A stretch of 40,780 nucleotides of DNA from a virus (IMGVR_UViG_3300010155_000018:1-40780), one strand, 5' to 3'; counted from the stretch's first letter, positions 1 through 40,780 are shown. Notes: generated by a model not told the origin, from the letters alone. A program made the numbers and translations.

Positions 1-816
1 CCTAATCTGCGGAATCTTGATATTAGTGGCTTGCGGGAGGAGTTCATTTGGCTGCTCACTTGTCTCGCGGTATAAGCTAGTTGTTCTAAATTTGTAATGT
101 TTCGGGTTTCCTGCTGTGGTGTAGTCATGGGCAAATGTTCCTTTCATTCCTCTGCTCTCCATTTCGTGAACCGTTTTGAAACGTGCCATCGTTTGAGAGT
201 AATTAAAGTCTAGGGGTTGTTCCTCGTTTAGGATTGAGACTGCACAAGCATCTTTAACAGGAGTATTTCCATCAATACGGTCGGAAGGATAAAACCATAC
301 CTCCCTAACAAAATCATCTCCCGTGTAAAGATAGTCAATTTCATGCTTGCCGCCTTTATTGAATGCAATATAATCATAACATATATATCTATCTCCGTCA
401 AGCTTCTTTTTCTCAATAAGTCCCGTGGCATTATTGTCACCAAAGTAAAGACACTCATTGAATGTAAATTCCATTATTTTTGAATATTCGTTGGAGCACA
501 CAACGGTGTCCCCATTATATCGGATGGCGGCACACAGGTTAGAGAGGGGGGAATGTCCCACGACTGCCATTAGAAACAGCAGCTTCTCCCACAACAATTC
601 TTTGGGGTAGCCAACTACTTTGGGTTCTCCAAAGGTCGTTAAACTTTTTGGGGGCCCGCTGGGAATCTTAAGGGCCTCTAAGTTTACGTCGGTGGCCAAA
701 TAATCAAAGCGAAACGGGCGCCTCTCTTCGGCAAAGAAAATGGGATAGTCATTTATAAACGCACACAGAACAGCCTCGAAAGAGCTGCCTACCACTATTG
801 TGTCGTATTCAATCAC
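1..816 (-). CDS. Partial protein with Rossmann-like N-terminus, function unknown
   Basis: The frame is open from a GTG at 816-814 to the window edge (272 codons), so the C-terminus is missing. It begins MIEYDTIVVGSSFEAVLCAF, a hydrophobic strand followed by GxxxxA and a helix. This is the usual start of an FAD or NAD(P) binding fold, as in flavin oxidoreductases and UDP-galactopyranose mutase-like proteins. The strict GxGxxG is replaced by GSSFEA, so cofactor binding is uncertain. The rest is polar and aromatic and I do not recognise it. The start overlaps the stop of the upstream metalloprotease by eight bases, which suggests translational coupling. No convincing Shine-Dalgarno is seen. The reading frame is well supported; the function is a guess from the first 20 residues. 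Confidence 0.75.
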   Translation of the reverse strand, partial: MIEYDTIVVGSSFEAVLCAFINDYPIFFAEERRPFRFDYLATDVNLEALKIPSGPPKSLTTFGEPKVVGYPKELLWEKLLFLMAVVGHSPLSNLCAAIRYNGDTVVCSNEYSKIMEFTFNECLYFGDNNATGLIEKKKLDGDRYICYDYIAFNKGGKHEIDYLYTGDDFVREVWFYPSDRIDGNTPVKDACAVSILNEEQPLDFNYSQTMARFKTVHEMESRGMKGTFAHDYTTAGNPKHYKFRTTSLYRETSEQPNELLPQATNIKIPQIR

Positions 817-1348
817 GTTCTTTTCTTAGCCCCGTGTGTCCATATCCCCCTTCCATCCAGTTGGGGTGCATAATGTGAAACTTGGCGCGATGATGCATCC
901 AGCCGAGGGCATGGCCCATCTCGTGTTCCAACACGCGCTGTTTCTTGCTCTGGTTGGGATAGATAAACACCTGAGCCTTTGCAATATATCCACTTATCTT
1001 TTCGGTATAAATACGCGTGGCTGCAATGTGTTTGGGATCGATCCCAGGGTCAGGGAGCGTAATGATAATTTCTCCATGCCGAGGGGTTCCACAATTAAGA
1101 GATTCATCCATCGCGATACCACCAAATCTATAACCGAGCATCTCCCAATATTTAATAGCAGCACTGACACGATGGAATGCTACTTCTGCGGTGGTGCACA
1201 CTCGAACCCGAGGATCTTGATGCCACTTGGCTTGCTGGACTGGGGGACCCAAGGCAAAGGTGTCGTAAATGGTTATATCACTCACATTAATAAGAGAATA
1301 ATTGGTGTTGGAAAGACAGCTGAGAAATAGAAATAGAAACCACCGCAC
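809..1348 (-). CDS. Exported zinc metalloprotease (matrixin/metzincin-like)
   Basis: A 179-residue protein with a complete metzincin zinc site HEMGHALGWMHH: His142, Glu143, His146, Gly149 and His152 fit HExxHxxGxxH, followed by a Met-turn at Met160 (HIMHP). Residues 1-18 form a hydrophobic signal-like segment (MRWFLFLFLSCLS). Cys11 could be a lipidation site, but the residues before it are a poor lipobox. The protein is therefore probably exported and acts on proteins in the periplasm or outside the cell. It follows the amidase endolysin by 17 bases, so a role in lysis or release is plausible but inferred. The start is a GTG with no clear Shine-Dalgarno, and an inverted repeat covers it. Confidence 0.8.
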   Translation of the reverse strand: MRWFLFLFLSCLSNTNYSLINVSDITIYDTFALGPPVQQAKWHQDPRVRVCTTAEVAFHRVSAAIKYWEMLGYRFGGIAMDESLNCGTPRHGEIIITLPDPGIDPKHIAATRIYTEKISGYIAKAQVFIYPNQSKKQRVLEHEMGHALGWMHHRAKFHIMHPNWMEGGYGHTGLRKERD

Positions 1349-1366
1349 ACTATAAGTAGGTGGTTT
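1337..1366 (-). other. Inverted repeat covering the metalloprotease start codon
   Basis: Plus-strand AAACCACC at 1337-1344 pairs with GGTGGTTT at 1359-1366. The 8-bp stem and 14-base loop begin at the amidase stop codon and contain the GTG start of the protease. There is no U-run for a terminator. In mRNA it could hide the start until ribosomes reach the end of the amidase gene. The loop also contains a near match to the late element (plus ATAAGTAGG at 1352-1360). Confidence 0.4.
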
Positions 1367-2298
1367 TACTTATTCTTTATGGTCTCCAGAATGTCTATGT
1401 CATGCTTCACTTCATCCAGCAGCGTCCTAAGATCTAAGCCCGCGCAGTCAATTTTAGATTTACTAATGTGGTAGTGACTCACAAAGCCAGAGTAGCTACC
1501 GTAGGCCACCTCTTGTTCGTACTTGGTTGAGGTCTTGCCAAATTGGTTAACCGGTGTCTCGTAAGGGATTTGAAGGGCGCTGTGGATTGCTTTCCATAGC
1601 GCCTTAGCAGCCGCAATCTGTTCAGGATAAAACCCCATGAAGGGTTCGAGCTTCTTGCCATGCACCCATGCATCTTTCACCATGGGTCGTTCTCCGAACC
1701 CGTTCTTCTTATACCATTCCTGATACTTAGGATAGTAGGCATTCGTTATCTCTACTCCCACTGAGGGTCGGTTGGTACGTGATGATCCTGCGTGCCATGC
1801 TGCGTGTTGCATATCTAGCGTCTGATAAATGGTTCCATCATTGTCAATGAGGAAGTGAACCGAGATTCCGCGCTTATCTAACACGCTTTGGCATGACTTA
1901 GAGGACAAACATACATCCCAATGGTTTACAAAGTAGCGGATTTTCCGGGCTGGTCTTCCCGAGTAGTCGTAGTAGTGTCCGGGCTTTGTTTCAAACCCCC
2001 CTTTCTCTGACCATAGTACAAACTTGTCCCACCCGATGGGATGAAACTCCCCATTGTAAACAATGTAGTTGGAATAATGGCAGTCATTAGGTTTGTGGTC
2101 ATCAATTTCTACTTGCCGTTCAGTCCACAAGCGTCGAAAGGTCATCGGTCCACATAGACCATCGCCTGTCAATCCGCGCGTTTTCTGCCACTTCTTAATG
2201 GCTCGTACTAGCTTATCATCAAAGTACTTTTCGCCAAACCAGCTGGGTGCCCAACCCAGTTTCTTTGCGGAGGCTTCATTATAGAAGTGTTTGTCCAT
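1366..2298 (-). CDS. Endolysin: N-acetylmuramoyl-L-alanine amidase with peptidoglycan-binding domain
   Basis: This 310-residue protein should cut the amide bond between N-acetylmuramic acid and L-alanine in host peptidoglycan. Residues about 5-60 look like a PG_binding_1 domain (VRAIKKWQKTRGLTGDGLCG, then PMTFRRLW). Residues about 118-295 are an Amidase_2/PGRP domain like T7 lysozyme. Zinc ligand candidates are His126 (NHWD), His277 and Cys285 (HISKSKIDCAG), with the His and Cys eight residues apart as in T7 lysozyme. HAAWHAG at 165-171 and SVGVEI at 179-184 match the conserved core. No signal peptide is seen, so release needs a holin, which I do not see here. The start overlaps no gene; its AGGAAA ribosome site lies just after the GroES-like stop. 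Confidence 0.9.
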   Translation of the reverse strand: MDKHFYNEASAKKLGWAPSWFGEKYFDDKLVRAIKKWQKTRGLTGDGLCGPMTFRRLWTERQVEIDDHKPNDCHYSNYIVYNGEFHPIGWDKFVLWSEKGGFETKPGHYYDYSGRPARKIRYFVNHWDVCLSSKSCQSVLDKRGISVHFLIDNDGTIYQTLDMQHAAWHAGSSRTNRPSVGVEITNAYYPKYQEWYKKNGFGERPMVKDAWVHGKKLEPFMGFYPEQIAAAKALWKAIHSALQIPYETPVNQFGKTSTKYEQEVAYGSYSGFVSHYHISKSKIDCAGLDLRTLLDEVKHDIDILETIKNK

Positions 2299-2311
2299 GT
2301 GCGTTTCCTAT

Positions 2312-2584
2312 TCATTTGATCATTCCTACAACGTAGTTATCTAATACAACATTATAAATAGTTCCGCTAATCTTTATTTCCTCCACCATAGACCAATCCA
2401 CTATAAGAGCCTGTCCTTTTTTCACCTCAAAGCGTACATCTTCTGCAGAGCACACAACCTTGACCTGACGATATTGTTGTCCTTGAGGTTTGTAATCCTC
2501 CGGCAACACAATCAGCGGATCTGTTGACTCTTCTTCGGTTCCCTTGGTGTCGACTAGAATATATCTATTGACGGGTGTGAACAT
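2312..2584 (-). CDS. GroES-like co-chaperonin (Hsp10 fold)
   Basis: A 90-residue protein whose order of strands matches GroES and T4 gp31. It opens FTPVNRYILVDTKG, followed by IVLPEDYK where GroES has its mobile-loop flank. Next come YRQVKVV, KKGQALIVDW and a C-terminal strand pair (YNVVLDNYVVGMIK), which parallels GroES (GDIVIF, then EVLIMSESDILAIVE). Phage versions such as T4 gp31 cap host GroEL so the phage capsid protein can fold. No GroEL is seen here, so the host chaperonin would be the partner. A strong AAAGGAG lies before the ATG. The call rests on pattern similarity across a short protein. Confidence 0.6.
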   Translation of the reverse strand: MFTPVNRYILVDTKGTEEESTDPLIVLPEDYKPQGQQYRQVKVVCSAEDVRFEVKKGQALIVDWSMVEEIKISGTIYNVVLDNYVVGMIK

Positions 2585-2825
2585 CGTGAATCTCCTTTAA
2601 AATTAATCTTTCTTGTGTTTCATAATCATGCCGACTAAGGAAGATATCTTCGCGGGCGCTGCAGTGTTTACAAAACATAGTCATGTGGACATTGTTGCCG
2701 TGTGTGGATCTGATATTTCCTACCGGGATCCAATAGCATTCTCCGTTTCCCGCTGCGCATTTTCTAGTAATAAATTTCTTTTCCATCAAATGATTAAAGT
2801 TCACTCTTCCCCCTATATGGTACAC
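2565..2825 (-). CDS. Small putative zinc-binding protein
   Basis: An 86-codon frame with Cys pairs spread as KCAAGNGECYW and FCKHCSARED, a likely treble-clef or zinc-ribbon arrangement. The function is unknown. It sits between the ribonucleotide reductase and the GroES-like gene and overlaps both. The start is uncertain. A GTG at 2825 overlaps the reductase by 13 bases and lacks a ribosome site. A GTG at 2804 has AGGGGGA immediately upstream. An ATG at 2786 starts MEKKFITRK. All three keep the four cysteines. The gene ends inside the first codons of the GroES-like gene, consistent with coupled translation. Confidence 0.6.
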   Translation of the reverse strand: MYHIGGRVNFNHLMEKKFITRKCAAGNGECYWIPVGNIRSTHGNNVHMTMFCKHCSAREDIFLSRHDYETQERLILKEIHDVHTRQ

Positions 2826-4780
2826 GAGTCGTTAGTGCAAAACTTAGTTCCGCTTCCGCCCTCTTCGTCACTAAAACGCTGGAACGGTATAATCTTCTTG
2901 GTCATCTTTTTGTATTGAGTCTCGGTAATGGATTGATAAGGCGCCTGTTTATAGCCTGTGTCTTCGTACTTCAAGAAAGAGACTGCCTTGAGGCGCGTCT
3001 CATAGAGTTCAAGAGCAGACTTAATCTGATGTGCCTCCTCTGGTTTAAAAGTGACTGTAATAGACACGGAGTTGTCTGCCCAATAATATTGATACTGGGC
3101 TGCAATTTCAAGTTGTTCCCACAGCCCCACGTCTCGTTTTCCCTTTGTAAAATACGGCTCGTATACAGGAAACTCGACAACAGCAGTGTTGGGAGAATAT
3201 TCGTCATCTTCTATAGTATAACCAGATTCTTTCAGAACGTCAAGCATTTTATTATCTTTGGAGAAACGAATCCGCCGAATATAGTATTCACTCTCGGGAA
3301 AGTGGATGCCCGGGGTAGAACCATTTAACAACGATACTGTGCCCGAGGGTTTAATCGAGGTCATCCGAATCGAATTCGGAATGCAGAGCCAATTTGAATA
3401 CTCTTCGTCTAGTTCTTTAACGTAGGCATATGCCTTATCACACATGTTGTACACTTCCCGACGCCCAAACTTATTAAACGCCTGCACCACACCCGACTGA
3501 GATAATCCAATACGGCGGTTCTTAAGCATCTTTGCGTTAGTCTCTGGCCAGTGAGTATTAGAAAGGGTAATGGTCTTTCCATAGAGGTAGGCAATCTTAA
3601 GGGTGCGCAGGTAGTCTTCAAGATCGTCATGCTTTGCTGGGTAGGTTTCTACCAAGCAACATAGCTCGGCATCCTCTAGTTGTTGTTCGACGCAAGGATT
3701 AAAGCCGGCTACGTTAACGTCATCATAACGCTCACCATCCTTGAAACGGCCTCGTGTGCGCGCATTGTTGAGCCAAATGTATCCAGGCTCTCCGTTCTTC
3801 TGGCTTTGCTTTGCATGCCATGTGTAATCCATTCCCACCACGGCATTAAAAGAGTTGTTGGATCCCCACCGGTGATGGTAAAGCTTTTCCTGATCGTTTT
3901 TCATCTCCAGATAATGCGTGTCATCGTATTTGCCCATTGCTAGTGCTGCTGATCGCCGGACATTGCCAGCCACGACACACCTCCCAATAAGATTTTCCGT
4001 ATCCACAATATCTACCGACGAAATGGGTTCGCCAATGCGTTGGGAGTACAGTTCTTTAAGGTTGTTGTGCAATTCAACCAGAGGATCTGGTCCGCTAGAC
4101 GTTCCGCCAAATCCGTGGATGGGGGCGCCGGCTTCTCTAATTGCAGAGTAATCAAACTTGGGAACCTTCGAACCAAAAAAGAACCCATCGAGCAGGGAGT
4201 GAACGGAGTCCACCCACCCTTCGCGGGAGTCATCGATAACCAATGTGTCATTAGTGTAGTGAGGCTCTTGAATAGTAACAGTGTTCGCGCCTTCGGTATC
4301 GAAGCCCACGCCCACGCCCACCATAAGGGCATCCATCATCCACGCAAAAAGGTATCCACCCTTGGTAGGAAGATCACGGGTGGATCTAAACGCACAGTTA
4401 AACAATCCGGCAGCCGTCCGTTCTTCTACAAACTTCGTTCCCATCATCCACAGGCCGCGGCCAGGAGGAGTCCACTTTAAATTAAACAATCGATCATACG
4501 CTTCTTTGGCAGTTTGTTGTGCTTTGCTATCGTTCCATTCTAGCCCAAGCTGGAATACGTGTTGTTTTTGCATGTTGAACATCCCTTCCACGACTCTGCG
4601 ACATGTTTGCCACCACTCTTCGGTGCCGGTCGCTCCGGGATCAAACTCACTTAGGCGTCGGGCATATGTCCGTTTAAACGTTACATATCCAAGCGGACCC
4701 CATGGGACCTCGGCTTCCTTGTAAGGTTCGATAAAAGTATCTGATAATCTAAATCTGCGTATGTTTTCTATAGTTCTCAT
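2813..4780 (-). CDS. nrdJ: Adenosylcobalamin-dependent (class II) ribonucleotide reductase
   Basis: Makes deoxyribonucleotides using a B12-derived thiyl radical. The 655-residue protein resembles the monomeric Lactobacillus-type triphosphate reductase (about 740 residues). Cys129 (GLFNCAF) would be one reducing cysteine. Cys363 and Glu365 (FNPCVEQQ) would be the radical cysteine and catalytic acid. Cys374 or Cys375 (ELCCLVET) would be the partner cysteine. SIKPSGTVSLLNGSTPG is the phosphate-binding region. The C-terminal CTNDSC (648-653) is the redox-shuttle pair typical of this class. No small NrdB-type subunit lies nearby, as expected for class II. The AAAAGGAAA ribosome site lies at the helicase stop, so the two genes share an operon. 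T4 itself uses the class I enzyme, so this is a notable difference. Confidence 0.92.
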   Translation of the reverse strand: MRTIENIRRFRLSDTFIEPYKEAEVPWGPLGYVTFKRTYARRLSEFDPGATGTEEWWQTCRRVVEGMFNMQKQHVFQLGLEWNDSKAQQTAKEAYDRLFNLKWTPPGRGLWMMGTKFVEERTAAGLFNCAFRSTRDLPTKGGYLFAWMMDALMVGVGVGFDTEGANTVTIQEPHYTNDTLVIDDSREGWVDSVHSLLDGFFFGSKVPKFDYSAIREAGAPIHGFGGTSSGPDPLVELHNNLKELYSQRIGEPISSVDIVDTENLIGRCVVAGNVRRSAALAMGKYDDTHYLEMKNDQEKLYHHRWGSNNSFNAVVGMDYTWHAKQSQKNGEPGYIWLNNARTRGRFKDGERYDDVNVAGFNPCVEQQLEDAELCCLVETYPAKHDDLEDYLRTLKIAYLYGKTITLSNTHWPETNAKMLKNRRIGLSQSGVVQAFNKFGRREVYNMCDKAYAYVKELDEEYSNWLCIPNSIRMTSIKPSGTVSLLNGSTPGIHFPESEYYIRRIRFSKDNKMLDVLKESGYTIEDDEYSPNTAVVEFPVYEPYFTKGKRDVGLWEQLEIAAQYQYYWADNSVSITVTFKPEEAHQIKSALELYETRLKAVSFLKYEDTGYKQAPYQSITETQYKKMTKKIIPFQRFSDEEGGSGTKFCTNDSCTI

Positions 4781-4785
4781 TATGT

Positions 4786-6159
4786 TTATTTCCTTTTTCT
4801 AAACTTCTCGTACTTGTTCTGCAATAGTCCGCGCTGCATACTAGCTGTCAGTGCGACTGGGGCGCCCGGGATCTTACCATTAAGTGTTGGCGTACTGGGC
4901 AATATTTTAATGTTCACATTAGAGGTGTCCATAAAAATATTATAAATCATTCCATCTGGCCCGTTGCGGTTCTTGGCAATAAAGATCTTTCCTTGATTGT
5001 TCTGCTTGTCCTCGATGGTTCGAGAAACAGAGAAGATAAAGTCCGCCACGAAACACTTGTTGAAAGCTTCAGAAATCTGTTCCATTGTGATGACTTCGGC
5101 ACTTAATCCTGCTCGATTAGTTTGCGAAGCGGTCCAAATAGGGCACGCAAACTCCGTAGAAATAGCTCGTAACTCTTCATAGATGGATTCCAATTCTGTC
5201 CTTTTCTCCTTTCTTACTGTTACGGGCTTTAGCAAGTCCGCATAATCGACAATGATCATCCCGGGCGTGATTCCTCTCTTTATCAATTTAGAGAGGTGAG
5301 CACGGATAGTATTAGTGGTGGCTGATTTGGTGGGGTACTCTTTGATAATGAGTTTACCATCAATGTCCTTGATTTGTTCATAGATTTCTTCTTTAAATGT
5401 TCTTAAATCTGAGAGTGGGTACCCGGTAATACAACTATCGTAGCGGCCAGCAATGATCGTGTCCTGCAGCTCAAGAGTATAATGTACCACTGTCTTGCCT
5501 TCCAACACCGCATTAGAGCCCAGATGTACTAGCACCATAGACTTGCCGGCGCCCGTGGGAGCAATGACCACTCCTAGTTCACTCTTGCCTAGTCCCCCTC
5601 CCACGATGGCGTCAATGTCTCTCCAGCCTGTGGTGATAGGGTTGCGATGCTTAATCTCGAAACGCTTTTCAAAGTCCGTGAGGTACTCATAACCAAAATT
5701 ATTCTCGGATCCAAGCTTTAAAGCCTCGTTAATGACGTTAGAGATCTCATCGAACGAGCAGTTTTGCAACAGTCCGACCGACTTAAGCATAGCTTCTTTA
5801 AGGTTTTGCTTGCGGCAGAAGTCCAGTGATGCCTCTTTAATATATTCGGTGTCTTGAATTTCTCTCGTGTGGATCCTAGAAAAATAATCTCTCACTTGCT
5901 TCTGGATCACGCTGTTTTCATCTTCAAGCTGTGTGCGGAGGATGGTAGTTACCGCATCCATGGATGGGTGCTTGCCGTATCGTTCCCGGTAATCAAGAAT
6001 CTTGGCTATGAATACTCGGAGATACTCTAACTCCAGAAAGCCAACATTTAGTACCTCGGTGATCTGATCAGCGAATGGCCGATCTTCAAAAATAAGCTGT
6101 ACTAATCCCTCTTGGAAGGACTTGCCGTACCTTCCAAAATTTACATTGTCATGCGACAT
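4786..6159 (-). CDS. Replicative DNA helicase, DnaB/gp41-like
   Basis: A 457-residue ring helicase of the DnaB/T4 gp41 type that unwinds DNA 5'-3' at the fork. The Walker A motif APTGAGKS lies at about residues 200-207, preceded by GGGLGKSELGVV. A Walker B strand (MIIVDYADLL) follows near residue 300. The downstream QTNRAG and AFNKCFVADF stretches match the RecA-fold core, and the first 150 residues look like the N-terminal collar. I chose the ATG at 6159 over the GTG two codons upstream because AGAGAG sits at good spacing. A sigma70-like promoter lies at 6187-6214. No primase is fused to it and none is seen in the window. Confidence 0.88.
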   Translation of the reverse strand: MSHDNVNFGRYGKSFQEGLVQLIFEDRPFADQITEVLNVGFLELEYLRVFIAKILDYRERYGKHPSMDAVTTILRTQLEDENSVIQKQVRDYFSRIHTREIQDTEYIKEASLDFCRKQNLKEAMLKSVGLLQNCSFDEISNVINEALKLGSENNFGYEYLTDFEKRFEIKHRNPITTGWRDIDAIVGGGLGKSELGVVIAPTGAGKSMVLVHLGSNAVLEGKTVVHYTLELQDTIIAGRYDSCITGYPLSDLRTFKEEIYEQIKDIDGKLIIKEYPTKSATTNTIRAHLSKLIKRGITPGMIIVDYADLLKPVTVRKEKRTELESIYEELRAISTEFACPIWTASQTNRAGLSAEVITMEQISEAFNKCFVADFIFSVSRTIEDKQNNQGKIFIAKNRNGPDGMIYNIFMDTSNVNIKILPSTPTLNGKIPGAPVALTASMQRGLLQNKYEKFRKRK

Positions 6160-6186
6160 GAACACTCTCTTGATATGGTATTAGTA

Positions 6187-6214
6187 AATATAACACAGGC
6201 GGTCCTAAAGTCAA
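6187..6214 (-). promoter_or_regulatory. Sigma70-like promoter for the helicase/reductase operon
   Basis: Reading the minus strand, TTGACT (6214-6209) is followed after 16 bases by TATATT (6192-6187). It lies between the exonuclease stop at 6230 and the helicase start at 6159, giving a short leader. It closely resembles three other promoters on this side of the window. Confidence 0.7.
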
Positions 6215-6229
6215 CCTAAAAACTCTCTA

Positions 6230-7222
6230 TTATTTGAGGCCGAGGGGTGCAGCGTCAACACATTCCCTCTGGATTTTGTTGAGGTGTGTCTTAAGATCTT
6301 CCCAATTTAACTCACCAAACCCATCTTCTCTCATCAGTTTAATAATCTCGGTTTTGTTAAACTCGCAGGCAAAGTTTTCTACAGAATATTTTATATGGTC
6401 TTTTGTCTGCGGCGATAGTTGCGGACTGTAGAGTTGCATCATCTTATAGTTGTGTTCAAGAACCTCACGACCTTCGGCAATGTTCGTGAAGAATTTAAGG
6501 CGAGTGCCAGAGTTCTCACAGAACTCCACCACCTCATCAACTGTATAATCTTTCTCCGATGACAGAAACGGAAGGCGCTTCTTGACGGAGCCGAAGCCGG
6601 CGCCACGAATACCGGGCAGATTGTCAGAGGAGTCACCCACAATGGAGCGGGCTAGCGCCATGTTGGTAGGGTGCACCCCTGTTTGTTCAATGATACGTTT
6701 AACATTCAGAAGCTCTTTCTTCACTGGTCGCCACAAGATGGTTTCCTGATCGCACAGTTGCATAAAGTCTTTGTCATTGGAGACAATAATCTTTTGCCAT
6801 CCTTCGTAGTGATCCATCTGGGTGATGTAAGATATCACATCGTCTGCCTCTACCTGGGCTATCATGAATTGAATCACTGGCATGTTGTTGAGGTATTCAA
6901 TAACCCGCGTTTGTTGCCAGATCTTATTGTGAAGCTCCTCGTCATCAGTCAGGTTGTGGAACGCTCGGTTCAACCGGATTGGTTTTCTACCCGCCTTGTA
7001 GTTCTTGTCCATAGACTTGCGCTTTCTAGAGCCGTCTGGACCGTCCCAAGCGATTATAATCTCGTTAGGCTTGGTCTCCCTTACCAGCTTTTGAAGAATC
7101 TTTAGAAAGCCTTTAAGCCCTCCTATAGGCTGTCCGTTGGAGGACAATGATGGGTCTACGATATAGGCCCTCAAGTATGCGTTCAACGCATCAACAATTA
7201 ATACTCTTTTAGTATCGCTCAT
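6230..7222 (-). CDS. 5'-3' exonuclease / flap endonuclease (FEN family)
   Basis: A 330-residue nuclease of the Pol I 5'-exonuclease/T4 RNase H family, which removes RNA primers and 5' flaps. Metal-binding acids appear in the expected order: RVLIVDALNAY near residue 11, IIAWDGPDGSRKR near 60, VEADDVISYI near 125 and IIVSNDKDFMQL near 150. A helix-hairpin-helix region follows (VGDSSDNLPGIRGAG). In cellular Pol I this domain is fused to the polymerase; here it is separate, while the polymerase is about 6 kb away. The ATG overlaps the deaminase stop as ATGA, so the two are translationally coupled. Confidence 0.9.
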   Translation of the reverse strand: MSDTKRVLIVDALNAYLRAYIVDPSLSSNGQPIGGLKGFLKILQKLVRETKPNEIIIAWDGPDGSRKRKSMDKNYKAGRKPIRLNRAFHNLTDDEELHNKIWQQTRVIEYLNNMPVIQFMIAQVEADDVISYITQMDHYEGWQKIIVSNDKDFMQLCDQETILWRPVKKELLNVKRIIEQTGVHPTNMALARSIVGDSSDNLPGIRGAGFGSVKKRLPFLSSEKDYTVDEVVEFCENSGTRLKFFTNIAEGREVLEHNYKMMQLYSPQLSPQTKDHIKYSVENFACEFNKTEIIKLMREDGFGELNWEDLKTHLNKIQRECVDAAPLGLK

Positions 7223-7659
7223 AATTTATAACTCCCTGCTTTCTTGTTGTTAATTGTATAGACTACGCGCTTTATCCCTACATGCTTCATAGCTTCGTGG
7301 CACATGGCACACGGCTTACTGAGGCGGTAGTCGTCTGCTTTGCCTATTCTCGCCACATATATGGTGGCGCCTTCGGTGATGTTTCGATCAAGCCCCAATA
7401 CCACCCCCAGTTCTGCATGCAGTGTAGCGTGACCTTCTTGCTCTTTTCGAAAGCGATGACCAAAAGAACAGTAGTTGTCCTTGTTAAAAGATACGTTACG
7501 CACCTTGTTTCCCTTCACGAGCACAGCGCCATGGCGATAATCAGGAAAAGATGACTGATGAGCACATCGGCGCGCAACATCCATAAAGCGCTGGATCTTT
7601 CCCTGATATGGATGAAACCTCTCGGCCTCTCCAACTGGATACTCCTCACACTGTGTCAC
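7219..7659 (-). CDS. dCMP/cytidine deaminase family protein
   Basis: A 146-residue zinc deaminase. The catalytic His81-Ala-Glu83 (LHAELGV) and Cys117/Cys120 (KPCAMCHEAM) form the standard zinc site. The likely reaction is dCMP to dUMP, feeding dTMP synthesis. That substrate is inferred from the phage setting; the motifs alone fit several cytosine nucleotide deaminases. The start is a GTG at 7659-7657, preceded by AAGGAAGGG, itself part of an inverted repeat. A strong sigma70-like promoter lies just upstream. It forms a two-gene operon with the exonuclease. Confidence 0.85.
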   Translation of the reverse strand: MTQCEEYPVGEAERFHPYQGKIQRFMDVARRCAHQSSFPDYRHGAVLVKGNKVRNVSFNKDNYCSFGHRFRKEQEGHATLHAELGVVLGLDRNITEGATIYVARIGKADDYRLSKPCAMCHEAMKHVGIKRVVYTINNKKAGSYKL

Positions 7660-7664
7660 AGCAA

Positions 7665-7708
7665 AGCCCTTCCTTCGACTATACTATATTATAACCGAAA
7701 GAAGGGCT
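7665..7708 (-). promoter_or_regulatory. Inverted repeat around the -10 box of the deaminase promoter
   Basis: Plus-strand AGCCCTTCCTTCG (7665-7677) is complementary, with one mismatch, to CGAAAGAAGGGCT (7696-7708). The arms flank the -10 hexamer and the likely start of transcription. It could be an operator, a hairpin hiding the AAGGAAGGG ribosome site, or a terminator for uvsX read-through (the 3' arm is followed by TTT on the minus strand). The sequence does not decide among these. Confidence 0.5.
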
Positions 7709-7716
7709 CATGTCAA
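7688..7716 (-). promoter_or_regulatory. Sigma70 promoter for deaminase/exonuclease
   Basis: On the minus strand, TTGACA (7716-7711), a 17-base spacer and TATAAT (7693-7688) form a perfect consensus promoter. The leader to the GTG start is about 25-30 bases. Confidence 0.85.
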
Positions 7717-7719
7717 GCA

Positions 7720-8859
7720 CTATTGAGAAGAAACTGGTACAGTTAAGTCATCAGGATCTTCGTAAAAATCCTTTGCGTCACCCTGGCGCTTATCAAACTT
7801 CTGAATTATCTCTTCGTCCATTAGTGCAGTCACGTGCTCTCTAAATTCCTCGTCTCCGTTCACCAACTCAGTCCACTTGGAGGGCTGGAACTTCTTTTCA
7901 TACCCGTCAGCTGTCCTAAGAGTATACCAGGCGCCGGCGCTGGTGAGACACGAGGATCCCTTAACAGCATCAAACCATGACTCTTCGTCCCGGATACCCA
8001 CTTCGTTCCCCCACAGAATGCGGAAGGCGCACGAGCGTCCTTGTGTTCCAAAGCGAGACTTCTCCAGCTTCACCTTGACCTCAGACCCAATACGGAATCC
8101 CTTCTCATCTTCAATAAAAGATGCCTTGGCTTTGCGACCGGTCAGCCAGATGCGGAGAGAATAGGAATAATGCATTGCCTTTCCTCCCGGCGTCATGTAC
8201 GGAGTGGTCATGGCGATGATACGAGCGTTTGGTCCACTGGGGATGTTGGTCTTCAGTTGATTAAGAACCAAGAACGTGGCCTGCTTGTCTGCAATAGGAA
8301 TAATCAGCTTGGACATTCCCTTCGCCAGAATGCGTGCCTTCACTGCCATCGAAGATTGAGGGTTAAAGTCTCCCTCAACATCCGAGACTGAGGGCGTGAG
8401 CGCCAACGAATCCCAAATGAACACAAGCTGTTCCTCAGTTGCTCCCAGCAACTCTTCTACTGTCTCCAACACAAACTCCACAGAGGATGCTTGAATGTAC
8501 ATTAAACGCTCTAGGTCGCATCCTGCCTGCTCCAAGAAGCCTGGGTCGATGGCTGACTCAGAATCAAAGTAGACGATAAGCTTGCCCGTCTTCTGAGCGT
8601 TTGCTGCTATTTGGGCCGCCATATAGGATTTACCGGTGGATTCAAGCCCGGCGATCTCCGTTACCTTTCCTACCGGTATGCCAGCACGGTGACCCTTGCT
8701 AATGATTGAGTCCAGCCATCGCGAGCCTGTGGGGATCCACTCTTTGACTGAGGTGGGGTTCTCTCCTGTTAGGTCGTGTGCGACATGTCTGCCGGCTTTC
8801 TTATTAACCAATTTCATTAGGTCTTGCATCGCTACGCGACCTGGCTTTGCTTTTGCCAT
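7720..8859 (-). CDS. uvsX: UvsX/RecA-like recombinase
   Basis: A 379-residue strand-exchange ATPase that would coat ssDNA, displacing gp32, for recombination-dependent replication and repair. The Walker A motif GLESTGKS is at residues 71-78. LVFIWDSLALTPS is the Walker B region, and FLVLNQLKTNIPSGPN resembles the L2 region of RecA/UvsX. TPYMTPGGKAMHYSYSLRIWL matches the C-terminal core of phage UvsX proteins. The acidic C-terminus ends DPDDLTVPVSSQ. The start has an AAGGAGA ribosome site and is driven by a near-perfect sigma70 promoter at 8880-8908. Confidence 0.9.
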   Translation of the reverse strand: MAKAKPGRVAMQDLMKLVNKKAGRHVAHDLTGENPTSVKEWIPTGSRWLDSIISKGHRAGIPVGKVTEIAGLESTGKSYMAAQIAANAQKTGKLIVYFDSESAIDPGFLEQAGCDLERLMYIQASSVEFVLETVEELLGATEEQLVFIWDSLALTPSVSDVEGDFNPQSSMAVKARILAKGMSKLIIPIADKQATFLVLNQLKTNIPSGPNARIIAMTTPYMTPGGKAMHYSYSLRIWLTGRKAKASFIEDEKGFRIGSEVKVKLEKSRFGTQGRSCAFRILWGNEVGIRDEESWFDAVKGSSCLTSAGAWYTLRTADGYEKKFQPSKWTELVNGDEEFREHVTALMDEEIIQKFDKRQGDAKDFYEDPDDLTVPVSSQ

Positions 8860-8879
8860 ATGCTCTCCTTGATAGATTT

Positions 8880-8908
8880 ATTATAACACGCCGTACCCGG
8901 TACGTCAA
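8880..8908 (-). promoter_or_regulatory. Sigma70 promoter for uvsX
   Basis: On the minus strand, TTGACG (8908-8903), a 17-base spacer and TATAAT (8885-8880). It starts right at the stop codon of the putative nuclease, so uvsX is transcribed independently of that cassette. Confidence 0.83.
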
Positions 8909-9609
8909 CCATTAAGGTGTAATTTTCTTTTAGCACTATCGAAACTGGTAGTATCATCGCCATGACAATTTAACCTGAGCGCTACTGTGTAAGAGTGGTG
9001 GTTCCTCTTGTGATATTTCATCCTGAAAACTGCGTATGCTTGCGTTGTCATGCTCGATAGCGACGGAAGTTGCGCGTCCTCGGTCAAGCCATACACGTGA
9101 TCTCCGATCTTTATATAGGAGTCACCCTTATCTTTATAATATGCATCGATATGGGCTGGGTGAATTGGGATTGTCTTTATTTGTCCGGACTTCAAGCTTC
9201 GTCCTCTACCCGGCTCAAAGCATTCCCAAAATTGTCTCGCCTCCGCTTCATTCAGGCGCTGACCGGTCGGAATCTCCCCCCACCATTCTTTATCTAATTC
9301 CGGCTTCATTACTGAGAATATCTGTACTAGCACAGGATTATTTAGACCGGTCGCCTGCGTCCAACCAGCGCTCTTATCGTATGCAATCGTAAATTGTCCA
9401 TAATCAGTGCGGCTGCTATTCGTATTCTTGTCTTCAATTGAAAATACTGTGGAATCTGTCTCAGTGTTAACCACTTTAATGTCGCTATTCTTTGACGAGC
9501 CGCCTTCCGCTGTTGCTCTAAAAGAAAGACCCTCTACCGCATAATATTCGTTTAAACGATTCGCGGTCCGTGACTCGCTAGCGCTACCGTGATCTGCTGG
9601 TGTCTTCAT
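8905..9609 (-). CDS. Possible PD-(D/E)XK restriction-type nuclease
   Basis: A 234-residue protein I do not recognise by family. The N-terminal helix (ASESRTANRLNEYY) is followed by NSDIKVV with Asp43 and by FSIEDKNTNS with Glu59-x-Lys61. This spacing fits the D...ExK active site of PD-(D/E)XK endonucleases. It lies immediately downstream of a Dam-type adenine methylase, the usual arrangement of a type II restriction-modification pair. It could instead be a repair or host-DNA-degrading nuclease. The ribosome site AAGGAG is strong. Both this gene and dam begin with a near-identical ATGAARACACCA. Nuclease function is inferred from one motif and from context. Confidence 0.55.
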   Translation of the reverse strand: MKTPADHGSASESRTANRLNEYYAVEGLSFRATAEGGSSKNSDIKVVNTETDSTVFSIEDKNTNSSRTDYGQFTIAYDKSAGWTQATGLNNPVLVQIFSVMKPELDKEWWGEIPTGQRLNEAEARQFWECFEPGRGRSLKSGQIKTIPIHPAHIDAYYKDKGDSYIKIGDHVYGLTEDAQLPSLSSMTTQAYAVFRMKYHKRNHHSYTVALRLNCHGDDTTSFDSAKRKLHLNG

Positions 9610-9619
9610 ATTGTTCTCC

Positions 9620-10417
9620 TTATCCTACAATAATAATTTCTGATGATTTTTTGCTTTTGTTCATTCCGTAAACCCATTCAGCTTCGATGATCTTCTGTTC
9701 GCAATACATGTTTTGTATCTTCGGACAATTATTATAAGACATAACCCATCCTGTTCGTTTTGTCAACAAAGAATACAACCTTTCATGATCAAAGGAATCG
9801 TGTAGATCCCCCTTAACTCCATAGAGGGAGTTCTGCGAACCTTTCAACATGTAAGGCGGGTCGAGGTACAGAAAAGCTTTTGGGTGGTAGTTTATTGCAT
9901 CCTCAAAATCTGCATAATCTACTCTGAAATTTTTTGCTTCGAAGTCTCGCAACCTTTGAACCGACGAGTCGGTAAATCTAGCGTAGGATGCCTTTTCTGA
10001 CCACCCGCCGCTAAATGTGGCTCCCGAAAAACTGGCTCGATTGATTGCATAATACTTCGCCGCTCTCTCGTATGAGAACATGAAGGATTCTGTCTTTAGA
10101 TCTTCGCGGTACTGATGAAAAGACTCTTTTGAACAGCCCCTTACTGTCTCGCCGCTTCTAATCTCATACTCTTCTTGGAGGTTTTGAACCTCGTTGGCCA
10201 AGCGATTATTGTCGCCACACAGCGCCTGCCAGAACCAAACAAGTTGTTTCATCTTGTCGTATCCTCGCACTGCGGTGCCGCGGTTGGCTATTGCCAACTC
10301 TACTGAACCACCGCCGAAAAAAGGTGAACACAGTCGTTCAACATCTTTGGGGATGTGCGGAAGAATATGCTTTACTGCGCGTGTTTTACCACCGGGGTAC
10401 CGGAGTGGTGTTTTCAT
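9620..10417 (-). CDS. dam: DNA adenine methylase, Dam/D12 class
   Basis: A 265-residue N6-adenine methyltransferase using S-adenosylmethionine. It opens with PLRYPGGKTRA, the D12-class hallmark, then the cofactor motif SPFFGGGSVE (31-40) and the catalytic DPPY at 186-189. The overall length matches Dam (about 270-280), so GATC is a plausible target but unproven. The ATG overlaps the stop of the upstream 378-residue gene (TAATG). Neighbours suggest protection of phage DNA from its own or a rival's nuclease. Confidence 0.88.
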   Translation of the reverse strand: MKTPLRYPGGKTRAVKHILPHIPKDVERLCSPFFGGGSVELAIANRGTAVRGYDKMKQLVWFWQALCGDNNRLANEVQNLQEEYEIRSGETVRGCSKESFHQYREDLKTESFMFSYERAAKYYAINRASFSGATFSGGWSEKASYARFTDSSVQRLRDFEAKNFRVDYADFEDAINYHPKAFLYLDPPYMLKGSQNSLYGVKGDLHDSFDHERLYSLLTKRTGWVMSYNNCPKIQNMYCEQKIIEAEWVYGMNKSKKSSEIIIVG

Positions 10418-11553
10418 TATTTTGCTGCGTTTGTATTAAGTTCCGAAATGTTTTCAAGGGATTTTTTAGCCCTCTGCGAGTCATCGCGGGTAAGCAGGCG
10501 ACCACTATCTAAACCTTTAATCTGACCCAAAGCAAACATGTGATTATAAAAGTCATACACAGCCTGTACGTTGCTTAGCTTAGAAAAAGCCTCCACTTGT
10601 GCGGCTGCAACTTTCTTCTGGGTTGTTGCTTCTGTGTAAAATACACAGATTGCTTTTTTAGAATCATTGTTGTGTTCTTTTGCGACCATTCGGGTACCCA
10701 AATCTTTCTCTAGGTTTCCCTTGTTGGTAGATTTCGCATGAATGACATATTTTTTGTGCGCCAAATCAAAGTCGTTTTCCCAATTTCCTATAATATTCGG
10801 AACATCGCTGTTTTCTAAGGCGCGACGTACGGCGGCATATCTTTTGTCTTGTGGCTTCCAGCACGTGATTCCTGCCTCGTTTTGGGAGCGCTCTTTGTAA
10901 ACTTGCGTGACCCAGTTTTTAATTGTAGACCTCGTTCTAGAATTTTTAGTCATTTCGTAGACTTCATCGATAAGGGAAGTCTTAAACGTCTTAGTGTCAG
11001 GGTCCGCCTCAAGCTGGATTTCTTCGCGTATATAGTCCTTAATATCTTCCGGGTCTGATTCATCGCCCGGCAATCGGTCATTCATCTTATTTTGAAAAAA
11101 CTTCTTTCGCCGGCGAATAAGATTGCAGAGATCTTTATCTGTGATTATAAAATGTGGTACATCCACAACGTCACCCGTTGCTGTTGTGACCGCCTCTCCA
11201 GTAATTACTCGACCATTTCCATCGGCAGTTGTGGCTTCAAAAAGAGAATGTGGATTAAAATCTTTTAAACTTACCACCTCCTCTGCTATACCTCGACTCT
11301 TAATTGACTGGTATCTTTTCTCGTAAGTTTTTCCACCAATGCTTTTAATTCTAACCTGATCTAATTGGTATTTAGAGGTTTCTTTTCGCTCAGCATCGTG
11401 ATATGTTTCGTGATAAAAGTCAGCCGTAGTATCAACCCTAAAGTCTACTTTTCCATAAAATTCGCTTTTTATGTCGGTTACAACGGTGCGATTTTTCAAT
11501 TCCGACACCAATCGCAAAAGCAAGCACTGTTCTTTGATTCTGGTTTTACTCAT
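10417..11553 (-). CDS. Unrecognised 378-residue protein of the dam cassette
   Basis: I do not recognise a family. The protein is highly charged and has no signal or membrane segment. The middle (about 150-230) is predicted helical with many Arg and Lys, for example LIRRRKKFFQNKMND. A later part reads ENDFDLAHKKYVIHAKSTNK, then ends in a Lys/Asn-rich region. D..HAK could be a degenerate nuclease core but this is weak. It overlaps dam by one base and lies after the gp32 terminator, with no obvious own promoter. It could be a specificity, control or nuclease component of the cassette. Confidence 0.65.
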   Translation of the reverse strand: MSKTRIKEQCLLLRLVSELKNRTVVTDIKSEFYGKVDFRVDTTADFYHETYHDAERKETSKYQLDQVRIKSIGGKTYEKRYQSIKSRGIAEEVVSLKDFNPHSLFEATTADGNGRVITGEAVTTATGDVVDVPHFIITDKDLCNLIRRRKKFFQNKMNDRLPGDESDPEDIKDYIREEIQLEADPDTKTFKTSLIDEVYEMTKNSRTRSTIKNWVTQVYKERSQNEAGITCWKPQDKRYAAVRRALENSDVPNIIGNWENDFDLAHKKYVIHAKSTNKGNLEKDLGTRMVAKEHNNDSKKAICVFYTEATTQKKVAAAQVEAFSKLSNVQAVYDFYNHMFALGQIKGLDSGRLLTRDDSQRAKKSLENISELNTNAAK

Positions 11554-11573
11554 ATATTTGCCCTGTAGGTATA

Positions 11574-11609
11574 AAAATGCGGCAGAGTATTCCTTTAAAC
11601 CGCTCTGCC
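11574..11609 (-). terminator. Terminator or attenuator after gp32
   Basis: Minus-strand GGCAGAG and CTCTGCC (plus 11603-11609 and 11581-11587) form a 7-bp stem with a 15-base loop, followed by GCATTTTTATA. It lies between the gp32 stop and the cassette. As no promoter is apparent for the cassette, partial read-through from gp32 is likely. Confidence 0.6.
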
Positions 11610-11635
11610 ATCGGTTCTTCCCACAAGCCCGAGAA

Positions 11636-12403
11636 CTAACTTGACATTAATTCATCGAATGCACGGTCGACCTTATTCGTCTCGTTGGTGCCGTACACTG
11701 AAACCTCAGACGAACGACTTTCGGCACTTGCGTTGCCAGCCAGCTGTTCGTCGAGGATCGCATCTACTTGCTGCGGTGTGAGTCGGTCGAAAAGACCTTC
11801 AAACTCCGGGATGCCATCAAGGAGGGCGGGGATGGCTTCGGTATCCTCCAGCAGTGGCGAAGTGTTTCTACGCATCTTCAAGCTTGTTTGGGGGTATGCG
11901 CCCGGCTTATTGGGCTTTGTGTAAGTAAGAGTGATATCCGTGCCCTCCTGTACGTCGGTAACATCACCATATTCGGGGTCAAGGATATAGCCCAGAAGCA
12001 GTTCATACGCCTGCTTTCCATAACCATAGATCTTGGCCCCTTCGTCTTCACGACCGCGAACAACGACGGGAGAGAAATAACGCGTGCGGACAAAAAGTGA
12101 CTTAGCCAGCTTCTTGGTTTCCTCATCGTTGTTATCGCTCCCTTCGCGCCACAATTGTGAGGCGAATTCGCAAATTGAACAGCGCTCTCCGAAGTTTCGC
12201 TTCGGACAAAGGACGCCTCCTCTGTGATCCCCCACGTTATAGTGGAAGAACATCTCCTTCAACGGATCTCCATCCGCTGTTGGAACAATACGGATATCCG
12301 TATCTCCCTCGTCGGGCTTGAACCAATGTGATGGTCCATCATACCCTCCTTCACCGCGCAAAGTTGCGAGCTTGCGGCGCATAAGCTCCATGTCGATTCC
12401 CAT
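11636..12403 (-). CDS. gp32: Single-stranded DNA-binding protein, T4 gp32-like
   Basis: A 255-residue SSB that protects ssDNA and coordinates helicase, polymerase and recombinase. A zinc site like that of gp32 is visible: His54 or His60, then Cys66, Cys75 and Cys78 (LCPKRNFGERCSICEF). The opening basic stretch MELMRRKLATLRGEGG corresponds to the cooperativity region, and HWFKPDEGDTDIRIVP to the start of the OB core. The C-terminal part is acidic and low complexity, but ends AFDELMSS, a short acidic tip typical of partner-binding tails. A good AAAGGAG ribosome site and its own sigma70 promoter support strong early expression. Confidence 0.9.
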   Translation of the reverse strand: MGIDMELMRRKLATLRGEGGYDGPSHWFKPDEGDTDIRIVPTADGDPLKEMFFHYNVGDHRGGVLCPKRNFGERCSICEFASQLWREGSDNNDEETKKLAKSLFVRTRYFSPVVVRGREDEGAKIYGYGKQAYELLLGYILDPEYGDVTDVQEGTDITLTYTKPNKPGAYPQTSLKMRRNTSPLLEDTEAIPALLDGIPEFEGLFDRLTPQQVDAILDEQLAGNASAESRSSEVSVYGTNETNKVDRAFDELMSS

Positions 12404-12427
12404 AATGTTTTCTCCTTTATGATGGGT

Positions 12428-12456
12428 AATATAACACTCTTATTCTAAGTTGTCAA
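12428..12456 (-). promoter_or_regulatory. Sigma70 promoter for gp32
   Basis: On the minus strand, TTGACA (12456-12451), a 17-base spacer and TATATT (12433-12428). The -35 box lies inside the last codons of the FtsZ-like gene. Confidence 0.82.
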
Positions 12457-13300
12457 GAGTATTTTGTTGTATTGCGTTAGTGTGGGCAACGCAAAGCCCA
12501 AAGTCTTGTTCATGAAAAGTTTCATAGATAGCGTATGAGTGGCGTAAATAAACATTTGATTTTTTCCTTTTCAGGTTCTCCACAATGCGTTTATGTAAAC
12601 CACCATCGTTCTCCATTTTTTTACCATTTACACATAAATAATAACATATCTCGCGTGGGTTGTCAAGCTCAAAGAACCATTTTTCTTGAAGTTTTTCCAC
12701 GGTGCTAAAACCAATTGTACGGATGCGATTGATTTCTTTAGGCCGGCTGATGTTGCCGATTTCCGGTTCATTGTGGTTGAAGTAATTTATAAAGTGGATG
12801 GCTGATGCAATGGTCTTATTTAAAGAATCATAAAAATTCTTGATGGGAATCGTATTTCCCATGGACTTCTCCACATCTGCATTAGAAATAATAGTAAAAC
12901 TATGTAAAAGTCCCGAGCGCGCATATTCCTGCAAGACACCATACGTAATCTTATCTAGCGCACGGGGGATTTCAGCCAGCAAATCGGAATCTGGCTTTAT
13001 GTAAAACACATCTATTTTTTTATGTCGAATTTGCTCCAAAATGCCAAGTGCGTAGTTGGAACTAAATGATGAGCCGACAATAAATACTTGTACATGATCA
13101 TCCAGAACTTTAAAGAACCTCTGTAGATTGGGAATGTTCTCTTCGTATTCTTCTGGCTTCTCAAACTTGGAAAGCTTCCGATTGCGGGAGTCATTCTTCT
13201 TAACCTTGTCATTCAAACAATAAATATTATATTCGGCATGTTCACTAAACTTATTAGCAATAGCGCTAGCGCCATTACCTATTCCAATAATTGACATCAT
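12440..13300 (-). CDS. Possible divergent tubulin/FtsZ-like protein
   Basis: A 286-residue protein whose order of landmarks resembles FtsZ. It opens MSIIGIGNGASAIANKF, like the FtsZ T1 loop (VIGVGGGGxNAVxxM). VFIVGSSFSSNYALGILEQI stands where FtsZ has FIAAGMGGGTGTGAAPVVAE. IDVFYIKPDSD matches LTVAVVTKPF, and HSFTIISNADVEKSMGN, PIKNFYDSLNKT and IASAIHFI parallel the FtsZ segment around the nucleotide-facing helix. The GGGTGTG signature is replaced by GSSFSSN, so GTP binding or hydrolysis may be lost. The C-terminal third has no clear match. The start overlaps the polymerase stop. Other Rossmann-like proteins could give part of this pattern; the fold call is inference. Confidence 0.5.
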   Translation of the reverse strand: MMSIIGIGNGASAIANKFSEHAEYNIYCLNDKVKKNDSRNRKLSKFEKPEEYEENIPNLQRFFKVLDDHVQVFIVGSSFSSNYALGILEQIRHKKIDVFYIKPDSDLLAEIPRALDKITYGVLQEYARSGLLHSFTIISNADVEKSMGNTIPIKNFYDSLNKTIASAIHFINYFNHNEPEIGNISRPKEINRIRTIGFSTVEKLQEKWFFELDNPREICYYLCVNGKKMENDGGLHKRIVENLKRKKSNVYLRHSYAIYETFHEQDFGLCVAHTNAIQQNTLDNLE

Positions 13301-14484
13301 AGCGATAACTCGTTAAGATCCAGATAGTTTTGCCCAGCGTTTAAGTTGACTATGTACTTTCCAAGTTGGTTATTAGAAAAAATTTCCTTAATCTCTGGGA
13401 CTATTTCTCTTTCGTCGTTGCACAAATCGATAACAATTTCATCATGCACAATATGAGAAATGAAGGATTTGTGGTCTCGCAAGAAGGCGTCTATTTTTGA
13501 AGCTCGCTCCATCACTAAATCGGATGTAGTACTCTGAATAAGATAGTTGAAGGCACGTCGGTCATCAACCTTGATTTTTCTATCAAAGGGTGTATAAATA
13601 TAACCACCACGATACCAAGTGTCAAGCACTTTTTCTCGATCATAATATTCCGTGCTGATAAGCTTGGAGTCCGGATTATAAAGCCAACTAAAGAATATCG
13701 TTTTTGCTTCCTCGCGTGGGATATCTACACGCTTTAAAATATTTTGAAGATTCCACGTATGAATGTCTATTTCTGGTTGAGGCTGTCCGCTCAAAGCCAA
13801 AAGCGTACGCACCTCGGCCCCATTATAATCCAGCGATAGAAACCAATCATTGTGAGGCTTGAGCATACATCTTAACTCTTTACGCATTGTCAGAATAGGA
13901 AAGGATTGGGGCTGCGTAGTGAGGCGTCCCGTTACGGTACCAAACAAATTATAATCAATATAATTTTTCTTTTTAAGGTATTTTTTAGCTTCTCCTCGCA
14001 AGCTACTTTTAAGAAAAACTTCTCGGCACCCCTCTGCGCTGACGTTAAGTGGTTGATACTTAATTTTATATAACAACTTATGAATAGCTGCGAGATGATC
14101 GTAGTTATCGGGACGTCCGCGCGTTTCGAAAACGTGCTGTGTGATTTGGGTTTTTACGTCTAAAAATTTAACGAGAAAATCGTGCGGCACCAAATCAAAA
14201 AAACAATGTTCGTTCAGATCCACTTTCGCTAATTCAAATGAACGCTTGTAAGCACGTAATTTGGCAGCTGCGGATTCATACTGCTCTTTGAGTTCTTCTG
14301 GGCATGCGATTTCCAAATCCTCACCACTACAATAAAGCCATGCGAATTCAATATCCGGATCATGCAAGGTGCCTGAGTATTTCCAGGTCTTTTTTAAATC
14401 GCCAGGATTTTCATCAAAAAAGAGTGCACCATCTTTATAGACGCCAATACATTCTTGCTTGTCGTCAATCGTTTGAAAATACAT
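13297..14484 (-). CDS. Minimal family A DNA polymerase (polymerase domain only)
   Basis: A 395-residue Pol I-type polymerase. FGTVTGRLTTQPQSFPIL (181-198) is the thumb/palm motif. Motif A has catalytic Asp219 (LSLDYNGAEVRT). The O helix has Arg257, Lys261, Phe265 and Tyr269 (REEAKTIFFSWLYN). RRAFNYLIQSTTSDLV follows at 309-324, and motif C is VHDEIVID with His347-Asp348. There is no 3'-5' exonuclease domain and the 5'-3' exonuclease is a separate gene. The stretch between the O helix and RRAFN is about 50 residues, shorter than in cellular Pol I. T4 uses a family B enzyme; the T4-like thermophilic phage RM378 carries a split family A enzyme. Its start is coupled to the preceding gene. Confidence 0.88.
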   Translation of the reverse strand: MYFQTIDDKQECIGVYKDGALFFDENPGDLKKTWKYSGTLHDPDIEFAWLYCSGEDLEIACPEELKEQYESAAAKLRAYKRSFELAKVDLNEHCFFDLVPHDFLVKFLDVKTQITQHVFETRGRPDNYDHLAAIHKLLYKIKYQPLNVSAEGCREVFLKSSLRGEAKKYLKKKNYIDYNLFGTVTGRLTTQPQSFPILTMRKELRCMLKPHNDWFLSLDYNGAEVRTLLALSGQPQPEIDIHTWNLQNILKRVDIPREEAKTIFFSWLYNPDSKLISTEYYDREKVLDTWYRGGYIYTPFDRKIKVDDRRAFNYLIQSTTSDLVMERASKIDAFLRDHKSFISHIVHDEIVIDLCNDEREIVPEIKEIFSNNQLGKYIVNLNAGQNYLDLNELSL

Positions 14485-14486
14485 TA

Positions 14487-15797
14487 TTAGCCATCGGCGC
14501 CCGGAGGAAGGTTATCAATTCTATCGAACTTCTTCTTAATATAACTCAAAGAGCCATTATAGTCAAACGTTTTGTTAAGAATTCTTTCAAATACGCTAGT
14601 GGCGTACTTTTCGTTTTGGCGCGCCAGTTCAACACAATCATCAATTAATAAGAGTTTTTCGTTATCTGTGTATTGGCTCTCTTCTTCCATAAACCTAATC
14701 ATACAATATAATTTAAAAAAGTATAAACTTCCAAATTCTCCAACCAAACTGTCAACAGTATAATCCCGCGGCCGATGGGATGAAATCCGAATTTTATTAC
14801 TTTTCTCACAAACAATCGGCTCATGATAGGGGCGCTTTACTTGATTATAAAGCTTTAACATCATGCGCACAAAAGTAGGATAATAAAGACGGGGCGCAGT
14901 CGTGTATGCAGTATTTAAAATATGATCGGTGCTCTGCAAGCCCTTAAGGGTGGCCTTTCTAAGCATCGGTGATGAGGCAATATCGGCTACTATACGCCAA
15001 GGATAAAACTGGTCGACCATAAACCCATAAGAGCGGCATGCGTTCAGGTAAAACCCCCAATTGCGACTATGTGCAAATTTTGCTATCTTGTCGCGATCAT
15101 GTGAAGGATTGATGTCGGCTATTTCAATAGCCAGTCCAGATGTGGCAATGGACGAATAGTGGCTTTTTACAAAAGCAGGAAAAGTAAAAGGTTGTTTGCG
15201 TGCAATTTCTTTTAAATACGGAAATAGGCGTACTATAAATTGCTCGAAATTAATCACATAAACATCATCGTCTTCAAAAATAGATTTAATGCTTTCATAA
15301 TAAGTCCGGCGATGGCGCCGATATAGCATACTTGGATCTTCATAAGCTTTATATACTTTCAATTCAGACAAATAAGGATCACCATTACTAATTTGTCCTG
15401 CTGTGCGGCATTTTTTAAATTGATAACTTAGCTCCACAAAGTTTTCAGAAACAAAGTCTAACGCTCGAAAATTTCCATCATTTTCAGTACCAGGAATGTT
15501 TATTATTTTTCCTCCCACATCGCTCGGAACCATGGGCACGAACAATCGCGTAACTCGCCCATATAGATGTTTTTCTGCAAAATTAAAATTAACCAAATTA
15601 GTAAACTCTTCGCGGCCTTGTGGTATATCAATATCGTAAAATAGGCGCTTATTGTAAACTTCGCGGGTGGTACCAGACTGCCGATTGCTTGTTACGTAGC
15701 GTTCTCCGAATGATTCCGGAATCGTGCTTGGTACGGACGCGTCCTCATCTATTGGCGCGGCTCTCAGTGGGGCTATATTTTTATCAGAATCTGCCAT
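14487..15797 (-). CDS. Unrecognised 436-residue protein, probably virion or tail assembly
   Basis: I cannot assign a family with confidence. The protein is soluble-looking with many Tyr and Arg. Distinct segments include RVTRLFVPMVPSDVGGKI, a helical HRRTYYESIKSIF and AHSRNWGFYLNACRSYGFMV. No signal or membrane span is visible and no enzyme motif was found. It has an AAAAGGAG ribosome site and follows the large hub-like gene by 11 bases, so it most likely belongs to the baseplate set. The polymerase gene begins at its stop codon. Confidence 0.65.
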   Translation of the reverse strand: MADSDKNIAPLRAAPIDEDASVPSTIPESFGERYVTSNRQSGTTREVYNKRLFYDIDIPQGREEFTNLVNFNFAEKHLYGRVTRLFVPMVPSDVGGKIINIPGTENDGNFRALDFVSENFVELSYQFKKCRTAGQISNGDPYLSELKVYKAYEDPSMLYRRHRRTYYESIKSIFEDDDVYVINFEQFIVRLFPYLKEIARKQPFTFPAFVKSHYSSIATSGLAIEIADINPSHDRDKIAKFAHSRNWGFYLNACRSYGFMVDQFYPWRIVADIASSPMLRKATLKGLQSTDHILNTAYTTAPRLYYPTFVRMMLKLYNQVKRPYHEPIVCEKSNKIRISSHRPRDYTVDSLVGEFGSLYFFKLYCMIRFMEEESQYTDNEKLLLIDDCVELARQNEKYATSVFERILNKTFDYNGSLSYIKKKFDRIDNLPPGADG

Positions 15798-15808
15798 GCT
15801 TTCTCCTT

Positions 15809-18800
15809 TTAGGGGTCGGGTTTGTCGACCGTGTCTTTGACGGGGGGACTAGAAATGTACTCTCCCTTTGTGTTCGCTCCACACTTAGTTCGCCTTTCTT
15901 CTTCGGGGATAGGTTCCGGTTTTTCATCCTTTTCGATCACTTTATGAATCTCGCTTACCCAAATTGCATCGATACGGGTGGATGCATCTCCCGGACCAAA
16001 GCTGTGGGTGGAACGCTTAATCATAAAATAGCCTCCTAATCCATAACTACTCAGATCTTCTACTCTAAAGTTTTTATTGTTGGCAATATATGTCAGATTT
16101 GGGGCGAGTCCGCGCGGGTTTACAAAAATATAAGATCCCGGAAAGGCATTCACATTAGCATAAGAATCAATTGTAACATTATAGACTTCTCGCAATTGCG
16201 CAAGTCCATCATACCCTTCTTGTTCAAATCTCACCTCGCGCAAGCCGGGGGTTTCTGTTTTTTGAAATTTAATATTTTTAATGATACCCACATCTTTGCC
16301 GGCAGTATAATGCATCACTCCCCGATCCTGGTCTTCGGTAATGTCTCCGTTCATCATTTCGTTAGGCGCTGTACGTCCGGCAAAATAAATAGCATAATTA
16401 GTCTCGTAGGGTGTGTCGCGTTGTGTAATGGGGCTTCCTTGTGGTCCTGAAATTTGTAGCACTGGAAACTCCTTGATGGGAAGTAGCGCGTCTCCTTTGC
16501 CGGCTGCCGCGTCGTGGCGTTCCAAATGCAAGCGCGACGCTGACGTTCCAAAGATTCCGCCGCCCTCCTTGCCGCCGATGGTGGCGCGCCACTCATGAAG
16601 CATTTTCGTAATGGTATCCGGAGCCGCTTGAATCTGCTTTATAGATGGCGGCTTATTATCAACAGGGGGGGGAGGTGATTTGTACGCCGTAATGGAAGAT
16701 TGTTGCAAATACGTTTTTTGTTTGGCTTGGCGCTGGCCACGTGGGAAACAATGATGATCATTTATGAAACCATTTATTAATCCATTCATAAAATCATTCA
16801 TAAAGTTAGAAATAGGATAGTAAGGCTTATCTTTCTTCAATGTTCGACCGGTCAGCCATTCCATAAAATATTTAAAAGAAATGGGCAGATCCCCGAGATT
16901 TACACATTTGCTTTTTCCCGGATTGGCCGGATCTATAATCTCGATGGGGCCCAGAAGGAGACGATATCTCTCGAAATTTGCCTTAAGTTTTATTACACGA
17001 AGCAAGTCCAACTGGCTGGTTTCGTGAGCCTGTTGAGCCTCGGTCGCATCGATGATGGACTCCGGCGTGATCTCCTCGCGAGACCACACGTTCTCTTGAG
17101 CCTTGGTGAGGAGATCTTGCAATATGGCACCCTCTTTAATATGAAAATTATACTCTCCTCGTAAATAATCATCAATTCCCGCTAAAATAATATCTAACAA
17201 ATCACTCGCATAGAAGTACACAAGCGATACCTGTTGGTTGCTAGTTGCGCTGCGACGATCTTTGGTTCCTGTTGCCTTCCCTTTGGTTGTCTTACCGTGC
17301 TCTTTTATATCAGAAGTTAGTGATTTATTTAAATTAGTTTTTTCATCGACGTTTCCAATAGAATTCTCAAACGCCTGTTTCTCCGCCGTATCTAAGTCAA
17401 AATAAGCACCTTGTTCTATAAATTTTCTTAAGGCGCTATATTCTAAATTTATATACCTTAATTTGCCCGAACCCTGCAAGGTGCGATACATGCTAGCGCG
17501 CGCTCGCGCCAGATCTTTGGCAGTTTCTACTCCCATTTTTTCTTTAAACTTTTGAAGATCCTCTGATTTACATTCTTTTTTAATTTTTTGGTATACGGCT
17601 TCTCGTTGCTTTTGGCTTATAATCAAGTCTTTGTCAGAAAAAATACTATAACTCGGCTCGTCAAAAAAGTCTTCAATATAAGCCAAATATTCAATTTTAA
17701 AATTTACTCTTCCCATTTCATCAAAATCAAAAGTGTGAGTAGTGGGAAGAAGATTGATGGTTATAAATGAATTTTCTAAAGCCTTTACAAGTTGCGCGTT
17801 AGAAAACCCTTGGACGCCGACGCCCTGGGGTTGGTTCCATCCAACAACTGCCTTTAATCTAAAATTTAATTTAGAAAGGTTATACAGGCGCGCCTTGGCT
17901 TTGGTATCTTGAGGGTTTGAAGCGTGTTCCATGGATAATTTTTCTAAATTGTGGACCCCACCCGTTTTGAGCGCCAAATCAATATAACTATATCCTCCAC
18001 GATCCATCGTAAGCTCATCAAAGGTATTAGCAAAAATGGTAAGAGTGGCACTAATCGATTTTTTGATAGCAAAAGGATTACTAGCCTCATAGGTGACCGT
18101 AAAGTTTTTGATTCCAGCGCCGAAGCCACGTTTTCCATTGCTTCCCAGCATGCTTTCTAAATCTTTGGCAGTAGTGCTTGTTTCAAATTGCATTTCTTGG
18201 GAAACTTCGCGAAGCTCCCCTTCAATAGGGACATCTCGCACTCTAAAAAGCCTGATCTGAGGCTGAAGTTGGGAGAGATCGGCCGTGGTAATATTCAATA
18301 AGGACTGTTGGGTGGGATACTGTGTAAGGCGATTAAGAAATGCATATGGATGCTCGGCATCCACCATAAGGCACGCATTTCGAGGCGCTGGGCCCGGGAC
18401 TCTTGGTTGACCTTCAACCTTTGTTTCTCCATACCCTTCATCCAAATAGGGTAGGCGCTTATATTCCATTTTAAAATTAGGTGACTCAGGTTCCAAATCC
18501 TCATCAGGTCCTTCTCCTTCCAGCACATTAAATCGATAGTCTACAAAATTGAATATTTTGGTTAATAAGAAGCACTGTTCTCGATACTCTATTGTTTCGT
18601 AAGCGATGCCAGCAGCAGAAAGCTTAGTATCCGGAATCGATGCCGCAGGTGGAGCGGCCGCTTTCTTCGCAGCTTTCGATCGATCCAACAAATTTTCCGT
18701 TATTGCATTCGTGTCGGCTCGTTCATCATCTGGGTATGCTTCTAGCCCCAGCTGGTCGCGACTATTGGCCAAGAATGACAGCAACTCATCTACTTGTTTT

Positions 18801-19198
18801 TCGGCAAATCTCTTGCCAAGCGTTTTACAGGCCATGCCTAATAAATGTGGCTTTCCAGCACTCTCAATTTTAGCTTGAGTATGTCCGGCCGCTTTGTAGA
18901 TCGCACTTGTCGTGGTGTCCGCTTCGGCATCGGTCATCTTTTCAAACATGTTGATACCATCGGTCATTATCTTGCCGCCCATGGCGCCACGATTTACATC
19001 TACGAGTTCATCAGAATCAGAATCAACAGCCTTGGCGCCACCGTAGTGAGTGGTCCAAATGTTGTCGCCAGGCCATTCTTCATTTTTGAACCTGCCCTCT
19101 GCAGCGTATTTAGCGTCCCAGTCTTTCTTGGCTTCGTACCACAATGTCTTGGCGTGGTTTTTATACGCAATCAGTGCGTTCTTTGTACAACCGCTCAT
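15809..19198 (-). CDS. Large baseplate hub-like tail protein
   Basis: A 1129-residue protein located after the LysM baseplate gene. The C-terminus (DLSSYGLGGYFMIKRSTHSF and ASTRIDAIWVS) resembles the end of tail hub proteins of the gp27/gpD type. The middle has a beta-rich region (GIKNFTVTYEASNPFAIKKS) and charged helices near residues 540-640. The N-terminal 200 residues are helical with an Ala-rich linker (AAKKAAAPPAAS). Its length is far above single T4 hub proteins, so several functions may be combined. Baseplate membership is supported by position; the hub identity is inferred. The ATG lies three bases after the LysM stop. Confidence 0.6.
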   Translation of the reverse strand: MSGCTKNALIAYKNHAKTLWYEAKKDWDAKYAAEGRFKNEEWPGDNIWTTHYGGAKAVDSDSDELVDVNRGAMGGKIMTDGINMFEKMTDAEADTTTSAIYKAAGHTQAKIESAGKPHLLGMACKTLGKRFAEKQVDELLSFLANSRDQLGLEAYPDDERADTNAITENLLDRSKAAKKAAAPPAASIPDTKLSAAGIAYETIEYREQCFLLTKIFNFVDYRFNVLEGEGPDEDLEPESPNFKMEYKRLPYLDEGYGETKVEGQPRVPGPAPRNACLMVDAEHPYAFLNRLTQYPTQQSLLNITTADLSQLQPQIRLFRVRDVPIEGELREVSQEMQFETSTTAKDLESMLGSNGKRGFGAGIKNFTVTYEASNPFAIKKSISATLTIFANTFDELTMDRGGYSYIDLALKTGGVHNLEKLSMEHASNPQDTKAKARLYNLSKLNFRLKAVVGWNQPQGVGVQGFSNAQLVKALENSFITINLLPTTHTFDFDEMGRVNFKIEYLAYIEDFFDEPSYSIFSDKDLIISQKQREAVYQKIKKECKSEDLQKFKEKMGVETAKDLARARASMYRTLQGSGKLRYINLEYSALRKFIEQGAYFDLDTAEKQAFENSIGNVDEKTNLNKSLTSDIKEHGKTTKGKATGTKDRRSATSNQQVSLVYFYASDLLDIILAGIDDYLRGEYNFHIKEGAILQDLLTKAQENVWSREEITPESIIDATEAQQAHETSQLDLLRVIKLKANFERYRLLLGPIEIIDPANPGKSKCVNLGDLPISFKYFMEWLTGRTLKKDKPYYPISNFMNDFMNGLINGFINDHHCFPRGQRQAKQKTYLQQSSITAYKSPPPPVDNKPPSIKQIQAAPDTITKMLHEWRATIGGKEGGGIFGTSASRLHLERHDAAAGKGDALLPIKEFPVLQISGPQGSPITQRDTPYETNYAIYFAGRTAPNEMMNGDITEDQDRGVMHYTAGKDVGIIKNIKFQKTETPGLREVRFEQEGYDGLAQLREVYNVTIDSYANVNAFPGSYIFVNPRGLAPNLTYIANNKNFRVEDLSSYGLGGYFMIKRSTHSFGPGDASTRIDAIWVSEIHKVIEKDEKPEPIPEEERRTKCGANTKGEYISSPPVKDTVDKPDP

Positions 19199-19201
19199 CT
19201 T

Positions 19202-19540
19202 CTATAGTCCCAATATTCTCAACGCATCCTGAGCACTAATGGGAATAGAGATTGTATCTCCTGGTCGTATGTCAGCCTCGGTGGGGGTTCCATTGTACCA
19301 CGCTATAAGCCACCATAGGCGTGGGTCGTTATAATACTGAGTGGCCACTTGATAGAACCTGTCCCCATACTTCCAAATATAGGCGGTTGTAACAATGCTG
19401 GAGCGCGCTGCTGGTCCCGGATTAATGAGTCGCGGGGTGGCATATTGAATAATGCGCTTTTTTGCATGTCTTTTCTTGCGCAAAAAAGAATAGTAATCGC
19501 TTGCATTAATAAGTGTTCTTGTATCTTGATATCTTCCCAT
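19202..19540 (-). CDS. gp53: LysM-containing baseplate protein, gp53-like
   Basis: A 112-residue protein with a C-terminal LysM domain: YGDRFYQVATQYYNDPRLWW, then LIAWYNGTPTEADIRPGDTISIP. The N-terminal half is basic (RKKRHAKKRI). T4 gp53 and many contractile-phage wedge proteins share this layout, where the LysM is structural in the wedge rather than lytic. It sits between a tube-associated protein and the large hub-like protein, in keeping with a baseplate role. Confidence 0.72.
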   Translation of the reverse strand: MGRYQDTRTLINASDYYSFLRKKRHAKKRIIQYATPRLINPGPAARSSIVTTAYIWKYGDRFYQVATQYYNDPRLWWLIAWYNGTPTEADIRPGDTISIPISAQDALRILGL

Positions 19541-19543
19541 AAT

Positions 19544-20674
19544 TTATTTGCCCCCCTTCCAATTCTCTGACCATTCGGACCTGTCGTAGTCCGGACCGGT
19601 CTGGCCGAGCCACGAATCTCCGTGGTCGATCTGGGCAGCAAGAGTGGACGCTTCATAGGGACTCAGCTTGCCTTTGTTTGCTTTTCTCACATCCCTGCCA
19701 TAACGGCCCTGCCCAATCCCCAGGAAACCATTCTTCCCAAACATTCCAGAATAACGAGCTTCGGCATTGTCAATTTGTGCTTGTCTCTCGTCTTCGTCTT
19801 TTTGTTGGGCACGGGCAGCGGCTGCGCGTTGATCATATGTGGTGGCGCCTTCTTTGGGGGAGTACGGCTGCTGCAATAATACGTTATATGGGAATCCTGG
19901 GTCTAGTTCGTTGCCTTGTTGGTTGAATCCCACCGTTTGTTCGTGAATACAATTAAATGTAACAGCCACATCCAACAGTTTGGGTAAGATACAGTTATAC
20001 CCTTTTTCTAAGACTCCTTGTTCTTCCAAATTGTGGTTAATTTGCACCGATCCGATGACCCCTAATAGACCCTGATTAGCCAAATTGCTTGATTTATACT
20101 GGTCGTAGAGGGCGGAACCTGATTGTTTGGAAGTTAGTTCGCGGGCCCAGTCATCCGCCGTGAGATGAAAGCCGGCGCCCTCTCCCAATACTTTATCTGC
20201 ACCATATTTGCCCACTTGTGCCAAGTTCATTACTTTCATTCGAATAAGGGGCGATTGTCCGATTATGCGGTCAGTCGTATAGGACGGATACAGGTACTGA
20301 GTAAGCTTTTGAACTCTTCCCAGGTTTTCGTAGGCTTCTCCTTCAGAGAATGCCGGCACTTTAAAGTTTAAGGAAATCTGCCGTTGGGTGCCTTTAAACA
20401 TGTAAATTGGATCTGTACGACCGTATACTGTTTCGCTTGCCCAGTCACTGTTAAAGGTTTCATTATAAGCAACAATGAATGCCTTGAAATATACCGACTT
20501 TTGGGAGGGAACGTGAAAAAAGGAAAGCTGCATAGCGCGAATACCATCGCTACTAGCATATGCATTCGATCCATCCACCTCAATAACAGGCATGCCCTCG
20601 CCCTTAACGCCGGTCGTGGTCTTATGATATCTGTTTCCTCTAAATTGATCTGTCCAGTTTTGCCAGTCGCCCAT
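19544..20674 (-). CDS. Tail tube/baseplate junction protein
   Basis: A 376-residue protein placed directly after the tape measure gene. The segment VYGRTDPIYMFKGTQRQISL and the following EAYENLGRVQKLTQYLYPSY define a beta-sandwich-like module common in baseplate proteins of marine T4-like phages. Position matches T4 gp48/gp54 (tube cap and baseplate plug), but I cannot decide which. The C-terminus has a charged Gln/Glu/Arg coil. A strong AAGGAGA ribosome site precedes the ATG. Confidence 0.58.
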   Translation of the reverse strand: MGDWQNWTDQFRGNRYHKTTTGVKGEGMPVIEVDGSNAYASSDGIRAMQLSFFHVPSQKSVYFKAFIVAYNETFNSDWASETVYGRTDPIYMFKGTQRQISLNFKVPAFSEGEAYENLGRVQKLTQYLYPSYTTDRIIGQSPLIRMKVMNLAQVGKYGADKVLGEGAGFHLTADDWARELTSKQSGSALYDQYKSSNLANQGLLGVIGSVQINHNLEEQGVLEKGYNCILPKLLDVAVTFNCIHEQTVGFNQQGNELDPGFPYNVLLQQPYSPKEGATTYDQRAAAARAQQKDEDERQAQIDNAEARYSGMFGKNGFLGIGQGRYGRDVRKANKGKLSPYEASTLAAQIDHGDSWLGQTGPDYDRSEWSENWKGGK

Positions 20675-20695
20675 GTTGTGTTCTCCTTATAAAAT

Positions 20696-23296
20696 CTACA
20701 GGCCGCCAATGCCCGTGGCGCCCTTAAAGCTTACTGCTCCGAGTTTGCCATCGACGATCTCGCCCACTACTGTACCTAGTGCGTCCTTGCCAATATGAAT
20801 GGGAATATTGACAGTTGTGGATGTGCTGCCGCCTCCGGCGGCTGCTGGTTGGGCCGCCTGGGTGATGCCTACGGCGTCGCTGAAGGCTTTGAGTGTACCG
20901 ATCAAGGATGTGTCTTTGATCACGTTGCCAGCAACTTTTTGTGGCACACCGGTGAGTGGCTCCAGTTCCTTTGCGGCTACTTTTGGTACATCCGCATATA
21001 CGTCTTTCACCAATCCGGGCATCTGTGCAGCGACGGACTTCATGGGGCCCACGTAGGTTTGCTGATTAATTTTCGTCATCACCTTCGAGTCTGAGGCGAT
21101 TCCCATCTCATCTCGGATGCCCTGGGTGGTTTTTCCCATTTCTCCAGGAAGGAAGCTTCCAAGCCAATTCATGCTGTCCTTGACCCATTGAAAGTCAAAT
21201 GCTCCTCTAATGGTTTCTCCCATTTTTTTAAACCAACCCATTATCGAGGTGATCCCCCCTTTTAGTTTGTTGAAGCCCCGTTGGATCACGTTCAAACCTT
21301 TGGCGAGGGTGGACTCGCCGTCGAGGCCAAGCATCTGCGCCAGTGAATCGGATCCCGATTTGTGGAACATGGCCCAGAGCGAGAGGAGACCGGCGACCAC
21401 TCCGGCGATGGCTGCGTACGTGGCACTAATTGGAAAGGTGACGAGGGCGAACCCCACAGCAACCCCAATAAGTATTCCACCTATAATCTTTCCCACGATG
21501 ATCATACTCTCAATCATCTCTACCACTTTATCCGCATTCTTTGCAAATCTCTCAAGGCCCTTGACAACGCTCTCAATTTTGCCGGGCATCGATTCAAGAA
21601 GCGGTAGCAGATACTCTTCGGTCATATATTTATCAAAGATGACTCCGATCTTTTTCAGAGGTCCTTCGCCTTTGGAGAACTCTTGCACCATTTCATCAAT
21701 TTTCTCGGCTACTTTTTTAAACGTGGGAGCAAGAGTCGCGAGCGTGTTCTTAAGAATTTCCATTGTGGACTGCCAGTCCTTAGCCTTTTTTCGCTGGTCT
21801 GCATACTTTTTCGATGTCATACCGATGCTCCCATCTAGTGTGTCAAAGTCTCCGGACATCATCGCTGCCAATTCTCCGACATCTTTCAATCCGAGGGAGT
21901 TGGCGTAGAATTTCTTCTGATAGTAACTCATATCATCAAAGGAGCCGGCTGAATTCATGATGCTGTCGCGCAACATGTTAAATCTTTCGACAGGATCAGT
22001 TTCCATCATCAGATCCATCGCATTCACGAAGTTTCCGCCCAATGCAGCGTTCAATTGTCCTGCTTGTTTTGCGGCGCCTTCGAAGGTGTCGAACTTCTCT
22101 GTAATTGAAAGGATGCGCCCCATCTCCATTCCTGTTATCTTTTGTACCATGGCCAGTCGCTTGAAAACGCGTTCTCCATCGCTACCAAAGCGCTTGAGTT
22201 GGTCTGATGCGGCCGCAAAGTCTTCCATCATCTTGTTGATTGGCACGCCAATATCTGATGCGTGTGCAGATAGCCCTAACAGAAGTTCATCGGCCCCTCC
22301 GATTCCTATTCCCAGCCCCTTGGTGGCTGCTTGCGCGATTTTAGCGGAGGTCTCTACGCTTACACCAAACTCGCCCATGAGGGCGGTTGTCTTCAATAGG
22401 TCTTTTCTGGCGCCGGCAGAAGCCATCGTGTAATCAGTTGTGCTCTTGTAAAGTGCGTTCTGGGCTGCGGCCGCCTCTTCCATAGAAACACCTACGGCGC
22501 GCATATCGTGCTCCAAGGCGGGTATCGCTGCTCCAAACTCTTTAGCGGCACCAGTGGCGCGCTGGAAAGCAACCGTCGCATCTCTTGTCTGCACTGCTAG
22601 TTTAAGCATCCATTCTACCAGCTTGAAGATAGCGCCCACCATAAGCAAAAGGATGCCAACGCCCGTGGCTGCAGCCAGCATACTCATGGAGATTGTGCCG
22701 GCTTTAAGAGCCGCGTTTAATCCTTGTGCGCCCTTGCGCATCTTAATGATTCCATCTACGCCTTTCATCATCCCTTTTCCCATCTTTGATTGTTGGAGGG
22801 CGCCGTTGGACATGCTCTTAATAAGATCTCCGGAAATTTTAAGAGTTTCTCGTTTCTTCTTGGAGGTTTTAGTCTCTATTCCGAGCGCTTTCTGTTTCGT
22901 TGCTAGGTCTTTTTCGTTGTCGGCGATCTGCTTTTTTAGTGTATCATATGCCGCTCTACCGACTGCACCCGACTTGTCTAAATCTTTTAATTTTCTTTCA
23001 TTTATTTTAAGCTCGGTCTGGGCGAGTTCTATTTCTGCTTCTTTTAATTCTTTTCCTTTAAACCATTTTTTTAGTATAGAATCGGATGCCGCGGCTTTCT
23101 CTTTAAGCATCTCTACTTCATCTTGAAGCAGCTGTTTGTTGTTTTCTAAATAGGAAAGCCCCGTGCCACGGAGTGCGTTAAGCCGCATTGTAGCTTCGAT
23201 CATTTCGTCGGTCGCTTCGACTTCCGCGCGGGCGAGCTTGGCTATAGCTCGCCTGCGTGCTACTTCTTCTTCGGTAGGTCCAGTGTCGTCAGCCAA
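20696..23296 (-). CDS. Tail tape measure protein
   Basis: An 866-residue protein that would set tail length and help DNA delivery. Residues about 1-150 are highly charged coiled coil. A hydrophobic span (SMLAAATGVGILLLMVGAIF) lies near residue 200 and a longer one (IGGILIGVAVGFALVTFPIS and AAIAGVVAGLLSLW) lies near 620. The rest is helical with Gly/Ala/Met, and the C-terminus is a GGGSTST linker then an Ig-like strand set. Position between tube/chaperone genes and baseplate genes is diagnostic. The start is a TTG (23296-23294) with GAGG upstream; the late element at 23314-23322 and a terminator precede it. Confidence 0.88.
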   Translation of the reverse strand: MADDTGPTEEEVARRRAIAKLARAEVEATDEMIEATMRLNALRGTGLSYLENNKQLLQDEVEMLKEKAAASDSILKKWFKGKELKEAEIELAQTELKINERKLKDLDKSGAVGRAAYDTLKKQIADNEKDLATKQKALGIETKTSKKKRETLKISGDLIKSMSNGALQQSKMGKGMMKGVDGIIKMRKGAQGLNAALKAGTISMSMLAAATGVGILLLMVGAIFKLVEWMLKLAVQTRDATVAFQRATGAAKEFGAAIPALEHDMRAVGVSMEEAAAAQNALYKSTTDYTMASAGARKDLLKTTALMGEFGVSVETSAKIAQAATKGLGIGIGGADELLLGLSAHASDIGVPINKMMEDFAAASDQLKRFGSDGERVFKRLAMVQKITGMEMGRILSITEKFDTFEGAAKQAGQLNAALGGNFVNAMDLMMETDPVERFNMLRDSIMNSAGSFDDMSYYQKKFYANSLGLKDVGELAAMMSGDFDTLDGSIGMTSKKYADQRKKAKDWQSTMEILKNTLATLAPTFKKVAEKIDEMVQEFSKGEGPLKKIGVIFDKYMTEEYLLPLLESMPGKIESVVKGLERFAKNADKVVEMIESMIIVGKIIGGILIGVAVGFALVTFPISATYAAIAGVVAGLLSLWAMFHKSGSDSLAQMLGLDGESTLAKGLNVIQRGFNKLKGGITSIMGWFKKMGETIRGAFDFQWVKDSMNWLGSFLPGEMGKTTQGIRDEMGIASDSKVMTKINQQTYVGPMKSVAAQMPGLVKDVYADVPKVAAKELEPLTGVPQKVAGNVIKDTSLIGTLKAFSDAVGITQAAQPAAAGGGSTSTTVNIPIHIGKDALGTVVGEIVDGKLGAVSFKGATGIGGL

Positions 23297-23313
23297 AACA
23301 AATTACCTCGTTA

Positions 23314-23322
23314 ATAATTAGT
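23314..23322 (-). promoter_or_regulatory. Late element before the tape measure gene
   Basis: Minus-strand ACTAATTAT, a copy of the shared ACTANTTAY element. It follows a terminator and is 17 bases before the TTG start, with the GAGG ribosome site between. Confidence 0.6.
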
Positions 23323-23330
23323 CTAAATAC

Positions 23331-23358
23331 AAAAAAGGCAAGAGTTCTATCTCTTGCC
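23331..23358 (-). terminator. Rho-independent terminator after tail-assembly genes
   Basis: Minus-strand GGCAAGAG and CTCTTGCC form an 8-bp stem with a 6-base loop followed by TTTTTT. It overlaps the last codons of the 80-residue gene and separates the tube/chaperone unit from the tape measure unit. Confidence 0.85.
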
Positions 23359-23589
23359 TCTGCCGGGCGGAGGGGCCCCTAATCCTCGGGGTTGATTGTG
23401 GGCTGTCAGCGTCTGACTGTTGCTGCTTCCCTTGGAACTGCTCTCCATAGCTTCGTTTTCGTCTTCAAGTTGCTTAATAAGACGCTGTGTGAACCAGTCA
23501 CGAAGCCCAATTGGCAAATTATAAGCCTCTGCAAATGACCAACCTCCCGCATATTTTAAGAAGAAGAACTGCTCATACACGTTCTGCAT
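23347..23589 (-). CDS. Small tail-assembly chaperone-like protein
   Basis: An 80-residue protein from ATG 23589, five bases past the stop of the preceding gene. The core reads EQFFFLKYAGGWSFAEAYNL then PIGLRDWFTQRLIKQLEDE. The tail is Ser/Gln/Pro/Gly rich. Position just before the tape measure is where tail-assembly chaperones lie. There is no good Shine-Dalgarno before the ATG. The same frame is open further upstream through the end of the preceding gene (to 23670), which permits expression as a frameshift extension of that gene. Confidence 0.65.
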   Translation of the reverse strand: MQNVYEQFFFLKYAGGWSFAEAYNLPIGLRDWFTQRLIKQLEDENEAMESSSKGSSNSQTLTAHNQPRGLGAPPPGRGKR

Positions 23590-23593
23590 ATAG

Positions 23594-24454
23594 TTATCTG
23601 TCAGGCCAAAAAAACTCCGCGTTAAGCGGAACCTCCATGTCCTGCTCGTGGCCGCACGCCTCACACTCAAATTCCTGAGTTAAATCAATATCAGGGTTGG
23701 TTGCGCGATACGCCATTCGTAAGCAGCGTGAATCAGCAGACGGAAGATTTTCAACCAAATATCCTATTAGATTAGGATCATCATCACCGTTTACTGCATG
23801 AATGATGCTGCGGAGTTGTAGAGTGATGTTCTGTTCTCCGTCTTTCTTGCGCTTTTTGCTTTCGCTAAGTTTAAGCAAGCGCTTTTCATCTCGTCCCGTA
23901 AGGAGCCGAAAAGTGACATCGACATTTGTCTTAGGGAGCACTATATTAAAGGTTCCATCTTCGTTGTCCACCACGCCCAACTCGGAGCTGCTTTCGCCGC
24001 TCAATATTTCAGCTTCGTTTAAATCAAAAGTAAAATCTTGGGCTGTACTGCATGCTGGACATGCAACATTCGTCGTATATTCGTTTCCATAACCAGAAAC
24101 GCGAGTTGCCACCACAATGGCGTTCTTGTCGCCAATGAAAAGGCTGTCTGGATCGATCTGTTTATTGATGATGAGATTCTTTAAAACTCTGTCTAAAGCA
24201 ATCCCCTTCTTAATGAGTGATCGCGACGTAAGGATATCCTCTTCCTTCGCAGTCATCTGCTTGATTTCAATGGTAGACTCTTGATGCAGAGGGTGACCCT
24301 CTGGATAAAAGCGCCCCCCTGACGGAAGATCTACAAACTCCGTGGGAACCACAAAGGAAAACGGAGACTCGGAAGCTCCTTCTGTTAGTTGTGGAACGGG
24401 CGGATCAGCATTCGTTTGCTTCGTGCCGCCAACACGTTCTCTATTTCGTGACAA
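23594..24454 (-). CDS. T4 gp26-type baseplate/tail-assembly protein
   Basis: A 286-residue protein with the family pattern VDLPSGGRFYPEGHPLHQ, IEIKQMTAKEEDILTSRS and LIKKGIALDRVLKNLI. I recognise this as the T4 baseplate protein family (T4_baseplate, gp26-like). Two Cys pairs, CPACSTAQ and CEACGHEQD, suggest a zinc site in the second half. In this window it stands where tail-assembly chaperones are found, between tube and tape measure. The start is a TTG with GAGAGG six bases upstream. The stop TAA at 23596-23594 lies just beyond a T7 run. Confidence 0.75.
   Translation of the reverse strand: MSRNRERVGGTKQTNADPPVPQLTEGASESPFSFVVPTEFVDLPSGGRFYPEGHPLHQESTIEIKQMTAKEEDILTSRSLIKKGIALDRVLKNLIINKQIDPDSLFIGDKNAIVVATRVSGYGNEYTTNVACPACSTAQDFTFDLNEAEILSGESSSELGVVDNEDGTFNIVLPKTNVDVTFRLLTGRDEKRLLKLSESKKRKKDGEQNITLQLRSIIHAVNGDDDPNLIGYLVENLPSADSRCLRMAYRATNPDIDLTQEFECEACGHEQDMEVPLNAEFFWPDR
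23608..23614 (-). other. T7 run at the junction of two tail-assembly reading frames
   Basis: The minus strand reads GAG TTT TTT TGG and reaches a TAA four codons after the run. Moving one base forward (or two back) on the T run gives TTT GGC CTG ACA GAT, which continues into the 80-residue protein. This could be a translational +1/-2 or transcriptional slip site. It is not a canonical -1 heptamer. Confidence 0.4.
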
Positions 24455-24485
24455 TATACACCTCTCAAATTATTGTTTGTCTTGT

Positions 24486-25085
24486 TTATACACCGAAGAA
24501 ACTCTTGCCTTGACTACCGGCCACCGCTGCTGATGAGTACACCGTCTCGACGCGAGCCCAGTCATACTTAAGGGTGACGCTCATTTCAGTAAGCTCATCT
24601 TCGCCATAGGACATGTCTCCGTATTTGACTTCGGTGATAAAACCGTTCCAGAGGGTCCACGTTTCAAGGGGCTTGCCATCAGAATCAATCTGTGTGATAA
24701 CGACAGCGCCGAGTGCACCGGCCGCCTTAGCCTTGGACATGGTGCCCATTTGTTCATTCGTAGCATTAGTTGGTGGTGAATATCCTGATTGTACCACAAT
24801 GTCTGAGAGAGTTGCAGCCATATCTGGATCAACCGGATCAACGAGTGTTACAGCGATTTCGTTCCAAGTTACAGAACCGGGATATTGGAATGTGTGGTTA
24901 AGATACTTGTGCTCTGCGGTAGATATGGAGAAAGATGGCTTCTGAACCGTCTTGGCATACCAGAGGACGGGCCCATTTCCATTTGGGTCGTTGATACCCA
25001 TAAATTGTACTGTAAATCTAAATGATCGTTTAGGATCTTTAAGTTGGGCTTCTTTGTCCCCAAAGTCTACTGACCAGAATGGCAT
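24486..25085 (-). CDS. gp19: Tail tube protein, gp19-like
   Basis: A 199-residue tube subunit forming the inner tail channel. The pattern RSFRFTVQFMGI near the N-terminus, the KPSFSISTAEHKYLNHTFQY then PGSVTWNEIAVTLVDP segment, and the late GFITEVKYGDMSYGEDELTE match T4 gp19 and related tube proteins. Size is close to T4 gp19 (163) with a small insert around TNATNEQMGT. It follows the sheath gene by 46 bases. A GGGAGA ribosome site and a late element (25109-25117) precede it. Confidence 0.9.
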   Translation of the reverse strand: MPFWSVDFGDKEAQLKDPKRSFRFTVQFMGINDPNGNGPVLWYAKTVQKPSFSISTAEHKYLNHTFQYPGSVTWNEIAVTLVDPVDPDMAATLSDIVVQSGYSPPTNATNEQMGTMSKAKAAGALGAVVITQIDSDGKPLETWTLWNGFITEVKYGDMSYGEDELTEMSVTLKYDWARVETVYSSAAVAGSQGKSFFGV

Positions 25086-25108
25086 TTTAAATTTTCTCCC
25101 TTAATATT

Positions 25109-25117
25109 ATAACTAGT
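25109..25117 (-). promoter_or_regulatory. Late element before the tube gene
   Basis: Minus-strand ACTAGTTAT, a copy of the shared element 23 bases before the tube ATG, allowing tube expression separate from the sheath. Confidence 0.55.
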
Positions 25118-25131
25118 TTGTTTAAAATTTA

Positions 25132-28100
25132 TTAGTCGTCGAATGACGCTCCAGTGGATGCAATCACGAAGTCAATCGCGATAAACTCAATTGCCCGTGC
25201 GGGCTTGACCATAATCTTCGCATACATGATGTTCTGATCAATAAGGTCAGGGGTGGTGGTCGACTCGTCAAGAATCAGCCTGTAATCGGTGATACCGAAG
25301 GTAACTTTGACGTTCGCCAGGAACGGCTCAACCAAAGCGCGGAACCGGTTCCATGTAGCCTGTACGTTCTGTTCGAATAGAATCTTCGAAGAGATAATGG
25401 AAATCTGCTTCTTCAAGTAGATTACCAACCGTCGGACATTGATTCTGTCCAGCGCTGACTGGCGCTCTTGAAGCGTCTTCTGTCCGAATACCACGATTCC
25501 AGTGGATGGGAAGGAAGCAATCGGATTGATTCGTGCTTCGTAAAGAGTGTCGCGATCCTTAGAGGTGAGACGCTCCGTTACATTTATCACTGGAATTCCT
25601 GCGGCGCCCTCGGTGAGACCGCCCCTGTTAAAGCCCGCTGGTGCGAACCACAGTTGCGACTTCTTCTCAGAACTAGCAAGAACACCCATCATGGCCACGC
25701 TTGGTGGGATCCAGAGAAGTTTTCCGGTACCCTCGTCACGAGTCTGAACCCATGGGTAGAAAGTTGCACCGTAGCTTGTATCAAGTTTGCGATCTCGCAG
25801 CGCGGTGGCTGCTTGAGTTGGAGTTGAGGCAAGACGGTCTGCTTTGTTGGCTTTATAGATTTCGTGACTTGGCAAGTACACATTCGCCAAGTCAATCAGA
25901 GCCATCGCATCGCCGCGAGCAGAACAAACATCCATAGCCTTCTCGGTTAATTGATCGTTTGTAAGTCCCGGCGCCACAAGCATATTCATGTCGATGGCTT
26001 CGGGATCAGCAACGGTGTCCATTGCGCGCGCCCAGGTATGGAAGATATAACTGTTGTCTTCTGTGGATGAGCCGGGATCCATTCCCTGGTTATAGAGCGG
26101 ATCGGGCTTCATGATGTTTAAGCCATCGAATGCTCCCCAAAGAGGTAGTGTAAACTTGTTGTATCCGGCGTCCAAGACATCCTTCCAGCTACCCGTTGTG
26201 GCAGATTGTTCTCGCGCGCGAGATCCAGAAGCATAATAGTATATACCCGTGGAACCAGAGATTATTTCATCTAAAGAGAAAACATATCCCCACCCAACGT
26301 AACCGCGATCACCAATTTCAGCCGCAGTGGCCGCGGCGGTCGGATCATCTGGCCAGTTTTTGGACCACATCCGGTGCATCTCTCCGATTCCAGGGGTTGA
26401 AATCGTGCTGTTAGTACCGCGAGCCGTTTGCATACCAAAGTAGGCATTTCTAGGATCGGTCAGTCCGCCGGCGGAGGCTGAGTATCTAATACGTGCCTTC
26501 GGGAATTCCATTCTAAGAGCAAGGGTGTCGATAACGCCACTTCCCATGAGAAGTGATGTCTTGTACGGCCCGCCCTGCGTCCAAGATCCGGTATTGGGGA
26601 TAGAATATCCCGGGGCGCCATAGCCGTTTGCTCCAAATGTTGAACCAGAGCCGGCAAATACCACGTAAGTCCCGCTTATAGAATGAGTAGAAAGACTGAC
26701 GTCATGTCCGGTCGCCGGATTCGTCACGCGTCGGTTTGTCGCCCCTGAAACATCAAGAAGCTTGGGTGGTCCAAAGTATCCGAAGGGAACGGTGACCGCA
26801 TCGATGGCGCCAGCTTCCACGTCGGCGTTCATTTGAATATAAACAAACTTAGATTGGTTGTCGTATTCGCCATATCTGCGTAATCTTTTCTCCTTAGAGT
26901 CCCAAGTCACATACATATCACCAACCTTTCGAGCCACAAAGTTGGGGCTAGCCGGGTTTAGGCTGCACTCGTCGTAGCGCTCAAGGATAACAACATCGTT
27001 ATCTGAGTCATTTATGTCACGAATAAGGATCGAGAAGGTACCATAATCACTGGTGGAATTATTCGATTGGCGGACATTGCTAATTGAAATTTTAACGTTG
27101 TCCATGAGCCACTCGCCATGTCCGCGCCCAACTAAACGGAATAGTTTTTGCATGTTGGGAGCGTAATAAGAAGTAGCGGCTCCAAGATCTTGCCCAATGA
27201 TCCAGCTTGTGCGCGCTTCCGTGGATGCCACTTGTTTCATTTGCGCCGGTGTGTTTTCGGTATCTACACCAGAGGAGCCCGAGTAACCAAGGGCAGTAAT
27301 CATTCCTACCAGGGTTGTACTAGTAGATAAGCTTCTTTCGAGAAGGTCTTGATCGAAGGTCTCACCCAAGAAGTAGTTAACCTCCGTGGCACTGGGATAG
27401 AAATTACCCGCCGTTGCCAATTGAGGGTTGGTATTAAGCTTCTTGCGCGCATAATTCTCAGAAGAGTCGTTCAGGTTGAACTTAATCTTCTTGCTAACGG
27501 ACGAAGCACTATAAACCAGAGTAAAGAGTCCCTGGGAATCACATTGGATCATCGTGTTGACTCCTTGGACACCCTGCGTTCCTGCAAGTCCATCGGAATC
27601 ATACGCGCCCCCCGAACCAGTCCCATACAGGCTTCCGGAAAGAAGAGGTATGCCGTTCTGTGTATAAATGACAGCTGCGAGCGACGCTGTAGCGGCGCTA
27701 CCTGAAATGATGGCGCCATCATTAGCGGCTGAAGCTGACGGAAAGACCCAGAGTCCCCATGCGCCGCCGGTAGTCCCCATGGCGTCCGTTGGTCCAGTAT
27801 TCGTTGTGGCCCAGCCTGCAGAGGCTGCGCCGCCTGCGGTACGACCTGCATCAGTCTGTTGTCCGAGGAGTCGCACGTAAGTAACGGGTGCAACGGCAGC
27901 ACGTAGGAATGCTTTAGCAGCGTACCCACCATACATGGGAGACATATAGTTACCCTCGCGGTAAATATCGCTTTGGCCTCCGCCGGCCACCGTGTCGCCG
28001 AACATTTCGACAAACTTCGAATAGGAATCCACCTTAACGGGTGTCATCGCTAGCCCGCGTCGGGCGCGTCCAATAACGACTGGTCCAATAGGCGGTGCCG

Positions 28101-28176
28101 TCCTGGGTATAAAGGAGTTATCGATCTCATTGATGAAAACTCCCGGAGATACAAACTTAAAATTCTTTATCGACAT
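25132..28176 (-). CDS. gp18: Contractile tail sheath protein, gp18-like
   Basis: A 1014-residue sheath subunit that contracts to drive the tube into the host. It starts SPGVFINEIDNSFIPRTAPP and ends with the conserved sheath C-terminal domain (RRLVIYLKKQISIISSKILF, then VQATWNRFRALVEPFLANV). This is about 350 residues longer than T4 gp18 (659). The extra length lies in the middle, rich in Gly, Ser and Thr, and is probably a surface domain insertion. A hairpin and a late element precede it, giving a leader of about 50 bases. Confidence 0.92.
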   Translation of the reverse strand: MSIKNFKFVSPGVFINEIDNSFIPRTAPPIGPVVIGRARRGLAMTPVKVDSYSKFVEMFGDTVAGGGQSDIYREGNYMSPMYGGYAAKAFLRAAVAPVTYVRLLGQQTDAGRTAGGAASAGWATTNTGPTDAMGTTGGAWGLWVFPSASAANDGAIISGSAATASLAAVIYTQNGIPLLSGSLYGTGSGGAYDSDGLAGTQGVQGVNTMIQCDSQGLFTLVYSASSVSKKIKFNLNDSSENYARKKLNTNPQLATAGNFYPSATEVNYFLGETFDQDLLERSLSTSTTLVGMITALGYSGSSGVDTENTPAQMKQVASTEARTSWIIGQDLGAATSYYAPNMQKLFRLVGRGHGEWLMDNVKISISNVRQSNNSTSDYGTFSILIRDINDSDNDVVILERYDECSLNPASPNFVARKVGDMYVTWDSKEKRLRRYGEYDNQSKFVYIQMNADVEAGAIDAVTVPFGYFGPPKLLDVSGATNRRVTNPATGHDVSLSTHSISGTYVVFAGSGSTFGANGYGAPGYSIPNTGSWTQGGPYKTSLLMGSGVIDTLALRMEFPKARIRYSASAGGLTDPRNAYFGMQTARGTNSTISTPGIGEMHRMWSKNWPDDPTAAATAAEIGDRGYVGWGYVFSLDEIISGSTGIYYYASGSRAREQSATTGSWKDVLDAGYNKFTLPLWGAFDGLNIMKPDPLYNQGMDPGSSTEDNSYIFHTWARAMDTVADPEAIDMNMLVAPGLTNDQLTEKAMDVCSARGDAMALIDLANVYLPSHEIYKANKADRLASTPTQAATALRDRKLDTSYGATFYPWVQTRDEGTGKLLWIPPSVAMMGVLASSEKKSQLWFAPAGFNRGGLTEGAAGIPVINVTERLTSKDRDTLYEARINPIASFPSTGIVVFGQKTLQERQSALDRINVRRLVIYLKKQISIISSKILFEQNVQATWNRFRALVEPFLANVKVTFGITDYRLILDESTTTPDLIDQNIMYAKIMVKPARAIEFIAIDFVIASTGASFDD

Positions 28177-28228
28177 CTTTTTGGTCCCTTCCCTCTTGTA
28201 AACTAATTTGAGTGATTGTCAATCATTG

Positions 28229-28237
28229 GTAAATAGT
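28229..28237 (-). promoter_or_regulatory. Late element before the sheath gene
   Basis: Minus-strand ACTATTTAC, 52 bases before the sheath ATG and directly after a hairpin. Confidence 0.5.
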
Positions 28238-28240
28238 ATT

Positions 28241-28261
28241 TTCAAGTCCAAAAGTCTTGAA
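28241..28261 (-). terminator. Weak hairpin between the gp15-like and sheath genes
   Basis: TTCAAG and CTTGAA form a 6-bp stem with a 9-base loop. The following sequence AAATAC is not a T-run, so terminator function is uncertain. Confidence 0.35.
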
Positions 28262-28293
28262 GGGATTTAATAAAATCCATTTTACTTCCCGAA

Positions 28294-29172
28294 CTAATCT
28301 TCAAAAAAGCCCTCATTACCCGGAACTGGTGCAACTTCTCTAGGAAATGTGACTTCGACGGTGTTTTCCTCCACCTTTACAATGGGCCGATCATCATTCT
28401 CGCCCTCTCCTATTATGTACCCCAGCACTCGAATGCCTATTTCGCTGGTATACATGCGCATATCTTCCTGTAAGTCTCCGATATTATTAGAATGAGTGAA
28501 GTCTTGATTGATGAATGCTTCGTAAGAGTGTCCATTGCGTTTCATTGTAAATGCGTTAATTTGTCCGGTCCTCGCCATAAATGGCTGAATTAGGCTGTTC
28601 ATCTGTTCCTGATATTCTGTTTTAATAACGATCTTATACTCCACATTAATATATACGGGAATTGGAATAGATAGGGACTGGATAACCACCTTGCTGTTGA
28701 CACGAGGATAGTATTTTTGGTTCTGTCCGCTTGCCGGGAGCGCTCGCATCGCTGCAGCCACAGCAAAATTGCGCGTCTTGTCCTGCACGATACGCTTGGC
28801 TATCACCATGCGTCCCGAACGACCGTTCTTGTTATGCGAATATAGATTGGCTTGGAACGATCCTTTGCGCGCAGGATCCTTGGCTATGCCTGTCCTCTCA
28901 ACACTCAGAAGTGGCAGTTTAAGCGCTCCCCCGTCGTCTCTAAGGGACTTCTCATGCTTTATCTGGTAAGACCTCTCTGGCGCTTCCCAGAGGACTGGTA
29001 CTTGCACATAACCCTCGTTGGTGCGGGCGCTTAGGTTGAGGTCTTTCTTCACCCATGACATGATGGCCATGTCAATGCTCTCGATGCTGGATCCCAGCAT
29101 CCCTATTTCCTTAAGGGTACCCTTTTTGAAGTCTGAGGGCAGCATTGCAAAATCAAAATCATCAGGTAGCAT
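28294..29172 (-). CDS. gp15: Tail completion / sheath stabiliser, gp15-like
   Basis: A 292-residue protein from the ATG at 29172 (MLPDDFDFAMLPSDF), preceded by GGAAGGGG. A longer frame begins at 29238, but that part only shadows the neighbouring gene's end. The C-terminal half has YKIVIKTEYQEQMNSLIQPF and EDMRMYTSEIGIRVLGYIIG, similar to the T4 gp15 family that terminates the tail tube and anchors the last sheath ring. Its place between the gp14-like neck protein and the sheath agrees with that role. It overlaps the upstream gene by 11 bases. Confidence 0.68.
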   Translation of the reverse strand: MLPDDFDFAMLPSDFKKGTLKEIGMLGSSIESIDMAIMSWVKKDLNLSARTNEGYVQVPVLWEAPERSYQIKHEKSLRDDGGALKLPLLSVERTGIAKDPARKGSFQANLYSHNKNGRSGRMVIAKRIVQDKTRNFAVAAAMRALPASGQNQKYYPRVNSKVVIQSLSIPIPVYINVEYKIVIKTEYQEQMNSLIQPFMARTGQINAFTMKRNGHSYEAFINQDFTHSNNIGDLQEDMRMYTSEIGIRVLGYIIGEGENDDRPIVKVEENTVEVTFPREVAPVPGNEGFFED

Positions 29173-29650
29173 CGAATAGCCCCTTCCTTGCTCGGCGGCA
29201 TCTAGCAGAAATCTCAAAGCCATGCTGGACTTGTCCAAACAGCTTTTTCTGCTCTTGTAGTTTAACTATCTCATAGTAATAAGTCCCATACAGCACAAAA
29301 TCACCTTCACGTACGTATAAGTCTTGATCTTCTTCAAGGCGGCGCTTGTGAAAATGAACATTAATCTCCCAAGTCTTGTCGATTGCCATATTGGACATGT
29401 ATTCAGTAGAATAGTCGGTAAACTCTACGAGCGCAAACACGCGCACCGGTGGGAGGTACGTTTTATCGATGGCTTCGCCGTAAAGCTCGTGAAAGTCCGT
29501 TCTTTCGATATCAATGGGATAATAGAGGATTTGCTGTCCAATGACTTTTTCAATTAATTCGTCATTGACCTGTTTTACCAGATTTCGCTCTTTTTCTCCA
29601 AAAAATAACGGTGGTGGGGGATTTTTAGGTCTGTTCCATTCGTCTGCCAT
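29162..29650 (-). CDS. gp14: Neck protein, gp14-like
   Basis: A 162-residue protein with the pattern ELIEKVIGQQILYYPIDIER, YLPPVRVFALVEF and VREGDFVLYGTYYYEIVKLQ, then GQVQHGFEISARC. These match the gp14 neck family of marine T4-like phages, which joins head and tail. It is shorter than T4 gp14 (256 residues). The start follows the upstream stop by five bases and has only a weak GGGG ribosome site, consistent with coupling to the gp13-like gene. Confidence 0.7.
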   Translation of the reverse strand: MADEWNRPKNPPPPLFFGEKERNLVKQVNDELIEKVIGQQILYYPIDIERTDFHELYGEAIDKTYLPPVRVFALVEFTDYSTEYMSNMAIDKTWEINVHFHKRRLEEDQDLYVREGDFVLYGTYYYEIVKLQEQKKLFGQVQHGFEISARCRRARKGLFDAT

Positions 29651-29655
29651 TCACA

Positions 29656-30927
29656 TTACCCCACAAATATGGGCAACGGAACGTTCTTGAAGGTAGTGGC
29701 CGCTGCCTCGCTCTTTTCACTATCCTGCTTCACTAGTGCGACGTACTCCATCTCCTTAAGCATCTCCACTAGCTTGTCTTTGAGGCTTGTTTGCTCCTCT
29801 TTTGCTTGTGAGAGAAGTTCACTGTGGTTTAGAGTTACGCTGTCGCCCGGAATGGGCATCGTGGTGAACTTACCGCGAATTTGACCCAACATTTCCTTAC
29901 ACAAAGCCAAACAGTATTTTCTAATCCACTGTTTACCTATCGCATTGATGTTTTTGTAGGGCAGATTGTCAAAGGGGAGTGTATTCGCGTTATTAACCCC
30001 CTCTGTGCCATCAGCCATGCGTGAATTCGTCTCCCACGCCTCGGGCTTCACATAAAACCTCACCCACATCTGATCTATATCCGCAATATCCCAGTGACCG
30101 GGCGCAGGGAACAGGCGCAACTTATTATCGATTAGCTCATAAGCGTAATTCGAAGTGCGCGTCATGATGTTGTCCTCATACATCATGGCCTGAAGTTTGT
30201 TCTGCCATGTGGGAATAACCTCAAATGTGGAATCGTCCGAGTACTGTCCGTAGGTGGACATATTGCCTACAACCCCAAAGCCCCCATAATAGCCATAAAA
30301 GCGCCACATGGCTCGCGGAGACTGGTAAAACACCTTCGTCACATAGACGCGCTTACCATCTACAGAGCCAGAATATGGGACTGGGCGCCCACGGTCGTCA
30401 TGTCCCGCCGCACTCGCACTGTTAATAATCGCCTGAATATCGTAATCTTGTTGTTTTGCTTTGGGCTTGAAAGACGCTGAATATTCGGGGATTGTTCCCC
30501 CAAAGCCGCCTGCTGCTGCGGCGCCGTCGCCTACACGCTTAGCATAGGTCATCTGATAGCGCGTAAAGCGCAAGTTGCTACCCGAGGGTCCGGTGATCGC
30601 CTCCCCTTGATGATTGAACGTGCCGGTAGTGTTTCCCAACGCATCTGAGAGCATGTTTTTACTCTGATGCAAGTTCAGAATATAGGAATATTCTAGCACC
30701 GCCTCTTCGTACGCAGCGTACACATTCGCGGGTGTAAGTTCGATATCTACCACGTCGCCACCGAGCTTCTTGTAGGTATAGGCTACCTGGGTGGCGGCGC
30801 CGCTCAAGAACTCGTTAGAGCCGGTATATATACCAAATGGTACCGCGGCTGCTACCTTGCCGGCGCTGCCGGTGCTTGTTAAGATAACAGTGCTAGTTTC
30901 TGATTTTGGATTAAGTGACGTAGGCAC
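29656..30927 (-). CDS. gp13: Neck protein, gp13-like
   Basis: A 423-residue head-completion protein. The N-terminal LTPANVYAAYEEAVLEYSYI and the C-terminal WIRKYCLALCKEMLGQIRGK, then FTTMPIPGDSVTLN, form a pattern I associate with gp13-like neck proteins of marine T4-like phages. The last 60 residues are a charged helix. The start is a GTG (30927-30925) with AGGAGG upstream; the late element ends just before that ribosome site. Together with gp14 and gp15-like genes it forms one transcription unit. Confidence 0.65.
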   Translation of the reverse strand: MPTSLNPKSETSTVILTSTGSAGKVAAAVPFGIYTGSNEFLSGAATQVAYTYKKLGGDVVDIELTPANVYAAYEEAVLEYSYILNLHQSKNMLSDALGNTTGTFNHQGEAITGPSGSNLRFTRYQMTYAKRVGDGAAAAGGFGGTIPEYSASFKPKAKQQDYDIQAIINSASAAGHDDRGRPVPYSGSVDGKRVYVTKVFYQSPRAMWRFYGYYGGFGVVGNMSTYGQYSDDSTFEVIPTWQNKLQAMMYEDNIMTRTSNYAYELIDNKLRLFPAPGHWDIADIDQMWVRFYVKPEAWETNSRMADGTEGVNNANTLPFDNLPYKNINAIGKQWIRKYCLALCKEMLGQIRGKFTTMPIPGDSVTLNHSELLSQAKEEQTSLKDKLVEMLKEMEYVALVKQDSEKSEAAATTFKNVPLPIFVG

Positions 30928-30945
30928 CCAAAAGCCCTCCTAAGA

Positions 30946-30954
30946 ATAAATAGT
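30946..30954 (-). promoter_or_regulatory. Late element before the neck operon
   Basis: Minus-strand ACTATTTAT followed by TCTT and AGGAGG, 18 bases before the GTG start. Nearly the same layout occurs before the Smr gene. Confidence 0.6.
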
Positions 30955-30965
30955 TTCTAAAACAC

Positions 30966-30990
30966 GAAGCTCAGCCCTATGTGAGCCTTC
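30966..30990 (-). terminator. Probable terminator after the Lys-rich gene
   Basis: Minus-strand GAAGGCTCA and TGAGCTTC pair with one bulge, followed by GTGTTTTAG. It lies between the 82-residue gene and the neck operon. Confidence 0.5.
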
Positions 30991-31013
30991 GGTTTAATTA
31001 ACCAGCAAAATTG

Positions 31014-31262
31014 TTACTTTTTCTTAGTTGTCGCGCTTTTTAAAGTTTTTCTTTTCTTCTTGATTGTGGTGGTCTTGGCAACAGTCTTCGCGGCTACGGC
31101 CTCTTTCACAGCAGCAACAGCCACCTCATCAAGAGTCGTTTCCGGCGCAATCACTTCTTCGACTACATCGGGCGTCACGATAGGGGCGACAATCACCTCA
31201 ACGGGGGTGTTGGTCTGGTTGCGCGCTTTGTTTTTAAACATCAATCTTCTACGGGGGTTCAT
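31014..31262 (-). CDS. Small Lys/Ala/Val-rich protein of unknown function
   Basis: An 82-residue protein. The N-terminus is basic (MNPRRRLMFKNKARNQ), the middle is Val/Glu/Ala rich and acidic, and the C-terminus is strongly basic (KKKRKTLKSATTKKK), recalling histone-H1-like tails. I do not recognise a family. Its own late element, AAAGGAG ribosome site and terminator support expression late in infection. DNA or scaffold binding in the head is a guess. Confidence 0.6.
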   Translation of the reverse strand: MNPRRRLMFKNKARNQTNTPVEVIVAPIVTPDVVEEVIAPETTLDEVAVAAVKEAVAAKTVAKTTTIKKKRKTLKSATTKKK

Positions 31263-31280
31263 AGTGGGGTCTCCTTTAAT

Positions 31281-31289
31281 GTAAGTAGT
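31281..31289 (-). promoter_or_regulatory. Late element before the Lys-rich gene
   Basis: Minus-strand ACTACTTAC, 18 bases before the ATG, with AAAGGAG between. Confidence 0.5.
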
Positions 31290-31360
31290 TTTAAAACCTC
31301 AAAAACGAAAATCTCAAAAAATTGGAGGCGAAAAAAATTTGGCAGATCGACGTTTTCAAG

Positions 31361-31391
31361 AAAAACCCCCCAACCCAAAAGGGAAGGGGGG
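31361..31391 (-). terminator. Strong terminator after the small virion gene
   Basis: Minus-strand CCCCCC-TT-CCC, loop TTTT, GGG-TT-GGGGGG, followed by TTTTT. A 9-bp G/C stem with an internal TT/TT bulge. Confidence 0.88.
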
Positions 31392-31430
31392 ACAATTTAA
31401 TGCATAGCAAAAAATTTATTAACTAAGTTA

Positions 31431-31886
31431 TTAGCTAAATGCGATACCGTTAGCACCGCCAGCGGCGGCGGTTCCGCTTACATACCAGTAAGTACCATCT
31501 GACACAAGGTGAAGTCGATCACCCATCAGTGTAGCAGTACCCCATGTAGCTGTCAGATTACTACTACCATCAGCCAAGTTTTGGGCCGCGGCACTAGGAC
31601 CACCAACGGCGCCTGCCATGAAGTCTCCGGCTGCTGCAACAACTGTGCAGACAGCTGTAACATAGTCTTGGTACTGAATGACGGTGAAATTCATTCCAGC
31701 GGTGGCGGCGGGTAGTGTGATGTCTACTCCATTTTGCCCCATCATGATAATCTTGCCGCTATCAGCGGCCGATAACGTGGTATCCGAAGTTACCGTCTTG
31801 ATCGCATCCACCTTGCGGTGAATTTGATTTGCATTTTCGTTAATCAGGCTACGAATTCGTGCCCAACCTACTCTTTTGGTTCCCAT
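31431..31886 (-). CDS. Small virion protein with fibre-tip-type module
   Basis: A 151-residue protein with a basic helical N-terminus (TKRVGWARIRSLINENANQI) followed by a beta-rich module: GKIIMMGQNGVDITLPAATA, FTVIQYQDYV, then MGDRLHLVSDGTYWYVSG. The same TLP...W(Y)xV pattern ends three other proteins of this window, so it is probably a head or tail decoration/fibre protein. It is a single-gene unit between two terminators, with its own late element about 70 bases upstream and a GGAGG ribosome site. Confidence 0.68.
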   Translation of the reverse strand: MGTKRVGWARIRSLINENANQIHRKVDAIKTVTSDTTLSAADSGKIIMMGQNGVDITLPAATAGMNFTVIQYQDYVTAVCTVVAAAGDFMAGAVGGPSAAAQNLADGSSNLTATWGTATLMGDRLHLVSDGTYWYVSGTAAAGGANGIAFS

Positions 31887-31953
31887 AATTTAAAACCCTC
31901 CATTTATGTGTTTATAATTTAGGTGAGACAAAAGATGTACTCCTGCCTCACAC

Positions 31954-31962
31954 ATAAATAGT
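31954..31962 (-). promoter_or_regulatory. Late element before the small virion gene
   Basis: Minus-strand ACTATTTAT, 67 bases before the ATG, directly after the capsid-gene terminator. Confidence 0.6.
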
Positions 31963-31968
31963 TTTCCA

Positions 31969-32003
31969 CATAAAGAAGACCCCCGCCTTTTTCAAGGCGA
32001 GGG
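31969..32003 (-). terminator. Terminator after the major capsid gene
   Basis: Minus-strand CCCTCGCCTT, loop GAAA, AAGGCGGGGG forms a 10-bp stem (one G-T pair), followed by TCTTCTTT. The U-tract is interrupted but the stem is strong. Confidence 0.82.
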
Positions 32004-32060
32004 CTTTCTGTGTCACGATTAACCGCGCTTTTACACTGATATATATTAAATGTTTATATA

Positions 32061-33872
32061 TTAGGAAGTAGCGCCAGCTTCACCGAGCATACCACGTACA
32101 ATTACCAGACCATACATATCAGGTCTGACCATCTTCTTGGCGTAGCGCGTCATGACTCCCTTACGGGGCACGAAGTCTTCGGGTCCGAAGATTGTGGGTG
32201 TAGTTTGCAGCGGCACATAGGGTGCATACACATATCCGCTTTCGAGGAAAGAGGATCCGCGGCGGCCAACGAGAATCACGTTGCGAAGGAAGTACGGGTC
32301 AACAATGACGTCGAACTTCTTGCTCAGTGAGCCTACCTTGACGGAGCCGATAGAGCCCTTCTCATCATCAGCAGTAACGCTCGCACGGAAACCAGCCGTG
32401 AACTCAAGGACATTGGCAACTTCAGGGCCACAGACCACAAAGTTAGCACCGCCACGTAGAGTCTTACGATGGATTTGCGCGGAAACGTCGTTAATGGTCT
32501 CGACAAGAGTCTCATACCATTCACTGACTGTACCGGTGAAGTCGGGAGCAGCAGAGCTAGCCCCAATTTCTGTGCCCGTCGTCTTGTTGACGAAGAGTCC
32601 CGGTGAACGCGACCAGTAATAAGTCGCGGCGGTTGCACCACCGACGAGGTCACCAATGATCTCGCGATCAATCTCAAGAGCGATTTGCTCAGAGAGAATG
32701 CTCGTAAGCTCAACTTCCGCATCAAGGTTGTGGTAGGCGTTAAGGTCTTGACCTAACTCCGGAGTCCACTTCGCCTTCAGCTTCTTGGTGTTTGCAGTGA
32801 CAGCCACGGAATCGACACGAATGTCAATCTCGGGAATGTCGGCGCTGTTCTCAAGTCCCCAAATTGGATCACCTGTAACAGAACCAATAGAGCCGCCTGC
32901 AGCCCAATCATCTCTGATCGGAACCTGAACAACGGTGGCACCAAGGTTAACATCGGCTGATGCCGACACTTGAATTGCAAACAGCCGGACAGCTTTTAGA
33001 TCGCCCGTTAGAGCAGAATCCGTATCGCCAGCCGCAATGACTTTCGTCAAACGACGAACTTGATCCCATCCGCCGCCCGTACCCATTGAGGTGGAAAGTG
33101 CGGTACCGTAGCATGTAAATGCTCCGAGGTTATCAAAGTCAGCCTGAGCAGTAACGTACGCAGAGTGCGCGGTATCCCACACACACACCTTATAGGCGGT
33201 GCCAGAAGAAGACGATAACGCCAGAATATCTGGATCGTAATCGATCAGCTTCTTTTGTGCCTCTGTAGCTTTACCCACAGCGAACTCAGCTTTAATGACA
33301 CTAGTGGTCCCGGCTGCGGCGTTGCTAACGGAGCCAGTTGGCGAACCGTAAGCATAACCACGAGCAGAAACAGTGCGCGGACCTGAAAGGTCAGACGCGT
33401 TTCCACTCACCAAGTTGACACCACCAGTGATGCCAGAAGCAACCCTGTCGCCACCGTAAAGTGAACCACTAGCGTCGCTCGCCCAGTTACCTAGACGGTC
33501 GGTCACTGCACCCTCGGTACCTCCGAGGTCTCCCGAGAACACAAAGTCCAGGAAGAAGATAAGTCCGCTTGGCAGACTCATCGGCTGAACACTAACAAGA
33601 TCGTTAGCGATCAGACCCGCGAAAACACGACGAACAATCGGGGATGCGACGGCAGCAAAGCCCTCAACATCTCCGGCACCCATCGTAGAGCCCTCGCGGA
33701 GAAGCTCCTTAGCTTGATTTTCAAGCAAACGAGCCATGGCTTGGCGGGAACGATTAGTTTCCAGTCCCTCTAAGAGACCGGTCTTTTCCCACTTACCTAA
33801 TAGTGCGTGGCTTTCGGCACGCATGTCACGATTAACAATACCTTCTGTTAACCTTTCAACAATACTAGACAT
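32061..33872 (-). CDS. gp23: Major capsid protein, gp23-like
   Basis: A 603-residue shell protein. The N-terminal region (RQAMARLLENQAKELLREGS, then IVRRVFAGLIANDLVSVQPM) and the following SLPSGLIFFLDFVF are typical of T4 gp23. EIALEIDREIIGDLV and the C-terminal FGPEDFVPRKGVMTRYAKKM also agree. It is longer than T4 gp23 (521 residues). LTE/G near residue 10 fits the (I/L)xE cleavage rule of the T4 prohead protease, so N-terminal processing is plausible. A perfect ribosome site (AAGGAGGTG) precedes the ATG, 30 bases after the scaffold gene. Confidence 0.94.
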   Translation of the reverse strand: MSSIVERLTEGIVNRDMRAESHALLGKWEKTGLLEGLETNRSRQAMARLLENQAKELLREGSTMGAGDVEGFAAVASPIVRRVFAGLIANDLVSVQPMSLPSGLIFFLDFVFSGDLGGTEGAVTDRLGNWASDASGSLYGGDRVASGITGGVNLVSGNASDLSGPRTVSARGYAYGSPTGSVSNAAAGTTSVIKAEFAVGKATEAQKKLIDYDPDILALSSSSGTAYKVCVWDTAHSAYVTAQADFDNLGAFTCYGTALSTSMGTGGGWDQVRRLTKVIAAGDTDSALTGDLKAVRLFAIQVSASADVNLGATVVQVPIRDDWAAGGSIGSVTGDPIWGLENSADIPEIDIRVDSVAVTANTKKLKAKWTPELGQDLNAYHNLDAEVELTSILSEQIALEIDREIIGDLVGGATAATYYWSRSPGLFVNKTTGTEIGASSAAPDFTGTVSEWYETLVETINDVSAQIHRKTLRGGANFVVCGPEVANVLEFTAGFRASVTADDEKGSIGSVKVGSLSKKFDVIVDPYFLRNVILVGRRGSSFLESGYVYAPYVPLQTTPTIFGPEDFVPRKGVMTRYAKKMVRPDMYGLVIVRGMLGEAGATS

Positions 33873-33902
33873 AATTAAATCACCTCCTTAAATATATAAT
33901 GA

Positions 33903-35171
33903 TTATTTGATTCCAGCTAATCTTTTCATCCGTTCTTGTAACGGATCGGATGAAGGCACCTCTTGACGAGAAGCCCGGATTGTAGAAGACCGACGACTAA
34001 TGGCCTCGCTCAGTGATTGTGGGCTGCGCTTAGGCTTAGCCGCCACTGTGCTTTGAAGCGTTTCAAAAATCGTTCTTGCTTCTGGGACTGAACCGGCGTT
34101 GGAAATAGCTTCGACAATTTTATCTTTTTGTCGCTCATTTAAGGAGGTATTTCGTAAAATACGGTTCGTATAAAGCAAACGAGCATTTGAGAGATTTACA
34201 TCTTGAAGATTTTCTCTCAATTCTTCAACTGCTTGCTTATATTGTGTGTTCTGCTCGGTGAGTTGTTTATTTTCGAAAACCAACTCTTCTTGAGCTTTCT
34301 TTAAAGTTTGTAAATGGTCTTGCGCGTCGGTGCTACGACGCTGGGCGAGTGCTTTTGACATGGCCCACTTCATATCTTCGGAAGAGCGTCCAGCCCAACC
34401 ACTTAAGTCGGCGCCCATATCAACGGTAAGCTTTTCCATGATGGCGTCGATCAACGCATCGGCATCAACTTGCGACTCTTGGGTTGGCGCGGAGCTTGCG
34501 AAGGTGCCCGGATCCTTCGGGGTAGTAACGTCCTCCCCCTCTTCTTCCTCTTCTCCTTCTACTGCGCTAGCTGTAGCAGATGACGAACCTTGAAGTGCGG
34601 CGCCGGAATCTTGTCCAGTCGTGCCAGTCTCCTCAAGCGTGTCGTCTTCTGCGCAATCGTCTCCCTCTTCGGATAACAGGTCGGCAAGTTCATCTTCGTT
34701 AATTTCAAATTCTTGATTCTCGCTGAGTTCCTCGCCCAACGCGGCAACAGCTTCTTGCAGCGCGCCAAGATCAATGGTCACATCCACCGGCTCGCCTGCG
34801 TTCGGAAATCCCTGTAGGTTCTTACCATCTAGGTCTGCGAAGTTGTCGGTCGCTGCGAGCGGAATTTCGTTGTCTTCGTCGATCTCGCCTACTGCGCCTT
34901 CTTCACCCATGGGGGCTGCGGGCTCTGCGCCCAGATCGCCACCGAGATCAGGTGGGGCTTCTCCGCCACCCAGGTCTGCACCCAAATCGGCACCACCTTC
35001 TTCACCCCCGAGAGGGTCCCCGAGGTCGATTTCATCTTGTTCTAACAAATTATCCAAGGTTTCTTTCACTTCTTGCGAATACTTTTCAATAACTGCCGTT
35101 TCGGCATTCTTTAGGGCGGCTTCGCGTAACGCCTTGGCATCGATGATTGCTTCGCTGAGCAAAGTAGACAT
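33903..35171 (-). CDS. gp22: Prohead core scaffold protein, gp22-like
   Basis: A 422-residue protein directly before the capsid gene, the usual place of scaffold gp22. I chose the ATG at 35171 (MSTLLSEAIIDAK) because AGGAG lies at good spacing; a longer frame starting ten codons earlier has none. Residues about 45-110 are Gly/Asp/Glu/Pro-rich and very acidic, and residues 280-360 are coiled coil. LLSEA near the start and QSLSEA near the end fit (I/L)xE sites of the T4-type prohead protease, which degrades scaffold. The late element lies 33 bases upstream. Confidence 0.8.
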   Translation of the reverse strand: MSTLLSEAIIDAKALREAALKNAETAVIEKYSQEVKETLDNLLEQDEIDLGDPLGGEEGGADLGADLGGGEAPPDLGGDLGAEPAAPMGEEGAVGEIDEDNEIPLAATDNFADLDGKNLQGFPNAGEPVDVTIDLGALQEAVAALGEELSENQEFEINEDELADLLSEEGDDCAEDDTLEETGTTGQDSGAALQGSSSATASAVEGEEEEEGEDVTTPKDPGTFASSAPTQESQVDADALIDAIMEKLTVDMGADLSGWAGRSSEDMKWAMSKALAQRRSTDAQDHLQTLKKAQEELVFENKQLTEQNTQYKQAVEELRENLQDVNLSNARLLYTNRILRNTSLNERQKDKIVEAISNAGSVPEARTIFETLQSTVAAKPKRSPQSLSEAISRRSSTIRASRQEVPSSDPLQERMKRLAGIK

Positions 35172-35203
35172 AAATTGACTCCTAATATGACTATAGTTCA
35201 CAA

Positions 35204-35212
35204 ATAAGTAGT
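35204..35212 (-). promoter_or_regulatory. Late element before scaffold and capsid genes
   Basis: Minus-strand ACTACTTAT, 32 bases before the scaffold ATG. No copy precedes the capsid gene itself, so scaffold and capsid are probably co-transcribed. Confidence 0.55.
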
Positions 35213-35248
35213 ATTAATTCGTTGCAACAACCATTTTTAATGATATGT

Positions 35249-37294
35249 CTACCATGTACCAATCGCTACTCTCTTCCATGTGTCGGTGGCGACACAAACA
35301 TAAATATAGTCCGCATCCCATCTAATCTCACCTTGAGTTCCAAAATCGCTAGCGCTCGAAGGGGTACCTGCGGTTCTAATTCGGATTGCATTACCGTTAA
35401 CATCAAGTGGAATTTCCGGGCTGTAGGTTCCAATACCGATCTTGCCGGCTGCATATACATCCCCACTTCCGCTCGCATAAAAAGCCGGGTTTTGGGTGTC
35501 ACTCTTAAGGGAGAGGAGCTTATCATTCTTCGATCCGCTTACATTTAACTTGGCGTCAAGGTGCATGCCGCCAACTGCAACCTTACCCGAGCCAGTAATA
35601 GCCATCGCGATTGGATTTGATGGCGTTTCGAAAATTGCTAAAACCGAACTATCAGAGCCACTGACATGAATCATCGCGTCCGAGTCGACGCCTGTGCCAA
35701 TATCAAGAGTAGAAGAAGAAATTTTAACACTTCCTGCAGGGTCTAAAGTAATATCTCCATCCACATCAAATGTAAGATGGGCAGCAGTAGCGTTATCATC
35801 TTGTGTTGTGATGGTGGTCGCACCGTGAGTGGTGGTTTGAATCTGGAAATAATCGCCACTATCGGCTGAGCTTTCAATTCTAAGATCAACGCCACCGTCC
35901 TCGATGTCAAGCTGGATTCCATAGTTGATGTCTCCGCCTCCAGCTTCGAACCTTGCTGCTTGGACGAAGCTGGTACCATTTGTTCCGCCTTGTGCATTGA
36001 TAAGCGCACCGTATACTAAGGTATTGCCGGCAGCAGCTGCGTGCGTAAGCGTTGGGGTGACGTGCAAGCCATACATAGTGTTGGCACCATCGGTAGCCGT
36101 GGTATTGTCCATATCCACTTTGATACCATACATGGTATTGTTTGACGTGGTGGCCGACGTCTTATCAAAATCTATTTCTAGTCCGGTTACAGTGGCGGCG
36201 TTGGCATCTGTGTAGTCCTTGTCGATTAGCGCGTCTCCTGCCACCACAAGTGTTACACCATCAAACGTAAGGTTCGATTCGACAGTAGCTTCATCTGCAT
36301 CTTTGTATGTCGCGACCCCATTAGCAGTAGAGCCATCCCAAGATATTCCTGTAGCCGGTAAATTACTCAAATTAGAACCATCACCATAGAAAGCCGATCC
36401 AGAGATATTGCCAGATCCAGAAATGGCGCCAGCCACCACGCTTGAAAACTCAGCGAGTGAACCAGTCACAGAACCAGTTAAAGTATTTCCATCAAATGTT
36501 AAGTTAACCTCGCCTGTGATGCCACCGGCTCCCGTGGAGGTGAGCACACGATTATCAGTTGCGTTGGTGTAAGAAGTAACCACTCCTGTATTTGTGAGGT
36601 TAGAACCATCACCATAGAAGGCAGACGCTGATATGTTGATGGAAGCAGAGATATTTCCTGTTACAGCTAGCACAGTGCCATCGTAGGTTAACCCCGCCAA
36701 CCCTTGCGCTGTTTTGATGTCGGTCCATATGGCCACCTGAGTGGCTACAGGGGTTCCCGTCTTACCGGCTAAATTGCTAGACCACACACGTGAGTCAATT
36801 TCATCGGTTAAGAGAGTGCTCCCATTGTAGACTACAACGGTGTTGTCCGTTCCTGCTGCGACATTAGGAATGTCAACTGTCGCAGCATTAATAGTAACAG
36901 AATCGCCGCTAGCGTCGCCAAGCGTGCTGTTTCCGGTCGAAGATAATCCTGCGACCGTTAAAGTGGTGCCGTCGAATACCATATTTGCAGAGCCCGCAAA
37001 AGCATTACTATTGTTATACTGAACCTGTGTGGTAGAACCTGCTGCGGTCAAGCCAGATGCAGGAATACCTGTCAGTCCGGCTCCATCGCCCGTATACGAG
37101 CCTGCATACACGCCAGCAGAGGCCGAAAAGATAACGGAAGCCGTAATGGCCGAGGAAGAAACGATGAGGCGCTGAACGTTGTTAGTCTTGAGCGCAATAA
37201 GATCGTCTTCGAAGTCAATCTGAGTTTCAGCTGGATCCCCTTCGTAGTTAATATCTCCGAATTTCTGAGTTCCTTTGCCACTATTGTATGCCAT
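35249..37294 (-). CDS. Repetitive tail fibre-like protein
   Basis: A 681-residue beta-rich protein with repeated GDGxxLT units: YTGDGAGLTGIPA, FYGDGSNLTNTG and FYGDGSNLSNLPA. Repeated LTFDGxTL strands also occur. The C-terminal part has GKIGIGTYSPEIPLDVNGNA then DADYIYVCVATDTWKRVAIG, a common end in marine phage fibre and appendage proteins. It begins MAYNSGKG, like two neighbouring fibre genes. Likely a trimeric fibre or head appendage; the exact place is unknown. The AAGGAAA ribosome site and late element (37315-37323) are just upstream. Confidence 0.75.
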   Translation of the reverse strand: MAYNSGKGTQKFGDINYEGDPAETQIDFEDDLIALKTNNVQRLIVSSSAITASVIFSASAGVYAGSYTGDGAGLTGIPASGLTAAGSTTQVQYNNSNAFAGSANMVFDGTTLTVAGLSSTGNSTLGDASGDSVTINAATVDIPNVAAGTDNTVVVYNGSTLLTDEIDSRVWSSNLAGKTGTPVATQVAIWTDIKTAQGLAGLTYDGTVLAVTGNISASINISASAFYGDGSNLTNTGVVTSYTNATDNRVLTSTGAGGITGEVNLTFDGNTLTGSVTGSLAEFSSVVAGAISGSGNISGSAFYGDGSNLSNLPATGISWDGSTANGVATYKDADEATVESNLTFDGVTLVVAGDALIDKDYTDANAATVTGLEIDFDKTSATTSNNTMYGIKVDMDNTTATDGANTMYGLHVTPTLTHAAAAGNTLVYGALINAQGGTNGTSFVQAARFEAGGGDINYGIQLDIEDGGVDLRIESSADSGDYFQIQTTTHGATTITTQDDNATAAHLTFDVDGDITLDPAGSVKISSSTLDIGTGVDSDAMIHVSGSDSSVLAIFETPSNPIAMAITGSGKVAVGGMHLDAKLNVSGSKNDKLLSLKSDTQNPAFYASGSGDVYAAGKIGIGTYSPEIPLDVNGNAIRIRTAGTPSSASDFGTQGEIRWDADYIYVCVATDTWKRVAIGTW

Positions 37295-37314
37295 GTGTTG
37301 TTGTTTCCTTTTTG

Positions 37315-37323
37315 ATAATTAGT
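37315..37323 (-). promoter_or_regulatory. Late element before the 681-residue fibre gene
   Basis: Minus-strand ACTAATTAT, 20 bases before the ATG, with AAGGAAA between. Confidence 0.55.
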
Positions 37324-37343
37324 ATTCTCGGAAGCAAATTGCT

Positions 37344-38471
37344 TTAGTTTCCCTTGGTGCCGATGACCCACCAATTTTCCCCGTCAGACTGGAGTGTGCG
37401 AGAGGAGTAGTTCATTTTTAAAACCATCTCGTCGTTAATGTCGATTGAGCCCTCCTGGGTTTTAATAACTATGGGATAAGAGCGCAAATTATATTTGTTG
37501 GCGTTAGCTTTCTTAATGTTGAGTATTCTCCCGGTATTATTGCATGCGGGAGGTAACATCACTGTGATAGGGTTCTTAACACTATCGCACAAAACTGTGT
37601 AATCGTCTGCTGCCACTTCATATAGTTTTGTCTTAATCTTCTTGATGTTGCTGATGACGGCGCCACCGCAGGTAAGCCCACTTTCAACATTCAGAGAGGT
37701 GGTAGCTATTTTTCCTTCAACTTTTAAAGTGTTTTGTGCAACATCGTAGGTTAATTCGGGCGCGGATGCAAATCCTCCCTTCCCTTTTAGCTGAAGTTCG
37801 TTAATTTCTCCGGCCGCTTGCGGGATTTTCAAGTTTACGTAGTTGTCGTAAAGATTAGCGAGGGTTGTCTTGTGAACTCCCCCTTGCGACACATCTCCAA
37901 CGAGCAAAACATCCTTATCACTCAGGTTTTGTCCTGCTGTCGTGATGCTATTAGCTTTGGTCGGGTCGATGACAAGGTTTTTGCCTCTTATTGTAAGTCC
38001 GCTTGTTGACGTGAGCCCTATACTAAGACCATCATCATCGGCTATCAGACCGGGCCCCGCTTTAAGCTGTAATGTGCCTCGCACATCTTGAAGTCCGGGA
38101 CCATGATCGATGTGGATGCCGGCAATAGGTTCGGTAAACTTGTTGTGAGGAACATTCGTGAGTCCCGCGCCAGAGCCTACAAAGTTCTGGGCATGGATAT
38201 TCTTGGTTTGAAGCGTTTCGCCGTCAAATGTGAGGTGATAATCAGCTTTTAGGGTAGAATCCTTTTGAAATGTAAGGACTGCATTTTTCATGCCGCCGAC
38301 CACTTTGGTAATGGCCACATCTTTCATTGTGGCACAGGGACTTTGAGCATCTGTGTCGTAAAAAATACTCGCGCTGATGGTGCTCTTGAATACCTTAATT
38401 CCCTCGATCTCTTGATCGCCGTATTGGTCGACCGATCCCTCTACTATGCCCTTTAAAACATTATAAGCCAT
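37344..38471 (-). CDS. Tail fibre-like protein with C-terminal shared module
   Basis: A 375-residue protein opening MAYNVLKGIVEGSVDQYGDQ, with FVGSGAGLTNV (the GDG/GSG-LTN fibre motif) near residue 100 and HLTFDGETL strands. The C-terminal 90 residues form the module found in three other proteins here: DYTVLCDSVKNPITVMLPPA then LQSDGENWWVIG. Likely virion surface appendage. It follows the Smr gene by 22 bases, with GGGGAGA before its ATG, so both share a transcript. Confidence 0.72.
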   Translation of the reverse strand: MAYNVLKGIVEGSVDQYGDQEIEGIKVFKSTISASIFYDTDAQSPCATMKDVAITKVVGGMKNAVLTFQKDSTLKADYHLTFDGETLQTKNIHAQNFVGSGAGLTNVPHNKFTEPIAGIHIDHGPGLQDVRGTLQLKAGPGLIADDDGLSIGLTSTSGLTIRGKNLVIDPTKANSITTAGQNLSDKDVLLVGDVSQGGVHKTTLANLYDNYVNLKIPQAAGEINELQLKGKGGFASAPELTYDVAQNTLKVEGKIATTSLNVESGLTCGGAVISNIKKIKTKLYEVAADDYTVLCDSVKNPITVMLPPACNNTGRILNIKKANANKYNLRSYPIVIKTQEGSIDINDEMVLKMNYSSRTLQSDGENWWVIGTKGN

Positions 38472-38493
38472 TATGTCATCTATCTCCCCGTGG

Positions 38494-38721
38494 TTAGCTT
38501 GGATTAGGCGCCTTATCTATAACTATTAAACTTCCAAAATTGGTGTAATTCTCAGGATAATATTTAAATTTATGTTCGTTTAAAACCTGAGCCACCAAAT
38601 CTTTCATTTTTCCTGAATGTCCCGTGATGATCCTCAGTGGACTTTCGTTTAAAAGTACAAAGTTTTCCACATGTCGCTGAACGGCATCGTGGTACATTCC
38701 GTGTAGGTCTAAAGTTTTCAT
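38494..38721 (-). CDS. Small Smr-domain protein
   Basis: A 75-residue protein from ATG 38721, preceded by GGAGG at ideal spacing. A longer frame reaching 38778 runs through a terminator and is not used. MKTLDLHGMYHDAVQRHVEN is the LDLHG start of Smr (small MutS-related) domains, and LRIITGHSGKMKDLVAQVL is the second Smr motif (TGxG-type, here TGHSG). Smr domains bind and often nick or cleave DNA or RNA; here the domain stands alone. It is expressed as the first gene of a late fibre unit, an odd setting. Activity is inferred. Confidence 0.78.
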   Translation of the reverse strand: MKTLDLHGMYHDAVQRHVENFVLLNESPLRIITGHSGKMKDLVAQVLNEHKFKYYPENYTNFGSLIVIDKAPNPS

Positions 38722-38735
38722 TAGCGCCTCCGAGA

Positions 38736-38744
38736 ATAAATAGT
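38736..38744 (-). promoter_or_regulatory. Late element before the Smr/fibre unit
   Basis: Minus-strand ACTATTTAT followed by TCTC and GGAGG, 14 bases before the ATG and directly after a terminator. Confidence 0.6.
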
Positions 38745-38747
38745 CAC

Positions 38748-38780
38748 AAAAAAAGGATGCCCCCCAAAAGAGGGGCATCC
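38748..38780 (-). terminator. Strong terminator after the 435-residue fibre gene
   Basis: Minus-strand GGATGCCCC and GGGGCATCC form a 9-bp stem with an 8-base loop followed by TTTTTTT. Confidence 0.93.
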
Positions 38781-38818
38781 AGTAAATAAAGACAATCCTG
38801 TAAAGACGAATAATCGAC

Positions 38819-40126
38819 TTATGTGATTAGCCACTTGTCGGAACCGACATAGGTAAACGATATAGCAGCATTCGGTGAGTTCAGAACCACGATGGTTTGA
38901 CCATCAATGGTTTGAGAACCAGCCTTAGAGACAATAAGTACATAGGTCTCAGCGTTCGTGGGCGCCTTCACGGTGACAACATCACCAGAGTCCGGAGAAG
39001 CTGGAAGCGTCCAAGTGCGATCGGCAGTGAACGTAGTCGAACTCCAGTTCATACCTTCAACAAGGGTAGCGTTAGCATCGCCGTGTGAGGTAGGGGCTGG
39101 AGAAGCGTCCGAAGACAGAACACCATTGGTGGCGGTAAGACCGGAACCAGCCATTGCAGCAACAAGGTCAACAATGCTTTCCTTCTTAGATGCGTTGGAG
39201 TCGTTGGCGTCGACAATAGCAATGCTATCGGCAGTGACGTCTACGGCTCCAGCACTTAACTCGTTAAGGTCGAGAGCTAAGACACCAGAACCAGCGGACA
39301 AGCCAACACCAGCTAAGCCAGTAGCAACGTCGTCATTGAGCATAGCATCAGTGACTTTAGTTGCGCCAATTGAAGCAACACCTGCGGCCAATGTAACGTC
39401 GCCGCTCATTGAAACCCAAGCAGCATCTGTGCCGTCAGACTGGAAGAACTGATGTGCGGAACCAACAGCAAGGGCTGATGGATCACCAGAAGCATCACCA
39501 AGAATAATCTTACCACGAGCGAGTCCGGCCATTTTAGCCAAAGTAACAGCGTTATCAGCAATTGTAATTGCCCCACCAGCAGCGATGGTAGCATCACCAG
39601 ACATTGCTACGTATGAGACATCAGTCCCATCGGACTGAAGCAGCGTAGCCGCGGAGCCTTTTGCAAGGTTAGCCGGGTCGCCAGATGCATCACCATAGAT
39701 GATAGAACCGCGAGTAAGACTAGCCATCTTGGCCAGAGTAACAGCGTCGTTAGCGATTGTTAGCGCGCCGCCAGAAGCGAGCGTAGCATCACCAGACAGC
39801 GCACACTCTTCATAGTCATTGCCATCAGCAATGAGCAGCTTGCCGGAAGTATTGTCCGGCATGACCAATGTAGAAGTAGAGGTCAAAACAGTGAAAGAAC
39901 CAGATGCCGGTGTTTCGCCACCGACAATGGTAGCGTCGATCTCGCCACCACCAATGTAGGCAGTAGTAGGATCGGCGTCGGCGCCAAGGACGTCGATGTA
40001 AGCGACACCGTCAACGTAAAGATCCTTCCATTGTGCTGCAGCAATACCAAGATCGAACACATCGTCATTTGAAGGAGAAATAGCACCACTAAGGATAGCT
40101 AACTCCGATTGAAACTTATAAGCCAT
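38819..40126 (-). CDS. Repeat-containing fibre/appendage protein
   Basis: A 435-residue Gly/Ala/Ser/Asp-rich protein. The start MAYKFQSELAILSG leads to DVFDLGIAAAQWKDLYVDG, a segment shared with the next gene upstream. Residues 111-175, 176-240 and about 241-270 are repeats of a 65-residue unit (SGDATLASGGALTIANDAVT, then LAKMA). The C-terminus has SQTIDGQTIVVLNSP then VGSDKWLIT, the shared end module. Likely a trimeric fibre shaft with a tip. GGAGG lies before the ATG and a late element about 40 bases upstream; a strong terminator follows. Confidence 0.75.
   Translation of the reverse strand: MAYKFQSELAILSGAISPSNDDVFDLGIAAAQWKDLYVDGVAYIDVLGADADPTTAYIGGGEIDATIVGGETPASGSFTVLTSTSTLVMPDNTSGKLLIADGNDYEECALSGDATLASGGALTIANDAVTLAKMASLTRGSIIYGDASGDPANLAKGSAATLLQSDGTDVSYVAMSGDATIAAGGAITIADNAVTLAKMAGLARGKIILGDASGDPSALAVGSAHQFFQSDGTDAAWVSMSGDVTLAAGVASIGATKVTDAMLNDDVATGLAGVGLSAGSGVLALDLNELSAGAVDVTADSIAIVDANDSNASKKESIVDLVAAMAGSGLTATNGVLSSDASPAPTSHGDANATLVEGMNWSSTTFTADRTWTLPASPDSGDVVTVKAPTNAETYVLIVSKAGSQTIDGQTIVVLNSPNAAISFTYVGSDKWLIT
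39211..39796 (-). repeat. Tandem 195-bp coding repeats in the fibre gene
   Basis: Unit 1 spans 39796-39602, unit 2 spans 39601-39407, and a third diverged, partial unit begins at 39406; the lower bound is approximate. Each encodes SGDxTxAxG, then an AVTLAKMA and a GDASGDPxxLA segment. In-frame copy-number change would alter fibre length. Confidence 0.7.
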
Positions 40127-40165
40127 ATTTTAAAACCCTCCATATTATAAGTGAGAAGTGCGCTT

Positions 40166-40174
40166 ATAAATAGT
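40166..40174 (-). promoter_or_regulatory. Late element before the 435-residue fibre gene
   Basis: Minus-strand ACTATTTAT, 39 bases before the ATG, just past the stop of the upstream gene. Confidence 0.58.
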
Positions 40175-40194
40175 TCTCCGAGCAGACTCAAGCC

Positions 40195-40780
40195 TCAATA
40201 AATGAAGTACTTGTTAAGCCCATTACAATAAATCGAAACGGATGCATGGGGTGATTCTAAAACAACCTGATTTTGACCATCAATTGTGTCGCTTCCGGAG
40301 CATATAATGGTGACCGGATAGGTGTCAATGGTTCCCCCTTCGTCTTTTACAACAAACGTCTGTCCATCTAAAAGTGCGTTAGCCAGAGGGAGAGTCAGTG
40401 TAATTGAGTTCGCCAGTTCCCCAGAATCTATGCCTATTAAATAATCCACACTTTTAATTATATAATTGTCGGACACGGAGACTCTCATGTAAGCGATTCC
40501 TCCGAAAAAGCGCATCTGATAAGCGCGCAGTTGGAAGATTCGACCGGGATCCATAAAGATTCCGTTATTTTTGAAATTCATAAATCCGACATCAAAGCCC
40601 TTGGTGGTGCTACCTGAGCCATATTTCAAACTATTGTTCTCGACACTCAAAACATCGCTACCAAAATGGATAGAACTGCCGGAAATGTATAAGTCGCGCC
40701 ATGGCTTGGCTGCCGATCCTAAATCGCGAATGTTTGCGTCATAAGGAAGGAGATTCCCCTCTAGTTGCATGGTGCCGGAC
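40195..40780 (-). CDS. Partial fibre/appendage protein (5' end beyond window)
   Basis: A frame open from the window edge to 40195. A Met at 40770 has no ribosome site, and the codons before it (Ser-Gly-Thr) fit the sequence of the neighbouring fibre protein, where LSG precedes the DLG segment. I therefore think the gene starts outside the window. DANIRDLGSAAKPWRDLYIS matches DVFDLGIAAAQWKDLYVDG of the next gene. The C-terminus has SITLTLPLANALLDGQTFVV, then DTIDGQNQVVLESPHASVSI and NKYFIY, the shared end module. Confidence 0.75.
   Translation of the reverse strand, partial: SGTMQLEGNLLPYDANIRDLGSAAKPWRDLYISGSSIHFGSDVLSVENNSLKYGSGSTTKGFDVGFMNFKNNGIFMDPGRIFQLRAYQMRFFGGIAYMRVSVSDNYIIKSVDYLIGIDSGELANSITLTLPLANALLDGQTFVVKDEGGTIDTYPVTIICSGSDTIDGQNQVVLESPHASVSIYCNGLNKYFIY

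Follow-up and report, generated by a model that had tools for sequence, protein, structure and literature searches.

Virion genes of an uncultured ocean phage are preceded by a short repeated element, ACTANTTAY, which is very probably a variant of the T4-type late promoter used in Far-T4 phages and is probably read by a gp55-like sigma factor. The DNA analysed, called the window here, is a 40.8-kb IMG/VR virus fragment that carries head and tail genes of the T4 superfamily (a phrog_138 capsid, a sheath, a tube and a head-tail adaptor). In the proposed scheme, the host sigma70 would transcribe the early and replication genes from promoters of their own. A gp55-like sigma, presumably encoded in the missing part of the genome, would replace sigma70 on the host RNA polymerase and open the DNA at ACTANTTA, which would act as a -10 box, leading to late expression of the virion and lysis genes. 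We infer from the sequence that transcripts start at this box, that they are made late and that the gp55-like sigma binds there.

Identity between the window capsid and the capsids of Rhodothermus phage RM378, Microcystis phage Mel-JY01 and Flavobacterium phage immuto is about 34 to 45%, some of the alignments covering only part of the protein. A capsid tree, which left out the Far-T4 sequences of Roux 2015 themselves, sets the window, a marine clade, RM378, Mel-JY01 and immuto apart from T4, S-SSM7 and XacN1, with support of 100/99 and long branches. Judged by its capsid, the window phage is a member of the Far-T4 group. A near-DNA search among named phages gave no match for the window. Several other window genes were observed in passing. 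A short PolA-type DNA polymerase (395 aa, 13297-14484) is unlike T4 gp43, and an exonuclease-like protein is encoded apart from it at 6230-7222. A matrixin-like metallopeptidase gene (PF00413, below cut-off; 809-1348) adjoins the amidase gene and possibly belongs to the lysis module. A 286-aa protein encoded at 12440-13300 has a start that looks FtsZ/tubulin-like by eye, and no family or PDB match was found for it.

Distribution of the element in the window

A search of the window for ACTANTTAY returns 12 matches, all of them on the minus strand, which is the coding strand for nearly all window genes. The expectation for both strands together is 2.24, and 12 matches were reached in none of 100 shuffles. 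When one mismatch is allowed, 59 matches are found against 51.9 expected; this loss of signal indicates that the box is strict. Intergenic DNA makes up only 2,139 of the 40,780 bases, and the chance that 10 of the 12 matches would fall there is about 1e-11 (about 6e-10 for 9 of 12). Ten copies precede virion genes (Table 1), the eleventh precedes the endolysin gene and the twelfth lies within a gene; among the window copies of ACTANTTA, none precedes a replication gene. The ten coordinates in the earlier note are all exact on pattern search and their positions before virion genes are borne out, but its list omitted the copies at 2354 and 16394. Its consensus is likewise real, except that the ninth base is loose, so that the true core is the 8-mer ACTANTTA.

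Table 1 Putative late promoter cores, terminators and contrasting sigma70-type promoters in the window
Feature	Sequence or form	Position	Strand	Context
Late promoter core (putative)	ACTATTTAT	40166..40174	-	exact match; before gene 38819-40126; predicted start G 40161
Late promoter core (putative)	ACTATTTAT	38736..38744	-	right after terminator; predicted start G 38731; gene ATG 38721
Late promoter core (putative)	ACTAATTAT	37315..37323	-	before gene 35249-37294; predicted start A 37310
Late promoter core (putative)	ACTACTTAT	35204..35212	-	before the gene adjoining the capsid gene upstream (ATG 35171); predicted start G 35199
Late promoter core (putative)	ACTATTTAT	31954..31962	-	past terminator, before gene 31431-31886; predicted start G 31949
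Late promoter core (putative)	ACTACTTAC	31281..31289	-	before gene 31014-31262; upstream box at -17
Late promoter core (putative)	ACTATTTAT	30946..30954	-	past terminator-like hairpin; before head-tail adaptor gene 29656-30927
Late promoter core (putative)	ACTATTTAC	28229..28237	-	before tail sheath gene 25132-28176; upstream box GACTTT at -19
Late promoter core (putative)	ACTAGTTAT	25109..25117	-	before tail tube gene 24486-25085
Late promoter core (putative)	ACTAATTAT	23314..23322	-	past terminator, before gene 20696-23296; upstream box at -17
Probable 11th late promoter core	ACTATTTAT	2354..2362	-	56 nt before amidase (endolysin) gene 1366-2298
Intrinsic terminator	11-pair stem	38755..38780	-	immediately before 38736 core
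Intrinsic terminator	11-pair stem	31979..32004	-	immediately before 31954 core
Intrinsic terminator	11-pair stem	23334..23361	-	immediately before 23314 core
Sigma70 promoter, perfect	TTGACA-17-TATAAT	7688..7716	-	before deaminase-like gene 7219-7659; early-class contrast
Sigma70 promoter, 11/12 match	TTGACG-17-TATAAT	8880..8908	-	before UvsX-like recombinase gene; early-class contrast
Sigma70 promoter, 11/12 match	TTGACA-17-TATATT	12428..12456	-	before gp32-like ssDNA-binding protein gene; early-class contrast

The copy at 2354 overlaps the last codons of a GroES-like gene. Because it stands before the endolysin gene, a typical late gene, it probably serves as an eleventh promoter. The copy at 16394-16402, deep within a gene of 1129 aa and with GCTATTTAT directly downstream, is probably a chance match. 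The mechanical ORF list miscalls two gene starts near copies of the element, and the better starts, at 38721 and 35171, each have a ribosome site. The ATG at 38721 lies 10 nt past the predicted start site of the 38736 copy and is probably the true gene start, the called one falling inside the terminator; for the other gene, the ATG at 35171 should replace the GTG called at 35201.

The surroundings of the copies also agree with what had been read from the DNA by eye. Terminator-like hairpins, three of them with 11-pair stems, stand directly before four copies (38736, 31954, 30946 and 23314), which bears out the view that several copies directly follow a terminator. The sigma70-type promoters that the earlier note ascribed to the replication genes were found as well, perfect or near-perfect ones preceding the deaminase-like, UvsX-like and gp32-like genes.

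Conservation and promoter anatomy in related phages

The element is common to a large group of uncultured marine phages. Eighty related marine loci were fetched, with capsid proteins 58 to 100% identical to that of the window. Their coding strands carry 264 copies of the element and the reverse strands 10, as against 51 and 44 for a reversed-pattern control. This bias partly reflects the fact that most genes share one strand. The relatives, 3.0 Mb in all with an intergenic share of 3.7%, contain 407 distinct copies; 253 of them are intergenic, and of these 235 stand immediately before a gene. The reversed control pattern is intergenic in 21 of 399 cases and just upstream of a gene in 9. The element is therefore far from equally frequent inside genes, equal frequency there being what the earlier note had named as refuting its proposal, and the bias and gene-upstream placement seen in the motif search of the full window are repeated in the relatives. 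In a substitution table of forward against reverse strand, the consensus scores 99 to 0, position -9 is free with T preferred, -13 also accepts T and the ninth position is only loosely fixed. The closest long relative (capsid 69% identical) carries both the motif and a gp55-like gene, and its copies precede genes for sheath, tube, baseplate wedge and head-tail adaptor.

An alignment of 217 de-duplicated copies (214 for the upstream box) suggests a complete promoter. A purine occupies the position 5 nt past the core in 82% of the 217 copies and in 9 of the 10 listed window copies, and RA is found there in 50% of the copies compared with 21% elsewhere; this purine is the probable start site. When it is taken as +1, the core occupies -13 to -6, the position of the T4 late box. 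A new upstream box, GGNNTTT, lies about 13 nt before the core, at -33 to -27, in 57% of the 214 copies. Of the 214 copies, 121 have its G..TTT form beginning between -20 and -17 relative to the core, compared with a mean of 2.4 per other offset, and GGNNTTT was recovered by an unconstrained EM search. In the window, only three of ten copies have the upstream box, so that it would be helpful or optional rather than obligatory. The full form in the clade would accordingly read GGNNTTT, about 13 nt, ACTANTTA (-13 to -6), 5 nt and a purine (usually RA) at the presumed start.

The upstream box is not a mere by-product of terminators, as it is equally frequent where no hairpin was detected (100 of 183 such copies). 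In copies that lie past a terminator, the G-rich 3' arm and the T-tract occupy the register of the upstream box. The terminators at 23334-23361, 31979-32004 and 38755-38780, and those of clade loci, stand at a fixed short distance before the late promoters with their 3' arm and T-tract in the -30 box register, and are possibly fused terminator-promoters. MotA was considered as the reader of the upstream box and rejected: its family, PF09158, is absent from 11 clade contigs, the T4 control being positive. By this result the element does not qualify as a T4 middle promoter, which goes with an encoded MotA and a box at -30.

Relation to T4 late promoters and the gp55-like sigma factor

The T4 late box, TATAAATA, occupies -13 to -6 (PMC1524935), and that of Aeromonas phage Aeh1 is (R)CTAAATA, that is, (a/g)CTAAATA (PMC2988020, PMC1524935). 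The earlier note had seen a likeness to the T4 box running in the wrong direction for these genes. This does not stand: once the boxes are lined up by the inferred start, ACTANTTA takes the register of the T4 box and reads in the transcribed direction. In this register it matches T4 at 4 of 8 positions and Aeh1 at 6 of 8, which for an 8-mer in AT-rich DNA is modest evidence alone. Common to the clade and T4 are a box of 8 bp that spans -13 to -6 upstream of virion genes and contains T(-11)A(-10) and T(-7)A(-6), and a gp55-family sigma, which T4 uses with gp33 and gp45 and which is encoded in the clade relatives. However, the clade box has A-C at -13/-12 and N-T at -9/-8, and GGNNTTT at -33 to -27 has no counterpart in T4 late promoters, which lack an upstream -30 box (PMC2988020) and have no conserved -35 region. 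Aeh1 shares with the clade A/G-C at -13/-12, T-A at -11/-10 and T-A at -7/-6 and differs in having A-A instead of N-T at -9/-8; it is a close T4 relative and not a Far-T4 phage.

A motif-free search of upstream 7-mers by strand yields a form between these boxes. ATATTTA ranks first for strand bias in immuto (39:3) and near the top in Mel-JY01 (26:8); it equals the T4 box with AA replaced by TT at -9/-8. With this intermediate, a series joins T4 to the clade. The two phages share with the clade a strand-biased TATTTA core upstream of late genes, but most of their copies have A instead of C at -12. Late promoter motifs have also been reported for the T4-like cyanophage myovirus Ma-LMM01; these are sigma70-like and the phage is without gp55 (PMC5780444). 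RM378, the cultured Far-T4 reference, was rejected as a model. Its sigma is ECF-like (phrog_1740), it has no recognisable gp55 and it shows no motif excess, with 2 and 0 copies of the element in 50 kb. The upstream regions of RM378 abound in TATTTAA and TTATTTA (31:19 and 24:13 on the two strands, against expectations of 2.7 and 2.4), and this distinct repeat may serve the phage as a promoter or operator.

The earlier note had advised looking elsewhere in the genome for a gp55-like gene. None is present in the 40.8-kb fragment, but relatives have one. The T4 gp55 profile, phrog_234, finds a diverged ORF of about 240 aa in long relatives, in 11 of 11 gp55-bearing contigs scanned, and the protein has 291 relatives in IMG/VR. 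The immuto and Mel-JY01 genes, about 30% identical to those of the clade, are annotated as hypothetical proteins. Comparison with seven gp55 proteins by hhalign gave 88.5% with an E-value of 2.7e-6 over 146 columns. Among 54 members, 14 matched Sigma70_r2; the scores were weak, with a best E-value of 0.0029, and fell short of the curated cut-off where this was checked. The predicted structure (mean pLDDT 84, pTM 0.46) retrieves phage sigma factors first from a viral library by Foldseek, with a probability of 1.0, and among solved structures in the PDB it matches whole sigma factors only weakly. Homology to sigma region 2, which marks the gp55 family, is hence indicated by Sigma70_r2, hhalign and Foldseek alike. 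Unlike T4 gp55, the clade protein has an extra C-terminal helical domain of about 65 residues past the gp55-alignable part; for sigma region 4 this domain gives no Pfam match, and PDB fold matches to whole sigma factors are weak. These data support the view that the clade protein is a diverged gp55 homologue, its likeness to T4 gp55 being weak at the sequence level.

The strand-biased motif is present in 20 of 20 gp55-bearing long contigs (for example 26:0 and 22:0), and 17 of 40 gp55-bearing contigs also have the capsid gene; as these are related genomes, the co-occurrence does not represent independent events, save in the comparison of immuto, Mel-JY01 and RM378. A reference study detected no T4 core transcription-regulation genes in Far-T4 phages (PMC4360716). 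The open-access literature yielded nothing that pairs Far-T4 phages with late promoters, and the sampled literature matches to ACTATTTAT were unrelated. The gp55-like sigma of the clade appears to have gone unrecognised and probably reads the box. The main proposal of the earlier note, a late promoter read by an altered gp55-like sigma, is supported by placement before virion and lysis genes, promoter anatomy, conservation in the clade and this diverged gp55 homologue.

A small gene at the 5' end of the gp55-like gene (9703-10125 in contig L132, with counterparts at this site in L134-L214) has a product whose N-terminus forms a hydrophobic helix and whose tail is acidic. This conserved neighbour overlaps or abuts the gp55-like gene in immuto, in Mel-JY01 and in those marine contigs that were checked. 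It was considered as gp33 and rejected, given that hydrophobic helix. No T4-type clamp (phrog_223) was found in 12 contigs, in a search without a positive control and with contigs that are possibly incomplete. The clamp loader (phrog_168) gives only weak matches in the clade, as compared with strong ones in T4 and Mel-JY01.

Alternative readings and significance

The -7 box of Bacteroidota has a T(-11)A(-10)..T(-7) pattern, and the element shares it. A primary or alternative sigma of the host, for example one that recognises a Bacteroidota-type TAnnTTTG box, might accordingly read the promoter in place of a phage sigma, and Far-T4 phages have been linked to Flavobacteriales hosts (PMC7198788, PMC13037479). 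However, the conserved C at -12, the A at -6 and the missing G at -4 misfit the Bacteroidota box, canonical TTGACA-17-TATAAT promoters precede window replication genes, and the clade offers a phage sigma. Purine-rich ribosome sites, which are not expected in Bacteroidota, also occur in the window. Reading by a host sigma is very unlikely on these grounds. A phage sigma might instead read the element as a promoter of the middle or continuous class, and within the clade a PhoH-like gene was found at least once behind a copy; with the window copies standing before virion and endolysin genes and none before a replication gene, this is slightly less probable still.

The element is strand-specific and lies close before ribosome sites, in some cases no more than 5 nt away, as would be expected of an RNA-level element in late leaders, such as a processing site, a stabiliser or a translation signal. 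Its position directly past terminators, the second box upstream at a fixed spacing, the start-site-like purine downstream and the register shared with known late promoters all favour a promoter, and its distance from the start codon varies from less than 20 to more than 100 nt. An RNA-level role is the most improbable of the alternatives. The late promoter read by a gp55-like sigma may be extended by a tentative and rather doubtful model, in which late transcription of Far-T4 phages would be independent of the clamp. The C-terminal domain of the sigma, absent from T4 gp55, would bind DNA, read GGNNTTT and so restore the two-box promoter that T4 replaced by its sliding clamp, and the terminators before late genes would double as the upstream box.

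Most Far-T4 phages, a widespread group, are uncultured. A putative late promoter together with its probable sigma factor is now identified by sequence across the group. Late genes thereby become predictable in metagenomes. Should the clamp prove to be missing, its natural substitutes may be the upstream box and the additional domain of the sigma. Because immuto and Mel-JY01 have named hosts, the evolution of gp55 recognition becomes directly testable along the series of T4 TATAAATA, Aeh1 RCTAAATA, immuto ATATTTA and the clade form, ACTANTTA with its upstream box.
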